DNA of 64,000 bases from Okeania sp. SIO2C9 (GTDB lineage Bacteria > Cyanobacteriota > Cyanobacteriia > Cyanobacteriales > Microcoleaceae), in contig NZ_JAAHGO010000012.1 in assembly GCF_010672455.1 (NCBI RefSeq), positions 116,698-180,697 of the forward strand, written 5' to 3'. Below are positions 1 through 64,000 of this stretch, piece by piece; position 1 is the first letter of the stretch, and the number at the start of each line of letters is the position of its first letter. The notes below the pieces were generated by a model that made no database searches, was not told where the DNA came from, and was given only the letters and a program-made list of their open reading frames with translations. The translations under genes and the position numbers were made by a program.

Positions 1-2
1 CA

Positions 3-682
3 AAGTCTGGCAATTCTCCCAGAGCAGCAGAAATTAATCCTGGTAATGAAACAGAATTTCAACAGTCAATTACTTTGGCTGGTAAAGGTGCTGAAAAAAC
101 TGATGTAGACTCGAAAAAATTGGCTGAATTAGAGAAATCAAATTCCAGTTTATTAGATTTATTACAGTCAAAGTCTGGCAATTCTCCCAGAGCAACGGAA
201 ATTAATCCTGGTAAGGAAAAAGAATTTGAACAGTCAATTACTCTGGCTGGTAAAGGTGCTGAAAAAGTTGATGTAGAATCGAAAAATGTGGCTGAATTAG
301 AGAAATCAAATTCCAGTTTATTAGATTTATTACAGTCAAAGTCTGGCAATTCTCCCAGAGCAACGGAAATTAATCCTGGTAAGGAAAAAGAATTTGAACA
401 GTCAATTACTCTGGCTGGTAAAGGTGCTGAAAAAGTTGATGTAGACTCGAAAAATGTGGCTGAATTAGAGAAATCAAATTCCAGTTTATTAGATTTATTA
501 CAGTCAAAGTCTGGCAATTCTCCCAGAGCAACGGAAATTAATCCTGGTAATGAAACAGAATTTCAACAGTCAATTACTTTGGCTGGTAAAGGTGCTGAAA
601 AAACTGATGTAGACTCGAAAAAATTGGCGGAATTAGGGAATTCAAATTCCAGTTTATTAGATTTATTACAGCCCAAATCAAG
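3..682 (+). repeat. 168-bp in-frame tandem repeat in the TolC-family gene
   Basis: The word AAGTCTGGCAATTC recurs at 3, 171, 339 and 507, and a diverged fifth copy starts near 675, giving an exact 168-bp (56-codon) period. Copies are almost identical at DNA level, which suggests recent expansion. The array continues off the left edge. Confidence 0.95.
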
Positions 683-2516
683 TAATTCTGAGGTAGCAAC
701 TGAAGTTAATCCTGTCAACGAAACAAATAACCCCAAAACAACATCGGAAATAAATTCAATTCTAGGAAATTCTTACCGAGTAATGACAAGCATCAATCGA
801 GCACCAATAATGGAGACAGTCAATGATTTAGCACAGACTGAAACCCAAGCATTAGGCTTAACTAATCCCCTAAGATTACCCGGTAGAAATAACCGAAATT
901 CAACCACAACTATTCTTAATCCTCCTACTTTTGGCAATACTTCAACACAGAAAAAATCAGCCCAGATAACCACAGGTCTCAATCAAACTTCAAACAGCAA
1001 TACTGTTCCTAATTTAGCCAGAATAGAAAATCAAAAACCTTCATCAAGAAATAGTGGCTTTATCATTGTTCAACAAACAACAGAAAGTTTTCCTCCACCA
1101 GTACCAGACGGAACCTTACAAACAAATCCTCCCCCTCAAATTCAACGAAAACCTAACCCACTAAACTTTCCAATTACCCCCGATGAAGTACAGATAGAAG
1201 AAACCATACCAATTACTTTAGAACAAGCAATTGACTTAGCCCGACGCAATAATCCAGAAATAGAAATTGCTCAATTAGAAGTCGAAAGAAGTAGAGCAAG
1301 TATGCGAGAAGCTCAAGCCGCTTTATGGCCTAGTCTAACTTTTGAATCAGCCCTACAACGTACAGAAAGTGCTAGTGGTGATTTGCAAGCTAGAGCTCAA
1401 CAACGACTTGCAGAAAGTAGGGGTACAGAGTTTATAGACACAGATATTCAAAATTTCCCAGTCACGACTTTTGATAATACATTTCGATTTGACTATGACC
1501 TTGGCCTTGGTAAAGCTCGTTCTGCTAGAATTGGAATTGCTAGAGAGCAAATGCACCTCCGAGAACTAGAATTAGAAAGAGTTTCGGAACAATTGCGCTT
1601 TGATGTATCTGACGAATACTACGATCTGCAGGAAGCAGATGGACGAGTCAGAATTGGGGAAGCTGCTGTGGCTAACGCTAGAAAAAGTTTAGAAGATGCA
1701 GAAGCATTAGAAAGAGCTGGAGTCGGAACTAGGTTTGATGTACTGCAAGCTCAAGTAACATTGTCAAACGAACAACAAAACCTCACAAACGCATTTCGAG
1801 ACCAGCGTACTGCTCAACGTCGCTTAGTAGAAAGATTGAATATAAGTCAGTTAATCAATTTAACGGCTGCTGACCCAATTGAACCAGCAGGGTCTTGGCC
1901 TTTATCTTTAGATGAAACAATTGTGTCTGCTTTTCAAAACCGAGCTGAGTTAGAACAGCAGTTAGTGCAAAGAGACTTAAGTGACGAGCAGCGAAAATTA
2001 GCTCTCTCAGCAGTCAGACCAAGCTTAAATTTCTTTGCCACTTACAATGTACTGGCGTTAACTACTGATAACTTAAGCCCTTTTGCCGCCAGGGGTTGGG
2101 CTGATGGAACTACCGTAGGATTCAACTTTAGATGGAATTTCTTTGATGGTGGTGCAGCTAGGGCGGCTGCTAGACAGAGTATTTTAGATCAAGATATTGC
2201 AGAAAATCGGTTTGAGCAAGTTAGAAATCAGGTTCGTCGTGAAGTTGAAGAAGCCTTTTTTGGTTTGGAAGCCAGTTTTGAGAATATTTCTACAGCAGAA
2301 TTAGGCGTCGAACAGGCCAGAGAGGCTTTACGTTTGGCGCGACTAAGATTTCAAGCTGGTGTGGGAACTCAGTTAGAGGTTATTGATGCTGAGACAGACT
2401 TGACCAGAGCTGAGAATAATTTGCTAACTGCAATTATTGATTATAATCGTTCTTTGTCTGAGCTACAGCGAGCTGTTAGTAATCTTCCTGGTGGAGATTT
2501 GTCGGATACTCCTTGA
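3..2516 (+). CDS. TolC-family outer membrane efflux protein, 5' end outside window
   Basis: The reading frame is open from the window edge, so the true start lies upstream; the first internal start-like codon (TTG at 75) sits inside a repeat and is not credible. The first ~220 residues seen are four near-identical 56-residue repeats rich in Lys/Glu/Ser (AELEKSNSSLLDLLQ). A low-complexity Asn/Thr/Pro linker follows. From about nt 1210 to the end is an outer membrane efflux (OEP) domain: ITLEQAIDLARRNNPEIEIA, two long helical halves, and the second-half signature ARLRFQAGVGTQLEVIDAE. Family role: the outer membrane channel of type I secretion or RND/ABC tripartite export, working with adaptors such as the one at 15351-17285. 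Normal TolC proteins lack such an N-terminal repeat region, so this part is unusual. The domain call is firm; the transported substrate is unknown. Confidence 0.9.
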   Translation, partial: KSGNSPRAAEINPGNETEFQQSITLAGKGAEKTDVDSKKLAELEKSNSSLLDLLQSKSGNSPRATEINPGKEKEFEQSITLAGKGAEKVDVESKNVAELEKSNSSLLDLLQSKSGNSPRATEINPGKEKEFEQSITLAGKGAEKVDVDSKNVAELEKSNSSLLDLLQSKSGNSPRATEINPGNETEFQQSITLAGKGAEKTDVDSKKLAELGNSNSSLLDLLQPKSSNSEVATEVNPVNETNNPKTTSEINSILGNSYRVMTSINRAPIMETVNDLAQTETQALGLTNPLRLPGRNNRNSTTTILNPPTFGNTSTQKKSAQITTGLNQTSNSNTVPNLARIENQKPSSRNSGFIIVQQTTESFPPPVPDGTLQTNPPPQIQRKPNPLNFPITPDEVQIEETIPITLEQAIDLARRNNPEIEIAQLEVERSRASMREAQAALWPSLTFESALQRTESASGDLQARAQQRLAESRGTEFIDTDIQNFPVTTFDNTFRFDYDLGLGKARSARIGIAREQMHLRELELERVSEQLRFDVSDEYYDLQEADGRVRIGEAAVANARKSLEDAEALERAGVGTRFDVLQAQVTLSNEQQNLTNAFRDQRTAQRRLVERLNISQLINLTAADPIEPAGSWPLSLDETIVSAFQNRAELEQQLVQRDLSDEQRKLALSAVRPSLNFFATYNVLALTTDNLSPFAARGWADGTTVGFNFRWNFFDGGAARAAARQSILDQDIAENRFEQVRNQVRREVEEAFFGLEASFENISTAELGVEQAREALRLARLRFQAGVGTQLEVIDAETDLTRAENNLLTAIIDYNRSLSELQRAVSNLPGGDLSDTP

Positions 2517-2560
2517 AGAAGTCAAAAGTCAAAACTCAAAAGTCAAAAGTTAAAAGTTAG

Positions 2561-2650
2561 GAAATTCAGAAATAGAATAGGGTAAAAAGCGGATGCGACC
2601 CTGCGTCGGCATCAGACGCAAGGGAACGCGCACCAAGCAGGTAGAAAAAT
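2561..2650 (+). repeat. Family D dispersed repeat, short copy
   Basis: GC-rich block with AATAGGG, GCGGATGCGACCC and GGGAACGCGCACCAAGCAGG. Longer versions occur at 49948-50082, 54368-54488 (inverted) and 60068-60362. No coding potential seen. It sits directly downstream of the TolC-family gene, after short AAAAGTCAAAAGTC repeats. Confidence 0.75.
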
Positions 2651-2681
2651 GCTCTCTCATATCATGTCCGGTTGAATAATT

Positions 2682-2815
<134 letters not shown>

Positions 2816-2907
2816 AAATAGATATAGCAGCAAAGCGAGTTAAACTTCTCAACATTAGTTAACATTTTTTTAGAATAGCCAATCTCAATATAAGTTAATA
2901 ATTCATA

Positions 2908-3213
2908 ATGGCCAACATCAAATTTGAACAAGAAAACCAGGAAATAATTGCTGCTGACGGAGCAAATTTAAGAATCAAAGCTCTAGAAAACCGTATTGAC
3001 CTCTACACCTTTACAGGCAAAATGATGAATTGCGGAGGCTATGGACAATGTGGAACCTGTGTCGTAGAAGTTGTCGAAGGCCTGGAAAATCTTTCACCCC
3101 GTACTCCAGTAGAAGAACAAAAGTTAAAAAAGAGGCCCCCTTCTTATAGATTAGCCTGTCAAACCCTAGTTAACGGTCCTGTTACCATCAAAACAAAACC
3201 AAAACGCAAATAA
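2908..3213 (+). CDS. 2Fe-2S ferredoxin
   Basis: A 101-residue soluble electron carrier. Four cysteines are placed as in plant-type [2Fe-2S] ferredoxins: Cys42, Cys48, Cys51 ([11 protein letters not shown]) and Cys84 (LACQ). The longer Cys42-Cys48 spacing and the Lys-rich tail (KTKPKRK) differ from PetF, so it is probably one of the specialised cyanobacterial ferredoxins rather than the main photosynthetic one. Start ATG at 2908. It lies 53 bp upstream of psbM on the same strand, so co-transcription is possible. The redox partner is unknown. Confidence 0.92.
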
Positions 3214-3266
3214 CAAATAATGGTATTCTTAACCTTGTGGTTTTTTCAATTCAAGGTGGGTTAATC

Positions 3267-3371
3267 ATGGCAGTTAATGATTTAGGCTTTGTGGCAACCA
3301 TTTTGTTCATATTTGTGCCAGCCGTTTTCTTAATCATTCTGTATATTCAAACTGGCAACAACGAAAGCTAA
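3267..3371 (+). CDS. psbM: Photosystem II reaction centre protein M
   Basis: A 34-residue, single-helix membrane protein. The sequence begins MAVNDLGFVATILFIF and ends ILYIQTGNNES, the PsbM pattern (V-N-x-LGF-x-ATILF ... ILYIQT). In photosystem II, PsbM sits at the dimer interface in the thylakoid membrane. Start ATG at 3267; the hydrophobic span covers residues about 6-28. It is immediately followed by a hairpin with a T-run. Very short but unmistakable. Confidence 0.95.
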   Translation: MAVNDLGFVATILFIFVPAVFLIILYIQTGNNES

Positions 3372-3390
3372 ATTAGCAGCTTACAAACTC

Positions 3391-3437
3391 AGAGTAGGAG
3401 CATAATTTTAAAAATTGTCCTCCTACTTTGCCGTTTT
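3391..3437 (+). terminator. Probable Rho-independent terminator after psbM
   Basis: GTAGGAG and CTCCTAC form an inverted repeat around an AT-rich loop, followed within a few bases by GCCGTTTTTG. Position 20 bp after the psbM stop fits a terminator for the ferredoxin-psbM unit. Confidence 0.6.
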
Positions 3438-3446
3438 TGTCTAATG

Positions 3447-3672
3447 AGGGTTTGCTGATTAATTATCAAAGCATTGACTGATATTGGCTTTAGTCTTTTT
3501 AGGGTCGAAAAAAGTGCCTGGTTTTCGGTACCTCAGAGCTAAAAAATATGAGCATTTTGGGCAAGAGTTGGGCAGAAAAATCCCAAATTGACAATTCTTA
3601 CTCCTACCTCCTGTCTCCTGTCTCCTGTCTCCTGACTCCTCCCCTTACCAAAAGACTTTTTCTGCAAACCCT
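3447..3672. mobile_element. Family A MITE-like element
   Basis: Left end AGGGTTTGCTGATTAA, right end TTTTTCTGCAAACCCT. The interior carries the family words AGTGCCTGGTTTTC, GAGTTGGGCAGAAAAATC and CTCCTGTCTCCTG, shared with copies at 17935, 20149 and 32364. Its right end abuts the 3' end of the universal stress protein gene and contributes the first bases of that gene's TAG stop codon. Confidence 0.8.
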
Positions 3673-4525
3673 AACTAGCACTCTGGCGAGCTAACAATAC
3701 AGGACAATTGGCATAAACCCGCACATAGTCCGATAGAGAATTTCCTAATAGTCTATCAAGGTCCACAAGATTCTTAGCACTGGATGGACGGCGGTCTGGT
3801 GAACCCAATATCAATAGGTCTACATTCAAATCCTGGGAAATTTTACAAATTTCTGGACCAGGTTTACCACTAGCAGCAACACAACGATATTTAATACCCA
3901 TTTTTTTGGCTTCTGCTGCAGCTTCAGCTACAACAGGGTCTTTTTCTGCATCGGCAGTGTAATCTTGCATAGATTTTCCACTGGGGTCTTTCTTCACGTG
4001 ACTCAAAATTAATTGTCCCCCAGGAACTTGATTAACCAAGTCAATACCCAACTTTAGACAACTTTTTCCTCCTTCCGATGAGTCTAGAGCTACCATCACA
4101 TTTCTAATTTTTTTGATGTAGATATCGTCTTTCACCAGTAACATCGGATGAGAAGTTAACTGGAAAACATATTGACTAACTGAATTTTCCAGAATAGCTT
4201 GCAGTTTGCCTAAGCCCCGCGAACCCATAATAATTAGCTCAGATTGTTCTTCATCAGCTACTTGACAAACAATATCCTTGGGGTCTCCTTGTTTGAGTCG
4301 GGGATTTACTTTTTTTGGATCTATTTTTAAAGATTGGACAGCTTCTGCCAGAATTTTTCCACCTTCTTCTAACTTAGCAGACATACCTTCTGCACTAGCT
4401 TGAGGGGGGACAACGTGCAAGACAGTCACAGATGCTACTTGGAAGTATGGGACTTCTATCAACATATTGAGCATCTGCTCACATAGTCCCCGACCAGCAA
4501 CAGCTAACAAAATTTTGTTGATCAT
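3671..4525 (-). CDS. Universal stress protein with two UspA domains
   Basis: 284 residues, cytoplasmic. Two tandem UspA folds: residues ~1-140 (MINKILLAVAGRGLCEQML ... ELIIMGSRGLGKLQAILENS) and ~141-284 (NVMVALDSSEGGKSCLKLG ... LLILGSPDRR). The first carries a recognisable GSRGLG ATP-loop; the second is degenerate there (GSPDRR), so only one half may bind nucleotide. ATG at 4523-4525. The terminal stop codon TAG is formed by the end of a family A element, so the original C-terminus may have been longer. A 76-bp copy of this gene's 5' end lies at 13125-13200. Confidence 0.9.
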   Translation of the reverse strand: MINKILLAVAGRGLCEQMLNMLIEVPYFQVASVTVLHVVPPQASAEGMSAKLEEGGKILAEAVQSLKIDPKKVNPRLKQGDPKDIVCQVADEEQSELIIMGSRGLGKLQAILENSVSQYVFQLTSHPMLLVKDDIYIKKIRNVMVALDSSEGGKSCLKLGIDLVNQVPGGQLILSHVKKDPSGKSMQDYTADAEKDPVVAEAAAEAKKMGIKYRCVAASGKPGPEICKISQDLNVDLLILGSPDRRPSSAKNLVDLDRLLGNSLSDYVRVYANCPVLLARQSAS

Positions 4526-4629
4526 TTTTTAATTGAGTGAATCAGCAAATAATAACGTTTAAAAATAGCATAAATCTCCCGCACCCATGATAACTTTGAG
4601 AAATGTAGCGTTTTAGCAAATTTTGTAAA

Positions 4630-5112
4630 GTGGCCTCATCAGAACAATCTCAATCTCAGTTACCCACAAGTGCGATAGAAAATCAATCTACTCAGAAATC
4701 AGATGCTTGGTTTGAATATATAATCCGAGTTCATCCTCACCACACTGACTATGCTGGTGTTGTTTGGCATGGGACTTATATTTCCTGGATGGAGGAGGCA
4801 CGAGTAGAAAGTTTGCGTTCTATTGGTATAGAGTATGCTGAGTTGGTTAACCTTGGTTGTGATTTACCAGTAGTAGAACTTTCAGTACGTTATCACAAAG
4901 CAGTCAAGTTGGGGATGGTAGTTGCAGTGAGGACTCGTATGACAAATACTGAAGGAGTCAGACTAGACTGGGATTACCAAATTCAGTCTTTGGATGGTAA
5001 AGAATTATATGTTACAGCCAGAGTAATATTAGTAACTGTTGACCGAGAAAAAGGCAAAATTATGCGCCGTTTACCTCCAAAAGTAGAAGCAGCTTTAACT
5101 AAGCTTTATTAA
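4630..5112 (+). CDS. Hotdog-fold acyl-CoA thioesterase (4HBT/YbgC-like)
   Basis: 160 residues. The core HHTDYAGVVWHGTYISWMEE is the 4-hydroxybenzoyl-CoA thioesterase/YbgC active-site stretch, with Asp in HTDYAGVVWHG as the catalytic acid. It hydrolyses acyl-CoA type thioesters; the substrate is not determined. One possibility is a DHNA-CoA hydrolase role in phylloquinone synthesis, since that enzyme in cyanobacteria is of this fold, but the match is not specific. The start is a GTG at 4630; no in-frame ATG lies upstream before a stop. The first ~25 residues are Ser/Gln-rich and probably disordered. Divergent from the universal stress gene, with 104 bp between them. Confidence 0.85.
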   Translation: MASSEQSQSQLPTSAIENQSTQKSDAWFEYIIRVHPHHTDYAGVVWHGTYISWMEEARVESLRSIGIEYAELVNLGCDLPVVELSVRYHKAVKLGMVVAVRTRMTNTEGVRLDWDYQIQSLDGKELYVTARVILVTVDREKGKIMRRLPPKVEAALTKLY

Positions 5113-5332
5113 TAGTTGAAATTGGTTTTTATGATTACTATTGGGAAGGTAATAGACGGATGAAATTTGTAATCACCTCCCATTTTAGTAGCGATTAATA
5201 AAATCAAACAAATTTTAACTGTTATTAGGATTAAAATTTTAATATGATTAATAGACTTTGAAGTTAAAAATGAAAAGTGACTTTTGATTGTTGATTTTAG
5301 TAGATGAAAGTTAAGTTTTTAATTTATGTAAT

Positions 5333-6298
5333 ATGTTTAACTTTAGCACTGCTATTCGTACCTATAATGGAGAAAAACGTCTACCATTACTCTTAGAAAA
5401 ACTGCGATCGCAAATCAATACAGAAAATCTTTCCTGGGAAATAGTTATTGTTGATAATAATAGTGCAGACAATACTGCTAAAATTATTCAAGAATATCAG
5501 TCAAACTGGCATATATCGTGCCCAATTCAATATTATTTTGAACCTCGACAGGGAGCATCTTATGCCAGGCAAAGGGCGATGAAAGAAGCTAAAAGTCCAC
5601 TGGTAGCCTTTCTGGATGATGATAATTTACCCTCTCCTGACTGGGTAGCTTCTGCTTATGCTTTTGGGAAGTCTCATCCCCAAGTAGGTGTATATAATGG
5701 TCTAATTCACCCTATTTATGAAGTTTCACCTCCCAAAAATTTTGAGAGAATAGCTTCTTGTTTAGCAATTATAGAATGGCCGCAAACAGAACCATTTTGT
5801 TTGAATTCAAAAAAAACAGGAGGACTTTTACCCCCAGGAGCAGGGATAGTTATTAGGAAACAAGCTTGGGTAGAAAACGTTCCTGATACTTTAGAATTGA
5901 AAGGACCTGTAAGTGGTTCTTTAACTGCAAAAGGAGAAGATATAGAAGCATTTTTGTATATCAGAAATGCAGGATGGGAAGTTTGGTTTAATCCAGCAAT
6001 GCACATATACCATCAAATTACAAAAAGTCGTTTAAAAAAGGAATATTTGATCCGATTATTAAGGGGTGTTGGTTTAAGTCGTCATCGGACAAGAATGTTA
6101 GGATATAAACCTTGGCAAAGACCTTTAGTAATTCCTTTATATATGGCTAATGATTTACGGAAAGCAGTTAGTCACCGACTCAAATATGGAAAAGAATTAG
6201 AAGCTGATATAGTTGCTGCTAGTGAAATGGAAATGTATTTAGGAAGTTTGGAAAGTCACTTGCTAGGATTAAGAGAATTTTTGAGAAAAAAAAACTAA
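5333..6298 (+). CDS. Family 2 glycosyltransferase, HpsE-like
   Basis: 321 residues. N-terminal GT-A fold: FSTAIRTYNGEKRLPLLLEK, IVIVDNNSADNTA and the DxD-type motif VAFLDDDNLPSPDW (metal/nucleotide-sugar binding). The opening closely resembles the hormogonium polysaccharide glycosyltransferase HpsE family, as I recall it. It would transfer a sugar from a nucleotide sugar on the cytoplasmic side during exopolysaccharide assembly. There is no clear membrane span; the C-terminal ~90 residues are basic and helical. ATG at 5333. It heads a + strand group (AlkP-like, HTTM-like, GT4, sulfotransferase) that fits a polysaccharide locus. The exact HpsE assignment is from memory of the family. Confidence 0.8.
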   Translation: MFNFSTAIRTYNGEKRLPLLLEKLRSQINTENLSWEIVIVDNNSADNTAKIIQEYQSNWHISCPIQYYFEPRQGASYARQRAMKEAKSPLVAFLDDDNLPSPDWVASAYAFGKSHPQVGVYNGLIHPIYEVSPPKNFERIASCLAIIEWPQTEPFCLNSKKTGGLLPPGAGIVIRKQAWVENVPDTLELKGPVSGSLTAKGEDIEAFLYIRNAGWEVWFNPAMHIYHQITKSRLKKEYLIRLLRGVGLSRHRTRMLGYKPWQRPLVIPLYMANDLRKAVSHRLKYGKELEADIVAASEMEMYLGSLESHLLGLREFLRKKN

Positions 6299-6449
6299 TA
6301 AAAAAATATAAAATATCTACCTAAGTAGTCCCTATAAAGAATAAATTAAATAATATTTTTAAACAAAATTGTCAATTAAAACAAGTTTAAACCAGTGTTA
6401 AATTGTTAAAATAATACTTGGATAAATAAAAAAATAATGAGTGAAAAAC

Positions 6450-7973
6450 ATGGCAACAAAAAAGATATTATTCATTGGCTTAGATTCTGTTGAACCAGAA
6501 CTTCTGAAGCAGTGGTGTGAAGATGGTAGTCTCCCTAATTTGCAAAAAATTTGGCTTAGTAGTATCTGGGGAAATGTAAAAATTCCCACGGGTTTTAGTA
6601 ATGGTGCGATGTGGCCTTCTTTATTTACAGGTGTCGATCCTAGTAAACACGCTAGATATAATTACCTTTGCATTGAACAAGGTACATATAATTTTAGGAA
6701 TTTTTTTGATGATGATACTGACTATCAAGTGTTACCTTTTTGGGTTGATTTGAGCAAACAGGGAAAACGAGTGGGAATTGTTGATGTACCTAGAGCACCT
6801 CTGACTCCAGACATTAATGGGTTTCAAATAGCTGATTGGTTAACTCATGATCGCCGAAAGGCTATTGCTAGAAGTTATCCAGAAAGTTTAGCTCAAAGTG
6901 TAATTGATACTTTTGGTGAAGATGAAATGGGAGAAAAAGCAGAATTGTACCTTCACAATCATAGTTATCAATCTTTTCTGGAATTAATGAAAAAAAGAAT
7001 TGCCCTGAGAGCAGAGCAAACAATTCAACTAGCTCAAGAATCAGATTACGATTTTTTCATGACAGTGTTTGGCGAACCCCACGATGTTGGTCATATGTGT
7101 TGGCATTTTCACGACCGTACTCACGAAAACCATGATGGTAGCTTTGGCGATCCAGTTAAAGATGTTTATATAGCTCTAGATGAAGCGATCGGTAAAATAA
7201 TTAAAAATCTTGAATATACTGAGATTATGATATTTGCTGGACCAGGAATGACTAATAATTATGGTGCAGATGAAGGCTTCGAGCTTATATTACAAAAAAT
7301 CGAACAAAATTATTTAAAACAATCTAAACTGACAAAAAAAAGACATCAATCTCTGATTCCTCAAATCAGAAGTTTGGTAAGAAAATATCTACCAAAAAAA
7401 ATCCGAAATAAGATTTATAGTCAAATACCTGAAGCTGTAAAAAAACAGGAAAAAAAATTATTAGCAAGTCAACGAAGATTGTTTATTTTGCCTTTCGGAA
7501 ATACTGGTTGTGCAATTAGACTTAATGTAGTTGATAGAGAACCTAATGGCTTGATTAAAAGAGGTCAAGAATATAATGAAATATGTGATTTTCTGCGTGA
7601 TTCTGTTTCTACCTTAAAAAATCTTGAAACAGGAACTCCTTTGTTAAAGGATGTTATTCAGTTAAATCAGATTTATCATGGGCAGGCTTTAGATAGACTA
7701 CCAGATATTATTGTCACCTGGAATAGAGAATATCCTATTAGAAGAGTAGGCTCAAAAGAACTAGGAGAATTTGAATTAAAATGCTACACTAAAAGAACAG
7801 GAGAACACAATGATCGTGCAGTATTTTGGCTTGATAGTATATCTTTGACTCCTCAAAAACTGGAGAGTTCTATCAGGGTAGAAGATTTAGCACCAACGAT
7901 AGGTACTTTATTAGATGCAGATTTACATAAGACAGATGGTACACCTATCCAGGAAGTTTTAAGTAACAAATAA
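6450..7973 (+). CDS. Alkaline phosphatase superfamily phosphodiesterase-like protein
   Basis: 507 residues. N-terminal KKILFIGLDSVEPELLKQW gives the first metal-binding Asp; MWPSLFTGVDPSKHA is the nucleophile region (Ser/Thr); FGEPHDVGHMCWHFHDR carries the Asp/His metal ligands; late DRLPDIIVTW and RTGEHNDRAVFW fit the same fold. Family members hydrolyse or transfer phosphate or sulfate esters; this one likely acts on a glycan or nucleotide-linked substrate. I chose ATG 6450 over the GTG at 6441 because MATKKILF is the usual start. It lies between the HpsE-like GT2 and the HTTM-like membrane protein (15 bp gap), which suggests one operon. The substrate is unknown. Confidence 0.8.
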   Translation: MATKKILFIGLDSVEPELLKQWCEDGSLPNLQKIWLSSIWGNVKIPTGFSNGAMWPSLFTGVDPSKHARYNYLCIEQGTYNFRNFFDDDTDYQVLPFWVDLSKQGKRVGIVDVPRAPLTPDINGFQIADWLTHDRRKAIARSYPESLAQSVIDTFGEDEMGEKAELYLHNHSYQSFLELMKKRIALRAEQTIQLAQESDYDFFMTVFGEPHDVGHMCWHFHDRTHENHDGSFGDPVKDVYIALDEAIGKIIKNLEYTEIMIFAGPGMTNNYGADEGFELILQKIEQNYLKQSKLTKKRHQSLIPQIRSLVRKYLPKKIRNKIYSQIPEAVKKQEKKLLASQRRLFILPFGNTGCAIRLNVVDREPNGLIKRGQEYNEICDFLRDSVSTLKNLETGTPLLKDVIQLNQIYHGQALDRLPDIIVTWNREYPIRRVGSKELGEFELKCYTKRTGEHNDRAVFWLDSISLTPQKLESSIRVEDLAPTIGTLLDADLHKTDGTPIQEVLSNK

Positions 7974-7987
7974 AGATTATTTCAACT

Positions 7988-9589
7988 ATGAATAAGAGTC
8001 AACAAATTCGTTTTTGCTTGTCTGCCTTAATTACTTTACTTGGATATATTTTCTTTATTAGTTTACAAAATGTCATAGAATCTCATCCACCTCTACAAGT
8101 CGGCATTTTAATGGCTTTAGGATTTGGCTGTGTTTTCTGGATAATTACTAGCCCTAAATTTTTTCATCAGTTTGTGAGAGAAACTTCAGCAGAATCTCTG
8201 GCAATAATTAGAATTATTGTCTGTAGCATTACCTTTTTTATAATTCTTTTATTTAGTGATGTTTCCCAGACAGCGTTACTTCCAGAATCAATGATTCAAC
8301 CAATGGGGGTAATGCAATTTTTTTATGTGATTCCGGGATTAATGGAATTAGGCAGAAATCAAGGATTTTTACAAATTTTACAGTGGGTTACAGCTTTAAT
8401 TTTATTTTTGGGAATTATTGGTTGGCAAACACGAATAGCAATACCATTAGGAGCTTTATGCTTTCTATTTTTAGGAGGTATTGAACGACAATATTCCTAC
8501 TTAACTCATCAGGGTATTATTTTATTTGATTTACTGATTGTACTTTCTTTTACCCCTTGTGGTAATGCGTTATCTATTGATAGTTATAGAAATTTCTCTC
8601 CAAAAGAATCTAACTCCGATTCTCAAGAGATGTTATCTATTTATGGTTGGTCGAGATATGCTTGTTGGGTAACAGTTGCTGTGACTTACTTTATTGCAGG
8701 TATGAGTAAGCTTCGCATCGGAGGTTTTTTTTGGTGGGAGCCGATTAATTTGAAAACAAAACTTTATCAATGCAGTTTAATTCCTTGCGATAACATTAGT
8801 AATTTTGATTATTCTTTGAAACTAATCCATGCACCAGATCTAATGTTCGCTATTTTCGGGATATTTGGGTTTTTTGGGGAATTAGCATTTGTTCTAGTTC
8901 TGTTTTATCAAAATTTTCGCATCGTATTTCCTCTGCTAATGATTTCAATGCACATAGGTATCTTATTCTTACAAAATGTACTATTTATTGACTTTATTTT
9001 ATTGCAATTAATTTTCTTTGATTTAGAAAAAGTAAAAATTATCTTTCCCAAAAAGTTATCATTGTTCCCTTCTATTAAGCTACCTCTATTCAAATTTAAA
9101 TTGTCCAAAATTAACCAGCAAACTAATGTTAAAAATTCCATACTTTTTTATCCTTCAATGATCAGCATGATTGTGATAATTTTGAGTATATCTTGGTATT
9201 ATCAATTTAAATTTTATCCCTTGACCCCCTGGGCTGTTTACTCCAATCGGCAAACTTCAGGGAAAATTACTTATTACAAGCTTAATGCTAATTATGAGTC
9301 TGGATATTCCGGTTCTGCTCATCCAGAAAAACTTTCTACTGACTCATTATATAATGCCTATAAAACAGCTATTAAAAATTGTTTTTCAGAGGAAAAAGCG
9401 CAAGTTGCTATCTGTGAAGAATTTGTTCAAGTATATCCAGAACTTAACAAGCAAAATATAGATCGAAAAAATCAAATAAAAAGCTTAAAATTAGAACAAT
9501 GGCAATGGGATTTCAAGAAATATCCTGGCGATAAAAATTACGGTAATTTAATAGATTCTCGCAGTTACAATATTGAAAATAATCAATAA
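7988..9589 (+). CDS. Multi-pass membrane protein, HTTM-domain-like
   Basis: 533 residues with about ten hydrophobic spans between residues ~10 and ~400 (IRFCLSALITLLGYIFFISL, LMALGFGCVFWIITS, ALCFLFLGGIERQYSYLTHQ, FGFFGELAFVLVLFYQ). The block GWSRYACWVTVAVTYFIAGMSKL through to EPINLKTK resembles the HTTM (horizontally transferred transmembrane) domain, related to vitamin K-dependent gamma-carboxylase. A soluble ~120-residue tail follows, with Cys pairs (NCFSEEKAQVAICEE). It is tightly spaced after the AlkP-like gene, so the two are probably co-transcribed. In this cluster it may modify or export a lipid-linked glycan; that is inference. Confidence 0.7.
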   Translation: MNKSQQIRFCLSALITLLGYIFFISLQNVIESHPPLQVGILMALGFGCVFWIITSPKFFHQFVRETSAESLAIIRIIVCSITFFIILLFSDVSQTALLPESMIQPMGVMQFFYVIPGLMELGRNQGFLQILQWVTALILFLGIIGWQTRIAIPLGALCFLFLGGIERQYSYLTHQGIILFDLLIVLSFTPCGNALSIDSYRNFSPKESNSDSQEMLSIYGWSRYACWVTVAVTYFIAGMSKLRIGGFFWWEPINLKTKLYQCSLIPCDNISNFDYSLKLIHAPDLMFAIFGIFGFFGELAFVLVLFYQNFRIVFPLLMISMHIGILFLQNVLFIDFILLQLIFFDLEKVKIIFPKKLSLFPSIKLPLFKFKLSKINQQTNVKNSILFYPSMISMIVIILSISWYYQFKFYPLTPWAVYSNRQTSGKITYYKLNANYESGYSGSAHPEKLSTDSLYNAYKTAIKNCFSEEKAQVAICEEFVQVYPELNKQNIDRKNQIKSLKLEQWQWDFKKYPGDKNYGNLIDSRSYNIENNQ

Positions 9590-9740
9590 TTTTTTACTGA
9601 TATACAGATATTAAAAAAAACTTAGATATTTATGTTTTTTAGCTCAAGTAATTAACCTTGTAAATTATAATTTACTATTTAATTTTTAAATAGAATTGGT
9701 ATGATTTTAATGTATTAACACTCAGTACCTAAACTTTGTA

Positions 9741-10907
9741 ATGGATAACTCACAAAAAAATTCTCTGAAACTAGGTATTATTTGCAATGAATTTTTTGCT
9801 CTCTCTCAAGGGAGAATGGGAGGATTTGGTCGTGCAGCTAGTCTGGTGGCTGAATGTTTTAATAATCATCCAGAATTAGGAATAGAAGTCGTTTTTTTGG
9901 CAGGAGAAGGTTATGGAGAACCAAATCAACCCAATCCTATTATTCATGATACTCCTTTAATATTACGGCAAAGAAATAAATTAGCTTACGCTCTACGTAT
10001 TTGGCAAGAAAAAATAGACTTGATTTTATCCATAGATTATCGCTCTAACTATCGTCCTTTATTTTTGCTTTTACCCCGCACTCCAATTATAGTTTGGGTT
10101 AGAGACCCTCACCCTCCAGAAGATATCGTTAAGATTAATACTGTGCGTATACCTGGTCAGGAAAATATCCAACCTCAAGGCTTAAAATCTGCTGATTGTA
10201 CTTCTTTAGCTGGAGTTTTTAAGACATCTAAATTCTTAAAACGTCAGGTCTTATTTGCAACTGTATCACCTTTCTTAAAAGCAAAAATCGAAGGAACTTA
10301 TGGAGTTCAACCAAAGGAAGTGACAATCTTACCTAATATTATCAATTTAGAGCCAAGGGAAATTAGGAAAAGTGCAAAACCTACCGTTATATTTTTGGCA
10401 CGTCTCGATCCCTATAAACGACCTTGGTTATTTGTGGAATTAGCTCGTCATTTTTCAGATGTAGATTTTCTAGTTTTAGGCAAATCTCATTTTCAAGGAA
10501 AAGGAGCATGGCAACCAATGAATTTACCTGAAAATATTCAATTAATGGGTCATGTGGGAGGAGAAGAAAAAACTCAAATAATTACTTCTGCTTGGGTATT
10601 AGTTAATACTTCTATTCACGAGGGTTTAGCAATTAGTTTTCAAGAAGCTTTACAGTGTGAAACACCTCTTTTAAGCTGTGTTAATCCTGAAAATGTGGTA
10701 TCTGAATTTGGTATTTATGTAGGACGCTACGATGGTAGTGGGATGGAAGGAATACCCAAATTTGTAGAAGGTTTAAAAACTCTTTTAGAAAACCATGAAT
10801 TACGAACTAAGTTAGGAAAAGAAGGAAGAAAATGGGTAACTAAAACCCATAATCAGGATAACTTTAAAAAAGTCTTTTCTGATTTGTGCAAGAAAGCAAA
10901 AGTATAG
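9741..10907 (+). CDS. Family 4-type glycosyltransferase
   Basis: 388 residues, GT-B fold. N-terminal LGIICNEFFALSQGRMGGFGRA matches the GT4 opening with its Gly-rich loop. The C-terminal half has PTVIFLARLDPYKRPWLFVE, IQLMGHVGGEEKTQIIT, and the nucleotide-sugar site around SIHEGLAISFQEALQCETPLL, which includes the EGLAxSxxEA glutamate motif. It adds a sugar in the cytoplasm, presumably to the polysaccharide made by this cluster. ATG at 9741. The decayed sulfotransferase copy begins 37 bp after its stop. Confidence 0.85.
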   Translation: MDNSQKNSLKLGIICNEFFALSQGRMGGFGRAASLVAECFNNHPELGIEVVFLAGEGYGEPNQPNPIIHDTPLILRQRNKLAYALRIWQEKIDLILSIDYRSNYRPLFLLLPRTPIIVWVRDPHPPEDIVKINTVRIPGQENIQPQGLKSADCTSLAGVFKTSKFLKRQVLFATVSPFLKAKIEGTYGVQPKEVTILPNIINLEPREIRKSAKPTVIFLARLDPYKRPWLFVELARHFSDVDFLVLGKSHFQGKGAWQPMNLPENIQLMGHVGGEEKTQIITSAWVLVNTSIHEGLAISFQEALQCETPLLSCVNPENVVSEFGIYVGRYDGSGMEGIPKFVEGLKTLLENHELRTKLGKEGRKWVTKTHNQDNFKKVFSDLCKKAKV

Positions 10908-10943
10908 CGCTGCTCGCTTCTGTCAAAATATACTGAAGAATAA

Positions 10944-11778
10944 ATGAAAAATTTTGAAATTTTCCCCAAAATTCAAAGATTTAAAGTTCGACTAGATGAT
11001 TGGCTTTTAGCAAAAAAAAATTATCAAAGGTCAAGATAAGTATCAAAAATTTATTGTTCTCACTCGTGCTAGAACAGGCTCAAATTTTTTAATTAGCTTA
11101 TTGCAGTCTCATCCTAAAATTCGTGCATTTGAATAAATTTTTTTCAGAAAAGAAACAAAAATTCATTGGGGTTATACAAAGTATCCTCGGTCTTCTGAAG
11201 TTCTGAAAATTAGAGAAGAGCAACCTGTAAAATTTCTAGATGAAGTTGTCTTTCGGCAATTTCCTCCCTCTGTCTCAGCCGTGGGTTTTAAATTATTTTA
11301 TTATCAAGCTCAATCGGTAGAAAGACAACAAATATGGCAATATTTGGAGGGAGATAAAAATATAAAAATTATTCATTTGAAAAGAGATAATTTACTAAAA
11401 GTATACTGATCTCATTATCTGGCGAAAACTACCAATCAATGGATTTTGAAAGATGAAAAGTCTCGACATAATTCTATGGCAGTTCAACTAGATTATGATG
11501 ATTGCTTGAAACAGTTTGAAGAAACTAAAAAATGGGAAGAGGAGTATGATAGCTTTTTTAACAAACATCAAAAAATTGAAGTAATTTATGAAAAATTAGT
11601 ACAAGATACTGTTCAAGAGACTAGGCGAATGCAGGATTTTTTAGGAGTGAAGCCACAAAAATTATATTCATTAACACTCAAGCAAAATCAAGGTACATTG
11701 TCTGAAAGAATTTCTAACTACTATGAGCTAAAAGAAAAGTTTAAAGATTCTCCTTGGATCAAGTTTTTTACTGATTGA
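10944..11778 (+). pseudogene. Decayed copy of the sulfotransferase gene
   Basis: Near-identical along its whole length to the intact gene at 13317-14150, including ~22 bp of upstream sequence. Lesions: a run of nine A at 11012-11020, where the intact copy has eight bases, causes a +1 frameshift; a TAA stop at 11134-11136 replaces Glu-Glu; a TGA stop at 11407-11409 replaces Cys-Leu. The last 110 codons (11446-11778) remain open. At least three independent inactivating changes show it is not expressed as a full enzyme. Confidence 0.93.
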
Positions 11779-11946
11779 TATCATTGATTTATTTAGGTAT
11801 CAGTAAGCAAGATTTAGTTTAAAAAATAATTTACTAACTACAAATATATTTATTCTTTGCTGAAATTGAAAGAATTGTTTGCCAATGTTGATAATTTTAC
11901 AGGACATAAAAAAGTCTAATATTGTTCTTTTTTGCCAAAGCAACTA

Positions 11947-13134
11947 ATGAAACCAACAGTAATTATCTATCGCGACCAATTAATTCCCTACTCAGAAACT
12001 TTTATCCCAGCACAAGTAGAAAATTTTTCCTCCTATCAAGGATTCTACGTTGGCTCCTCTGGTTTCCCTACTGCCAAATCAATGCTTCCCCAGAATAGAA
12101 CGATTATTCTGGGTGACTTAGCCTCTCCTCCTGGTCTCTGGAAAATAGCCTACAAATTAACTGGTTTTATCCATCCTCGCTGGCTGAAATGTTTGCAAGA
12201 TTTATCGCCTCAGTTAATTCATGCTCATTTTGGTCTAGATGGGGTTTTAGCACTACCACTGGCAAAAAAGTTAAAAGTACCCCTCATCATAACTTTTCAT
12301 GGTTATTATGCTACCACAGAAAAAACCCTGAATCAATCTAAAGGTTTTTATACACAGACCTGGAATTTTGTCAAGAATCGCGGTCAATTTTTTCGAGAAC
12401 TATATTTTAGGAATCGCGATCGCCTATTTCAAGAAGCGGACTATTTCATAGCTGTTTCTGAATTTATCCGCTCCCAACTAATAGAAAAAGGATGCCCGTC
12501 AGAGAAAATAAAGGTTAATTATATCGGTATAGATGTAGATAAATTTACACCAAATCCAGAAGTAAAACGAGAACCAATTGTTTTATTTGTCGGACGGTTA
12601 ATAGAAAAGAAAGGATGTGAATATTTGATTCGGGCGATCGCTCAAGTACAAAAAACTATTCCTAATATAAAATTGGTAGTTATTGGCGACGGAATATTAC
12701 GTTCATCTTTAGAAAGTTTAGCTGGAAGTTTATTGTCTAATTACTGTTTTCTTGGAGTTCAACCACCTGAAGTTGTCAAAGAATGGATGAATAAAGCTTT
12801 TTTATTAGGAGCGCCGAGCATTACTACTGCTACTGGAGAATCTGAGGGTTTACCAATAGTTATTCTAGAAGCACAAGCAATGGGATTACCTGTTATTAGT
12901 TCGATTCATGCAGGTATTCCAGAAGCAATAATTGATGGAGAAACAGGTTTTTTGGCGCAAGAAAAAGATTGGGAGAGTCTAGCTAAATATATTTTGAATC
13001 TGCATGAAAATGTGGAATTAAGAGAACAATTTTCTGCTTTGGGTCGCAGACGAATAGAAACAGAATTTAACCTCAAATTAAATGCTGTAAAACTAGAAGA
13101 AATATATCACAAGATTATTAAAACAACATATTGA
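11947..13134 (+). CDS. Family 4-type glycosyltransferase (WcaL-like)
   Basis: 395 residues. ATG at 11947 (MKPTVIIYRDQLIPYSETFI) is preferred over a TTG five codons earlier. GT-B fold: LIHAHFGLDGVLALPLAKKL and ITFHGYYATT in the first half; PIVLFVGRLIEKKGCEYLIRA, LVVIGDG and ESEGLPIVILEAQAMGLPVI in the second, the EGLPIVILEA stretch being the donor-binding glutamate motif. It resembles colanic-acid type WcaL enzymes. The stop codon lies inside a 76-bp fragment copied from the universal stress gene, so the last few residues (KTTY) are not native. It sits between the dead and live sulfotransferase copies. Confidence 0.88.
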   Translation: MKPTVIIYRDQLIPYSETFIPAQVENFSSYQGFYVGSSGFPTAKSMLPQNRTIILGDLASPPGLWKIAYKLTGFIHPRWLKCLQDLSPQLIHAHFGLDGVLALPLAKKLKVPLIITFHGYYATTEKTLNQSKGFYTQTWNFVKNRGQFFRELYFRNRDRLFQEADYFIAVSEFIRSQLIEKGCPSEKIKVNYIGIDVDKFTPNPEVKREPIVLFVGRLIEKKGCEYLIRAIAQVQKTIPNIKLVVIGDGILRSSLESLAGSLLSNYCFLGVQPPEVVKEWMNKAFLLGAPSITTATGESEGLPIVILEAQAMGLPVISSIHAGIPEAIIDGETGFLAQEKDWESLAKYILNLHENVELREQFSALGRRRIETEFNLKLNAVKLEEIYHKIIKTTY

Positions 13135-13200
13135 GCATTTGCTCGCAGAGTCCCCGACCAGCAACAGCTACTAAAATTTTGTTTATCATTTTTTAATTGA
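13125..13200 (-). pseudogene. Duplicated 5' fragment of the universal stress protein gene
   Basis: Matches 4461-4535 at roughly 70 of 76 positions, including the start codon and the TTTTTTAATTGA leader. Shared word: CCCCGACCAGCAACAGCTA. It is antisense to, and overlaps the stop of, the upstream glycosyltransferase. A relic of a rearrangement between two parts of this window. Confidence 0.88.
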
Positions 13201-13316
13201 GGATATTATGTCCGGTAGCATCGTTTGTGTATAGAATTAGGTCAAAATTGGAAGAAACCCTTCTGCCTTCTGGCCTCAGCATAGCTGCCTTTCTATCAAA
13301 ATATACTGAAGAATAA

Positions 13317-14150
13317 ATGAAAAATTTTGAAATTTTCCCCAAAATTCAAAGATTTAAAATTCGACTAGATGACTGGCTTTTAGCAAAAGAAATTATCAAA
13401 GGTCAAGATAAGTATCAAAAATTTATTGTTCTAACTCGTGCCAGAACCGGTTCAAATTTTTTAATGACCTTATTGCAGTCTCATCCTAACATCCGTGCAT
13501 TTGAAGAAGTTTTTACAGAAGAAAAAAGAAAAATTCATTGGGGTTATCCAAAGTATCCTCGGTCTTCTAAAGTTCTGAAAATGAGGGAAGAACAGCCAAT
13601 AAAGTTCATAGATGAAGTTGTCTTTCGTAAATTTCCTCCTTCTGTCTCAGCCGTAGGTTTTAAATTATTTTATTATCAGGCTCAATTGTCAGAATTACAA
13701 CAGATATGGCAATATTTAAAGGAAGATAAAGAAATCAAAATTATTCATTTGAAAAGAGATAACTTACTCAAGGTATGCTTATCCTATTATCTGGCGAAAA
13801 CTACCAAGCAATGGATTTTGAAGAATGAAAAATATCGACATAATTCTGTGGCAGTTCAACTAGATTATGATGATTGCTTGAAACTTTTTGAAGAAACTAA
13901 AAAATGGGAAGAGGAGTATGATAGCTTTTTTAACGAACATCAAAAAATTGAAGTAATTTATGAAAATTTAGAACAAAAAACTATGCAAGAAACTAAGCAA
14001 ATACAGCATTTTTTGGGAGTTAAACTACAAAGATTATATTCATTAACGCTCAAGCAAAATAAAGGTACATTGCCTGAAATAATTTCTAACTACTATGAGC
14101 TAAAAGAAAAATTTGAAGGTTCTCCTTGGAGCAAGTTTTTTACTGAATAA
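13317..14150 (+). CDS. Sulfotransferase (PAPS-dependent, Stf0/NodH-like)
   Basis: 277 residues, cytoplasmic. FIVLTRARTGSNFLMTLLQS at residues ~36-55 is the 5'-phosphosulfate-binding loop (RTGSN), and IIHLKRDNLLKVCLSYYLAK at ~143-162 is the 3'-phosphate-binding region with the conserved Arg and Ser. It would move sulfate from PAPS to a hydroxyl, most likely on a sugar made by the adjacent glycosyltransferases, which implies a sulfated polysaccharide. ATG at 13317. A second, inactivated copy lies at 10944-11778, so the gene has been duplicated and one copy lost. The exact acceptor is unknown. Confidence 0.85.
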   Translation: MKNFEIFPKIQRFKIRLDDWLLAKEIIKGQDKYQKFIVLTRARTGSNFLMTLLQSHPNIRAFEEVFTEEKRKIHWGYPKYPRSSKVLKMREEQPIKFIDEVVFRKFPPSVSAVGFKLFYYQAQLSELQQIWQYLKEDKEIKIIHLKRDNLLKVCLSYYLAKTTKQWILKNEKYRHNSVAVQLDYDDCLKLFEETKKWEEEYDSFFNEHQKIEVIYENLEQKTMQETKQIQHFLGVKLQRLYSLTLKQNKGTLPEIISNYYELKEKFEGSPWSKFFTE

Positions 14151-14191
14151 CTGAAGTTTTTTGAATAAACAGTTAAGCGATCGCCATAGTC

Positions 14192-14316
14192 ATATCAAAT
14201 CCGGTAGCATCGGTGTTATTCAGCATTCTAAAGATAAGAATCTATATTGTAGGGGCGAATGGCATTCGCCCTTACCCATTGTATTATGATCGACTGAATT
14301 ATATTACTCCGAATTT
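14192..14316. mobile_element. Family B MITE-like element, right end lost
   Basis: Starts ATATCAAATCCGGTAGCATC; the interior GGGGCGAATGGCATTCGCCC is a palindrome; it ends near TTATATTACTCCGAA without the expected CGGATTTGATAT terminus. A full copy is at 52144-52282 and an inverted one at 15154-15351. Confidence 0.75.
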
Positions 14317-14350
14317 GAGTTTAACGATCGCTTGCCCTTTGGATACAAAA

Positions 14351-14497
14351 ACTGCTTCATAAAACTGATATAAAACGTCACATAGCGTGACATTCCAATG
14401 TTTACTTCCTGCTTTCCTACGGAATGCTACGCAAACCACCGGAACTGTCGGCAGCACTCCGTCCACAGGCATTAACGGTCAAGCCGACCGCATTCCT
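14351..14497. repeat. Dispersed ~150-bp repeat (copy also at 42530-42665)
   Basis: Shared blocks: ACTGCTTCATAAAACTGATA, CGTCACATAGCGTGAC (a palindrome) and CCACAGGCATTAACGGTCAA. Between the shared blocks this copy carries CCTACGGAATGCTACGCAAA, whereas the 42.5-kb copy carries a different palindrome (ACGTTGCATGCAACGT), so small palindromes have been inserted or exchanged at the same spot. Confidence 0.75.
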
Positions 14498-15153
14498 TAA
14501 ATTAAGCGTGATCAAAAATCTTTTCCCTTCTAACTCATATTCCGCACGTCAATTTGTAGCATTAAAAGTAGTATTAAAAATGATAATTTGGTCAGTATTT
14601 ATACTGTATAAATCATCGTCATTGACCTTTTTCAGGAGTCAAAATTTCAGGAAAATATTAAGTATAAATACTTGATCTACCCAGACATAAGCTGTACATC
14701 ATTTCCTACTGACTACTTGTCTTTATCCTACATTTTGTCGTGCAGGATGTAGATTCTAACCTCTTCTTTCCTCCTGCCTCCTGCCTCCAACATAGCTCTT
14801 AACTCCTCCGGAGTGTAAGTATTCAACCGGACATGATATTAAAGGGCTAAAGCCCAACTACAAACAAAAACTTATCAATAATTATCCGATAGTGTAGCTC
14901 CCCTCCTGGGGGCAGGGCTGTTTCATTCTCGATAGACACGGAGACATGGAGACACGGAGATGGGAGAAACAGGCAACGGTTTCGGTCATTTTATGTGAAT
15001 AAATTTTCTTGAATTTCAGCAGAAAATTTCAGTAAATTGATGCAAATAAGAGCCATAAACTTGGAGATAAATTGAATATAAAAAGCTTTATTACCTTAGC
15101 TACCCTAAATTTTAGCCTTATTCAGCAAGCCCTAATTATCCGAATACTATATG
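14498..15153. other. Spacer without convincing genes
   Basis: Contains CAACCGGACATGATATT near 14826 (end of a B-related element), a GGGCTAAAGCCCAACTAC repeat near 14844 (also at 42971 and 43008), a run of GAGACATGGAGACACGGAGA, and a lone AGCAAGCCCTAA end near 15126. No supported ORF. Confidence 0.6.
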
Positions 15154-15351
15154 ATATCAAATCCGTTGGCTTCGGAGTAATATAATTCCGTCGATCGTCA
15201 TACAATGGGTAGTGGCTTTCTGGCATTGGCGTTCCGCCAAGCTCCGAATTGCGCCCTTACAATAATGTTCCATCACAAGCGCCATTGCCAAATATTTCCC
15301 CTACTCCCCTACTCCCCACACTAATTACACCAATGCTACCGGATTTGATAT
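15154..15351. mobile_element. Family B MITE-like element (inverted copy)
   Basis: Begins ATATCAAATCCG and ends CGGATTTGATAT, giving terminal inverted repeats. Inside, TTGGCTTCGGAGTAATATAA and the GTAGTGGCTTT/CGCCC block are the reverse of the 52144 copy. Its right terminus meets the stop codon of the adaptor gene on the - strand (TAA then TATCAAATCC). Confidence 0.8.
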
Positions 15352-17285
15352 TACTTCTTCTTTTTTCCTTCTTCCCTCTTACTTCTTCCTTCTTCTAAAT
15401 TTAAAAGCTTCACAGCAGAACCATCCTTCAACTTTTGCACCCCTGAAACAATCAACTTATCGCCAGGTTGTAAACCAGACACTACCTCAGTCACATCACC
15501 CTTAACCAAACCTAACTCAATGATTTGGCGTTTTGCTTTCTGCTCTTCACCCGCTCCTTCCAACAAATACACAAACCTTTCTTCTCCTAGAAAACCTACC
15601 GCCGTCATTGGTATAACCACAGTTTGACGTCTATCCCAAATCATATTTACCCGCACAAACTGACCATCTTTTAACTTTCCAGCACTATTATTCACATCTG
15701 CTTTAACTAAAATAGTTTGAGAGTCACTACTAACAGTAGGAGAAATAAAACTAACCTTCCCCATTCCCACAGGTTTCCCTTCTGAACTCTTAATCTCCAC
15801 AGGTAAACCCAATTTTAAATCCCCTCGTCGCTCTAAAGGAATTGGTAAATTTATTTCCAATACTTGATTTGCCGTCACAGTAGTAATAGTGTCATCATCA
15901 GTAACAAAATCTCCCATTTTCACAATCATATTTCCCACAATTCCAGCAAAGGGAGCTACAACCACCGTATCCTGTAACTCCACTTCTAAACTCTCTACCT
16001 CTGCTTGTGCTGCTGCTACCTCTGCGGTGGCCTGAGCAATTTCTTCGGGACGAGTACCATTTTGTAACTCCTCTAAATTACTACGAGCTTCTGCCACCTC
16101 CGCTTCTGCTCTAGCAATTTCTTCAGGACGAGTGCCATTTTGCAACTCCTCTAAATTACTACGAGCTTCTGCTACTTCCGCTTCTGCTCTGGTAATTTCT
16201 TCAGGACGAGTGCCATTTTCTAACCTTCTCAATACTTGGAGTTGTTGTTCCACCGCTGCTTCTAATGTCTCAATTGTAGATTCTCGATTTCTTTGCAATT
16301 GAGTCACTCGTCTTTTTGCTTCCTCTACTCTTGCTTTAGCTGCCTTCTCTTGTTTAAAAATTTCCTGAAACGTTAATTCAGCGATCGCTCCTTCATCTCT
16401 CAAATTTTGATTTCGCTTTACTTGTTCGCTAGCTAAGTCTAATTCTGCTTGTTGTACTTCTATTTGCGCCTTAGCTTGAGCAATTTCTTCTAACATACTA
16501 CCTGACTTGGCATTTGTCAGTCGTGCTTCTGCCTCTTGTAGTTGTGCTTTAGCCTGAGCAATTTCTTCATTACGAGTACCTGCTCGTAGTTCCGCTAAAC
16601 TTGCTTGAGATTGGTTGAGACGCGCTCTAGCTGCAGCAATTTGTTCTGGCCTTGCTCCAGTTTTGAGTTCTGCTAAACGTGCTTGAGATTGGTTGAGACG
16701 CGCTCTAGCTGCAGCAATTTGTTCTGGTCTTGCTCCGGTTTTGAGTTCTGCTAAACGTGCTTGAGTTCGCCGGAGATTTGCTTTGACTCTTCTTAAGTTG
16801 GCTTCCACATTATCACTTTTGAGTTTGGCGATCGCCTGTCCTTTGGATATAAAGGTTCCTTCCTGGACTAAAATTTCTATTACCCTACCATCTATTTCTG
16901 GTCTAATTCTGACTGAGCGTTTAGCTTCGAGAGTCCCGACAAATTCTGAAGTTTCTTGGAGGGAGGTAGTTTCTATTGGTATGGCTTTAACTAGGGTACT
17001 TCGTCGTCTACCTGGAGTTGCTGTTGATGGTTTGTTAGCTGTTTCGCTACTTTGAGACTCCCACCATTGTCCTCCTAAAAATCCTATTCCGAGAGTGGTA
17101 ATAATTACTGTTGCCCAAAGTACGCCAGAAAAATTCTTTTTCTCAGGTTTAAACCATTCCGGAACAGTTTTTGTCTGGTCTTTATATAGTTCTATTGTGG
17201 TATTTCCCTGAATATTTTCTGGTGGTTTAGTTTTGTCTTTAATTGCTGAGTTTGATGAGTTGAAGTTTGGCATTTTTTTTGACAT
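15351..17285 (-). CDS. Efflux adaptor (membrane fusion) protein, RND/HlyD type
   Basis: 644 residues, much longer than the ~400 typical of the family. N-terminal cytoplasmic tail, one membrane span (FSGVLWATVIITTLGIGFLG, residues ~52-72), then the first lipoyl half (VEILVQEGTFISKGQAIAKL-like), a very long coiled coil built from repeats such as RPEQIAAARARLNQSQARL and RPEEIARAEAEVAEARSNL, the second lipoyl half (VVAPFAGIVGNMIVKMGDFV) and a beta-barrel (VSGLQPGDKLIVSGVQKL). It bridges an inner-membrane pump and a TolC channel. The last ~13 residues (EEGRSKREEGKKKK) are encoded by a GAAGGAAGA microsatellite, so the tail is probably acquired. No pump gene is adjacent. Confidence 0.9.
   Translation of the reverse strand: MSKKMPNFNSSNSAIKDKTKPPENIQGNTTIELYKDQTKTVPEWFKPEKKNFSGVLWATVIITTLGIGFLGGQWWESQSSETANKPSTATPGRRRSTLVKAIPIETTSLQETSEFVGTLEAKRSVRIRPEIDGRVIEILVQEGTFISKGQAIAKLKSDNVEANLRRVKANLRRTQARLAELKTGARPEQIAAARARLNQSQARLAELKTGARPEQIAAARARLNQSQASLAELRAGTRNEEIAQAKAQLQEAEARLTNAKSGSMLEEIAQAKAQIEVQQAELDLASEQVKRNQNLRDEGAIAELTFQEIFKQEKAAKARVEEAKRRVTQLQRNRESTIETLEAAVEQQLQVLRRLENGTRPEEITRAEAEVAEARSNLEELQNGTRPEEIARAEAEVAEARSNLEELQNGTRPEEIAQATAEVAAAQAEVESLEVELQDTVVVAPFAGIVGNMIVKMGDFVTDDDTITTVTANQVLEINLPIPLERRGDLKLGLPVEIKSSEGKPVGMGKVSFISPTVSSDSQTILVKADVNNSAGKLKDGQFVRVNMIWDRRQTVVIPMTAVGFLGEERFVYLLEGAGEEQKAKRQIIELGLVKGDVTEVVSGLQPGDKLIVSGVQKLKDGSAVKLLNLEEGRSKREEGKKKK
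16037..16214 (-). repeat. 78-bp in-frame repeat in the adaptor coiled coil (distal block)
   Basis: The word AATTTCTTC recurs at 78-bp spacing (16037, 16115, 16193), encoding 26-residue units with LEELQNGTRPEEIA. Confidence 0.9.
16603..16765 (-). repeat. 78-bp in-frame repeat in the adaptor coiled coil (proximal block)
   Basis: GCTTGAGATTGGTTGAGACG occurs at 16603 and again at 16681, an exact 78-bp shift with only a few differences, encoding ARLAELKTGARPEQIAAAR twice. The same period as the distal block implies lengthening of the hairpin in steps of 26 residues. Confidence 0.92.
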
Positions 17286-18483
17286 TTATTGTTTATTATT
17301 TTGACTAATTATTTCGTAAGCATTTCCTAGGTCATGCTGCGCAAACAGCCGTCAGCTATTAGCTATTAAGCTATTAATTTTGGAGAAGGTAAAAGCAATT
17401 TAGAAATTGATAAAGAATAAAAAATTACCGAAAAATTGTGATTGAAAGCCTCCTCTTTTAAGAGGATAAAAAGCGGTCGTTTGCGCAGCATGACCTAGGA
17501 TGGGATGGCGAGGTCAAAGGAGCCATATCCAATCGACTCCTGTGAAGAAAAATTTTCATCTCTTTGTCAATCCTATCCGTTTTAAAGGAGAGGTAATTCT
17601 AAATTCGCGCATTCTAAATTCTAAATTATTGAATGCCAAAGCACCCTTCCTACACCTTAGAAGTAATTATTTATTCTTAATTGCTGTTAACGCAGTTCCT
17701 CCGGAGGAGGCTAGCTGACTGCTAATAGCTAAATGCTTACTATTTTTGTAGTTAATATATAGTTTAAAATAGTTTTTTTTGCTTAATCGGGTTCAAAATT
17801 TATCAGTTATAATTCTTTTACTAATTATTCCCTGAGCCATTGCATTTCTGCATTTAGCATTAATTTTGCTCGATTAAAAGCAGAATATTGATAGTAGTAT
17901 CGTGGCATATTCTCAGATTGTTGACTATCTAAATAGGGCTTGCTGATTAAATATAAAAGCATTTACATATAAATATTTTAGCCTTTTTGGAGTCGAAAAA
18001 ACTGCGCCTGTTTCAGTCTAAAACGCTCAAAAAGTTAGTATTTTAGGCAAGAGTTAGGCAGAACAATCAAGGGACAATTCTTACTTCTACCTCCTCGCTC
18101 ATTCCCATTTCTTCTGTCTCCTGTCTCCTGTCTGCTACCCTCACCCATAAGACTTTTTCAGTAAACCCTAAATATTTTTGATGTAGTTGACAAACTATTA
18201 AACGATGCTCGATAAGTTTGACTCGTCCAGTAGGTTCTAAATCACTGAAAAAGAAAAATTTAATCAGAAATTTAGAGCGACCTTTTACCGAATAATTAAA
18301 GTAAAAATCCTCTCCTTTAAAGGAGAAAAAGCGGTCGTTAGTTTAGCTTTCCGAAGGTTAGGATGGCGAGGTCTCGGAGCCATATCTGATCGATCAATAG
18401 AAGAAAAAAATTTTCCTTTTGCGTCAATCCTCTCCTTGAAAATAAGAGGTAATTGTTAATTATTAATTATTAATTATTAATTA
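17286..18483. other. Repeat-filled spacer
   Basis: Holds, in order, a family E element with the GC-rich module (17424-17605, from ATTACCGAAAAATTGTG to GGAGAGGTAATT), a family A element (17935-18169) and a second family E element (18285-18490). I see no convincing coding sequence; a short frame near 17500-17718 is composed of family E and flanking repeat sequence. Confidence 0.7.
17935..18169. mobile_element. Family A MITE-like element
   Basis: Ends AGGGCTTGCTGATTAAAT and TTTTTCAGTAAACCCT. Interior ATTTTAGCCTTTTTGGAGTC, AAGAGTTAGGCAGAACAATC and CTGTCTCCTGTCT. Flanked by TA on both sides (AAAT before, AAAT after). Confidence 0.82.
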
Positions 18484-18490
18484 TTAATTG
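18285..18490 (+). mobile_element. Family E element with GC-rich module
   Basis: Starts TTACCGAATAATTAAAG; first hairpin CTCTCCTTTAAAGGAGA; module AGCGGTCG...GGGATGGCGAGGTCTCGGAGC...; then TCAATCCTCTCCTTG and a TAATTAT heptamer block that ends inside the PadR-like gene, forming that gene's stop. Confidence 0.8.
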
Positions 18491-18681
18491 TTTAAGGCTT
18501 CCCCTAGTTCTTCTGTAACCACAAAAACATAACCCCGCTCTTCTAATCGTTTCAGCAAAGGATATATAGCACCATAATTGATGCTAATACAGCTACTCAT
18601 AAATAATTCTAACTGTTGCTTTAAACGATAGCCGTGCAGAGGTTTCTTTTGTAGTAAACCGAGGGCAGATAACTCAAGCAT
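18484..18681 (-). pseudogene. PadR-family transcriptional regulator, truncated at 3' end
   Basis: 65 residues remain of a family usually 100-180 residues long. MLELSALGLLQKKPLHGYRL followed by INYGAIYPLLKRLEERGYV is the PadR winged-helix N-terminus, complete through the recognition helix and start of the wing. The last residues NN and the TAA stop come from the heptamer block of a family E element, so insertion has removed the rest. A short PadR dimer is conceivable, but truncation is the simpler reading. Confidence 0.75.
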
Positions 18682-20148
18682 TTATATCAGTCTGATATAT
18701 TTGTTTATTTTTTAATTATATTTCAATTAATTTTATCTGACGAAATAAAAATTAAAAAATCTTCAAATTATATTCTATGCCCTGGGAGTTGGGTAAGGGA
18801 AGCATCGGATTTGCGGTGCATAGAAGTCATAAGTCAGAATGGTTGGGGGTAAGTTTAGATAAGTCCAGTGTTAACATCTTCCTTCTCTTTTATTGCGTAT
18901 GTCGCAATAATACAATGTAAGACAAATGTGTTTCAGGCGTTGGCTCAGAGACACAGAGCGATCGCCTATATCAGATATAAAACCCTTATGGAAGCTATTT
19001 AAAAATAGAGGTACAGAATTTTGTGAGGTAGTTCTATTTCAGCAAAGGCGGATACCTTATACCATCTCTCAAAAACTTTTCTACATTTTCTTGAGCTGGG
19101 GAGTAGGGGCAAACGACCGTTTGCCCCTACAGAACTTTATGAATATTGCTAATGGGGTTGGTGAGGCTGATATGAAATACTAAAATTTTGGCGACAAATA
19201 CCCACGGCTGTTTCCAGGGCTCAAGCAGCCAAAAGCACAGAGCGTGGGCTAATATTCCGTAAGGGTTTTATAAAGCTCCTAGTTAACATCTTCCTTCTCT
19301 TTTATTGCGTATGTCGCAATAATACAATGTAAGACAAATGTATTTCAGGCGTTGGCTCAGAGACATAGAGCGATCGCTGGTATCAGATATCAAACCCTTA
19401 TGGGAGCTATTTAGGGTTTGCTGTCTTTTTCAGGAGTAGGGGACCCACCCCTAACCCCTATCCCTTAACCATAAGTCTTGAAACCCTTGTGGGGAGCAGG
19501 GGAGCAGGGAGCAGGGGAGAAGGGATAAAAAATCGTAGTAGCTAAGTAAAACTACTGAAATAGTCAAAAAAAAAGTACTTTTCTATACATTTTTTTTTCC
19601 GAAAAAGCCGAGCCAATACTTATGCATAACTCGTCTATTTTGTCAAGCTTTATGTTAAGAAAGATGTGGGTAAAGCATAGCCCTAACCCCCAGGGTCAAT
19701 TTATTGTCACGCTTAGAAAAATTGGCGTTGGTGAAAAGAGGTATGATATCATGTCCGGATAAGAGTGCTATAGAACTCCGTTCCGCTTACGCGATCGTGC
19801 TGACGCAACGCTTCGCGTTAACCTGCGTTTTGCGCCAGCAAACAAAAAACTTTCTCTTTCTACTCTTCTTTCTTCTTCTTTCTTCTTCTTTCCTCCCTCC
19901 TGACTCCTGTCTCCTAAGTAATTAAGATTAATATCATACAGTAATTCACCAACGCCGAAAAATTGATGGGGAGATGGGGAGATGGGGAGATGGGGAGATT
20001 CTGAATATTTGCACAATTATAAATATTCTCTGACGACAAATAATTAGTCCTGCTCCCAGGAGAGAAAGAGGGAAATGGAGAGTAGTTAGGAGGAGCGGAG
20101 AATAGAATTTAATTAGGAGGTAGTCGGATATATTTATCCCTTAATTAT
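18682..20148. other. Spacer with a direct repeat and microsatellites
   Basis: Two ~127-bp copies of one sequence lie at 18871-18997 and 19283-19409 (TTAACATCTTCCTTCTC..., then ACAATGTAAGACAAATGT... CAGAGCGATCGC...), 412 bp apart. A B-related terminus (GATATCATGTCCGGATAAG) is at 19744, TTCTTCTTTC repeats at 19865-19895, and a GGGGAGAT run at 19968-20000. No supported gene; short open frames here are made of these repeats. Confidence 0.65.
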
Positions 20149-20652
20149 TGCTCTGCTGATTAAATCTAAAAGCATTGACATATAGAACCCATTTGGGATC
20201 TTCATAAATATCAAGTTTTTTTAGCCTTGAGTCAGGAGACAGGAGACAGGAGACAGGAGGCAAGAGGGAAGATGTGGGTTCGTGATAATACAAAAAATTC
20301 AACACACCAACAGAAGATTTTTCCTCAGAATTGATGCGCGAAAAGACTTGACTACCATAATTATATAGCGATCAAATGGGTTCTATCAAGACAAGTGCCT
20401 TTTTGGAATTGAAAAAAGTGCCTGTGCCTGGTTTTCAGCTCTTCATGGTCGTGCATGGAGCGTATTAATGGCAAGAGTTGGGCAGAAAAATCCCAAATTG
20501 ACAATTCTTACTCCTACCTCCTCGCTCCCAAGCCATTTCTCCCCTCCTGGGAGGGGCGCGCGGGTGGGTTGTCTCCTGTTTCCCCCTCCTGGGAGGGGCG
20601 CGCGAGTGGGTTGTCTCCTACCCCTACTACTCATACTTTTTCAGCAAACCCT
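20149..20652. mobile_element. Family A element split by a nested family C element
   Basis: Left part GCTGATTAAATCTAAAAGCA and right part TTTTTCAGCAAACCCT are family A. After GCATTGACAT the family A sequence stops, a family C element (20182-20386) follows, and family A sequence resumes as AAGTGCCTTTTTGGAATTGA. The copy also carries two GGGAGGGGCGCGCG blocks near 20550 and 20595. Confidence 0.8.
20182..20386. mobile_element. Family C MITE-like element nested in family A
   Basis: Terminal inverted repeats ATAGAACCCATTTG and CAAATGGGTTCTAT. Another full copy at 54288-54568, and a lone end at 60401-60415. Its interior includes GTCAGGAGACAGGAGACAGG runs. Confidence 0.8.
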
Positions 20653-20927
20653 AATTATTTTCTTGAGACGGGGAGTAGGGGAGTGAGGAAGTGGGGGAGA
20701 AGTAAAAATTAGAATAATTAATATTAACTAGCTAATAATTACCAAAAATGTCATTTGGCTTGTGTTAATTACTTAATAATTGAAGTGCTACTTAAGTTAA
20801 GCATTAATCCATGGTAATTGGTATCAGATATGAATCAAACTACCACTACTGCAAAAATAATGAAATACGCTATTGATATAGATATATACCCTTAACCTAA
20901 ATAAAAGGCCACCACTCAAGAATACTA

Positions 20928-22919
20928 ATGAAAAATTTCTGGAAACAAATAGAAACAGATGGGCTAAATAAAATTAACAACCATCACCCATCACCACGCA
21001 ACCCTAAAGCTAATACCCAAAACACCAAAACTATTCTTTTTCAAAAATATAGAAAACTTATATGGAGAATTTTGGCGACTGGGATAATTACTCAAAGTGC
21101 CTTACTAGGAACTCCAGCTTTTGCTAATAAAACTAACACTCAAAACACTCTCACCTACACTCAACTATTAGAGAAAATTAACGCTGGAGAAGTTACAGAA
21201 ATAGATGATTATCCCTCTCAAGGAATTTTTAAAGTTAGCCTGAAAGGGCAAAAAAGTAATGAACCTATGTATACCGTCAATGTATTTGAGTATAACCCAG
21301 AGTTACTGGACCGAGTTCGCGCTCAAAAAATTGACTTTGAACTGAAGCGCTCTGCAGACAATAGCGCTGCGATGGGTATTATATTCAATATCCTTATAGT
21401 CTTTGTAGTTATCATTGTACTGCTAAGTATTCTGCGTCGTTCTAGTCAGTCACAGGGAAATGCTTTAAACTTTGGCAAGTCCAGGGCACGTTTTCAGATG
21501 GAGGCCAAAACAGGAGTATTATTCGATGATGTGGCAGGTATCGAAGAAGCAAAAGAAGAACTTCAGGAAGTAGTTAGTTTCCTCAAAAAGCCAGAAAAAT
21601 TTACAGCTATTGGGGCAAAAATTCCTAAAGGAGTACTTTTGGTAGGACCTCCGGGAACAGGTAAGACTCTATTGGCAAAGGCGATCGCTGGAGAAGCAGG
21701 AGTTCCTTTTTTTAGCATCTCTGGCTCAGAATTTGTGGAAATGTTCGTGGGTGTGGGAGCTTCTCGTGTAAGAGACCTATTTCGCAAAGCCAAAGAAAAT
21801 GCTCCTTGCATCATATTTATAGATGAAATAGATGCGGTGGGTAGACAACGAGGAGCTGGTATTGGTGGGGGTAATGATGAACGGGAGCAAACCCTAAACC
21901 AGTTACTTACAGAGATGGATGGGTTTGAAGGCAATACAGGCATCATTATTATCGCTGCAACTAACCGCCCTGATGTCCTGGATGCTGCATTATTACGTCC
22001 TGGTCGGTTTGATAGACAAGTAACTGTAGATTTACCTACTTATAATGGACGCTTGGGAATTTTAGAAGTCCATGCTCGGAATAAAAAACTAACTCCAGAG
22101 ATTTCCTTAGAGGCGATCGCTCGACGGACACCAGGTTTTTCGGGAGCAGATTTAGCGAATATGCTGAATGAAGCAGCTATTCTAACCGCTAGAAGACGTA
22201 AGGAGGCAATTACACCTTCAGAAATTGATGATGCTATTGACCGAGTGACCATCGGTTTGAGTTTAACTCCATTATTGGATAGTAAGAAAAAACGGTTAAT
22301 TGGTTACCATGAAGTCGGACACGCTTTGTTAATGACTTTGCTCAAAAATGCCGACCCTCTGAATAAGGTGAGTATTATTCCTCGTTCTGGAGGAGTGGGT
22401 GGTTTTGCTCAACCAATTATGGATGAGGGAATGGTTGACAGTGGGTTATATACCCGTTCTTGGTTAATAGACAGAATTACAATTTCTCTAGGTGGACGTG
22501 CTGCGGAGGAAGAGATTTTTGGTCCTGCGGAGGTAACAGTAGGAGCTGCTAACGATATTAGGAGTGTGGCTAATTTGACTCGTGAAATGGTAACTCGTTA
22601 TGGAATGTCTGATTTAGGGCCAGTTGCTCTGGAGAATCCTAGTGAGGAAGTCTTTTTGGGTCGAGGTTGGCAGTCACAGTCAGAATATTCTGAGGAAGTT
22701 GCGACTAAGATTGACCATCAAGTTCGAGCAATGGCTGTTCATTGTTATGAGGAAGCTCGCCGAATCATTAGAGAAAATCGTGTGGTGATGGACAGGTTGG
22801 TAGACCTTTTAATAGAAAAGGAAACTATTGAGGGTGAAGAGTTCCGGAGAATTGTTTCGGAATATACAACGTTACCTGAGAAACAGGCTCTTTCTATTAA
22901 TTTAGAAAAGAAAAGTTGA
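20928..22919 (+). CDS. ftsH: ATP-dependent zinc metalloprotease FtsH
   Basis: 663 residues. A long N-terminal tail and membrane span (~46-66, ending GTPAFA), a lumenal or periplasmic domain, and a second span ([19 protein letters not shown], ~148-168) precede an AAA+ domain: Walker A GPPGTGKT at ~240, Walker [11 protein letters not shown], and the SRH region [19 protein letters not shown]. The zinc site HEVGH at ~461 with the downstream LGGRAAEE marks the M41 peptidase. It degrades damaged membrane proteins such as photosystem II D1; cyanobacteria have four paralogues and I cannot fix which one this is. ATG at 20928 follows a 270-bp leader after a family A element. Confidence 0.96.
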
Positions 22920-23709
22920 GGTTTAATCTATAGCAGGGAATAGGGAATAGGAAATAGGCAACAGTGGGGAAAATATTTCCCTGTCTTACGGTTTATTATC
23001 AGCATAAGTCTTAATACCAATTCACTTTAAAGATGTCACAAATAGTTTCAAATTACATAAGTGAAATAATTTCCTGAAATTAATGTGGCATAAAAGTTTG
23101 GAGCCTATAAAATCTTACTTTTGAGTTTTGAGTTTTGATTTTTAACTTCCGTGAAAGGGTATAACCAACCTATTCTTTGCTATATAGCACTACGCAATTA
23201 GGGGGCGGACAATACTAAATGCTGAAAGTAAGTCAGAGATTACTTTTGAATTTTGTACGGGTACCATTCGGAACTTTGCGTTAGCAAATGGCAATTTGAC
23301 CCTACTGATTTTTAACTTACCGAATAATTAAGGTTTAAAGTCTATCCTTTAAAGGAGAAAAAAGAAAAAATTTTCACGCTCCACGTCTATCCTATCCGTT
23401 TTCAAAGAGAGTTTAATAATGGATAATTGATAATTACCTCTCCCTAAAACGGATAGGATTGAATAAAAGGAAAAAATTTATTCTTTTGGTCGATTGGATA
23501 TGGCGAGGTTTCCTCGCCATCCCACCCTTCGGGAAGCTGCGAAGATCGACCGCTGTCTTGGTTGATTGGATATGGCGAGGGGACCTCGCCATCCCTCAAC
23601 CGCTTTTTTCCCCTTTAAAGGGTCGGCTTTAAACCTGAATTATTTAATTATTTAATTATTAATTCTTCGGTAATTATTAATTATTAATTGTTAATTATTA
23701 ATTGTTAAA
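22920..23709. other. Repeat spacer with head-to-head family E elements
   Basis: From 23327 (TTACCGAATAATTAAGG) a module-free family E copy runs to ~23438, and an inverted copy with two tandem GC-rich modules (each with GGATATGGCGAGG and GACCGC or CAACCGC) runs to the CTTCGGTAA near 23675. TTAATTATTAATTG heptamers then run up to the stop of the M23 peptidase gene. The part before 23327 holds no recognisable gene. Confidence 0.7.
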
Positions 23710-24372
23710 CTATCTACCTTGTAAACCTGATAAACTCCTGGTTTGTTGAGCATACATCTCTCGTAAAATTAAACCAGGGTCTACCCAACGACCCCCATAT
23801 TTCAAGCCCCAATGAAGATGGGGGCCACTGGTTCTACCAGTCATTCCCACTCTAGCTATTCGAGTCCCAGCGGGTAGCATTTGACCTTGAAGTAACATAA
23901 TTCCACCACCACGATCTACTAAATAACGACGTCCGCCATGAGTTTCTACTCTTCCTTGAACATGGCAGTAAACGTGTTCCCAATAGCCTGACTTAACGAC
24001 AATGCCAGTACCACATCGCCTATCTTCCCAGACTTCTACAACTTTGCCTGCCCACCAATTTCGGATGTAGCTTCCTTGAGGTGCTGCTAGGTCTAACCCA
24101 TAATGAAATCCTCCACCTCTAGGGCCAAAGGGGGATGTATATCCTTGAAAGTTTTCGACTGGGAAGGAAGCATTTTGCCAGTTATTGACGTAGGCTATTT
24201 GTTGATTATTAATTGTGGGTTCTTGAGCTGTGACTAATTCTTGTTTGAGTCCTGTGGTTGTGAAGCCAACTCCGATAATTCCTAGTAATAGTAAAATTTT
24301 TTTTGATTTATTAAAATACTGCTTTATAGGATTAGATACCAAAGGCAAACCAAGGGGAATTGGATTTGACAT
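23710..24372 (-). CDS. M23-family (LytM) metallopeptidase
   Basis: 220 residues. An N-terminal hydrophobic segment (ILLLLGIIGVGFTTTGL, ~27-43) acts as signal or anchor. The peptidase core has GGGFHYGLDLAAPQGS (first zinc His and Asp), HVYCHVQG, and SGPHLHWGLKYGG (HxH). All expected ligands are present, so it should be an active cell-wall hydrolase cutting peptide cross-links in the periplasm. ATG at 24370-24372. Its stop abuts a TTAATTATTAATTG heptamer block belonging to family E, so the 3' end may have been trimmed. Confidence 0.9.
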   Translation of the reverse strand: MSNPIPLGLPLVSNPIKQYFNKSKKILLLLGIIGVGFTTTGLKQELVTAQEPTINNQQIAYVNNWQNASFPVENFQGYTSPFGPRGGGFHYGLDLAAPQGSYIRNWWAGKVVEVWEDRRCGTGIVVKSGYWEHVYCHVQGRVETHGGRRYLVDRGGGIMLLQGQMLPAGTRIARVGMTGRTSGPHLHWGLKYGGRWVDPGLILREMYAQQTRSLSGLQGR

Positions 24373-24465
24373 GGTTTTTATTCACTCCTCAATTTCTTGT
24401 GACCAGGGATGATTTGACGCATCTGAAGATTCTGAGGAATTTTATCATAATTTAACCATGTTGCC

Positions 24466-24949
24466 ATTAGACATCTCCACCAAAAGAGGGGGTAGGGAGT
24501 AGGGAGTAGGAATTAGGGGGAAAGAATTGATAATTTATGTGCGATAATTGATTTTATTTTTGATTATCACTAGATGTCTATTATGAAAAAATTAGTTTAC
24601 TAAAAATTTGGGTATCAAGCTCTGTCCCTTAAGGAAAAGTTTGTGAAGCTATAGTGTTATGTATGTAGTGTTTTAACTGGTTAAATGGAAAATTATGACT
24701 CATTTTTACTGAGTAAAACACCAATAGACATCTGTTCAACAATGAATAATGAATAATTACCTCTCTATGAATTGAAGAGGATTGACAAATTCATGAAATT
24801 TTTTTTTATTATCCCCTTAAAAGGGGAGGCGCATACCCACAATTTTTCGGTAAAAATCAAAAATAAAATCAATTCTTATCCATCTGTGATCAATTATTTT
24901 TCCCTGTTGCCTTCCGGAGCTGTTGCCTCTTTTGGAGGAGATGTCTAAT
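24466..24949. mobile_element. MITE-like element with 24-bp terminal inverted repeats
   Basis: Left ATTAGACATCTCC... and right ...GGAGATGTCTAAT are inverted repeats of 24 bp with one mismatch. Inside are inner copies of the end (TAGATGTCTATT near 24572, AATAGACATCTG near 24723), an internal inverted pair AATTGATTTTATTTTTGAT / ATCAAAAATAAAATCAATT, a piece like the 155-bp tandem repeat (TATGTAGTGTTTTAAC), and a family E copy (24745-24851, inverted). No transposase. Confidence 0.82.
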
Positions 24950-25270
24950 AGTTATCTTTTTGCCCATGACCAGACTATCGATATAGTCAGTGTAGTAATG
25001 TACTCCAGCCATATTCCTGTCAAATAAATATTCGCTGCAATTTTGTTTAACTTATTTCCTACTGTTAAAGGTTCAGCTAGAGAAAATTCACTATACACTT
25101 TAAGAGACGATTTTTGAATATTTTCGTCCAGCACTGGTACATACGCTATTGGTATATCAGTCGAAGGAAAAGGCACGGACAGTCAAAAGCTTAAAACTCA
25201 GACAAAACAAGATTTCTCCTTCTCTCCCAGATAACTAAAGCCTTCTTATTTCTGCTATATATCAGTATCT

Positions 25271-26641
25271 TTATGTTGGTATTTCAATCACAAATTTCGC
25301 TCCTTTTTCAGGAGAAGAAATACATTTGATTCTGCCCTCATGTTGTTCAACAATAATTTGATAACTTATCGATAATCCTAAACCTGTGCCTTTACCAACT
25401 TCTTTAGTAGTAAAAAAGGGGTCAAAAATTTTATAACTATTTTCCTCTGTCATACCCAAACCATTATCAGAAATATAAATCCCTATCCAATTATTTTCTA
25501 ATTTTTTTGTTTTGATACGAATTGTTGGTTGTTCTTCTGTAAATTTATTTGGAGAAAATTTTGTTTCTAGTGCATCAATAGCATTATTGATAATATTCAT
25601 TATTGCTTGGTTGAATGCACTAGAATAACAATTCACTAGAGGTAATTCACCATAATCTTGAATCACTTTAATCTGAAACGGTAGATTTTGTAAACGAGCT
25701 TGAAAAATTAGTAAAATATTATCAATATCTTGATGAATATCTACATATTTTATTTCTGCTTCATCTAGGCGAGAAAAAGTTCGTAATGATTTGACAATGT
25801 TACTAATTCGATTTGATCCGCTTGCCATGGAACCTAATAGCTTGGGTAAATCTTCTTCAATATAATCTAATTCCATCTCTTCAATTTTTGCTTCAATTTC
25901 ATCTGGTAAATTTGAGGAATTTTTCTGAAAAAGGTGAACTAAATCTAATAAATCTTTTATATAGTCGTTAACATGATTTAAGTTACCCGAAATAAAGGTT
26001 ACAGGATTATTAATCTCGTGAGCAACTCCAGCAACCATTTGCCCCAAAGCAGACATTTTTTCAGCGTGAATGAGTTGAGTTTGAGTTTTTTTCAACTTTT
26101 CCAGAGTGTTTTGTAAGTAAATATTTTGCTGTTTTAAGGCTTTTTCAGCTAATTGACGCTCAATTTCAGCTGCAGACCGAGCTGCAAATATTTTTAAAAT
26201 AGATTCTTGTTGGGAATAATTGTATTTTAAAGGTTTAGTATGTAAGCCTGCAATATGACCAATATTTTTTCCATGACTATCTACAATAGCAATTCCTAAA
26301 TAACTTTCAGCTTGCAAAGTTAATAAGTCTTTATCTTCTGGGAAAAGCTGTTGAATTGAATTTGGATAAATTTGCAGACCTTTTTCATAAACAATACCAC
26401 AGGGAGTTCCGGTTAAATTATATTCAAAATTAGACCCAAAACAACCTCCTGTCCAAAAGGCTAAGATATTAGCTTTTGGCTGCTCGTTATCTACAAATTC
26501 TGCAATTAGTGCATATCTAACTTGCAACACTTGAGCCAGGTATTGAACACAAACCTGAAAAAATTCTTCGCCGATTTTAGATGCAATTCCTGCGACAATA
26601 AGTTTGAGATTATATTCCGATTCAAAATTATGATTTGTCAT
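25271..26641 (-). CDS. GAF-domain sensor histidine kinase (copy 1)
   Basis: 456 residues, no membrane span, so cytoplasmic. An N-terminal GAF-like domain (~10-150) is followed by a coiled linker (LKQQNIYLQNTLEKLKKTQT), the phosphoacceptor helix MVAGVAHEINNPVTFISGNL (His about residue 208), and the ATPase domain with NAIDALE (N box), ISDNGLGMTEE (G1) and GKGTGLGLSISYQ (G2). It autophosphorylates on His in response to an unknown signal; no response regulator is adjacent. The paralogue at 28274-29644 has the same length and arrangement, and both share upstream DNA, so they are a recent duplication. Confidence 0.92.
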   Translation of the reverse strand: MTNHNFESEYNLKLIVAGIASKIGEEFFQVCVQYLAQVLQVRYALIAEFVDNEQPKANILAFWTGGCFGSNFEYNLTGTPCGIVYEKGLQIYPNSIQQLFPEDKDLLTLQAESYLGIAIVDSHGKNIGHIAGLHTKPLKYNYSQQESILKIFAARSAAEIERQLAEKALKQQNIYLQNTLEKLKKTQTQLIHAEKMSALGQMVAGVAHEINNPVTFISGNLNHVNDYIKDLLDLVHLFQKNSSNLPDEIEAKIEEMELDYIEEDLPKLLGSMASGSNRISNIVKSLRTFSRLDEAEIKYVDIHQDIDNILLIFQARLQNLPFQIKVIQDYGELPLVNCYSSAFNQAIMNIINNAIDALETKFSPNKFTEEQPTIRIKTKKLENNWIGIYISDNGLGMTEENSYKIFDPFFTTKEVGKGTGLGLSISYQIIVEQHEGRIKCISSPEKGAKFVIEIPT

Positions 26642-27029
26642 AACATTATTATATGATTATAGGTATTATTTCTATATATTTGTCTTGATTTGTAAATCAT
26701 TCTTAGACTATTTATTGAAGTTCACTCAGTATTATTTCTGAGAGATTTAGTAATCATATTTGACTTTATTTTTGTCTTCTTAAGTATCTTCAATATAAGA
26801 TATAATCCAGAGCTAAACTTCACCCATGTAGCTATTTTAGCATCGCCTAATTTAGGTGATTTTTCTGCTTGAGTAACAACAGATAATACTAATTATTTAA
26901 TTTCATCTTTATGCTTATATAGATATAGAGAAGAAAAACTATATTGCTATATATATAGCGCTACGCGCTAGGTAACAATAGACTTTGAAAGAGTTCCAGG
27001 ATGTAGAAATGTCAAGTGCCAATATACGT
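26642..27029. other. Upstream region of kinase copy 1
   Basis: The first ~210 bp closely match the region upstream of kinase copy 2 (29645-29860): shared word ATAAGATATAATCCAGAGCT and CTAAACTTCACCC. The promoter probably lies here, but I cannot place it. The tail begins to show the 155-bp repeat (TAGATATAGAGAAGAAAAAC near 26930). Confidence 0.6.
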
Positions 27030-27885
27030 AGTGCTATATGTAGTGTTTCAACCCTTAAAATGGAAAATTATGGCTCATTTTTGCTGAATAAATGTAGAGC
27101 TCTGAGTCATTTAGTCTCTAAGAATTTTCAGTAGTTTCTCTCAAAACGGGATTTCGGAGATTAACGCTAAATATAGAGAAGAAAAACTATAGTGCTATAT
27201 ATATGTGGTGTTTGAATCTCTAAAATCGAAAATCCTGACATCTTTTTACTCATTTGGCTCAATATAGAATTAGTCTATAGGCAAATATATGAGCCGATAT
27301 CCAGGAATTATAAGATTAACGCTAGATATAGAGAAGAAAAACTATAGTGCTATATATATGTAGTGTTTGAATCTCTAAAATCGAAAATCCTGACATCTTT
27401 TTACTCATTTGGCTCAATATAGAATTAGTCTATAGGCAAATATATGAGCTTATCTCCAGAAATTTCGAGATTAAAGCTAAATATAGAGAACAAAAACTAT
27501 AGTGCTATATATATGTAGTGTTTGAATGGTGAAAATCCAAAATCCTGACACATTTTTACTCATTTGGCTCAAATAGAATTAGTCTATAGGCAAATATATG
27601 AACTTATCCCCAGAAATTTCGAGATTAACGCTAAATATAGAGAACAAAAAATATAGTGCTATATATATGTAGTGTTTGAATGGTGAAAATCCAAAATCCT
27701 GACACATTTTTACTCATTTGGCTCAATATAGAATTAGTCTATAGGCAAATATATGAACTTATCCCCAGAAATTTCGAGATTAACGCTAAATATAGAGAAC
27801 AAAAACTATAGTGCTATATATATGTAGTGTTTTAGCGACTCAAATAGAAAATCCTCACTCTTTTTTGCTGAGTAAATTTAGAGGT
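27030..27885. repeat. ~155-bp tandem repeat array
   Basis: GCTAAATATAGAGAA (or GCTAGATATAGAGAA) occurs at 27166, 27321, 27476, 27630 and 27785, spacings 155, 155, 154, 155. Each unit has TATAGTGCTATATATATG, TAGTGTTTGAAT, an ACATTTTTACTCATTTGGC block and GAATTAGTCTATAGGCAAAT. No open frame persists. A related partial unit lies at 24650-24720. Confidence 0.93.
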
Positions 27886-27984
27886 CTGAGCAATTTACCG
27901 AAAAATTGGGTTTAAAGCCTCGCCCTTGTAGGGCGACTTTTTATTTGATTTGCAAGTGAATTGGATATATGCTAAACTGTTATT

Positions 27985-28134
27985 AGTTGCCGGGGGGCAC
28001 TCGGAAACTCTAAACGGACGTGGAGGGAAGCATCAGACTACCGCCAAGGAAGCAGCACCCTGTGAAGCGTCAACCCGCCGAAGAGCTACGGCTAAGTAGG
28101 AATCCCCGCGCCTTTAGGCCGGGGAGGATGTCAA
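27985..28134. mobile_element. Orphan right end of an IS200/IS605-type element (possible omega-RNA relic)
   Basis: A GC-rich island in AT-rich DNA ending in AGGAATCCCCGCGCCT...GGCCGGGGAGGATGTCAA. The hairpin CCCCGCGCC/GGCCGGGG followed by GGATGTCAA matches the right ends of IS605/TnpB elements, where the transposase cuts after TCAA and where the TnpB guide (omega) RNA ends. No tnpA or tnpB remains nearby. Identification rests on this 3' hairpin and terminal TCAA; I did not compare it with a database. Confidence 0.6.
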
Positions 28135-28273
28135 TGCCCAATCATTTTTAGTAGTTTCTATTGGTATAGAAGTCTAAGAAAAGGGAGCAGGCACATCAAA
28201 AGCTCTAAACTCAGGCAACACAAAATTTTCCCTTCTTCCTTCTTCCCTCTTCCTTCTTCCTTATCAAAACATT

Positions 28274-29644
28274 TCAAGTTGGTATTTCAATAACAAATTC
28301 CGCTCCTTTTTCAGCAGAAGAAATGCATTTTATTCTCCCTTCATGTTGTTCAACAATAATTTGATAACTGATTGATAGTCCTAAACCTGTGCCTTGACTG
28401 ACTGGTTTAGTTGTAAAAAAGGGGTCGAATATTTTAGAGCAATTTTCCTCTGTTATACCTAAACCATTATCAGAAATATAAATCCCGAGCCAATCATTTT
28501 CTAATTTTTCTGTTCTGATAGAAATTTTTGGTTGTTCTTCTCCAAATTTATTCTGAGAAAATTTTATTTCTAGCGCATCAATAGCATTATTCATAATGTT
28601 CATTATTGCTTGCTTTAATGCATTAGGATAACAATTAACTAGAGGTAGATCGCCATAATCTTGAATGACTGTAATATGAAACAATGGATTTTGTAAACGG
28701 GATTGAATAATTAGTAAGATACTGTCAATAATTACATGAATATCTACAGGTATTACTTTTGCTCTATCTAAGCGGGAGAAAACTTGCAATGATTTAACAA
28801 TTTTACTAATACGGTTTGCCCCTCCTTCCATTGAATCTAATAACTTGGGTAAATCTTCCTCAATATAATCCAATTCAATTTCTTTAATTTTGTTTGTAAC
28901 TTCATCAGGTAAATTTGAATAATTTTGATGCAAAATATTAGCTAAATCTAATAAATCTTTCGTATAGTCATCAATGTGATTTAAATTACCCACAATAAAG
29001 GTTACAGGATTATTAATCTCATGAGCAACTCCGGCAACCATTTCTCCCAAACTAGACATTTTTTCTGCCTGAATAAGTTGAGCTTGAGTTTTTTTCAATT
29101 TTTCCAGAGTTTCTTGTAAATAAGTATTTTGTTGTTTTAAAGCTTTTTCAGCTAATTGACGCTCAATTTCAGCTGCAGAGCGAGCGGCAAATATTTTTAA
29201 GATAGATGTTTGTTGTTCATCATTGTGTTTTAAAGGTTTAGTATCTAAGCCTGCAATATGACCGATATTTTTTCCATGACTATCTACAATAGAAATCCCT
29301 AAATAACTTTCAGCTTGCAAAGTTAATAAATCTTGATCTTCTGGGAAAAGTTGTTGAATTGAATCGTGATAAATTTGCAGACCTGTTTCATAAACGTTAC
29401 TACAGGGAGTTCCTTCTAGATAGTATTGAAAGTTAGGTATAAATCTGTCTCCTGACCAAAAAGCTAATACCCTAACTTCTGGTCGATCGCTGTCTAGACA
29501 TTCTGTAATAAATCCATATTTTATTTGCAAAACTTGAGCCAGATATTGAGCACAAGCCTGAAAAAATTCTTCACCAATTTTAGATGCAATTCCTGCAACA
29601 ATAAGTTTGAGATTATATTCCGACTCAAAATCATGATTTTTCAT
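28274..29644 (-). CDS. GAF-domain sensor histidine kinase (copy 2)
   Basis: 456 residues, the paralogue of 25271-26641. H box MVAGVAHEINNPVTFIVGNL, N box NAIDALE, G1 ISDNGLGITEE, and F/G2 DPFFTTKPVSQGTGLGLSI. The main differences are in the GAF part (residues 35-75), so the two copies may respond to different ligands. In the pocket region, copy 2 reads GFITECLDSDRP where copy 1 reads ALIAEFVDNEQP. The duplicated block runs about 25150-26850 and 28160-29860, offset 3003 bp. ATG at 29642-29644. Confidence 0.92.
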   Translation of the reverse strand: MKNHDFESEYNLKLIVAGIASKIGEEFFQACAQYLAQVLQIKYGFITECLDSDRPEVRVLAFWSGDRFIPNFQYYLEGTPCSNVYETGLQIYHDSIQQLFPEDQDLLTLQAESYLGISIVDSHGKNIGHIAGLDTKPLKHNDEQQTSILKIFAARSAAEIERQLAEKALKQQNTYLQETLEKLKKTQAQLIQAEKMSSLGEMVAGVAHEINNPVTFIVGNLNHIDDYTKDLLDLANILHQNYSNLPDEVTNKIKEIELDYIEEDLPKLLDSMEGGANRISKIVKSLQVFSRLDRAKVIPVDIHVIIDSILLIIQSRLQNPLFHITVIQDYGDLPLVNCYPNALKQAIMNIMNNAIDALEIKFSQNKFGEEQPKISIRTEKLENDWLGIYISDNGLGITEENCSKIFDPFFTTKPVSQGTGLGLSISYQIIVEQHEGRIKCISSAEKGAEFVIEIPT

Positions 29645-30191
29645 TACATTATTATATTATTCTAGATGTTTATATGTATATTTATCTTGATATGTAAATT
29701 ATACTTCGACTATTTATTCAAGTTGATTAAGTATTAGTTCTGAGATATTTAGTAATCATGTTTGAGTCGATCATTGTCTTTTTAAACATTTTCAATATAA
29801 GATATAATCCAGAGCTAAACTTCACCCGTATAGTTATTTTTTCATCGCCTGATTGGGTGATATAAAAGCTGAGAACCTTGAGATATAAACTATTATTATG
29901 TTGATTTAAAAATTCTATTAACTTGTTCTAGATAAAATCCTAATTTAGGTGATTTTTCTACTCGAGTCGCGACAGATAATACCAATTATCTAATGGAACT
30001 TACACGGTCGTAGAGTCATAAAATAGTCCTAAATATATTACAGGTAGAGAGTTTCACATCAAAAAGGTATAATTCCTTCGCAAGCAAGGGTTACAGCCAT
30101 TTTTAGGGCATTGACGTAATTGCCTTATTATATATAGACTTTTCCTACGGAATGCTACGCAAATAGGCATTTTTTAACCAGAAAATGTGTA
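29645..30191. other. Spacer upstream of kinase copy 2
   Basis: Opens with the leader shared with kinase copy 1. Near 29992 is ATGGAACTTACACGG, an end related to the 181-bp element at 32148-32328, followed by sequence similar to that element's interior (AAAAATGGCTGTAACCC on the opposite strand). CCTACGGAATGCTACGCAAA sits at 30138. No gene seen. Confidence 0.55.
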
Positions 30192-30366
30192 ATATCAAAT
30201 CCGGTTAAACAGTTATAGATTGCTTAAGTAAGGAGGACTCAGGTAGGGGACTCGTCGGATTGGCGACGTACAGGAGGATCGAGTCAGGAAGAGAGAGAAT
30301 CACAAAAATGAGCGTATTTATGACGATTGAAGAATTTTTTTATGTCCAATTAAACGGATTTGATAT
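30192..30366. mobile_element. Family B MITE-like element
   Basis: Ends ATATCAAATCCGGTTAAACA and CAATTAAACGGATTTGATAT. The interior has GGAGGACTCAGG and GGAGGATCGAGTCAGG. It lies 120 bp upstream of the small membrane protein gene. Confidence 0.82.
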
Positions 30367-30486
30367 CAGTACCACTAATTTCATGTCAATGTTTAATTGA
30401 ATACTTAAAATATAATCATCACTGAAATTTGCTATAATCCAAGGATTTAATATTTTGCCTAAAAATAAAATATAAGATTAAAAAAA

Positions 30487-30873
30487 ATGATACTTGAAGA
30501 AATTTTTCCCTTTAGATTGGCCATTGATGCCACAGCGATCGCAGGTGCATCTCTCTGGTCTTTGGCCTTATATTGGGGTTTTTCCCCTCTGAGTGAGTGG
30601 GTGACGTTACAACTTAATCGTTGGTTTAATTTTGCAGAAAGAGCGTTGTATACATCTGAGAAAGAATTTGAAAAGACCCGTAAAGCAAGAGAGTCTCAGA
30701 ATGCTTTTTATGCTTCTATTTTTAGTATTGTGCCTTTTTTAATTGTAGGAAGTTTGTGCAATTGGGGTGTAGAAGTTGGTTTAGATAAAAGTTGGTCAAT
30801 TAGTATTGGGATAATTGTTTGTGTAATCTGCGGTGTTTATGAGTTGGGAAGAAGAGATAGTAAATCTTCTTAA
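30487..30873 (+). CDS. Small membrane protein of unknown function
   Basis: 128 residues. Three probable membrane segments: residues ~15-32 (ATAIAGASLWSLALYWGF), ~78-96 (IFSIVPFLIVGSLCNWGV) and ~103-120 (SWSISIGIIVCVICGVYEL). A charged helix lies between the first two (RALYTSEKEFEKTRKARES). Start ATG at 30487 after a purine run. I do not recognise a family; the composition and smooth codon use fit a real gene. It sits alone between repeat blocks. Confidence 0.7.
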   Translation: MILEEIFPFRLAIDATAIAGASLWSLALYWGFSPLSEWVTLQLNRWFNFAERALYTSEKEFEKTRKARESQNAFYASIFSIVPFLIVGSLCNWGVEVGLDKSWSISIGIIVCVICGVYELGRRDSKSS

Positions 30874-30901
30874 GTAAGACTTCTTGCAGAAGTCAGGCAA
30901 T

Positions 30902-31051
30902 AGTTTAATAATTAATAATTAATAATTAATAATTAATAATTAATAATTAATAATTACCTATCCTTGAAAGTGGATAGGATTGACTAAAAGGAAAAAATTT
31001 TCTTGTTTCTCCTTTAATGGAGAGGCTTTTTACCTTAGTTATTCGGTAATA
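30902..31051 (-). mobile_element. Family E element, module-free, seven heptamers
   Basis: Reading inverted: AATAATT repeated about seven times, then TACCTATCCTTGAAAG (hairpin), GGATTGACTAAAAGGAAA, TTTCTCCTTTAATGGAGA and finally TTATTCGGTAA. This copy has the longest clean heptamer block in the window and lacks the GC-rich module. Confidence 0.85.
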
Positions 31052-31153
31052 TGAGGAGCAGCATAGGAAACAAGTAAAAAATATTTACCCCGTCAACTCT
31101 ACTTCATAATTTTGGAAATTGCTGTAGCTGAATTATTAACCTCTATATATATT

Positions 31154-31813
31154 ATGAAAATAGACCAAAAGTTTCCTTTTCCTACTGATGTAGAAACAGC
31201 GATCGCTCTGCAACAAAAACTTCGTCATCAAGTAATAACTGAAGACCAATTTGGAACTATTAAATATGTAGCTGGTATTGATGTTGGTTATAGTGATTCA
31301 GATAAGATTACTCAAGCAGCAGTAGCAGTTTTAAGTTTTCCACAATTGGAATTATTAGAACAGTCTATAGTTAGACGTCCTACTTCTTTTTCTTATGTTC
31401 CTGGGTTATTATCTTTTCGAGAGATACCTGCTATTTTAGATGCTTTAGAAAAGCTAAATATTACTCCTGAATTATTGCTTTGTGACGGTCAAGGATTGAT
31501 TCATCCTCGTAGATTTGGTATAGCTTGTCATTTAGGAATTTTGGTTAATATTCCTAGTATTGGTGTAGCTAAATCTCACTATATTGGTCAACATAATTCT
31601 GTTGGTTTAGAAAGGGGTAATTGGCAACCAATAATAGACGAAGAAGAAGTGATTGGTGCAGTTGTGAGAACTCGTACTGGAGTTAAGCCAATTTATGTTT
31701 CAACTGGTCATAGAATTAGCTTAAAAACTGCCATAAATTATGTGTTGAAATGTACTACTAAATATCGGTTGCCTGAAACAACTCGTTGGGCAGATAAATT
31801 AGCTTCTAACTAA
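31154..31813 (+). CDS. nfi: Deoxyribonuclease V (endonuclease V)
   Basis: 219 residues from ATG 31154; a TTG 14 codons earlier is less likely because [10 protein letters not shown] aligns with family starts. Catalytic acids are visible: Asp43 in [10 protein letters not shown], Glu90 in LLSFREIPA, and Asp111 in [15 protein letters not shown]. The wedge region reads FSYVPG (Tyr81), and PSIGVAKS is conserved. It nicks DNA one base 3' of deaminated bases such as hypoxanthine, starting repair. The stop codon is followed at once by a GAAGGAA microsatellite. Confidence 0.95.
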
Positions 31814-32147
31814 GAAGGAAGAAGGAAGAAGGAAGAGGGAAGAGGGAAGAAGTAATATTATGTCTGGTTAAATACTTATAAATAACTACGGAGGAGTCAG
31901 GATTCAGGAGAGAAAAAGAAGGAATAAGGAAGAATAAAATAACCAAAAAAATTGTACAGTAAATTCTAAATTAATGTTGTATAGTTAACGGGATAAATAT
32001 TTTTTGTTTGTTCCCTATCCTGCTCCTTATCTTACCGAATAATTAGGGTTTAAAGCCTCTTCTTTAAAGTAGAAACAAGCGGTCGAGGGATGGCGAAGTC
32101 CCCTCACCATATCCAATAGACCAAGAGAGAAAAAATTTTCCTTTTAG

Positions 32148-32328
32148 TGGTACTTAGACATTTTTTGATAGGAAAAATGCGTCAAAGTCAGTCTAGACAA
32201 GGGAATTACGTTAAAGCCTGAAAAATGGCTAGAACCCGTGCTTATTCAGGATTTATGCCTTTTTGACGTGAAAGCCTCTGCCCATCTATAATTTGAGTCT
32301 ATTTTATGTTTATTTTGTGTAAGTCCCA
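32148..32328. mobile_element. 181-bp insertion inside a family E element, with 4-bp target duplication
   Basis: Terminal inverted repeats TGGTACTTAGACA and TGTGTAAGTCCCA (two mismatches). TTAG flanks both sides (32144-32147 and 32329-32332). Removing the element and one TTAG restores the family E word CCTTTTAGTCAATCC seen uninterrupted in other copies. A related end is at 29992. Confidence 0.85.
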
Positions 32329-32363
32329 TTAGTCAATCCTCTCCTTGAAAAGAAGATATAATT

Positions 32364-32608
32364 AGGGCTTGCTGATTAAATCTAAAAGTATTTACAGATA
32401 AAGGTTTTAGCCTTTTTGATGCCTTGAAAAAGTGTCTGGTTTTCAGCTCTTCACGCTCAAAAAGGAGCGTATTTTAGGCTCATAGTTGGGCAGAAAAATC
32501 AAGGGACAAAACTTAGCTCCTACCTCCTCTAAATTCCCTTTTCTCATGTCTCCTGTCTCCTATCTCCTGTCTCCTACCCTCACCCATAAGACTTTTTCAG
32601 CAAACCCT
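32364..32608. mobile_element. Family A MITE-like element
   Basis: Ends AGGGCTTGCTGATTAAATC and TTTTTCAGCAAACCCT; flanked by ATT before and AATT after. The interior has TTTTAGCCTTTTTGATGCC and AGTTGGGCAGAAAAATCAAG, like the other copies. Confidence 0.83.
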
Positions 32609-32698
32609 AATTATTAATTATTAATTATTAATTATTAATTGTTAAACTATTCCTACAATTGTTCAATCCTTAAATAGTTAAATAGTTAAAAATATACT

Positions 32699-33838
32699 GT
32701 GGAAATAAAATATGCTCTTGTTCATGAATGGTTAACACCTAAAGCAACTGGTGGTTCAGAACTGGTTGTTAAAGAAATTATCCAGCATATTAATGCCGAT
32801 TTATATGCTTTAATTGATTTTGAATCTAGCAATCCTGAAAGTTATCTTTATCAACGTAAAATAGGCAAAACATTTTTACAACATTTGCCTTTAGCTCGTA
32901 ACGGAGTACAAAAATATTTACCTCTATTACCAATAGCAATTGAACAATTAGACTTGCGAGAATATGATGTAATTTTATCTTCCTCTCATGCAGTGGCTAA
33001 AGCTGTTATTACTACACCCTATCAACTGCATATTTGTTATTGTCATACTCCTATGCGTTATGCTTGGGATTTAACTTTTGACTATCTAAATAGTAGTAAA
33101 TTAGGTAAAGGTATCCCTGGTATTTTTACTAGATATCTTTTACATAGACTCAGGGAATGGGATGTAATTTCTGCTAACCGAGTAGACTATTTTATTGCTA
33201 ATTCTCAACATACCGCCCGCAGAATTTGGCGTTGTTATCGACGTGAAGCAGAAGTAATTTATCCGCCAGTAAATGTGGAAAAGTTTCCTTTTCAATCTCA
33301 GAAACAAGATTTTTATCTGACAGTTTGTAGATTAGTGAGTTACAAAAAAATATCTTTAATTGTCAAAGCTTTTAATCAGTTAGGACGAGATTTAATAGTT
33401 ATTGGTACGGGTGAAGAATTAAATAAATTACGTCATCTTGCTAAATCTAATGTCAAAATTATGGGTTGGCAACCTGAAGAAGTAGTTGCTCAATATATGT
33501 CAGAAGCAAAAGGTTTTATTTATGCTGCTTGTGAAGATTTTGGGATGGCTTTAGTAGAGGCACAAGCTTGTGGTACGCCAGTTATTGCTTATGGGGTTGG
33601 TGGAGCGACTGAAACAGTTTTAGATATGAGAAAATATCCAGATTCAGCAACAGGTTTATTATTTCCCGAACAAACAGAAAAAGCTTTAGTTGAGGCGGTA
33701 GAAAAATTTGAAAATTCTCAGGCATATTTTCAGGCAGAAATTATTAGAAAGCACGCCTATAAATTTTCTCCAGAAGTATTTCAAAAACGTTATTTAAATT
33801 TTGTGGAAAAGTGTTACGAGGGAAAAGGTAATGGGTAA
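32699..33838 (+). CDS. Family 4-type glycosyltransferase
   Basis: 379 residues with a GTG start at 32699; no in-frame ATG is close, and MEIKYALVHEWLTPKATGGS is the normal N-terminus. GT-B fold: HICYCHTPMRYAWDLTFDYL, DYFIANSQHTARRIWRCY and VIYPPVNVEKFPF at the domain hinge, LTVCRLVSYKKISLIVKAF, and EDFGMALVEAQACGTPVIAY as the donor-binding EDFGMALVEA motif. It resembles mannosyltransferase-type enzymes of surface polysaccharide synthesis. It is not adjacent to the 5-14 kb cluster and stands alone between repeats. Confidence 0.9.
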   Translation: MEIKYALVHEWLTPKATGGSELVVKEIIQHINADLYALIDFESSNPESYLYQRKIGKTFLQHLPLARNGVQKYLPLLPIAIEQLDLREYDVILSSSHAVAKAVITTPYQLHICYCHTPMRYAWDLTFDYLNSSKLGKGIPGIFTRYLLHRLREWDVISANRVDYFIANSQHTARRIWRCYRREAEVIYPPVNVEKFPFQSQKQDFYLTVCRLVSYKKISLIVKAFNQLGRDLIVIGTGEELNKLRHLAKSNVKIMGWQPEEVVAQYMSEAKGFIYAACEDFGMALVEAQACGTPVIAYGVGGATETVLDMRKYPDSATGLLFPEQTEKALVEAVEKFENSQAYFQAEIIRKHAYKFSPEVFQKRYLNFVEKCYEGKGNG

Positions 33839-33883
33839 CGAGCAAAATATTTATTATCATAAAAATCAAATTAGAGACTGTTG

Positions 33884-34011
33884 GTCATTTCAGTTATCAG
33901 TTATCAGTTATCAGTTATCAGTACCTCTGCAATAAGGAGGCAAGAAAATACGGAATTCTCTTTTTTTTCCCTTAAAAGGGGGAGCTTTAGACCACGATTT
34001 TTGGGTTAAAT
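33884..34011 (+). repeat. Direct repeat flanking xisH-xisI-uma2 (left copy)
   Basis: TCATTTCAGTTATCAG, here with four TTATCAG units, then TACCTCTGCAATAAGGAGG, TACGGAATTCTC and a CCCTTAAAAGGGGG block. The matching right copy is at 35485-35592 in the same orientation. Its distal part is related to the TTACCGAA end of family E. Confidence 0.8.
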
Positions 34012-34078
34012 AACTATTAATAAACTTGTTGTTCGACTCCTATTGAACAAATTTGCTTTTGAATTAAAAATAGAAAAA

Positions 34079-34495
34079 ATGGCAGCAAAAGATATTTTCC
34101 ATGAAGCCGTAAAACGAGCTTTAGAGAAAGACCAATTGATTATTACCAAAGAGCCACTAGAATTAGAATGGGAAGAAGTTATAGTTAAGATTAATTTAGG
34201 TGCGGAAAGATTAATTGCTGCTAATAGAGGCAACGAAAAAATTGCTGTGGAAATTAAAAGCTTTGTCAGTATATCTGCTATCAGTAGTTTTCATACTGCT
34301 TTAGGCCAGTTTTTGAACTACCGCATTATGCTAGAAGTGAATGACCCAGAAAGGTTGCTTTATCTAGCAGTTCCTGTTGAAGCTTATCAAACTTTTTTTC
34401 AGAGTCGTTTAGCTCAGGTGGTAATTAAGCCTTATCAACTTAAACTTATTATTTACAAACCCAAAACGGAGGAAATTATTCAATGGATAAGTTAG
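34079..34495 (+). CDS. xisH: XisH-family protein
   Basis: 138 residues from ATG 34079. MAAKDIFHEAVKRALEKDQ opening, then VIVKINLGAERLIAANRGNEKIAVEIKSF, which holds the acidic/Lys residues of a PD-(D/E)xK-like core (IAVEIKSF), and SSFHTALGQFLNYR. XisH was named as an fdxN excision controlling factor in heterocystous cyanobacteria, but copies are widespread as XisH-XisI pairs of unclear role; a toxin-antitoxin-like or nuclease function has been suggested. It overlaps xisI by 13 nt, so the two are translationally coupled. Confidence 0.9.
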   Translation: MAAKDIFHEAVKRALEKDQLIITKEPLELEWEEVIVKINLGAERLIAANRGNEKIAVEIKSFVSISAISSFHTALGQFLNYRIMLEVNDPERLLYLAVPVEAYQTFFQSRLAQVVIKPYQLKLIIYKPKTEEIIQWIS

Positions 34496-34818
34496 AAAGT
34501 TATCGTTCCTGCATTGAAATTTTGTTAGAAAAGTATGCTCAATTTCAAACTGAAAATAAAGAGGTAGAAAATCAACTATTTTTTGACCCAATACGAAATC
34601 ATTATCAATTTATGCGAGTAGGTTGGAAAGATTTAGAACGAATTTATTATACCGTTTTACATTTTGATATTAAATATGGAAAAATTTTGCTTCAGCAAAA
34701 TGCAACGGAGAGTGATGTTGGTCAAGAATTAATAGAAATGGGCGTTGATAAAGAGGATATTGTATTAGGGCTACATCCACCTTATAAGCGTCCTTATACA
34801 GGCTATGGTGTTGCTTAA
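34483..34818 (+). CDS. xisI: XisI-family protein
   Basis: 111 residues. MDKLESYRSCIEILLEKYAQ, a central YQFMRVGWKDLERIYYTVLHFDI and the conserved tail DIVLGLHPPYKRPYTGYGVA identify XisI. It is always found with XisH and probably acts with it. The start lies within the last codons of xisH (ATGGATAAGTTAG shared). Confidence 0.92.
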   Translation: MDKLESYRSCIEILLEKYAQFQTENKEVENQLFFDPIRNHYQFMRVGWKDLERIYYTVLHFDIKYGKILLQQNATESDVGQELIEMGVDKEDIVLGLHPPYKRPYTGYGVA

Positions 34819-34869
34819 ATAACCACCTAAAATACACCTAAAATAGAACAAAATTGATAATAATTGACT

Positions 34870-35427
34870 ATGAGAACTGTTTTAGATTTAACACCATTAA
34901 TTACATTAACAAAAGAAGATTTTTATCAACTCTGTCAAGTTAATCCAGACGTACCATTAGAACTTAGTCGTAATGGAGAATTGATTATTATCTCGCCTGT
35001 AGGTGGAGAAAGTGGTAATCAAGAGGCTAATTTAATTGCTGATGTTATTATTTGGAATCGAAAAACTCAGTTAGGATTTGTATTTAGCTCCTCAACAATA
35101 TTTAATTTACCTGGTGGTGGTAGTCGCTCTCCTGATGTCTCATGGGTAAAACGAGAAAAATGGGAAGCTTTAACTGTCGATGAAAGGAAAAAGTTTCCGC
35201 CTATTTGTCCTGATTTTGTGATTGAATTACGCTCTCCTAGCGTTTGCGCAGCATTCCGCAGGAATAGATTAAAACCTCTACAAGAAAAAATGAAAGAATA
35301 TTTAGATTGTGGTTTGAGATTAGGATGGTTAATTAATCCTCAAGATAAAACTGTAGAAATTTATCGCCCTCAAAAATCTGTGGAAATATTAACTTTACCT
35401 GTCTCTTTATCTGGAGAAGATGTTTGA
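34870..35427 (+). CDS. Uma2-family endonuclease with an internal repeat-derived insertion
   Basis: 185 residues from ATG 34870; a TTG two codons earlier is less likely. LTKEDFYQLCQVNPDVPLEL, then ISPVGGESGNQEANLI, SSTIFNLPGGGSRSPDVSWV and FPPICPDFVIELRSPS are the Uma2 (PD-(D/E)xK) restriction-like core; Asp in SPDVSW and Glu in VIELRS are the catalytic acids. After RSPS, where the family reads D-x-LKPLQEKM, this protein has VCAAFRRNR before LKPLQEKMKEYL. The extra DNA (TTTGCGCAGCATTCCGCAGG) is a small dispersed repeat also seen at 45935, 30138 and 14412, so it was inserted in frame. Activity is uncertain. Confidence 0.88.
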   Translation: MRTVLDLTPLITLTKEDFYQLCQVNPDVPLELSRNGELIIISPVGGESGNQEANLIADVIIWNRKTQLGFVFSSSTIFNLPGGGSRSPDVSWVKREKWEALTVDERKKFPPICPDFVIELRSPSVCAAFRRNRLKPLQEKMKEYLDCGLRLGWLINPQDKTVEIYRPQKSVEILTLPVSLSGEDV

Positions 35428-35484
35428 CCTGGATTTAATTTATTCATCTAAGCATTCAGCGGTTAGCTATCAGCTATTAGCTAA

Positions 35485-35592
35485 TCATTTCAGTTATCAG
35501 TACCTCTGTAATAAGGAGGCTTGAAATACGGAATTATCTTTTTTTTATGCCTTTAAAAGGGGAGGCACATACCCATAATTTATCGGTAAGAT
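35485..35592 (+). repeat. Direct repeat flanking xisH-xisI-uma2 (right copy)
   Basis: TCATTTCAGTTATCAGTACC, TAATAAGGAGGC, TACGGAATTATC and CCTTTAAAAGGGGAGGC, matching 33884-34011. The two copies bracket the three-gene cassette. Confidence 0.8.
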
Positions 35593-35639
35593 TTTATTAA
35601 AACAAAATCTTGTAAATTTATTAGTTTTTGATGAAAAAG

Positions 35640-36664
35640 TTACAGACTTGGTTTGAGATAAAACCATTTCATAATTGTTGGACGTCCTTCTGATAATAGT
35701 CGTCTGCGATCGAGTAATCCGTAATCTTGTAATTCCTCATAACAGTAAGAACAATTTGCTTTGATAACATGGCTTATACTTTCAATAACAGTGATCGAAT
35801 GAGTATCAGAAAAGAATTTTCGCAATGTAGAGGAAATACTAGGATCAATAAAATCATGTATTTCAATTAATAAATCAAAGTTCGCGAAGAAGGAAACATC
35901 TTGTTGTGTAAATAGTTGTTTTTCATAGCCCTCACAATCACTAATAATCAGAGCTTTTTTTGTAAATGGAATACTTTTAAGGGTATTGATATCACAGAAA
36001 GATCCAGTAATTACTCTATCAGCTACATTGTTAATTTGAGCCATTTGTCTACATAAATCTATTGCTTGACCTTTTATATCATATGCAAAGACTCTAGCAG
36101 TAGGTATTCGCATTGCTAAACCAACTGCATAATATCCTTCTGCACACCCTATATCAACTATTTCACTATAATCCGTGTTACCGAAGAATTAATAATTCAA
36201 TAATTCAATAATTCAATAATTCAGGTAAAAATCCTCCCCTTTCAAGGGGAAAAAAATAAATTTTTTCCTTTTATTCAATCCTATCCGTTTTTAGGGAGAG
36301 GTAATTATCAATTATCAATTATCAATTATCAATTATCAATTATCAATTATTGAAATATTTTGCCTATAATCTGATGAAGTTCTGATTCATATGAACCTAC
36401 AATTTTAGGGATTAAAGCACTACCAACTGATTTCTGGTCAGGATATTTCATCCCTTTAAAAGGACCGTGTTTAACGATTAAATCAGGAGATATTGATAAA
36501 ACTTTATCTTTATGATTAACAACCTGTTTACAGTTTGGTTCTTGTAAAATAATCCTTTCAGACTTAATAAATTCCGAAGCCCTAACTACAGTATTATAAA
36601 GTATTCTCCAACCAATATCATTTTGGAGAATTTGGGAAACAATCTTTTTGAAAAAAAATTTCAT
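35640..36664 (-). pseudogene. FkbM/SAM-dependent methyltransferase gene split by a family E element
   Basis: The 5' part (36347-36664) encodes MKFFFKKIVSQILQNDIGWR through ELHQIIGKIF, then hits a stop inside the element. The 3' part (35640 to ~36177) resumes TDYSEIVDIGCAEGYYAVGL (SAM-binding motif I) and continues through VFAYDIKGQAIDLC, ISDCEGYEKQL and IEIHDF to the end. Together they form a methyltransferase of ~285 residues. The frame is consistent with a clean insertion if two boundary bases belong to the gene. Native role unknown, probably glycan or small-molecule methylation. As it stands it cannot make the whole enzyme. Confidence 0.88.
36178..36346 (+). mobile_element. Family E element inserted in the methyltransferase gene
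   Basis: Runs from TTACCGAAGAATTAAT, three AATTCAAT units, hairpin CTCCCCTTTCAAGGGGA, then TTCAATCCTATCCGTTTTTA and AGGGAGAGGTAATT, to repeated ATCAATT units ending AATTATTG. It lacks the GC-rich module. Because it lies inside a coding sequence, its two ends can be placed closely, which defines the element's limits for the other copies. Confidence 0.88.
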
Positions 36665-36835
36665 TATTTTATCTTTTATGACATAGTAATTTGAACTTTA
36701 ACTACTTTAGCATAAATTAAATTGGTCTAATGCTAATGCTAGAGAAGCTGTTACCAAGTGCCAACTCCAATTTCACAATTTTTAGTCATTTTTTAAACTG
36801 TTTTGATAACGTACTTCCTGCACAATTTCGCAAAT

Positions 36836-36949
36836 TTATGCTGTTATTAATTGGTTAGGATCGGGGTTAGTTGCTTCAACTCGTCGCCCCCATTCATCCC
36901 AGTCAAAACCCTTTTTAATCTTCTGAAAAACTAAGCTATCTTCTGTCAT
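36836..36949 (-). CDS. Possible 37-residue protein
   Basis: MTEDSLVFQKIKKGFDWDEW... ends NQLITA before TAA. It has a balanced, non-repetitive composition unlike the surrounding repeats and may be a short gene or the tail of a lost one. I do not recognise a family. A repeat block follows (36964-37128). Confidence 0.3.
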   Translation of the reverse strand: MTEDSLVFQKIKKGFDWDEWGRRVEATNPDPNQLITA

Positions 36950-36963
36950 TGTAATTTTATCTA

Positions 36964-37128
36964 AATAATATGGGTCTAAAACCCCGCCTTTTAAGGCGCA
37001 ATATTTTTGGAGAGTTGCTCACGCATCCCCGTTACAAAAATAACTTCTAACTCTCTTGGTGCGCATTCCCTTGCGACTGGCGTCGTCGCGGGGTCGCACC
37101 GCTTCTGACTTCTGACTTCTGACTTCGT
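36964..37128. repeat. Dispersed repeat with GGGTCTAAAACCCCGCCTTT
   Basis: Shares AATAAT.TGGGTCTAAAACC and GGAGAGTTGCTCA-type words with 40093-40205 and, inverted, with 52360-52425. The CCCGCCTTTTAAGGCG part is a palindrome. The spacer 36665-37372 otherwise shows only the short ORF at 36836 and TTCTGACTTC runs. Confidence 0.65.
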
Positions 37129-37372
37129 TAAAGCGATCGCCTGGAGTAAGTTGGCTTTGAATTTCCGCAGGAATTTTTAACTGCTTGTCTTGGGTAACAT
37201 TAACTATAATTTATCGTTTCATAGATACTTCTAGTTGTTAATTTTATAATAATTATTGTGTCTCAGAAACTATTATGATTGTCAAATATGACAAGGAATT
37301 TTGTACCTCACGCTTTTTGGAAATTGCTATAATATTTTTAATAATTCAAATGTTCTTAAGGGAAAAATCACT

Positions 37373-38305
37373 ATGGATTTTGTTAGTCCCAAGGTTGATT
37401 ATGCTTTTAAAAAAATATTTGGTTCCGAGGAAAGCACAGAAATTTTAATCAGTTTCCTAAATGCCATAATTTATAATGGAGAAAAAACAATTGAGTCTTT
37501 AAGGATTATTAACCCTTTTAATCAGGGTCAAGTAATCAGTTTAAAGGATACCTATTTAGATATAAAAGCTGTTTTATTTGATGGTTCGGTTGTAGTTATT
37601 GAAATGCAAGTAGCATCGATGACTGGTTTTAGTAAGCGAGTCATGTACAATTTAATTAAAGGTTATGGCAACCAGTTAAAAACAGGAGATGATTATCTTC
37701 TACTACGTCCGGCAATAGCGGTAACAATTACAGATTTTATTTTCTTTAAAGATAAAAAAGTAGTAGATGTAATTAATTCTTTTGTGTTTAAACATGAAGA
37801 TAAAAACTGGAAATATCCCGATGTAGAATTGCGACTAATATTTGTGGAGTTACCGAAGTTTAAAAAAACTTTGGCCGAGTTAGAAACTTTGACAGAGAAG
37901 TGGATTTTCTTTCTTAAAGAAGCTGCTCGCTTAGATTATATTCCAGAGAATTTGGGAGTAGTTGCAGAAATTGAACAAGCTTTAAACATTGCTAATAAAA
38001 TTAACATGACACCAGAAGAGTTAGAAATGGTTGAGCGTCGGGCCATAGCATTGCAGGATCAAAGAGGACAAATAGCTTATGCAGAACAAGAAGGAGAAGC
38101 TAGGGGAAAAGTTGAAGGACGTCTATCTGAAGCGATCGCTTTTGTTATGCGTTTACTGAAAAAAAGATTTAAAGATATTCCCACTTCAATAAATAATCAA
38201 ATTGAAGATTTAGCTGTTGAAGAGTTGGAAAGTTTAGGAGAAGATTTGTTAGATTTCAACAGTCTAGAAGATTTGGAGAGTTGGTTAAATTCTCGCAACC
38301 CCTGA
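37373..38305 (+). CDS. Rpn/PD-(D/E)xK transposase-type nuclease with C-terminal DUF4351
   Basis: 310 residues from ATG 37373; a TTG 24 codons earlier is not supported. MDFVSPKVDYAFKKIFGSEE is the diagnostic start of the Rpn / PD-(D/E)XK nuclease transposase family, with KDTYLDIKAVLFDGSVVVIEMQ giving the Asp and Glu-x-Gln catalytic set. A central helical region and then FKDIPTSINNQIEDLAVEEL resemble DUF4351. Rpn proteins promote RecA-independent recombination in E. coli. It stands alone and is not part of an IS here. Confidence 0.88.
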   Translation: MDFVSPKVDYAFKKIFGSEESTEILISFLNAIIYNGEKTIESLRIINPFNQGQVISLKDTYLDIKAVLFDGSVVVIEMQVASMTGFSKRVMYNLIKGYGNQLKTGDDYLLLRPAIAVTITDFIFFKDKKVVDVINSFVFKHEDKNWKYPDVELRLIFVELPKFKKTLAELETLTEKWIFFLKEAARLDYIPENLGVVAEIEQALNIANKINMTPEELEMVERRAIALQDQRGQIAYAEQEGEARGKVEGRLSEAIAFVMRLLKKRFKDIPTSINNQIEDLAVEELESLGEDLLDFNSLEDLESWLNSRNP

Positions 38306-38500
38306 AAAGTTAAAAGTCAAAAGTCAAAAGTCAAAAGTTAAAAGTAAGATTTGATCGGTTCAAAACTTTCAATTCAAAAGTCAAATTATAAAAAGATGAA
38401 AAAGATGGCATACTCCTCAAGAGTCATCTTAAGATGACTTAAACTATTAGCCAAGGATTTCAATCCTTAGAGAGCCATATCATCCGCTTTACAATAATAG

Positions 38501-38839
38501 TTAATTTTGGGCAAATTCTGTATATTTCCTCAGATTAGGTGGGTGATATGCCAAAACAATATCTTGTGCTGGAACTCCTTTTTCTATTAATTGATCGGCG
38601 ATCGCTTCTTCAGTCCCATCATGTTGTACCCAGATTTTTCCATCAATAATATCGACATGAATAGCACAACCATAAATTCTGGTACTGTTATTTTTCCACC
38701 CTAAATTAACAAGTTGATAGTGGTCTCCTTCGTGGTCAAAAACAGTTTGACTTTTGATTGGGTCATTAGGAGAACGTAACTTAGCCCTTGCTGTTAGTAA
38801 TTTCTGAATTAATTGACGATATAAATCTAATTTATCCAT
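38501..38839 (-). CDS. xisI: XisI-family protein (second copy)
   Basis: 112 residues. MDKLDLYRQLIQKLLTARAK, YQLVNLGWKNNSTRIYGCAIHVDI and DIVLAYHPPNLRKYTEFAQN fit XisI. Only moderately similar to the copy at 34483, so it is not a recent duplicate. Its start overlaps the end of a broken xisH by 13 nt, the same arrangement as in the intact pair. It appears intact even though its partner is dead. Confidence 0.9.
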   Translation of the reverse strand: MDKLDLYRQLIQKLLTARAKLRSPNDPIKSQTVFDHEGDHYQLVNLGWKNNSTRIYGCAIHVDIIDGKIWVQHDGTEEAIADQLIEKGVPAQDIVLAYHPPNLRKYTEFAQN

Positions 38840-39679
38840 TGAGCGATCGCCTCCTTTTCAACATCATAAATAATTAAGGGAATTTGGTTACGATGAATTA
38901 CAGTTTGAATAAATGGATACTTGAAAAACCGCTTATAAATATCTAAAGGAACTGCTAAATAAAATCGTCTTTCTGCTTCTTGTTCTTCCAAAGCAATACG
39001 ATAATTTATGAATTTTCCAATCGCAGTGTGAACTCATAAATTGTTGAAGCTGCCAAAAAAGTTTTAATTTCAACAGCAATTTTTTCACCATTTTTTGTTG
39101 CAGCAATTAACTTTTCTGCACCTAAATCTATATAAAAATCAACAAATCCTAAATCAATACGATAGGGGTCTTCAATAATTAATAATTAATAATTAATAAT
39201 TAATAATTACCTCTTCTTTTCAAGGAGAGGATTGACTAAAAGGAAATTTTTTTCTTGTTTCTCCTTTAAAGGAGAGCCTTCAAGCCTTAATTATTCGGTG
39301 AGTAATTATCCAACCCTGATTCTCAAGAGCAGTTCTAAAATTAATAATTAATAATTAATAATTACCTCTCCTTGAAAAGAAGAGGATTGACTAAAAGGAA
39401 ATTTTTTTCTTGTTTCTCCTTTAAAGGAGAGCCTTCAAGCCTTAATTATTCGGTGAGTAATTATCCAACCCTGATTCTCAAGAGCAGTTCTAAAATTAAT
39501 AATTAATAATTAATAATTACCTCTCCTTGAAAAGAAGAGGATTGACTAAAAGGAAATTTTTTTCTTGTTTCTCCTTTAAAGGAGAGCCTTCAAGCCTTAA
39601 TTATTCGGTGAGTAATTATCCAACCCTGATTCTCAAGAGCAGTTCTAACAAGCTGATGAAAAATATCTTTTGCAGGCAT
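38827..39679 (-). pseudogene. xisH: xisH pseudogene, disrupted by a triplicated family E insertion and a frameshift
   Basis: Starts ATG at 39677-39679 (MPAKDIFHQLVRTALENQGW then IIT), where a family E element enters. After three tandem copies, coding sequence resumes EDPYRIDLGFVDFYIDLGAE through IAVEIKTFLAAST, then a one-base deletion in TTTCACAC (here TTCACAC, near 39035) shifts the frame. In the third frame it continues NYRIALEEQEAERRFYLAVP to AIAQWIN and stop. Restoring these two lesions gives a full XisH. Confidence 0.92.
39176..39650 (-). repeat. Tandem triplication of a family E element plus 38 bp of xisH
   Basis: AGTAATTATCCAACC recurs at 39301, 39456 and 39611, spacing 155 bp. Each unit is a ~117-bp module-free family E element and the same ~38-bp stretch of xisH. 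The insertion therefore came first and the block was then duplicated twice. The three copies are nearly identical. Confidence 0.93.
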
Positions 39680-40213
39680 TGTACCGTTTTAGGGAAGTTA
39701 AAATTCAAAAGTCATGCATTAAGATTTTATAGGCTCAAAACTTTGACTGATAACTGATAACTGATTTGTTGGGTTGCGCTAGGGCTTAACCCAACCTACA
39801 ATATAATAAATTATTAAATTAATTATAGCTTATGTCGGTGCAAAACCAAACAAAATTTAATCCACCATCTTTAGAAAAACACTTAAAAAATTACTTTGGT
39901 TATGATTCATTTCGCCCTGGGCAAAAACAAATTATTGAAACAGCACTTCAACAAACCGTTTCACGGAAGTTAAAAGTCAAAATTCAAAAGTCATGCATTA
40001 AGATTTTATAGACTCAAAACTTTGACTGATTTGTTGGGTTGCGCTGGCGCTTAACCCCACCCAGAATATAATAAATTATTAAATTAATTATCAAAATAAT
40101 TGGGTCTAAAACCCCGCCTTTTAAGGTGAAATATTTTTGGAGGGTGGCTCAAAATCCCCGTTACAAAAATAACTTATGACTTATGACTTCTGACTTCTAA
40201 CTTCATTAAAACT
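39680..40213. other. Duplicated upstream region of recQ
   Basis: Two copies of the recQ leader (AAAAGTCATGCATTAAGATT, then CTCAAAACTTTGACTGA, then GTTGGGTTGCGCT) start near 39705 and 39980. The second is followed by a TGGGTCTAAAACCCCGCC repeat (40101-40205) and the real recQ start. The recQ fragment lies between them. Confidence 0.7.
39832..39954 (+). pseudogene. Duplicated 5' fragment of recQ
   Basis: ATG at 39832 and ~41 codons nearly identical to the true recQ start (MSVQNQTKF..., SLEKHLKNYFGYDSFRPGQK, QIIETALQQ), ending where the sequence runs into the second copy of the leader (CCGTTTCACGG). Product of a tandem duplication of ~270 bp that spans the leader and start. Confidence 0.92.
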
Positions 40214-42409
40214 ATGTCGGTGCAAAACCAAACAAAACTTAATCAACCATCTTTAGAAAAACATCTAAAAAATTACTTTGGTTATGATTCATTTCGCCCT
40301 GGGCAAAAACAAATTATTGAAACAGCACTTCAACAGAAAGATATGCTAATTGTTATGCCTACTGGTGGGGGAAAATCTTTATGTTTTCAATTACCAGCTT
40401 TACTCAAACCAGGCTTAACAATAGTAGTATCTCCTCTCATTTCTTTGATGCAAGACCAAGTGGCAAGTTTACAAGATAATGGTATTGCTGCAACATTTTT
40501 AAATAGCAGTCTTGGAATGACAGAAACTCGCAAACGAGAAACAGATATTATGCAGGGCAAAATAAAACTTTTATATGTAGCTCCAGAGAGATTATTATCA
40601 GAGAGATTTTTACCATTTTTAGAGTTAATTAATGCTCAACAAGGTATCTCTACTTTTGCCATAGATGAAGCTCACTGTGTTTCAGAATGGGGTCACGATT
40701 TTCGCCCGGAATATCGACAGTTACAAATGTTACGAGAAAGTTATCCAGATGTGCCGATGATGGCTTTAACTGCTACGGCGACAAAACGAGTCCGGGGAGA
40801 TATTATTGCTCAATTAAATTTACAACAACCTTATATTCATATTGCTAGTTTTTTCCGTTCAAATTTATATTATGAAGTTCGTCAAAAAAGTAGTGCTAAA
40901 AATACTTTTGCTGAAACATTGCAGATAATTAGAAAACTTGGTGGTTCTGGAATAGTCTATTGTAATAGTCGAAAAAAAGTTGATGAAATTGCTTATAAAT
41001 TACGACAAAATCATGTATCTGCATTACCTTATCATGCTGGAATGGATGATGAGGAAAGAGCTATTAATCAAACTAAATTTATCCGAGATGATATTGATGT
41101 GATTGTGGCAACTGTGGCTTTTGGTATGGGTATTAATAAGCCAGATGTCAGATTTGTAATTCATTACGATCTGCCTAAAAATATCGAGAGTTATTATCAG
41201 GAAACTGGGAGAGCGGGTCGAGATGGGGAACCTGCTAAATGTACTCTATTTTTTAGTTATGGCGATAAGAAAAGTATTGAATATTTAATCGCTCAAAAAC
41301 TTGATGAACAAGAACAAAGAATTGGTTATCAACAGTTAAGGCGAATTCTTGATTATGCAGATGCTACTGAATGTCGTCACCGAATTTTATTAGGCTACTT
41401 TGGTGAAGATTTGCCCGAAAATTGTGGAAATTGTGATAACTGTAAATATCCCAAACCAATAGAGGATTGGACTATTGAGGCAATGAAGTTTTTGTCCTGT
41501 GTGGCGAGAACTAAAGAACGGTTTGGTATGAATCATATTATTGATGTTTTAAGAGGTTCTAAAAGTCAGAAAGTTTTAGATAAAAAACATGACAAACTTT
41601 CTACTTATGCTATTGGTAAAGATAGAAGTGCTGATGAATGGAAACATTTAGCAAAATCTCTCTTACATCAAGGTTTAATGGATGAAACAACTGATGGTTA
41701 TTCAGTGTTGAAACTTAATCAAAATAGTTGGGATGTAATGGGGCGAAGAAAAAAGGTAGAAATTGCCATAGAAAAGAAACGTAAAATTGAAAAAACTACT
41801 ACTTCTTTAGCCGCAGATGAACAAAGATTATTTGAAGAATTGCGAGCATTGCGGAAACGAATTGCTGATGAAGAAAATGTGCCTCCTTATGTAGTTTTTC
41901 AAGATACAACATTACAACAAATGGCACAGAAACGACCTCAAACTTTGGATGAATTTATGAATATTTCTGGAGTAGGTAGTCGGAAACAAGATAAGTATGG
42001 TAAAAAGTTTATTCAAGCTATTAGAAATTATTGTGCAGAGTCTGGTTTACCTACTAATTCAGAACCTATTCGAGAATTAGCAAAAGTTGTAGATAACGTT
42101 CCTTCTTTTACTCAAATAGAAACATTAGAATTGCATAAACAAGGATTAAGTATTGATGCTATTGCTAATCAAAGAGGAATAAGTTCTGGCACAGTTGCTG
42201 GTCATTTAGCCGAATTAATAGAAAAAGACCAACCAGTAGATATTGATAAATTAGTAACACCCGAACATCAAGAAAAAATTATTGCTGCAATAGAAGAAGT
42301 AGGAGATGGAGCATTAAAACCTATTTATGAATATTTACAAGAACGTTATAATTATAATGAAATTAAATTAGTTAGAGCATATTGGCGGAGCGATCGCTTA
42401 GATTTTTAG
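40214..42409 (+). CDS. recQ: ATP-dependent DNA helicase RecQ
   Basis: 731 residues. Superfamily 2 motifs: Q-motif FRPGQKQII, Walker A VMPTGGGKS (~residues 47-55), DEAH box FAIDEAHCVSEWGHDFRPEY, SAT-like ALTATATKRV, and motif VI YYQETGRAGRDGEPA. A zinc-binding domain CRHRILLGYFGEDLPENCGNCDNC and a winged helix follow, then an HRDC domain (PQTLDEFMNISGVGSRKQDK). A C-terminal extension with an HTH-like stretch (LHKQGLSIDAIANQRGISSG) is typical of a subset of RecQ proteins. It unwinds DNA in recombination and fork repair. The upstream leader is duplicated. Confidence 0.96.
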   Translation: MSVQNQTKLNQPSLEKHLKNYFGYDSFRPGQKQIIETALQQKDMLIVMPTGGGKSLCFQLPALLKPGLTIVVSPLISLMQDQVASLQDNGIAATFLNSSLGMTETRKRETDIMQGKIKLLYVAPERLLSERFLPFLELINAQQGISTFAIDEAHCVSEWGHDFRPEYRQLQMLRESYPDVPMMALTATATKRVRGDIIAQLNLQQPYIHIASFFRSNLYYEVRQKSSAKNTFAETLQIIRKLGGSGIVYCNSRKKVDEIAYKLRQNHVSALPYHAGMDDEERAINQTKFIRDDIDVIVATVAFGMGINKPDVRFVIHYDLPKNIESYYQETGRAGRDGEPAKCTLFFSYGDKKSIEYLIAQKLDEQEQRIGYQQLRRILDYADATECRHRILLGYFGEDLPENCGNCDNCKYPKPIEDWTIEAMKFLSCVARTKERFGMNHIIDVLRGSKSQKVLDKKHDKLSTYAIGKDRSADEWKHLAKSLLHQGLMDETTDGYSVLKLNQNSWDVMGRRKKVEIAIEKKRKIEKTTTSLAADEQRLFEELRALRKRIADEENVPPYVVFQDTTLQQMAQKRPQTLDEFMNISGVGSRKQDKYGKKFIQAIRNYCAESGLPTNSEPIRELAKVVDNVPSFTQIETLELHKQGLSIDAIANQRGISSGTVAGHLAELIEKDQPVDIDKLVTPEHQEKIIAAIEEVGDGALKPIYEYLQERYNYNEIKLVRAYWRSDRLDF

Positions 42410-42420
42410 TAAAAATAGCC

Positions 42421-42489
42421 GTTCGTAGTAGGGCTTTAGCCCCGTTCGTAGTAGGGCTTTAGCCCCGTTCGTAGTAGGGCTTTAGCCCT
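42421..42489 (+). repeat. Three tandem 23-bp units
   Basis: Units at 42421, 42444 and 42467, each with GTTCGTAGTAGGGCTTTAGC. The inverted form (GGGCTAAAGCCCAACTACG) occurs twice at 42971 and 43008, the latter overlapping the end of the NTPase gene, and near 14844. Confidence 0.92.
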
Positions 42490-42529
42490 TTAATCTGAAA
42501 TCCAGTGATACAATTGTCTACTGCTTCAT

Positions 42530-42665
42530 AAAACTGATACAAAGCGTCACATAACGTGACAAATTGATGTTTACTTCCTGCTGTACGGACGTTGCATGCA
42601 ACGTCCCTAAGGCCGTCGGCGGTTACTCATCCACAGGCATTGACGGTCAAGCCAACCGCATCTTT
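42530..42665 (+). repeat. Dispersed ~150-bp repeat (second copy)
   Basis: CTGCTTCATAAAACTGATAC to CCACAGGCATTGACGGTCAA, matching 14351-14497. It carries GGACGTTGCATGCAACGTCC at the spot where the first copy has another palindrome. The rest of the 42410-43013 spacer shows no gene. Confidence 0.75.
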
Positions 42666-43013
42666 ACACTCTATACTTACATTTAAGTCTTTGTCAATTA
42701 ACATAACTAAAAAAGCCTTCAAACCCTTACTACGCCCTTTCTAGTAGGGAGCGGGATTTCTAGAGAGGTCTATGTCTATATAGATAGACTGCCAGAAATG
42801 CTTAAGCAGCGATTAGTGCAGAAGATGCAAATTTCACCCTCGTTACTACTTGTCTGTGAGAACTAGCGTATTATGTCGCGCTCCGTATCGCAAATTGTTA
42901 ACTAAGTCGAAACTCTATACTTCCTTCCCTTTCTCAATCTTCATTCCTGGGTCTTCCGTCGGTCTTAAAGAGGGCTAAAGCCCAACTACGAGCGGAACAG
43001 AACGGAAAGAGGG

Positions 43014-44153
43014 CTAAAGCCCAACTACGAACAGATCCCTATTCCCCACTACCCAACGCCGAAATAGTTCCACTGCAAACCGCAAATTGCCCTCAGTTTC
43101 GATAATGACATCGTGGCGAGCAAGAGTTTCAAGAGCATCATTTAATATACTTTCTTCTAAACCTGTAATTTCCTGGATAGTGGCACGACTACAACCTTCT
43201 GGATAGTGAGCTAAACCTCTAAGAATATCTTGCTGTCCCGGTGCATCTTGAGCCGCTTGACCCCAAACTCCTGTGAAATAATAACGCCCATTCTGGAATA
43301 GTTCATTTTGATGAATAATGGCTTCCACATCTGCAACAGTAAAGACTGACTCTCGTGGTCTTCCCTGCTCAAACATCTGGTCGTTGTAGCGACGGACAAG
43401 TAAAAATCCCAGTAGTTGTACTAGGTAGGGTTGTCCGAATGTTAGGTCGTAAATGCGATCCATTGCTTCTGGTTCGTAGGTGAGCAGGAAGTCTGGGTTG
43501 GGGTTAGCAAGGAGTTGCCTGGTTGTTGCTCTATTCAAAAAACCGACGCGGATGGGAATTACGCTGGCAAAAAATGGCTGAAAGTAATCTTCTGTCATTT
43601 CTTCAAGAGTGTGCAACCCCGCGAAGGCAAAGGCAATTTTCGGACTCATCTGCACAAACCCCCGCAATACTGCCATGAAGTTAGGGGGGAGCTGTTGGGC
43701 GTTAATTAGTTTTTCAATTTCTTCAAATTCATCCAGGGCAATAATTAAGCGTTTGTTGTCTAATTTTTTAATTGCCTGTTGTAAGTAGAGTTTAAAGGTT
43801 CGTTGGGGAAGTTTCAGGAGTTCGTCTGTGTCTGGAGGGGGAAAGCTGAGAGCTTCTGAAATTTCATCACTTATGGCTAAAAATACCTCACCCATTCCCT
43901 CGGAAATAGCTGCTAAATTTTGGAGGTTGACATAAACAACTTGAATATCTGAACCGGAATAGTTAGCAACATTCCGTAGAATAGATGTTTTTCCCATGCG
44001 ACGATGACCGAAGAGAACAACAGACTGTAGCTGAGAATTCATTACCCACAGTTCCTTAAGCTCTCTCATAATATCTTCCCGAACCAGAAATAAGTTGCCC
44101 TCTACAGGGTCGCCAATGAAATAGGGATTTTCTATAGGTTTAGTAATAGACAT
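43014..44153 (-). CDS. P-loop NTPase (AAA/STAND-like) with winged helix
   Basis: 379 residues. FGHRRMGKTSILRNV at ~48-62 is Walker A; LIIALDEFEEIEKL is Walker B; AFAFAGLHTLEEM fits the sensor-1 strand. The C-terminal ~70 residues (YPEGCSRATIQEITGLEESI, LETLARHDVIIETEG) form a winged helix. Close to the AAA-like/ORC-type fold used in STAND signalling proteins. ATG lies inside the end of the upstream membrane protein gene (14-nt overlap), so the two are coupled. The last residues FVVGL and the stop come from a GGGCTAAAGCCC repeat. Role unknown. Confidence 0.82.
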   Translation of the reverse strand: MSITKPIENPYFIGDPVEGNLFLVREDIMRELKELWVMNSQLQSVVLFGHRRMGKTSILRNVANYSGSDIQVVYVNLQNLAAISEGMGEVFLAISDEISEALSFPPPDTDELLKLPQRTFKLYLQQAIKKLDNKRLIIALDEFEEIEKLINAQQLPPNFMAVLRGFVQMSPKIAFAFAGLHTLEEMTEDYFQPFFASVIPIRVGFLNRATTRQLLANPNPDFLLTYEPEAMDRIYDLTFGQPYLVQLLGFLLVRRYNDQMFEQGRPRESVFTVADVEAIIHQNELFQNGRYYFTGVWGQAAQDAPGQQDILRGLAHYPEGCSRATIQEITGLEESILNDALETLARHDVIIETEGNLRFAVELFRRWVVGNRDLFVVGL

Positions 44154-45660
44154 CTCCGAAATTTGTAGCAGTGCTTTCTAAAGCTTCTTCCCAAGTTTGA
44201 GCAATATCGACAATTAAACCTCTTTCTGCTTGGGGAAGTTTATCAGCATCATCTAGAATTTCTTTTAATTGACCTATAGCTATAGCAAGGGGAAATCCAC
44301 GAGCTGACTTTGAGGTAGCTTTTACAATAAGTTGCGTATATTCAACAACGCGACACAAACCTTTGAGTGCTTCCCAGGTCGTGGGACGTAGATGAGGTTC
44401 AGGTGGAAAGTTGGGAATTTGTACTTCGGCAATGGCATCAGGAGATGTTGCTGTTTGAAATTGAGTTAGGATTTGAGCTAGTAGAAACATTTCCTCGCTG
44501 TAGATGTAGAAAAGAGAGCGTACTTTTTCAAATGCTGCTGTCGCTTTTTCGGGTTTCTGTTTGTAGAGATGCCAGAAACCTGTAGAAACTTCATTAGATA
44601 CAGACATAACAAGTTTCCAGTCATAGGGATTTTCTGCTAGTTGAGCAACTCGCTCAACAATCTGTCGTTGAGGAAGTTCTGCTAAAACCTGATTGATAGC
44701 ATTAACAACCGGGGTAGATTGTGAGCTATATCTTAAAAGTTGATCGATGTTTTCTAAAGCTACTTGCCAATCTTTTCTCAACCAAAATTTGATCTGATTT
44801 GTCAGTAAAGGTAGAGGAATAGGAGTGATTCGAGGTATCAGAAAACTAGGATTATGAATAGATATCAAGTATAGTGGTATCCCAATTAACCAGTTTTCTG
44901 GGCGCAAAATCGCCAAGCCCAACGCCACGGGGAACACCACGCCCAAAGCCACGCCGGACATCACGCCGGACTTCACACCGAAGGTTATGGCGAAAATTAC
45001 ACTGAATGTCACACTGGCATTTATAATGGTATTCACAGTTTTGACTACACTTTCTGCCATGCCTCCCGAAAAGTAGGGTGCCACACCTCCTACCACACCA
45101 AACTCCACACTTCCTGCTACGCCGAGCGCCACGCCTAACACCGCACTTCCCGCTGCAACCCTCACTACCCCTTCCGGAAAGTTAAGCGCTATGTAGAGCG
45201 CCATGTCGAGCGCTACGCCTAACACCACGCCTAACACCACGGCCTCCGCTACGCGTTTCGCCACGTCTCCCGGAAGGTCGAACACCATGCTGAACACCAT
45301 GGCTCCCACTACACCTCCCGCCACAGGAAACCAATCAATCATAGAATTTGTTCGCAGCAGCAATACACAAAATAAATAGGGAACACAAACAGTCAAAATT
45401 AATCCCTGAAACCATAATTTCAATTGGTTAGGATGCTGGAACAAAAATTCTAGCTTACTTTTCCAGGTTGTTTGTTTCGCTAAACCTTCTCCCCCCCCGT
45501 AATTTTCCACATACCACCGCAACGCCTGGGGAAAGAAAAACACCCAATACAACAACCGCAAATAATCCAAAGGATTCCAAATAGATAGAGGTCGCTTCAA
45601 TTGTGGTGCTAGATCCAGACGGGGAACAGAATCGTTGTTTTTTTTCATTATTGTTGGCAA
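44140..45660 (-). CDS. Glycine-rich membrane protein with tetrapeptide repeats, partner of the NTPase
   Basis: 506 residues. After a cytoplasmic N-terminus (~1-90) and a first span (LILTVCVPYLFCVLLL), residues ~110-270 are runs of G-V-x-x units, for example GVKSGVMSGVALGVVF, VVLGVVLGVALDMALYIAL. The DNA repeats every 12 bp there (CACGCCGGACAT type). Such G-x3 spacing resembles glycine-zipper packing of membrane helices. The C-terminal ~220 residues are soluble and helical (IDQLLRYSSQ, KPEKATAAFEKVRSLF, a TPR-like look). I do not recognise a named family. Overlap with the NTPase start implies a membrane-linked NTPase complex. Confidence 0.75.
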   Translation of the reverse strand: MPTIMKKNNDSVPRLDLAPQLKRPLSIWNPLDYLRLLYWVFFFPQALRWYVENYGGGEGLAKQTTWKSKLEFLFQHPNQLKLWFQGLILTVCVPYLFCVLLLRTNSMIDWFPVAGGVVGAMVFSMVFDLPGDVAKRVAEAVVLGVVLGVALDMALYIALNFPEGVVRVAAGSAVLGVALGVAGSVEFGVVGGVAPYFSGGMAESVVKTVNTIINASVTFSVIFAITFGVKSGVMSGVALGVVFPVALGLAILRPENWLIGIPLYLISIHNPSFLIPRITPIPLPLLTNQIKFWLRKDWQVALENIDQLLRYSSQSTPVVNAINQVLAELPQRQIVERVAQLAENPYDWKLVMSVSNEVSTGFWHLYKQKPEKATAAFEKVRSLFYIYSEEMFLLAQILTQFQTATSPDAIAEVQIPNFPPEPHLRPTTWEALKGLCRVVEYTQLIVKATSKSARGFPLAIAIGQLKEILDDADKLPQAERGLIVDIAQTWEEALESTATNFGDVYY

Positions 45661-46000
45661 ATAGGTTATAAAATTAATAGAATTAGGACTTACGCAGATA
45701 AGCTATATATAGTGGTAAAAACTATTGGCCAATAGTCTTGGCACTCTATAAATAGTGCCTTTGCGTAAGTCCTGAGAATAAGACTTATATCAAATCTGGA
45801 TAATTTGTTATTATAGTCATTGCGACTGGAACGCAGTGGAAGGAAGCAATCTCAGAGGTATCGAGAGATTGCCTCGCTGCCGCTCGCAATGACAGAATTA
45901 CATTTTTTTGGGAGTTTGAGATTGCTTTCCTGACGGAATGCTGCGCAAACGCTGCCGTTTGCTATCGCAAAGCTGCGCTAACGCAATGACAGAACTACTT
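45661..46000. other. Spacer with a MITE and REP-like sequence
   Basis: Contains the AGGACTTACGCA element (45685-45773) and, from 45819, GTCATTGCGACTGGAACGC ... CTCGCAATGAC, the REP-type palindrome found in many genomes, twice in tandem (45819-45893 and 45900-45990). The second is split by the small GACGGAATGCTGCGCAAACG repeat. Confidence 0.7.
45685..45773. mobile_element. 89-bp MITE-like element with AGGACTTACGCA ends
   Basis: Ends AGGACTTACGCA and TGCGTAAGTCCT, perfect 12-bp inverted repeats apart from one flanking base. The core ACTATTGGCCAATAGT is a palindrome. A longer relative with the same ends is at 61040-61151. Confidence 0.88.
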
Positions 46001-46636
46001 TTATTCCAAAATTCCCACAAGCACATCAACCAAAGCCTCCACATCCCCAGGAACTCTCAAAGAATCAATATTTTGCTGAATTAAACGTTGTTTTTTATCC
46101 AAAATACCAAATATCCAAAGTTCGCCCATAGTCACACAACCAAAAATTAAATCCTGTTCCGGTTCCCATTCAGATAATGCAATTAACTCCACAGCTAACT
46201 GCGTAAAACCTCGCGTCATATCCTCATGTTTTGCTTCAATTACTAACAGTTGAGAATTAGATTGTAGCAAGTAATCAAGATTACCCTTTAACCTTTCATT
46301 CACACTCAAAGGATATTCAATTCTGAGCTGACATTGACAGTACCGAGCAACCTCTAAGAGGTTGTCTGAGAAGTCCCTTATGCTACATCACTCGCCCCCT
46401 AAATCCCCCAAAATTGGGGGACTTTTACCAGCTAATAGATTCTTGTTCCCCCCATAATTGGGGCGCTAGGGGGGCAAAATTCAGTATTAAACAACTTTTC
46501 AAACATCCTCTATTCGCTGACGTAACTCTGGCAAACGTTCCAGTTGGCGATTTGAAGTAGGTAAAGACAATTTTGTTCTTTGGAAACTGTAGTTAAATTC
46601 AGCTAAAATATCGTCAATTTCATAAGTCAACTTCAT
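46001..46636 (-). pseudogene. Nuclease-like gene interrupted by a 150-bp element
   Basis: The 5' part starts ATG at 46634-46636 (MKLTYEIDDILAEFNYSFQR ... LPELRQRIE) and the 3' part resumes VARYCQCQLRIEYPLSVNER, then LLVIEAKHEDMTRGFTQLAV through to GDVEALVDVLVGILE. Excising 46357-46506 plus one CCTCTA joins RQRIE to VARYC in frame, giving 159 residues. The IEAKHED stretch suggests a PD-(D/E)xK-like fold. A short product from the internal ATG at 46309 is possible. Confidence 0.88.
46357..46506. mobile_element. 150-bp insertion with CCTCTA target duplication
   Basis: CCTCTA lies on both sides (46351-46356 and 46507-46512). Left end AGAGGTTGTCTGAGAAGT, right end ACTTTTCAAACAT, which are inverted relatives (GTTGTCTGAGAAG / GATGTTTGAAAAG). 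The interior holds CCCCAAAATTGGGG-type palindromes. Non-coding, so mobilised in trans if at all. Confidence 0.88.
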
Positions 46637-46790
46637 AATGGATAATGGATAATTGATAATGGATAATTACTTCTCCCTTTTAGGGAGAGGATTGACTAAA
46701 AGGAAAAAAATTATTTTCTCTTGGTCGAGGGGAGGCTTTTAACCTCAATTATTTAATTATTAATTATTCGATAATAATCAACCACATTAA
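46637..46790 (-). mobile_element. Family E element
   Basis: Inverted: AATGGATAATGGATAATT units, TACTTCTCCCTTTTAGGGAG hairpin, GGATTGACTAAAAGGAAA, then CTCAATTATTTAATTATTAA and TTATTCG. It begins right at the start codon of the broken nuclease-like gene, so it may have displaced that gene's promoter. Confidence 0.8.
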
Positions 46791-46805
46791 AAAAATGATA
46801 ACCCT

Positions 46806-46833
46806 GTAGGGACGTTCCATGGAACGTCCCTGC
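46806..46833. repeat. Palindrome TAGGGACGTTCCATGGAACG...
   Basis: GGGACGTTCC ATGGAACGTCCC is a perfect 22-bp palindrome of the type also nested at 42590. Lies downstream of the 46855 gene on the - strand. Confidence 0.7.
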
Positions 46834-46854
46834 AACATTATTACTATAATTTCA

Positions 46855-47157
46855 TCAATTTTCTCCTCCAAATCTCGCTAATAATTCGTCACGAGATAAG
46901 TGAGATAACTGTAAAATTGTCCTATTAAAATCTTCTTTTGGCAATCCCATAATCTGTTCAATAATTACCTCTAGTTGACTATCTAATTTGCCAAAGCGAA
47001 ATACAAGCAAGCTTTCGAGCATTTCTTGATACCCTTTTTGTCTTCTTAGTTGTATATCTAGTTGTATACCTCGTTGTATACCTTGTTGTCTTCCTTCTTG
47101 TTTTTCCAACTGAGTAACCTCTTCTAAAGGTTGAGTAAAAAGTAGTGATAATCTCAT
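46855..47157 (-). CDS. Short protein, partial tandem duplicate of the next gene's C-terminus
   Basis: 100 residues. MRLSLLFTQPLEEVTQLEKQ ... MLESLLVFRFGKLDSQLEVI ... LSRDELLARFGGEN repeats the last ~85 residues of the 300-residue protein encoded just upstream. The middle (GIQRGIQLDIQLRRQ) is expanded by a short DNA repeat (TTGTATACC). It overlaps that gene by 4 nt (ATGA), so it could be translated by coupling, or it may be a non-functional by-product. Confidence 0.6.
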   Translation of the reverse strand: MRLSLLFTQPLEEVTQLEKQEGRQQGIQRGIQLDIQLRRQKGYQEMLESLLVFRFGKLDSQLEVIIEQIMGLPKEDFNRTILQLSHLSRDELLARFGGEN

Positions 47158-48056
47158 TTCTCTCCTCCAAATCTAGCTAATAGTTCGTCACGAGATAGAC
47201 TATTTAACTGTAAAATTGTCCTATTAAAATCTTCTTTTGGCAACTCCATAATCTGTTGAATAATTACCTCTAGCTGGTTATCTAATTGGCCAAAGCGAAA
47301 CACAAGTAAGCTTTCAAGCATTTCTCGACGTTCTTCTTGTCTTCCCGACTGAGTAGCCTCTTCTAAACGTTGGGAAAAAAGTGGTGATAATCTCATAATT
47401 AACTCCCTATCTTCTGGATCTTTATCTGGATTTGCTTCTATATTACTCAGCAAATCTGCTAATAACAATAAAGCATTTTCTCGATGGATATTATCCTTGG
47501 GTAATGCTTCTAATTCATCAATAGCTTGAGACTGTACTTTTCCCCTACCTAATATTCTTAGCCATAGAGTTTCTGGAGTTTTTGGTAATTGATGAATCAC
47601 TACTATTGCTGTGCGGAAATATTCTCCTAAAAAGTAAATTCCCGAACACCAGTTTTCTTCATCTAAAGTAGCTTTAAATCCATTTAATATATTCTGAGAA
47701 GCTGTAGGAGTTAATATCCATAATTTCGGATAATCATCCATATAAATACGAGTTTTATTTCGGTTCGCTTCCCGTTTCATTTCTCCTTTAACTTCCAGTA
47801 ATTTGAGAAGACAACTATCAATTTCATCAGGGGTGACAGGATTACGATAAGGTTCAAATAAAGCTGAAGTTGTAGCCAAACTACCTAATAATCCTAATTC
47901 TTCTGGATTTCCTTGAAGTTGTGGTTGGGGTGAAAACCAAACATCTATTTGTCTAACCTCTCCTCGAACTTCACGGGGTGCTTTTACTTCCCCAATACTT
48001 GATAGTAATTCTTCTAAATATTGTTTGGCAAATTGATCGTGGGGAAATATAGTCAT
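47154..48056 (-). CDS. Uncharacterised cyanobacterial protein, Rpn-like C-terminus
   Basis: 300 residues. MTIFPHDQFAKQYLEELLSS, then VRGEVRQIDVWFSP and LKLLEVKGEMKREANR, may hold a PD-(D/E)xK-like core (Asp in QIDVWF). The C-terminal LESLLVFRFGQLDNQLEVII and FNRTILQLNSLSRDELLARF are shared with many Rpn/DUF4351-type cyanobacterial proteins. I cannot assign a function. ATG at 48054-48056. Its 3' third is duplicated downstream as the 46855 gene. Confidence 0.72.
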   Translation of the reverse strand: MTIFPHDQFAKQYLEELLSSIGEVKAPREVRGEVRQIDVWFSPQPQLQGNPEELGLLGSLATTSALFEPYRNPVTPDEIDSCLLKLLEVKGEMKREANRNKTRIYMDDYPKLWILTPTASQNILNGFKATLDEENWCSGIYFLGEYFRTAIVVIHQLPKTPETLWLRILGRGKVQSQAIDELEALPKDNIHRENALLLLADLLSNIEANPDKDPEDRELIMRLSPLFSQRLEEATQSGRQEERREMLESLLVFRFGQLDNQLEVIIQQIMELPKEDFNRTILQLNSLSRDELLARFGGEK

Positions 48057-48126
48057 TTTAGTTATTGTAGGAGGGAATAGGGAATAAAGAACAGTTGGAA
48101 CTATACCTCATAGATTAAAGAAATAC

Positions 48127-48275
48127 GGCGTTGCTGATTCTGGGTATGATGCAAGCCCCCCGAGCAAGCCAAAATTGGGGGGAATAAAACTCTAAAATCC
48201 CCCAAAATTGGGGGATGCGCGGGGGCTTGACCAGAAGCAAACAATCGCAAATTCATACTTCAATTCAGCAACGCC
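48127..48275. mobile_element. 149-bp MITE-like element with GGCGTTGCTGA ends
   Basis: Left GGCGTTGCTGATTC, right AATTCAGCAACGCC. The interior has two CCCCAAAATTGGGGG palindromes like those in the 46357 element. Non-coding. It lies between the two - strand genes at 47154 and 48283. Confidence 0.85.
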
Positions 48276-48282
48276 AGAAATA

Positions 48283-49389
48283 CTATAGCTTTTTCTTCTC
48301 AAATTTTTCATAACATAGACGCATTACTTCAATAGGATAGCCACCACTTGTTTTAATAATCTCTAAAATCTCATCCTCACTAAACTTAATTTCTTGATAT
48401 TCTTGCTCTAAAAAATCAGCCTGAAGGCGACTTTCAATAAAAGCACGAATAGTTTCCTCATTCCAGGGTTCCAGATATTCTTCAATACAAATATTTTTAA
48501 ATGGAGAAGTTTTATCCCCGCTATCTGGAAATAAAATATCTAGTCTTTTAGAAGCAGCAACTACCAAACGTAAAGGAGGAACAATATCATTTGCTAAAGC
48601 GCGTAACTGACTACGAAGTTGATTAGTAAACCAGTCATAACTCATATTTTCTACCACATCAAGCAATAGTAAAATTCGATATTTCTTGATATTTCTATTT
48701 AATTTATAACCACTACACTTTTCAATACCAACTTCATCACAAAGTGCTGCATAAAAATCATCATCACTATGAATATGCTGCAAATCTATATATATTGGCC
48801 TTCGAGGTTGCCGGAGATACTGAGTAGCTTTTTGAGCGATCGCCTTCAACAGAGAAGATTTTCCCACTCCACTATTGCCAATAATAGCAATACTACTACC
48901 ACTATTAAGTACCTCAAAAATTCTATTAATTTCTCGCTCTCTATTAAAAAATAATTTTGGATTATCTATAATTCCTGTCAATGGAATAAAAGGATTAGAA
49001 ACTTGTTGTTGAGATTCTGGTAAAACATCAAAATTGTTAACAGTAGAAACTTTTTGTGGAAATTCTGTTAAAATATCAGGATTTTCTTTTCGAGTATACC
49101 AAGTTTCATATTCTCTTTTCAGCCAATTGAAGATTTCTTTATATTTACCTTTTCTATCATGGTCTATATCTTTACAAATAATTTTTAATTGACGAAAAAC
49201 TGCTTTTCTGTAGTACCCAAGTGTGTCTTTCGAGTAATTGCTAAGGAATTGCTCGCGAAATTTTTCTTCCGTCAAATTTTCATTTTTTATGTCAAATCTC
49301 TTTAAAAAAAATTCTCTATCTTCACCCTTCAAATCAGCTTCCTTAGCAATAGTTATCAAAAATTTATCCCACTGTTCAAAGTTCCTCAT
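48283..49389 (-). CDS. STAND/AAA-type P-loop NTPase with helical N-terminal domain
   Basis: 368 residues. The N-terminal ~100 residues are helical and charged (FEQWDKFLITIAKEADLKGE, YRKAVFRQLKIICKDID) and form a separate domain, followed by a linker. From ~140: PKLFFNREREINRIFEVL, Walker A AIIGNSGVGKSSLLKAI, and Walker B ILLLLDVVENM. The C-terminal EEYLEPWNEETIRAFIES and GGYPIEVMRLCYEKF suit a STAND/AAA_16 lid. There is no large effector or sensor repeat, so it is a minimal member. It may sense stress or phage by nucleotide-driven assembly (inference). Its upstream spacer carries repeated TTACCC/GGGTAA sites. Confidence 0.78.
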   Translation of the reverse strand: MRNFEQWDKFLITIAKEADLKGEDREFFLKRFDIKNENLTEEKFREQFLSNYSKDTLGYYRKAVFRQLKIICKDIDHDRKGKYKEIFNWLKREYETWYTRKENPDILTEFPQKVSTVNNFDVLPESQQQVSNPFIPLTGIIDNPKLFFNREREINRIFEVLNSGSSIAIIGNSGVGKSSLLKAIAQKATQYLRQPRRPIYIDLQHIHSDDDFYAALCDEVGIEKCSGYKLNRNIKKYRILLLLDVVENMSYDWFTNQLRSQLRALANDIVPPLRLVVAASKRLDILFPDSGDKTSPFKNICIEEYLEPWNEETIRAFIESRLQADFLEQEYQEIKFSEDEILEIIKTSGGYPIEVMRLCYEKFEKKKL

Positions 49390-49448
49390 CAGTCTAATTT
49401 GTACTTTCTCTTCATTGAGTATAGCTGAAAATGTGCTTTTTCACAAAA

Positions 49449-49514
49449 GGGTAAATTATTTACCCCAAATCACCTCAAATTACCCCAAATTACTCTTAAT
49501 TAAAATTAGGGTAA
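49449..49514. promoter_or_regulatory. Candidate operator array of GGGTAA/TTACCC sites
   Basis: GGGTAAATTATTTACCC (49450-49466) is a perfect palindrome around a 3-base centre. It overlaps a 10-bp iteration, TACCCCAAAT at 49461 and 49481 with variants at 49471 and 49491, and GGGTAAAG follows at 49508. The cluster sits between the NTPase gene (leftward) and the small zinc-ribbon gene (rightward), so it could control both. Regulator unknown. Confidence 0.5.
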
Positions 49515-49592
49515 AGTCAAAAAGTCTACCGTATAGTCAAATAAAAATTAGATATCCTGAAATTGTAGATTAATTTTAGGAACAAAAAAATT

Positions 49593-49790
49593 ATGCAAAA
49601 AGAATGTAACCAAAATAATTGTTTGTGGGTAAAAGATAACAACAACGGCAACCACTATATGTGTCTTAAGTGTGGTAGAGAACGTTGGTTAAATAAGAGG
49701 AGATGGAAACTATCTGTACTATTAATTCTACTTAAATCTGGATTATTTATTGTACTCAAAACAGTGTTATCAGCACTTTTTCTGGATTGA
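49593..49790 (+). CDS. Small protein with zinc-ribbon-like Cys motif and membrane helix
   Basis: 65 residues. MQKECNQNNCLWVKDNN, then HYMCLKCGRERW, gives a CxxxxC...CxxC arrangement that could bind zinc, and LSVLLILLKSGLFIVLKTVL is a likely membrane helix. Start ATG at 49593; the frame is closed by TGA in clean non-repeat DNA. Divergent from the NTPase gene and sharing its putative operator. Unknown family. Confidence 0.5.
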   Translation: MQKECNQNNCLWVKDNNNGNHYMCLKCGRERWLNKRRWKLSVLLILLKSGLFIVLKTVLSALFLD

Positions 49791-49947
49791 AATTCCGTGA
49801 ATAAACAAACATTAAAATCAGAGTTAAGTGGGTCGGTCTAATTAAAGGTTAAAAAAATTGTAGGGGCAGGTTTAACCGAAAGCTTTGACGTAAAGCGCGG
49901 TCTATATCTAAAAATCCGCCCTCTAATATTGCTCAGAAGTCACGAGA

Positions 49948-50082
49948 TTCAGAAATAGAATAGGGGAAAAAGCGGATGCGACCCCGCGACGACGTTAGTC
50001 GCAAGCGGTCAGACCCCGCGCCGCCGTCAGGCGCAAGGGAATGCTGACCAAGAGAGGGAACGCGCACCAAGCAGGTTGAAAT
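49948..50082 (+). repeat. Family D dispersed repeat
   Basis: AGAAATAGAATAGGGGAAA, GCGGATGCGACCCCGCGACG, GCGCCGCCGTCAGGCGCAAG and AACGCGCACCAAGCAGGT. Longer than the 2561 copy by an extra GC-rich insert. The rest of 49791-50120 holds no gene. Confidence 0.75.
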
Positions 50083-50120
50083 TTTCTCCCCCACTCCCCT
50101 ACTCCCTAGCCAAATGGGAA

Positions 50121-51488
50121 CTAAGCTCGCAAAACAAAGTCGTCTGCAGTTAAAGTTACATCAGTACCTACATTAGCAAACTCGGCACCATTACCAAAAC
50201 CTTCTGCGGTGCCATTTGGATTATAGAATACACTACCAGTTACAGTATTCTGAACAATTAAAGCTTCAGAAGTAGCAGCAGCTTCATCCGATTCAACCAC
50301 AGCAAATTCACCATCAACACTAAATCCTGCTTCAGCATCACTTTGGAGCGCAGCAAAAGTAGTCTTGTCAAGGAGTATCAAATCTTCTTGCTCTTGATTG
50401 AAGTCAGTAATTGTATCTACACCTACATCATCCGTCGAAAATGTATCATTAGTGTTGAAGATAAAGCGGTCTTTACTTGCACCACCAATGAGAGTATCGT
50501 CGCCAGCACCACCATTGATGCGATCGCGACCTTGACCACCACTTAAAATATCATCACCATCACCACCAAGCAGAATATCGTTCCCAGTCCGACCTGCCAA
50601 AATATCATCGTCATCACCACCTCTGAGTAGGTCACTACCATTACCACCAACTAACCAGTCTCTTCCACCACGACCATTTAAAGTATCATTACCTCCAAGA
50701 CCGGAGAGAAAATCCTCTGTCTCGAAACCGTCGATAAGCTCGCTGTCAGAACTACCGACCGTATTTTGTAAAACACTGATGCGCGCTATTTCATTACCTT
50801 CACCATCATCTTCTGTGGTGAAATCAGCGTCAGGACGTGCTTGTAAAATATTCCCTTCTTCGTCGCTCTCTTCTCGCACACTGCCAATAAAACCAGGGTG
50901 TAACATAACAGTTCCATCTTCATCTACTCCTGTATCTGGAGCTTCTTGACCTAGCGCTGCTGTATTGTCAGGATCTTCGTCATTTAATTCTGTTCCTGCA
51001 TCCCAGATATCTGTTCCATTAGCAACAAAATCTAGTCCTAAGAAATTTCCATTGTCATCAAAAATTTCAAACCTAGTAGGATTTCCATTACCAGTGAAGG
51101 CATCATTACTAGGTAAGATCATGGAAGCATAACTAAAGTATCTGTCCTGACTTTCATCTACGGTAAATCCCTCAACACCAATGTCTCCTTGGAAAAAATC
51201 CCTAAAATTGCTCCCCTCAACAACTGGCCCTTGAACTATTCCTTGAACAGTACCAGCTCCACTATCGTCAAATTCAGTAGATAAAGTAGTTGTAAATTCA
51301 CCTGTTGGTTCGATAATAGCATCTTCAGCTAACCTTTCCAAACCAGGAGTAGCAGCTTCACTTGGATCTGAATTAAAAAGGTCAAAGTTTCCATCATGAA
51401 AACCCACCCACATCTGAGATAGGAATATACTGCTCTCTGCACTTTCTCCAGAAGCTACATTCTCAACTAAAACTGTAATATCAGCCAT
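50121..51488 (-). CDS. Spondin-domain protein with RTX calcium-binding repeats
   Basis: 455 residues, acidic. The N-terminal ~200 residues ([54 protein letters not shown]) match spondin-N type domains often found in secreted bacterial proteins. Residues ~270-360 are nonapeptide RTX repeats ([40 protein letters not shown]), which bind calcium and form a beta-roll. The C-terminal [20 protein letters not shown] is the usual flanking module. No Sec signal peptide, so type I secretion is expected, possibly through the TolC-type channel at the left edge. ATG at 51486-51488. Confidence 0.88.
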
Positions 51489-51850
51489 AAATTTTTTTCC
51501 TCAGTAATGACTAGATTGATCCACAAGAGTTTAGCATAGCAAATACAATTTGTGAACAGATAGGATATATTTTTGCCTAGTTTTGATACATATCAACTAA
51601 TTGAACTTGATTCAAATCAACTAATTCAGGCTCAATTGAAATGGAAAAAAATAAAAATAATATCTAAAAAAATAAAATTAATTTAGTTTCTACTAAAAAA
51701 AATATTTGACGCTGCTGAATACAATGTAAGTGTCAGAATGGTACCAAATCATAGCAAATCTCAAAAACTTTTCTATGTTTTCTTGAGCGGGGGAGTGGGG
51801 AAGATGGAGAGATGGGGAAATGGAGAGTGGGAGTAGTAAACATAAGAATA

Positions 51851-52013
51851 ATATCAAATCCGGTAGCATCGGTGTAATTAGATGGTGAGATGGGGAGATG
51901 GGGAGTTAGAGAGATAGGGAGATAGGGAGATAGGGAGATGGGGAGTGAGAGAAATATTTGGTAATGGTTGAAGATGGAAGATTTTTTTATACCGAATTAA
52001 ACGGATTTGATAT
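51851..52013. mobile_element. Family B MITE-like element
   Basis: Ends ATATCAAATCCGGTAGCATC and CGAATTAAACGGATTTGATAT (first bases of the right end vary). The interior is mostly GGGAGATGGGGAGATAGG repeats. Confidence 0.82.
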
Positions 52014-52143
52014 AATATACACTTACTGGCTAATAATAGCTATTAACATCATTGAATCTTACTAATTACTAAATCATTGAAGTTTTGCATAAGTATAGAA
52101 TTCTTTTTGAGGAGTGCGTTAACGAAGTCAGAAGTCAGAAGTT

Positions 52144-52282
52144 ATATCAAATCCGGTAGCATCGGTGTTATTCAGTCTTTAAAGATAAGAGTCTATACTG
52201 TAGGGGCGAATGGCCATTCGCCCTTACCGATTGTATGACTATCAACAGAATTATATTACTCCGAAGCCAACGGATTTGATAT
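52144..52282. mobile_element. Family B MITE-like element, complete copy
   Basis: ATATCAAATCCGGTAGCATC to GAAGCCAACGGATTTGATAT, 139 bp. It contains GGGGCGAATGGCCATTCGCCC-type palindrome halves. It serves as the reference for the copies at 14192 and 15154. Confidence 0.87.
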
Positions 52283-52875
52283 TAGAAGTCAGAAGTTAAC
52301 CCACCCCTAGTCCCTCCCCCGACCGTGGAGGGGAAGTAGGGGATTTGAGAAAAGCTCCAAAAACCCGATCGCCTTAAAAGGCGGGGTTGCGCGACCCATA
52401 TTATTTTGATAAAAAGGATATTTTAACCCTTGCTATATAGCAATCCTAAATGATTTGTAAAAAATCTAAGGATATATAAAAACTCTGAAACTTTTACCGA
52501 AAAATTGTGGGTATGCGCCTCCCCTTGATCGGGGATAATAAATAAAATTTTTCATCTCTTTGTCAATCCTATCCGTTTCCAAGGAGAGGTAATTATTAAT
52601 TATTCATTATTAGTTCTTCATTATTGAACCTTGTTCCCTAAATTCAAAGATATTTTTACCTGCAACTGAAATAGGATTGCTATAGCAAGGAACGAGTTGG
52701 TTAGGAAATAGACTGATGATCAAACCTAGAAATCCTTTTTCCACTCTTGCCTGTTCCCTCACACCGAGTGCGCTACCAGATGCTAGGTTGGCTTGCGAAT
52801 GCACCCACAGGTGGCGCTTTGTTCAGACCTCTGTCGCACCCCGCGGTGTCGCACCGCTGTTCCCTGCTATATGAA

Positions 52876-53778
52876 TCAAGCTACAGATTCAGATTGAACT
52901 GTTACTCTTTCCACTTCTAAACAAACTTGCTCTACTGTCGGAGTAAAACCCAGGAATAGCTGCACCTTTTTTGCAAATTCTTCTGGGTTACCACTGACAT
53001 AGAAGTTAGTACAGTGTGGAGGGTGATCGCTTAATATCCCCAAACGTTGAAGTTCCCGAGCAGCAGTGCTAACAACAGCAATGGCAGGGTCTACTATCTG
53101 TACTGAATTGCCTAAAATTTGTCTAAATAGATGAAGTAGATGGGGATAGTGGGTACAACCTAAGATCAGGGTATCTATCTGTTGTGCAATTAGGGGTTTC
53201 AGATATTGTTGCACTACTTCAAAAGTATACACATCATTAATGCGGCCTTGTTCAATTAATGGTACTAAAGCAGGTGCTCCTACTTGAAATACTAAAACTG
53301 AAGGATCTAATTTAAGAATAGTATTTAGATAAGCATTGCTGTTGACTGTCTGTCGAGTGGCGATGACACCTATTTTTTTGTTCCCTCTGTTGACAACTGT
53401 ATTTGCACCAGGTTCAATCATACCAATAATGGGAAAATTGTATTCAACTGCTACTCGATCTATTGCTGCAGCAGTAGCAGTATTGCAGGCAACGATCGCC
53501 ATTTTTACGCCTTGATTTTGCATCCATGTTAGCACTTGCCGTACAAATAGTACGATTTCTTCCTGAGATTTTGTACCATAGGGGAGTCGTGCTGTATCAG
53601 CAAAATATATAAAGGTCTCTCTGGAGAGTTGGCGATATGATTCTTTTAAGACACCAATTCCACCCACACCACTATCAAAGATGCCAATTGGATTTCTCTG
53701 TAGTTGTCTAGATTGAGTTTGCCCTAGGTAAGAGGTAATATATTTACCCTTATTAAATTGATAAAAAATATTTGTCAT
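52876..53778 (-). CDS. murI: Glutamate racemase
   Basis: 300 residues from ATG at 53776-53778; a TTG 14 codons upstream is unlikely. NPIGIFDSGVGGIGVLKESY (Asp-Ser of the active site), IYFADTARLPYGTKS, VACNTATAAAID (first catalytic Cys) and LGCTHYPHLLHLF (second catalytic Cys) identify it. It interconverts L- and D-glutamate for peptidoglycan. The N-terminus has ~30 extra residues (NIFYQFNKGKYITSYLGQTQ) before the core, so a start at a later codon is possible. No neighbours in the same pathway. Confidence 0.96.
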   Translation of the reverse strand: MTNIFYQFNKGKYITSYLGQTQSRQLQRNPIGIFDSGVGGIGVLKESYRQLSRETFIYFADTARLPYGTKSQEEIVLFVRQVLTWMQNQGVKMAIVACNTATAAAIDRVAVEYNFPIIGMIEPGANTVVNRGNKKIGVIATRQTVNSNAYLNTILKLDPSVLVFQVGAPALVPLIEQGRINDVYTFEVVQQYLKPLIAQQIDTLILGCTHYPHLLHLFRQILGNSVQIVDPAIAVVSTAARELQRLGILSDHPPHCTNFYVSGNPEEFAKKVQLFLGFTPTVEQVCLEVERVTVQSESVA

Positions 53779-54112
53779 CGTTACAATAGAATTGACAAAA
53801 AATAGTAGGTTTGGAGCCAAACCTTGCTAAATAGGAATAAATTAGGGTTAGCATCTATGATTTGCTGCTGACCCTTTACCTTTAAGCACTATAGTGTTGA
53901 TCGAAACCGGATTTAGTATGAATCTTAAATCTAATTATTGAAATTACTCGTCCTGGTCAAAAGTTGTTTTTTTAAAGTCACAAGTCAATTTAGAGGTATT
54001 TCTCATGGAAAACACTAGGGCAAAAATTTTACTTATGGTAATAGACAGGTAGGTTAGGACTTATGCTGATGATGATCCGAATGTTTTTCCTGCTGTTCCC
54101 AGATCCGGTTTC

Positions 54113-54280
54113 ATATCAAATCCGGTTGAATACTTATTATATACTGGGGAGTAGGGGAGTAGGGGACTGGGGGAGTGGGGGAGTGGGGGAGTGGGTCCGA
54201 TTAAATATTGAAGTAATTTAAGAAGGTATAAACAGATATTATATAACCAGATTCTATGTGCAATTAACCGGATTTGATAT
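54113..54280. mobile_element. Family B MITE-like element
   Basis: ATATCAAATCCGGTTGAATA to TTAACCGGATTTGATAT. The interior is dominated by GGGGAGTAGGGGAGTAGG and GGGAGTGGGGGAGTGG runs. Confidence 0.82.
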
Positions 54281-54287
54281 CACTACT

Positions 54288-54568
54288 ATAGAACCCATTT
54301 GATAGCTATCTATTTATATAGTTAAAGATAGGGAGATGGGAAAATGGGGAGATGGGAATATTTTTTTACCTGCTTGGTGCGCGTTTCCTTCTCTTGGTCG
54401 GCGTTCCCATGGGGAGGAAACCGTTCCCTACGGGACGCTTCGCGAACGCCGGGTCGCATCCGTTTTTTCCCCTATTCTCGTTCCTGAATTTCCTGACTTG
54501 ACCAGGACTGAATTCTGAGTTCTATGCCAAAAGCACATACCGCGTGCAAAGATATCAAATGGGTTCTA
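54288..54568. mobile_element. Family C MITE-like element containing family D sequence
   Basis: ATAGAACCCATTTGATAG to ATATCAAATGGGTTCTA. Family D sequence in inverted orientation (CCTGCTTGGTGCGCG ... GGGTCGCATCCG) occupies its middle, a second case of nesting. Confidence 0.8.
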
Positions 54569-54599
54569 CTGAGAAGTATTTGATTTAGTTCTTTCAACA

Positions 54600-54801
54600 A
54601 TTAATAATGAATAATGAATAATGAATAATTACCTCTCCATGAATTGAAGAGGATTGACAAATTCATGAAAATTTTTCTTCACAGGAGTCGATTGGATATG
54701 GCTCCGAGACCTCGCCATCCCACCCTACGGGAAGCTCCGAAGATCGACCGCTTATTATCCCCTATCCAAGGGGAGGCGCATACCCACAATTTTTCGGTAA
54801 A
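54600..54801 (-). mobile_element. Family E element with GC-rich module
   Basis: Inverted: AATAATGAATAATGAATAATT heptamer-like units (variant), TACCTCTCCATGAATTGAAG, then TCGATTGGATATGGCTCCGA ... GAAGATCGACCGC (module bounded by TCGA.../...TCGACC), CCCCTATCCAAGGGGAGG and ACAATTTTTCGGTAAA. Confidence 0.82.
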
Positions 54802-55181
54802 TAAGGAATTTTACTCTATTTTATGAATTAAGTAATTCTAAGGCATTTTATTAATAATCAATATTCTTTAGCTAATAATTTTGATTGATATTCACAGATG
54901 TCTAATACTTTTTTATTTAAAATTGCTATTAATGGTTTTAAGTTATCATCTATAAATATTTTTTTATGCATAATTATATAGAGATAAATCGCCCAAGATA
55001 ATTTGATAAAAATTCAGAGAAAGATTATTTTTAGGTAAAGAAAAGGTTAAGTATATGATGAAAACTATAAAGAAATTTATAGATTTTATATGTTAGTTTA
55101 GTATAAATACTTAAGTTGAAGTAAAATGGAAAAATAAATAGTTGATAATTGTTGTAAAATATGTTTATATTTTTCTTTGGT

Positions 55182-55420
55182 GAATTCAAGAATATTGGCA
55201 ATTAACTCTTCAACAAATAGGCAAAGGTATATTTGATTGGAATATCAAGAAAAAGGAAATATTTTATTCCACAAACAGAAAAGCAATTTATCGGACCTTC
55301 TGACAAATAAATTTTCCACTTAGTTTTAAGGTTATAGAGGTCAGTAATGCTAAACAGGTTTGGGAGTAAACTCAGGTTATTCATCCTCAATTAGTAATGC
55401 TTTGATTGAATTAAATTAAA
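55182..55420 (+). pseudogene. Degenerate PAS-domain remnant
   Basis: On the + strand, QQIGKGIFDWNIKKKEIFYS in one frame looks like the GIWDWD-type PAS core and is followed by NRKAIYRTF and a stop; further on VWE, stop, TQVIHPQL resembles the later EW-x-x-RVHPDD segment. Several stops break it. Probably the relic of a sensor domain, perhaps once fused to the kinase that follows at 55577. Confidence 0.45.
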
Positions 55421-55576
55421 TTGATTCAAAAAATTTTGGTATCATAAGACCATCAATATTTATCAGTTATTACGTCATCTGGAACTGTATTTGAAGTCGT
55501 TCGGTATCTTAGCTAAAAAGATTTAAGAACAAATTACTCAAACTTTACAATAGTCATTAATTATTCTTTATTACCT

Positions 55577-56965
55577 ATGTTTCCTTACTTAAATAACCAT
55601 CTTGATTTAGGTTCCACTGTAAAAGATTTACAACTTCATAGTATCCGGGTTGAAATTGATACATCAGGAGTTAGATTAGCTAAAGTTTTTGAAGAAAATC
55701 CCCTACTTCCAGGTATTATTTTAACAAAATCTGGTAAATTCATTGGTATGGTTTCTCAACAGCAATTTCTCAAAACGTTGAGTCGCCAATATGGAAGAGA
55801 AATTTTTTTAAATCGTTCCGTTAAGGTCTTATACGACTTTATTAAGTATGAATTATTAATCTTCCCAGGAGATACACCTATTGTAGATGCTGCTGATAAA
55901 GCAGTAAAGAGACCTCAAGAATTTATTTATGAACCAGTTGTTATAGAAAACTCTCCAGAAGATTATCAAGTTTTAGAAACTCAAAAGTTACTTATTGCTC
56001 AATCTTATATTCATCAACTTGCTAAAGATTTATTACAGAAACAAACTCAAGCACAACTAATTCAAACTGAGAAACTTGTAATGTTAGGACAAATGGTGAC
56101 AGGTTTAGCCCACGAACTGAGAAATCCAATTAATTGTGTGGCAGGTAATTCTAAGTTTATGTCTGGTTATTATCAAGACTTTCTTAAGTTGATTAATACT
56201 TATGAGAAAAATATTCCTGAACCAATAAAAGAAGTTGAAGATTTAAAAGAAGATATTGATTTTGAATTTGTCAAACAAGATTACTTGGAGATGATGAATA
56301 GTATAGAAATTTCGGCTGACCGGATGATGCAACTGGTTAGTAGTCTCCGCAATTTTTGTCACATGGAAGGTACTAAACGCAAAGAAACAAATATTAATGA
56401 ATGTTTAGATGGTACTCTATTAATTTTAAAGAATCGTTGGAAGATTAGTGGAGTTGAAATTATTAAAAATTATGGGGATTTACCGTTGATTTTGTGTCAT
56501 TCTGGTCAAGTTAGTCAAGTGTTTATGAATTTGATTACGAATGCTCTTGATGCTCTAGAAGAGTATCAAGAAAAAGAAACTGATAGTAGACCAGGTAAAA
56601 TATGGATTCATACTAAAGTTAAAGATTTATCTGAAAATACAGATCAAAATGTGGATAAATCTGCTAATGAGGTAGAATTAAATCCTAATAATGAGATGAA
56701 AGGTAATGTAATTTCTACTGAAGATACTAAAGCAATTTATGGTTGGCTCTCAATTCGTATCGTTGATAATGGTCCTGGTATTGCCTACGAAATTCAAAAG
56801 CAAATTTTTGATAGATTTTTTACTACAAAAGCTGTAGGTAAAGGTACTGGTTTAGGACTGGCAATTAGTTATCAAATTGTTGTTGACAACCATCAGGGAA
56901 ATTTACATATTAACTCAACTCCTGGAGTAGGAACTGAATTTGAAATATTGTTGCCTATCAAGTAA
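55577..56965 (+). CDS. Sensor histidine kinase with CBS-like N-terminus
   Basis: 462 residues, cytoplasmic. The N-terminal ~140 residues (FEENPLLPGIILTKSGKFIG, MVSQQQFLKTLSRQYGREIF) resemble a CBS-type ligand domain. A helix leads to the H box GQMVTGLAHELRNPINCVAG, then N box NALDALEE, G1 VDNGPGIAYE, F box DRFFTTKAVGKGTGLGLAIS. A Gln/Asn-rich insert of ~45 residues (DQNVDKSANEVELNPNNEMK) lies inside the ATPase domain. It phosphorylates an unlinked regulator. Same architecture class as the two kinases at 25-30 kb but not a close copy. Confidence 0.9.
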   Translation: MFPYLNNHLDLGSTVKDLQLHSIRVEIDTSGVRLAKVFEENPLLPGIILTKSGKFIGMVSQQQFLKTLSRQYGREIFLNRSVKVLYDFIKYELLIFPGDTPIVDAADKAVKRPQEFIYEPVVIENSPEDYQVLETQKLLIAQSYIHQLAKDLLQKQTQAQLIQTEKLVMLGQMVTGLAHELRNPINCVAGNSKFMSGYYQDFLKLINTYEKNIPEPIKEVEDLKEDIDFEFVKQDYLEMMNSIEISADRMMQLVSSLRNFCHMEGTKRKETNINECLDGTLLILKNRWKISGVEIIKNYGDLPLILCHSGQVSQVFMNLITNALDALEEYQEKETDSRPGKIWIHTKVKDLSENTDQNVDKSANEVELNPNNEMKGNVISTEDTKAIYGWLSIRIVDNGPGIAYEIQKQIFDRFFTTKAVGKGTGLGLAISYQIVVDNHQGNLHINSTPGVGTEFEILLPIK

Positions 56966-57574
56966 AATTAATGAGGCTAATTAGCTGTTTTTTATTTAGC
57001 AAAAAATTTAAACGTATCTCAAGAGCGATCGCTCAAAATTATCTTTATTCCCTATTCTCTCCATACCTTTTTTATAGCACTTGGTCTCCACATCTCAGAT
57101 AAAAGCGCTATATAGCAATCAGGAATCAGATGTGAGAATTGAGGTGTATAGAATATAACAGTTGTCTTATTCTTATGTATTCGTTTTTTTCTTCTTCCCT
57201 GTTGCCTGTTCCCAGCTCCGGTGTTCCCTGTTCCCCAAAAGTCTCCAATATCTCACAACTAAAATCATATTGCTATACATCATTTTCAGTCTAAATAATT
57301 TTTATCATAAAACTTTTAGTTGCACTTCAGATATTTCTTTTACCGAATAATTAAGGTAAAAATCCTCTCCTTTATAAGGATAAACAAGCAGTCGTTAGCG
57401 GAGCTTCCCGTAGGGTGGGATGGCGAGGTCTCGGAGCCATATCCAATCGACCAAGAGAGAAAAAATTTTCATAATTACTCAATCCTCTTCTTTTCAAGGA
57501 GAGGTAATAATTAATTATTAATTATTAATTATTAATAATTAATTGTTGAAAGTATGGTTAGTGCAACTCAATTA
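56966..57574. other. Spacer with a family E element
   Basis: Contains a HIP1 site at 57025 and a family E copy with module at 57342-57546 (TTACCGAATAATTAAGG to TTAATTGTTGAA). Short frames at 57162 and 57320 lie in low-complexity or element sequence. Confidence 0.65.
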
Positions 57575-57781
57575 CTAACTGCTATCTTTTATCCATTTCC
57601 TAATTGAAGTAAGACTAAAAGGGTTATTCTTACTATTTCTATAACCCTCAGACTCTAATTTTTCAGCTATATCCTGATAATTAAGCCCATAGTGATAAAG
57701 TTCTAAAACTCTTTGTTTGTGTTTGTGAAGTTTTGTAGGACTATATTTTGAAGATAGAGGTTGATTTACTTGATTGGACAA
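57575..57781 (-). CDS. Small helix-turn-helix protein
   Basis: 68 residues. LHKHKQRVLELYHYGLNYQD, then IAEKLESEGYRNSKNNPFSL and TSIRKWIK, resembles the HTH of recombinase-type proteins (IA-x-x-L-x-x-x-GYRT ... P-x-x-S-V). 11 bp downstream of the RHH gene, so the pair is probably one operon. Likely DNA-binding; target unknown. The gene ends close to a family E element. Confidence 0.65.
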   Translation of the reverse strand: MSNQVNQPLSSKYSPTKLHKHKQRVLELYHYGLNYQDIAEKLESEGYRNSKNNPFSLTSIRKWIKDSS

Positions 57782-57792
57782 ATAGTCTCCAA

Positions 57793-58038
57793 TTAGGCTA
57801 ATAACTTTCCCTCAGAAATCATAGATTTTTTTTGCTCATCTTTAGACTCAAGAGAATCAAGCCATTCCTCAATAATTAGTCTACAAATTTCTGTTGTTGA
57901 TTTTCCGCTCTGTTTCGCAACTTTCTCTAACTTGGGCATCTTCTTTTTGCTAATCCTCAGACCTATAGATTTTTTGGTCAAGGCTTCAGGGTCTTCTTTA
58001 AATGTCCCATCAGAGTTTCTCGGTCTTCGTTTCTTCAT
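57793..58038 (-). CDS. Small ribbon-helix-helix-type DNA-binding protein
   Basis: 81 residues. Basic start MKKRRPRNSDGTFKEDPEAL, then SIGLRISKKKMPKLEKVAKQ, where the short strand GLRIS is followed by two helices (STTEICRLIIEEWLDSL), the RHH pattern of CopG/Arc-type repressors. ATG at 58036-58038. Such small RHH/HTH pairs are common on plasmids and in toxin-antitoxin or partition modules; no toxin-like gene is visible here. Confidence 0.65.
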   Translation of the reverse strand: MKKRRPRNSDGTFKEDPEALTKKSIGLRISKKKMPKLEKVAKQSGKSTTEICRLIIEEWLDSLESKDEQKKSMISEGKLLA

Positions 58039-58459
58039 ACCTTTAACCTTTGCTAGCCATTGCTAAATTCTATTCTAGCAAGGGATATAGAGTTTGAGAA
58101 CAAGACTTATATGAAATCCGGTTATACATTTGTCGTACTTTATACTTCCATTCAATACAGAACAGACATAAAATGCCGGAATATCCCTAGATAATTCTTA
58201 CTCTCATCCTTCCTTGATCTCGAACACTGACTCCCTACTCTAAACTTCTGACTCCTGATTCCTGACTACTGACTTATACGATAACTACTAATTATCCGAA
58301 TTATATATTATTTATCTAGACTAATACCTTGACATCCATTGCTAGCCTTGGCTATCATAAAAATTGTAGGTAAAATTAGGCGATGAGTCTTTTTAACCAG
58401 TAAATTGAGAAACTGAATCTATCTGAGTCAATTAACTCAATTATTAAGGAGAAATAAAA
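58039..58459. other. Spacer before the 58460 gene
   Basis: ATATGAAATCCGGTTATACA near 58110 is a family B-like left end without a partner. CTGACTCC/TTCTGACTCC runs follow. No gene seen. Confidence 0.55.
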
Positions 58460-58795
58460 ATGAATATTCAAGAAATAGTTATTGAGCAAATCTGCGAGGA
58501 GTTTAAAATCGATCCCAACAACGATAATCAGCAACTTTCAGTAGAAAACCTCAAAGAAATTATCAGATGTACAACAAATAAAATGCTGATGGCACATTTT
58601 CAAATTTTACTAGATAACTATCTTGAAAATACTGATACAAATTATGCTCTAAATCAACTCAGTATTTTCGCAAATATAGCATCTGAAAATGATGCTAATG
58701 AAATTAAATATTTAAATGGCTTTCACGATATAGGTAAACAAATTGCAAATATTGAAGTTAGATTTCTAGAAAGCACTCTTGGTTTAAGAACTTAG
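58460..58795 (+). CDS. Hypothetical acidic protein
   Basis: 111 residues. The Shine-Dalgarno-like AAGGAG lies 10 bp before ATG 58460, a clear start. MNIQEIVIEQICEEFKIDPN ... LLDNYLENTDTNYALNQLSI is helical, acidic, without membrane segments or known motifs. Codon use is ordinary. I do not recognise a family. It is bounded by repeat DNA on both sides. Confidence 0.65.
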   Translation: MNIQEIVIEQICEEFKIDPNNDNQQLSVENLKEIIRCTTNKMLMAHFQILLDNYLENTDTNYALNQLSIFANIASENDANEIKYLNGFHDIGKQIANIEVRFLESTLGLRT

Positions 58796-59362
58796 TTTTA
58801 ATGATTACATAATTTCTTTGAGCTTGAGGAAAGAAGAAGGAAGAAGGAAGAAGGAAGAAGGAAGAAGGAAGAAGGAAGAAGGAAGAAGAAAAAAAAGTGT
58901 ATTGGAATAATTTTTTACAAGACACTCCGTATCTACCCAATTATAGACATCATGTAGACAGTGGGGAATTAAACCCATAAATAACAAAGAGCAACAAATT
59001 TTACGATAATTTTTGTTTGACAAACTTTCAAGAAATTTATCTAACGGATTTTGATGAAGTTAATTATTCGCAAAAAAACTACTAAATAATATAGAAAAAT
59101 AATTAATTAAACTTAATTTCCTAGGAAGTAAAAAAACAAAACAAGTCAGAAATTGTGGCTCGAAAAAACTAGAAAATTCAACATCTTTCCTCAAATCAGG
59201 AGGTTGAAAAGCTCAAACAATTTTACTACTAAGAATACCTAAAGTTATTAATCCTGAATTTACTCCTCTTTTAGAAGGAAGGCAGAAGGGAAGAAAAGGT
59301 TAAAAGGGATTTTGAGAGTAAGCAATAATGTTATCCATCCCTCATTAAACTTTCTTTTAAGC
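58796..59362. other. Spacer with a GGAAGAA microsatellite
   Basis: 58826-58890 is about nine repeats of GGAAGAA (7 bp). The remainder (58891-59362) is AT-rich with no supported gene; short - strand frames there only reflect the microsatellite. Confidence 0.7.
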
Positions 59363-59390
59363 AAAAAAAAAGCCCTCCAAATAGAGGACT
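59363..59390 (-). terminator. Rho-independent terminator of the psbA fragment
   Basis: Reading the - strand: AGTCCTC, loop TATTT, GGAGGGCT, then TTTTTTTTT. The stem is seven pairs with one G-T, followed by nine T. It lies 28 bp after the psbA stop codon. Confidence 0.8.
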
Positions 59391-59417
59391 CTTTTGATTA
59401 AATCAATCAACTAGAAA

Positions 59418-60023
<606 letters not shown>

Positions 60024-60067
60024 GGAGGACCGAGTCAGGAAGACCGAGTCAGGAGATGGAGGGAAGG

Positions 60068-60362
60068 AATATAGGAAAAAGGGGATGCGACCCCGCGCCC
60101 TTTGGGGTCGGCAGTTGCGTGACTGTCGGAGAATCCGCAAGGGCGCACTGCACTCACCGTCGCACGGCGCAAGGGGTATACTCCGGCGTTTTGCTGGCGC
60201 ATAACTACGTTAACGACTAGCCTCTTACAGAGGAGCTAAAGCTAACGCCGACATGTTTGCGTAGCATTCCGCAGGAAAAAGCGGAGCGACTCTGCACTCT
60301 TCGGGTTTCCTCGCCATGGGAATGCTGACTCCTTTTCGGGAAGGCGCAGCAAGCAGGTTGAA
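60068..60362. repeat. Long family D repeat
   Basis: ATATAGGAAAAAGGGGATGCGACCC, GC-rich arms with GTCGGCAGTTGCGTGACTGT and TTTGCGTAGCATTCCGCAGG (small dispersed repeat), and GCAGCAAGCAGGTTGAAAAA at the end. Longest of four copies. No gene in 60024-60389. Confidence 0.7.
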
Positions 60363-60389
60363 AAATACTCCCCACCTCCCCATCTCTTT

Positions 60390-60836
60390 TTAAATAGATC
60401 TCAAATGGGTTCTATAGAAACCTAAAACCTTATCAGTATAGCTACCAATCTCACCTTGATTATATTGATTTGGATCTCCTGTCATCCACCATGCTGCTGC
60501 TCGACGCACTGCTAATGACTCATCATTACCACTAGCAGCATACTGCTCTTTCAAAATATCTTCCATTACGCATCCCAAAATTTCCCTTGCTTTTGTTGTA
60601 TTTGCCTCAAACTCTTTTACAGTCATTTCTTCTCCAGTGCAAAGTCTCGACCACCTGGGAATATTATCTGGCTTAATTTGCCAGTCGCTATACAATCCAT
60701 CATTTTCTGTTCCTGTTTGCGGTGCCGCTAGTCTGAGTGCTTCTACTAATGCCTGAACTTGAGTATTTGATATCTGTGCTTTTGCTGGCATTACCCAAAT
60801 TATTAAAACAGCGACGATCCCTAATATAAATCTCAT
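60390..60836 (-). CDS. Secreted protein of unknown function, C-terminus from a family C element
   Basis: 148 residues. MRFILGIVAVLIIWVMPAKA is a cleavable signal peptide (A-K-A site), so it is exported. The mature part has two cysteines (RLCTGEEM, ILGCVMED) that may form a disulfide, and RRAAAWWMTGDPNQYNQGEI near the end. The last ~8 residues (YRTHLRSI) and the stop are read from the lone family C end TATAGAACCCATTTGAG, so the native C-terminus was lost or extended. Unknown family. Confidence 0.75.
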   Translation of the reverse strand: MRFILGIVAVLIIWVMPAKAQISNTQVQALVEALRLAAPQTGTENDGLYSDWQIKPDNIPRWSRLCTGEEMTVKEFEANTTKAREILGCVMEDILKEQYAASGNDESLAVRRAAAWWMTGDPNQYNQGEIGSYTDKVLGFYRTHLRSI

Positions 60837-61337
60837 AGTGTCTCACCTATAACTGGAAGTAAATTTGGTTTTACATTAGAGTTGTTGGGAATTAAGCTAA
60901 AAAAATGGCTAAAACCCTTATTAGTCAAAGTTTATAGTGTTTTTTTAGCCTCCAATCCTGAAAATCTTATATAGTAAGCTTTTGAGGCTTTTGAATTTTT
61001 ATTTCCCAACAACTCTATTATATATTAAGTTATATCATCAGGACTTACGCAAATTCATCTTGAAAACGCCATATGTAGGGGCGAATGGCATTTGCATTCC
61101 GCAAAGATCCGAATGGCGCCCTTACTCGATTTAGTATCCGTGCGTAAGTCCCGATCATGTCCGGATAATTTATGAATCTCTAATAGTTAGGACATCGGGT
61201 AATTTATGATTTATGACGCGAGCAAGATGCTCGCACTAATTGTCAAACACCAACCTGGCGGTTGCTATATCTTTACTAATCCCCCGCTCCCCTACTCCCT
61301 CACTCCCCCACTCCCCTACTTTCTCCTCAGTTCGCAG
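60837..61337. other. Spacer with a MITE
   Basis: Holds the AGGACTTACGCA element (61040-61151), a B-like end ATCATGTCCGGATAATT at 61154, and an AAATGGCTAAAACCC stretch related to 30080 and 32230. The tail is CCCCACTCCCCTACT runs. No gene. Confidence 0.6.
61040..61151. mobile_element. 112-bp MITE-like element with AGGACTTACGCA ends
   Basis: Ends AGGACTTACGCA and TGCGTAAGTCC, as at 45685-45773, but with a different interior that carries a GGGGCGAATGGCATTTGC block shared with family B. Shared ends with unrelated interiors suggest one transposase acting on several cargoes. Confidence 0.82.
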
Positions 61338-62516
61338 TTACCCAAAAGCTTTAATTTCTGCAACTAATTTATCAATTTCTGCTTCTTGAGTAAAATAATG
61401 AACACAAGCTCTTACACAATCTGGATCGAGAATAGTTCGTACCATAATTCCCTGCTTTTCTAGATATTCAACTAACTGCTGATGAGACTTACCATTAGTT
61501 AACTGAAAAGAAACTAATCCAGCTTCTGGTGGTGCAGTTCGCAAACAATTAATATCAGGAATTTTATTTAATTTTTCCCATAAATATGCACTTAATTCTT
61601 TGATTTTTTCATATCTTTCTTCAGCAGTTCCCCACTGATTATGTAGAGCGATCGCCTCATTTAAAGCCGGAGATAAAGGATAAGCAGAAGTCGCAATTTC
61701 GTAACGTTTACCATTAGGTTGCCAAGCAATTGGTTTACCACTTTTATCTTTAATAACACCCCGCCATCCAATAAAAGTAGGGCTTAAATTTTCCCTAGCT
61801 TCAGCACTTACATAAAGTCCACCTAAACCACCAGGACCACACCACCATTTATGACCAGTAAAAGCATAAAAATCAACTTCTGTTTCGGCTAATTTTAAAG
61901 GTAAAACCCCTACAGATTGAGCAGCATCAACTAATACTTTAACTGGAGAAGGAGAGAAAGTGTGACACATTTTAACAATTTCAGCTAATGGCAAAACCTG
62001 ACCTGTATTCCACAATATATGGCTAATTACTAATAATTTAGTATTTGAGCGTAAATTATTAGCAATAACTTCTACTGGATTGCCTTCATTTAAAGTTTCC
62101 ATAATCGGGCAAGTAGAAACTTCTATATTAAAACGTCTTTGAATCTCCTCAATTGTAGCAATAATTCCAGGGTGTTCACAGTCAGAAAGTAATATATGGT
62201 CTCCTGCTTGCCAATCAATACCCCAAAGTGGAATATTACAACCTACAGTAACATCTTCTGTCAGAGTAATAGTATCTGGAGAAACTCCTAACTCAGCAGC
62301 GATCGCTCTCCGGACTGAAGCTACCTGTTTTTCTACCCATATTGCAGCTTTTCCCGAAAAAGGTCCGATATTTTGTAATTCTTGATAAGACTGATAAATT
62401 GTCTGTAAAGATACTTCAGGCATGGGTCCTTGTCCACCATAATTAAAATAAATTTTATTAGCTACAGCCGGAAATTTTTGTTGATAATTTGATAATTGAG
62501 AAGGATGATGATTCAT
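61338..62516 (-). CDS. L-cysteine/cystine C-S lyase (C-DES type), class V aminotransferase fold
   Basis: 392 residues. NKIYFNYGGQGPMPEVSLQT, DTITLTEDVTVGCNIPLWGI, LLSDCEHPGIIATIEEI, LVISHILWNTGQVLPLAEI and FYAFTGHKWWCGPGGLGGLY with the PLP-binding Lys match the cyanobacterial C-DES cystine lyase (as recalled for Synechocystis Slr2143). RTILDPDCVRACVHYFTQEA closes the fold. It releases reduced sulfur from cystine/cysteine and may feed iron-sulfur assembly. ATG at 62514-62516. Not operonic with its neighbours (59 bp from the hybrid kinase stop, same strand). Confidence 0.9.
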   Translation of the reverse strand: MNHHPSQLSNYQQKFPAVANKIYFNYGGQGPMPEVSLQTIYQSYQELQNIGPFSGKAAIWVEKQVASVRRAIAAELGVSPDTITLTEDVTVGCNIPLWGIDWQAGDHILLSDCEHPGIIATIEEIQRRFNIEVSTCPIMETLNEGNPVEVIANNLRSNTKLLVISHILWNTGQVLPLAEIVKMCHTFSPSPVKVLVDAAQSVGVLPLKLAETEVDFYAFTGHKWWCGPGGLGGLYVSAEARENLSPTFIGWRGVIKDKSGKPIAWQPNGKRYEIATSAYPLSPALNEAIALHNQWGTAEERYEKIKELSAYLWEKLNKIPDINCLRTAPPEAGLVSFQLTNGKSHQQLVEYLEKQGIMVRTILDPDCVRACVHYFTQEAEIDKLVAEIKAFG

Positions 62517-62575
62517 AAAAATATTGGAGATTATCTAATAATTTAGTGCTTGGCAATTATACCATGAATTTTTAT

Positions 62576-64000
62576 TTAAATTTGTAATTCTTTTAAAATA
62601 GACTGAGCAATAATAAACTCATTTTCCAATTGAGTTAAAAGAGATTCTGCTTCTGCTTTTGTTATGGTACCAGCTTTAGCCTTATGCTCTAATATTGCAG
62701 AGATTTCAGCCAAGCGCACTACTCCTAAATTACCACAGCTACCTTTCAAAGAATGAGCACTTTCTCTTAGTGCTTCTGTGGCAGAGTTATCGATCGCCTC
62801 TTTAATAGCTAGTAATTGCTGTGGAGTATCTTTAATAAACAAATCGATCAGTTCCGTTACCACATCTGCTTCACCCTCTATCTGTACTTCTTGGCGAATA
62901 TTTTCAATGACCTCCACCATCACTGGAGGAGAACTAGAAGCTGTTTGTGATTGTGGTGGTGCTGCTGGAGATGGTAGAGAAGGAGTTTTTTCTAACTGTT
63001 GTGTTTGTAGCGCAACAGTTTTTTTGGCTATAATTATTTCTCCCCAATTTTCCAGTATTTCCTGTAGCTCTTCAACCTTAACTGGCTTACTAATATAATC
63101 ATCCATACCAGCTTGCAGACAAATTTCCCGATCGCCCTCCATAGCTCCCGCCGTCATGGCCACAATAACAGGTCTGTTGTCTAACTCATTGCCATATTTG
63201 TCACAAATATGTTTTGTTGCTTCCAAACCATCCATTTCTGGCATTTGCACATCCATCAACACCAAATCATAGGGTACTTTTTCTAAAGCTATCAAGGTTT
63301 CTAATCCATCACTAACAACATCAGGGCGATAACCCATTCGTCCTAACATCGACAATGCAACTTTTTGATTCACTACATTATCTTCAGCTAGTAAAATTCT
63401 TAAAGGTAGTCGGATCGCCAGATTGCTATCAATCTTAACCTCAGCTTGATTTTTCATATTGACTACCTGATTAGCAAAAATCTGCATCAGTATGTTATAT
63501 AACTGATCTGGCTTAATTGGCTTATTTAGACAAGCTTGTAAATTTCTTGTATCACCTTTGGGACAACCTACTGAAGTTAACATAACCAATGGCAGTGTTT
63601 TTCGTCGAGGAAGCTTACGGATTTCAGTCGCTAAAGTTAGACCATCCATTTCCGGCATTTGCATATCTAAAATAGCCAGATCGAACTTTTTACCTTTGTT
63701 CAGCAACTCTAAAGCTTTTGCACCACTATCTACTTCTGTAGATATGATATCCCACTTTTTATTTTGTATTTTTAGAATCAGTCGATTAGTAGGATTATCA
63801 TCAACTACTAATATTCGTTTACCATTAAGTTGAGGCTGAGGATTTTGATAAACTTTAGGAATACTGGGAGCACTTTGAGCTAAGATTGTGAAGTGAAATG
63901 TTGAACCTACAGCAAAAGAATTTGCAGAAGCTAAATTATTTTGATTTACCAAGGGATTTCCAGCCACATTACCCCCGCTTTCTGCCCACATTTGTCCGCC
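62576..64000 (-). CDS. Hybrid sensor kinase, C-terminal part (two receiver domains and Hpt), 5' end outside window
   Basis: The frame is open to the window edge (GGQMWAESGGNVAGN is the end of a kinase ATPase domain, followed by STFHFTI), so the sensor and kinase parts lie outside. Receiver 1: KRILVVDDNPTNRLILKI with Asp in LAILDMQMPEMDGL. Receiver 2: LRILLAEDNVVNQKVALSML with Asp in LVLMDVQMPEMDGL and Lys in YISKPV. The C-terminal ~100 residues form an Hpt domain (ESAHSLKGSCGNLGVVRLAE, phospho-accepting His). This is a BarA/RcsC-like phosphorelay protein. Partner and signal are unknown from this part. Confidence 0.94.
   Translation of the reverse strand, partial: GGQMWAESGGNVAGNPLVNQNNLASANSFAVGSTFHFTILAQSAPSIPKVYQNPQPQLNGKRILVVDDNPTNRLILKIQNKKWDIISTEVDSGAKALELLNKGKKFDLAILDMQMPEMDGLTLATEIRKLPRRKTLPLVMLTSVGCPKGDTRNLQACLNKPIKPDQLYNILMQIFANQVVNMKNQAEVKIDSNLAIRLPLRILLAEDNVVNQKVALSMLGRMGYRPDVVSDGLETLIALEKVPYDLVLMDVQMPEMDGLEATKHICDKYGNELDNRPVIVAMTAGAMEGDREICLQAGMDDYISKPVKVEELQEILENWGEIIIAKKTVALQTQQLEKTPSLPSPAAPPQSQTASSSPPVMVEVIENIRQEVQIEGEADVVTELIDLFIKDTPQQLLAIKEAIDNSATEALRESAHSLKGSCGNLGVVRLAEISAILEHKAKAGTITKAEAESLLTQLENEFIIAQSILKELQI

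Follow-up and report, generated by a model that had tools for sequence, protein, structure and literature searches.

Family E, a dispersed repeat of Okeania sp. SIO2C9, is very probably a PATE-like member of the IS200/IS605 group, a single-strand transposon that is non-autonomous and moved by TnpA in trans, because its anatomy as read from the DNA is that of IS608. Exact ends, TTAC in the empty site, the lack of target duplication, conserved hairpins and guide-like tetranucleotides at the IS608 positions have all been observed. The initial annotation had recognized one dispersed family with fixed ends and no coding capacity, which is upheld, but had found no named family to match it, whereas E does match a known kind. 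E is unusual in two respects, an array of 1–9 heptamer units and a right guide/end pair CAAT/TGAA replacing GAAT/TCAA, in which the swapped pair is one already known in IS608.

Copies of family E

The window, i.e., the whole 64 kb stretch of DNA analysed, was searched with a relaxed three-part finder (left end, left guide and hairpin start, right hairpin). Sixteen family E copies were located, at 17425, 18285, 23317, 23673 (−), 24853 (−), 31049 (−), 32032, 36178, 39301/39456/39611 (−), 46774 (−), 52494, 54800 (−) and 57340, the sixteenth being at 35589 (−), compared with none in any of 20 equally long first-order Markov sequences. All loci listed earlier, except 27893, are real and were located again by the finder, although 24745, 30902, 46637 and 54600 proved to be the right ends of minus-strand copies. 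The exception, previously taken as a partial E copy, is instead a separate element, a mini IS605 of 236 bp whose left end is similar but whose right end differs, and its type has at least 40 matches in this genome. The features are as follows (a slash in an empty site marks the junction).

17429–17633, plus strand: E copy with a B-like left end; module at about 17473–17538; tail of variant units ATTCTAA; end TTGAA
18289–18495, plus strand: E copy of A type with module; right end TTTAA, not TTGAA
23321–23414, plus strand: E copy of A type; faces the 23412–23669 copy head to head; degenerate right end; end approximate
23412–23669, minus strand: E copy; heptamers also on the left side; module twice; right end TTAAA
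24735–24849, minus strand: E copy of B type, guide TGCG; without module; end TTGAA
27899–28134, plus strand: mini IS605, related but not E; at TTAC; E-like left end; stretch resembling a tnpB-element 3′ end; guide GAAT and end TCAA on the right
30904–31045, minus strand: E copy of A type with 7 units, ending TTAAA on the right; G001 (6 units) and G002 are occupied at this site too
32036–32646, plus strand: E copy with module; other sequence splits its two halves and its tail; end approximate
33884–34004, minus strand: copy of sibling family F; similar left hairpin; TGATAAC (TAACTGA) heptamers; right guide CTTG; putative end TGAC
35484–35585, minus strand: mosaic of E and F; left end of E type, located at TTAC; right end of F type, with guide CAAG and end TGAT
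36182–36354, plus strand: E copy of A type; 7 heptamer units on the right and heptamers also on the left; G003 and G004 have the empty site TTAC/ATATTT; interrupts a frame of 294 codons
39171–39607, minus strand: three E copies in a 155-bp tandem triplication; at TCAC, guide GAAG; empty site TCAC/GACCCC in G003; right hairpin inverted between copies
46632–46770, minus strand: E copy located at target TTAT; heptamers on the left; end TGAA
52498–52628, plus strand: E copy of B type, guide TGCG; empty site TTAC/CCTGT in G003
54593–54796, minus strand: E copy of B type with module; empty site TTAC/AGAGC in G003, with one base change beside the junction
57344–57550, plus strand: E copy of A type; carries the module and 6 units; site occupied in G004 and empty in G003 (TTAC/AGTATG)

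Uninterrupted complete copies in the window measure about 115–260 bases, too short for a transposase. The draft genome holds at least 150 full-length module-free matches, and the statistics given below refer to 192 distinct copies, in 156 of which the units could be phased. No family E was found in a plasmid search.

Empty sites and target

Empty sites in related genomes, the check proposed in the initial annotation, were found clean at seven loci in sister genomes. Five are within the window (36178, 57340, 52494, 54800 and the 39301–39611 array), and two are insertions in L115 and L184. The flanks align across these sites with an overlap of 0–11 bases and no gap, so no bases were gained; TTAC is already present in the empty site, and target duplication is seen at none of the seven. 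The target is TTAC everywhere but at the 39301–39611 array, where it is TCAC, and the element end is TGAA in all. An eighth empty site (L165) has a clean junction (13 bases) but a second difference about 127 bases upstream. E starts with CGAA directly 3′ of TTAC and ends with TGAA; the shared end described earlier is indeed fixed, but its first four bases, TTAC, belong to the target and not to the element according to the empty sites. Tails verified in this way have 5, 6 or 7 units. The target is TTAC in 166 of the 192 distinct copies and the terminus TGAA in 113 of the 156 phasable ones.

These junctions argue against a classical MITE moved by a DDE transposase, in which imperfect terminal inverted repeats would be formed by TTACCGAATAATT and the heptamers. 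AATAATT-like sequence does occur at both ends in opposite orientation, and in some copies heptamers are present on both sides, but a DDE-type MITE with inverted ends is rejected because the seven clean empty sites lack target duplication and already hold TTAC, which leaves this explanation extremely improbable. E has an imperfect palindrome near each end and no terminal inverted repeats.

A structured regulatory or non-coding RNA repeat, spread by recombination or slippage with mobility incidental, would fit the stable hairpins, the tandem triplication at 39171–39607 and the variable unit number. However, TTAC insertion is exact and repeated in unrelated flanks, and the window has no Rfam match at gathering scores, which counts against a known RNA family. 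Recombination is disfavoured as the main route because of the insertion junctions, and we regard such an origin as very unlikely.

The copy at 36178 interrupts a reading frame that in two sister genomes stays open for 294 codons. For 39301, 57340 and 54800, the relative examined has no frame of 80 codons or more running across the empty site. The initial annotation claimed two clean gene interruptions; one, at 36178, is confirmed.

Hairpins, guides and the heptamer tail

Near each E end is a hairpin with a guide-like tetranucleotide 5′ of it, mostly AAAG on the left (141/192 distinct copies) and CAAT on the right (173/192). Across 58 sequences, 93.4% of hairpin cells are paired versus 52–69% when slid. 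Of the five measures in the structure count, two are not above shuffles (95/500 and 121/500 shuffles reach them). The heptamer array, of 1–9 units in the 156 of 192 phasable copies, is placed between the right hairpin and the cleavage site. The earlier description of a variable heptamer end thus holds for the variability but not for the position, which is inside the element before the terminal TGAA.

In IS608, the corresponding pairs are TTAC/AAAG and TCAA/GAAT, with insertion 3′ of TTAC and with A16:T-3 and A17:T-4, and laboratory work has succeeded in reprogramming which target it selects through DNA guide pairing (PMC5934647). E resembles IS608 (ISHp608) in its insertion 3′ of TTAC without duplication, its subterminal hairpins, and its left guide AAAG and right guide, each 5′ of its hairpin. 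Unlike IS608, E is noncoding, has the right guide/end CAAT/TGAA rather than GAAT/TCAA, and carries a variable heptamer array from the right hairpin to the cut, where the IS605 right ends here have six bases. The mini IS605 at 27899–28134 shares the target and a similar left end with E, but has a GAAT...TCAA right end, keeps a tnpB-like 3′ stretch and lacks heptamers. In the parts of PMC3119063 compared, Haloquadratum PATEs are, like E, transposase-free, with near-terminal palindromes and without inverted ends or duplication; they also reach high copy number, outnumber transposons and are heterogeneous in sequence outside the palindrome. They are archaeal, however, and a heptamer tail, guide analysis and module slot are not described in those parts.

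By analogy, a Y1 (HUH) TnpA acting in trans would recognize single-stranded E DNA by binding the two subterminal hairpins. Guide pairing would direct the cuts at both ends: on the left, the guide (usually AAAG) would pair with the target TTAC, which is left behind in the flank, and on the right, CAAT would pair with the terminal TGAA. The excised circle would then join 3′ of another TTAC with no target duplication, and the heptamer array may serve as a tolerated, slippage-prone tether from the right hairpin to the cleavage site.

Variation among copies is partly consistent with such pairing. Left guide GAAG is at TCAC in 3 of 7 loci versus 0 of 90 AAAG copies (p 2e-4), a pattern such as natural retargeting would give, and CAAG occurs with TGAC in 3/12 versus 4/90 (p 0.03), two of those three being family F. 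Exceptions to a simple pairing rule are GAAG at TGAC in two places and at TTAC in two. Copies with the guide variants TGCG, TGTG and AAAT (29/192) are mostly still at TTAC despite poor pairing in the IS608 manner. Because AAAT copies are mostly at TTAC (8 of 11, with TTAT in 2 and TGAC in 1), we make no claim for a pair between left guide base 4 and target base −1. GGTA, the complement of TACC, is present in 28 of the 29 copies with guide TGCG, AAAT or TGTG, and in 5 of the 141 with AAAG. It may possibly act as an alternative left guide, which stays an idea because few lineages are involved.

Transposase and relatives

The suggestion of a transposase in trans pointed to the right target. A tnpA–tnpB element, L274, has been found in a sister genome. 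Its left end, TTAC/CAGAAAATTGGGTTTAAAG plus hairpin, is nearly the same as that of E; its TnpA matches PF01797 (1.9e-35) and the ISHp608 TnpA 2a6m (7.4e-17), and TnpB is present. The left end and palindrome of E are related to the left ends of both L273 and L274 in sister genomes. The right end of L274 is GAAT-hairpin-TCAA, unlike CAAT...TGAA, and this difference argues against E as a simple deletion derivative of an L274-type IS605. Regarding an IS with the same ends in its own genome, none of the 20 Y1 matches lies beside an E-like left end, apart from separate nearby E copies or minis. Among the same 20 matches there is no intact cognate transposase of L274 type, and the Y1 loci examined include no tnpA element with the right end CAAT...TGAA.

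Hairpins near the ends and a Y1-type enzyme would also be expected of REP/REPIN-like repeats moved by a RAYT (TnpA_REP), and two Y1 genes, L064 and L067, are presumably RAYT-like. These loci show no E-like left end apart from loose matches. We consider such repeats very improbable, as both the guide positions and the empty-site junctions are those of IS608, and a tnpA–tnpB element is the source of the tnpA found beside an E-type left end. The GTAG/CGTC tags given as a REP/REPIN mark in PMC3733652 were not seen by eye at E ends.

GC-rich module and sibling families

The module is found in 6 of the 16 window copies (17425, 18285, 23673, 32032, 54800 and 57340), in one of them doubly, in agreement with its earlier description as optional and once doubled. 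It is not peculiar to E, however, as the same slot is used in sibling families. In the DNA examined, 53 places carry both module halves, of which 21 belong to called E copies and 32 do not. Inspected by eye, almost all of these 32 occupy the same slot of sibling families, with the left hairpin before and AAGAGAA-like sequence after; in a few, such as L140:14579, the left half is not clear. Independent movement of the module is not supported because the outside copies nearly all occupy this slot.

Heptamer arrays elsewhere and significance

In Okeania, family F arrays form element ends in TGATAAC/TAACTGA heptamers. TAACTGA arrays have been reported in Beggiatoaceae, Cyanobacteria and Bacteroidetes, with no evident transfer mechanism (MacGregor, 2015, PMC4679880); these repeats resemble the family F tails, and are candidate element tails. 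Among arrays of 3 or more TAACTGA units in the examined part of C24 and the window, 10/16 have an E-like left hairpin 30–160 bases upstream and 6/16 are followed by TGAAATGAC. A perfect 5-bp hairpin abuts 2/16 of them, no better than random places (191/2000), and 12/21 of the E-type arrays with a full end. In three other cyanobacterial genomes (G132, G142 and G163), the E-like left hairpin was found in 1/12 arrays (L248); the other 11 lack such context, and the generality of the signature is therefore unproven.

A wider proposal, possible but rather doubtful, is that E represents a superfamily of guide-directed single-strand transposons that have a heptamer tether prone to slippage at the right end and that retarget naturally as their guides drift (AAAG/TTAC, GAAG/TCAC, CAAG/TGAC; right ends GAAT/TCAA, CAAT/TGAA, CAAG/TGAC). 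Their tails could be the source of at least part of the TAATTAT-type and TAACTGA-type arrays in filamentous cyanobacteria, and perhaps in Beggiatoaceae. The literature searched holds no such elements in Okeania, an absence in print that is weakly tested as one search was swamped by plant and general MITE papers.

The many natural copies amount to guide and cleavage-site variants, through which retargeting, right-end spacing and alternative guides become readable and testable. Repeats whose spread was called unexplained (PMC4679880) could have a mobile origin in such heptamer tails, and this unusual tail may help explain some puzzling repeats in other bacterial genomes. In Okeania itself, E is a large, recently moving part of big genomes, with at least one gene interrupted here.

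Element boundaries and anatomy

The flanks of all called copies of family E, a small non-coding dispersed element whose copies are named here by a window coordinate, were compared with the DNA examined from other genomes. The initial annotation had proposed a search of related genomes for empty sites; seven loci gave a clean junction, in which the left flank and TTAC (TCAC at the 39171-39607 array) are directly followed by the right flank, the one after TGAA; an eighth shows a second difference upstream.

Empty sites of family E insertions (G000, the genome of the window; G003 and G004, sister genomes; L numbers, single DNA loci)
36178: empty in G003 and G004; clean
57340: empty in G003; clean
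52494: empty in G003; clean
54800: empty in G003; clean, one changed base beside the junction
39301-39611 array: empty in G003; clean, target TCAC
L115: empty in G000 (L142); clean
L184: empty in L135; clean
L165: empty in the window and G003; clean junction, 13 bases on the left, second difference about 127 bases further upstream

These clean junctions identify TTAC as the target and show that E spans CGAA to TGAA with no base duplicated; the shared ends noted earlier are fixed ends, except that the leading TTAC is target sequence. The copies with verified empty sites include some with five, six or seven heptamer units. Comparisons at 17425 (larger gaps around the copy) and 32032 (an unrelated 27-base tract) gave no clean junction, the 31049 site is occupied in relatives and uninformative, and the remaining flank matches fell inside other dispersed repeats and were not clean or uninformative. 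Two copies had been said to interrupt genes cleanly, which is borne out for 36178, whose site is crossed by a frame open over 294 codons in G003 and G004.

In type A copies, TTAC is followed by CGAATAATTAAGGTTTAAAG, the hairpin TCTCCTTTAAAGGAGA, a centre rich in A and T, TCAAT, a second hairpin (CCTCTTC..GGAGAGG), TA and (ATTATTA)n ATTGTTGAA; type B has CGAAAAATTGTGGTTTAAAG after TTAC, TCCCCTTTTAAGGGGA as its hairpin, and (ATTATTC)n. In a set of 192 distinct copies from all DNA examined (exact flank duplicates removed, sister-genome orthologues left uncollapsed), 166 are preceded by the quartet TTAC; 141 have AAAG as left guide (the tetranucleotide 5' of the hairpin) and 173 have CAAT as right guide. 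Heptamers could not be phased in 36 copies; the other 156 have 2 to 9 units, and 113 of them end in TGAA. The variation in unit number reported from the window extends to orthologues (31049 has seven units in G000 and six in the sister genome G001), and the spacing between right hairpin and cut changes accordingly among copies and among orthologues.

Across 58 sequences, standard pairs make up 93.4% of the two hairpins, and in 37 cells both sides of the pair have changed; pairing drops to 52 to 69% when the hairpin columns are slid by one to three. Columns 29/40 are U-A in 31 and C-G in 27 of these sequences. Three of five structure measures exceed all 500 shuffles, while pairs with double change (observed count reached by 95/500) and the number of pair types (121/500) do not. 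The array at 39171-39611 is a 155-bp tandem triplication taking in flank and E copy, in which the right hairpin occurs in two exactly inverse forms (CCTCTCCTTGAAAAGAAGAGG and CCTCTTCTTTTCAAGGAGAGG); of the 192 copies, 53 have the common form and 7 the inverted one. A separate family of repeats, with TGTCTCC heptamers and long inverted ends (AGGGCTTGCTGA / TCAGCAAACCCT-like), lies at about 17935-18175 and 32366-32605, and the E copy at 32036-32646 seems to enclose one of its copies.

Both halves of the optional GC-rich module (CGGTCG...GGGATGGCGAGG...CCATATCCAATCGACC) were found at 53 places in the DNA examined, 21 of them within called E copies. Of the 32 others, judged by eye, nearly all occupy the same slot, directly after a sibling-family left hairpin. 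The module, which the initial annotation had seen in part of the copies and once doubled, is therefore a shared superfamily insert, sometimes in tandem, rather than a part of E alone. In IS608, the IS200/IS605-family reference, extended target pairing is restricted by a further hairpin that lies 3' of the left palindrome (PMC5934647); the module could act likewise.

Guides and targets

The same paper, PMC5934647, gives TTAC as target and left cleavage site of IS608, TCAA as right cleavage site, and AAAG and GAAT as left and right guides, each 5' of its hairpin; A16 pairs with T-3 and A17 with T-4. Provided that AAAG begins at +16, as we read it, cleavage-site base -3 is the partner of guide base 1. 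E shares with IS608 insertion 3' of TTAC and the left guide AAAG, but has CAAT/TGAA on the right instead of GAAT/TCAA, a G to C plus C to G change exactly at the guide base 1/base -3 pair.

Features of the window near a mini IS605:
27899-28134 (236 bp): mini IS605 with left end, tnpB-3'-end-like stretch and right end TCAA
27151-27866: 155-bp tandem repeat
25271-26641 and 28274-29644, minus strand: two reading frames of 456 aa each, perhaps a duplicated gene, one on each side of the tandem repeat

The mini IS605 has a left end similar to that of E but keeps GAAT and TCAA on the right; at least 40 matches with 83-100% identity are among those scored in G000.

A pattern with base -3 left free found, across five genomes, 24 places whose left guide is GAAG or CAAG; nine of them were inspected in sequence, together with the four that make up the array on C24 (the contig of which the window is positions 116698-180697) and its G004 orthologue, and loci were collapsed by hand. 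GAAG occurs with TCAC (3), TTAC (2) and TGAC (2), and CAAG with TGAC (3, two being family F) and TTAC (9), the TTAC places being counted as the pattern gave them. The 90 AAAG copies in the same frame, which are copies and not collapsed loci, include TCAC 0 and TGAC 4 times; one AAAG copy outside that frame lies at TCAC (L041). For guide versus target, Fisher's test gives p = 2e-4 (GAAG) and p = 0.03 (CAAG), from few loci with exceptions and against the 90 uncollapsed copies. Given these small numbers and exceptions, the variants support, but do not prove, natural retargeting. Among the 192 copies, GGTA lies just upstream in 28/29 with left guide TGCG, TGTG or AAAT and in 5/141 with AAAG, and may be an alternative guide for TACC. 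Copies with left guide AAAT sit at TTAC in 8/11 cases.

Transposase genes and distribution

G000 holds 20 matches to the Y1 transposase (a few intact, several with stops) and at least 150 to TnpB, so tnpB is far more numerous than tnpA. IS elements with the ends of E had been suggested as a source of transposase: none of the G000 tnpA loci was seen to adjoin an E-like left end, with nearby E copies or minis lying separately, but two sister-genome tnpA genes do, L273 (G001) and L274 (G003). L274 is complete: TTAC is followed by CAGAAAATTGGGTTTAAAG and a hairpin, then come tnpA, which lies on the opposite strand, and tnpB, and the far end reads GTAGGAAT-hairpin-AGGATGTCAA. The matches of its TnpA are Pfam Y1_Tnp (1.9e-35) and the transposase of ISHp608 (PDB 2a6m, 7.4e-17); those of its TnpB are OrfB_IS605 and the Cas12f1-like TNB domain. 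The state of G000 is similar to that of Haloquadratum, for which PMC3119063 describes strain-specific insertions despite mostly broken IS200-type genes.

A three-part finder called 16 E copies in the window, in line with the fifteen or more dispersed copies first counted, and none in any of 20 Markov sequences of equal length. On 580 kb of C24 outside the window it called 45, compared with which the 64-kb window is rich in E. A covariance model built from eight module-free window copies gave at least 150 full-length matches in G000 (a 10.88-Mb draft in 317 contigs), the window copies among them. In a search of 39 genomes (E 1e-6, up to 106 candidates scored per genome), all 106 scored candidates matched in each of the five genomes of the genus and 102 to 106 in three genomes from two other genera of the bacterial family; four further genomes had a single weak match apiece and 27 had none. 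The right end, as an exact 58-base pattern, was found in nine stretches, all in Okeania contigs (one genome per species scanned, possibly leaving aside records of G000 itself).

Family F and the nature of family E

Family F, a sibling of E whose heptamers are TGATAAC (TAACTGA), lies in the window at:
33884-34004: family F, its tail a TAACTGA array
35484-35585: family F

Family F ends, as read from sequence, show CAAG 5' of the right hairpin in 12/31 places, with TGAAATGAC after the array in seven of these 12. TAACTGA direct repeats are reported from Beggiatoaceae, Cyanobacteria and Bacteroidetes, and the mode of their transfer was not evident to that study (MacGregor, 2015; PMC4679880). An E-like left hairpin lies upstream of 10/16 arrays of at least three units in the C24 DNA examined. 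The exact triple occurs in four of 145 genomes of the class, G000 included, and the other three have such a hairpin at 1/12 arrays read. That TAACTGA arrays elsewhere might be element tails is thus offered as a lead.

The literature searches made found no described family matching E, as the initial annotation had held, but its kind can be named: E is an IS200/IS605-derived element resembling PATEs, the transposase-free elements of that origin. Its two departures are real: the swapped right guide pair, and a heptamer tether between right hairpin and cut, a variable array at a position that is six bases long in the IS605 right ends examined.
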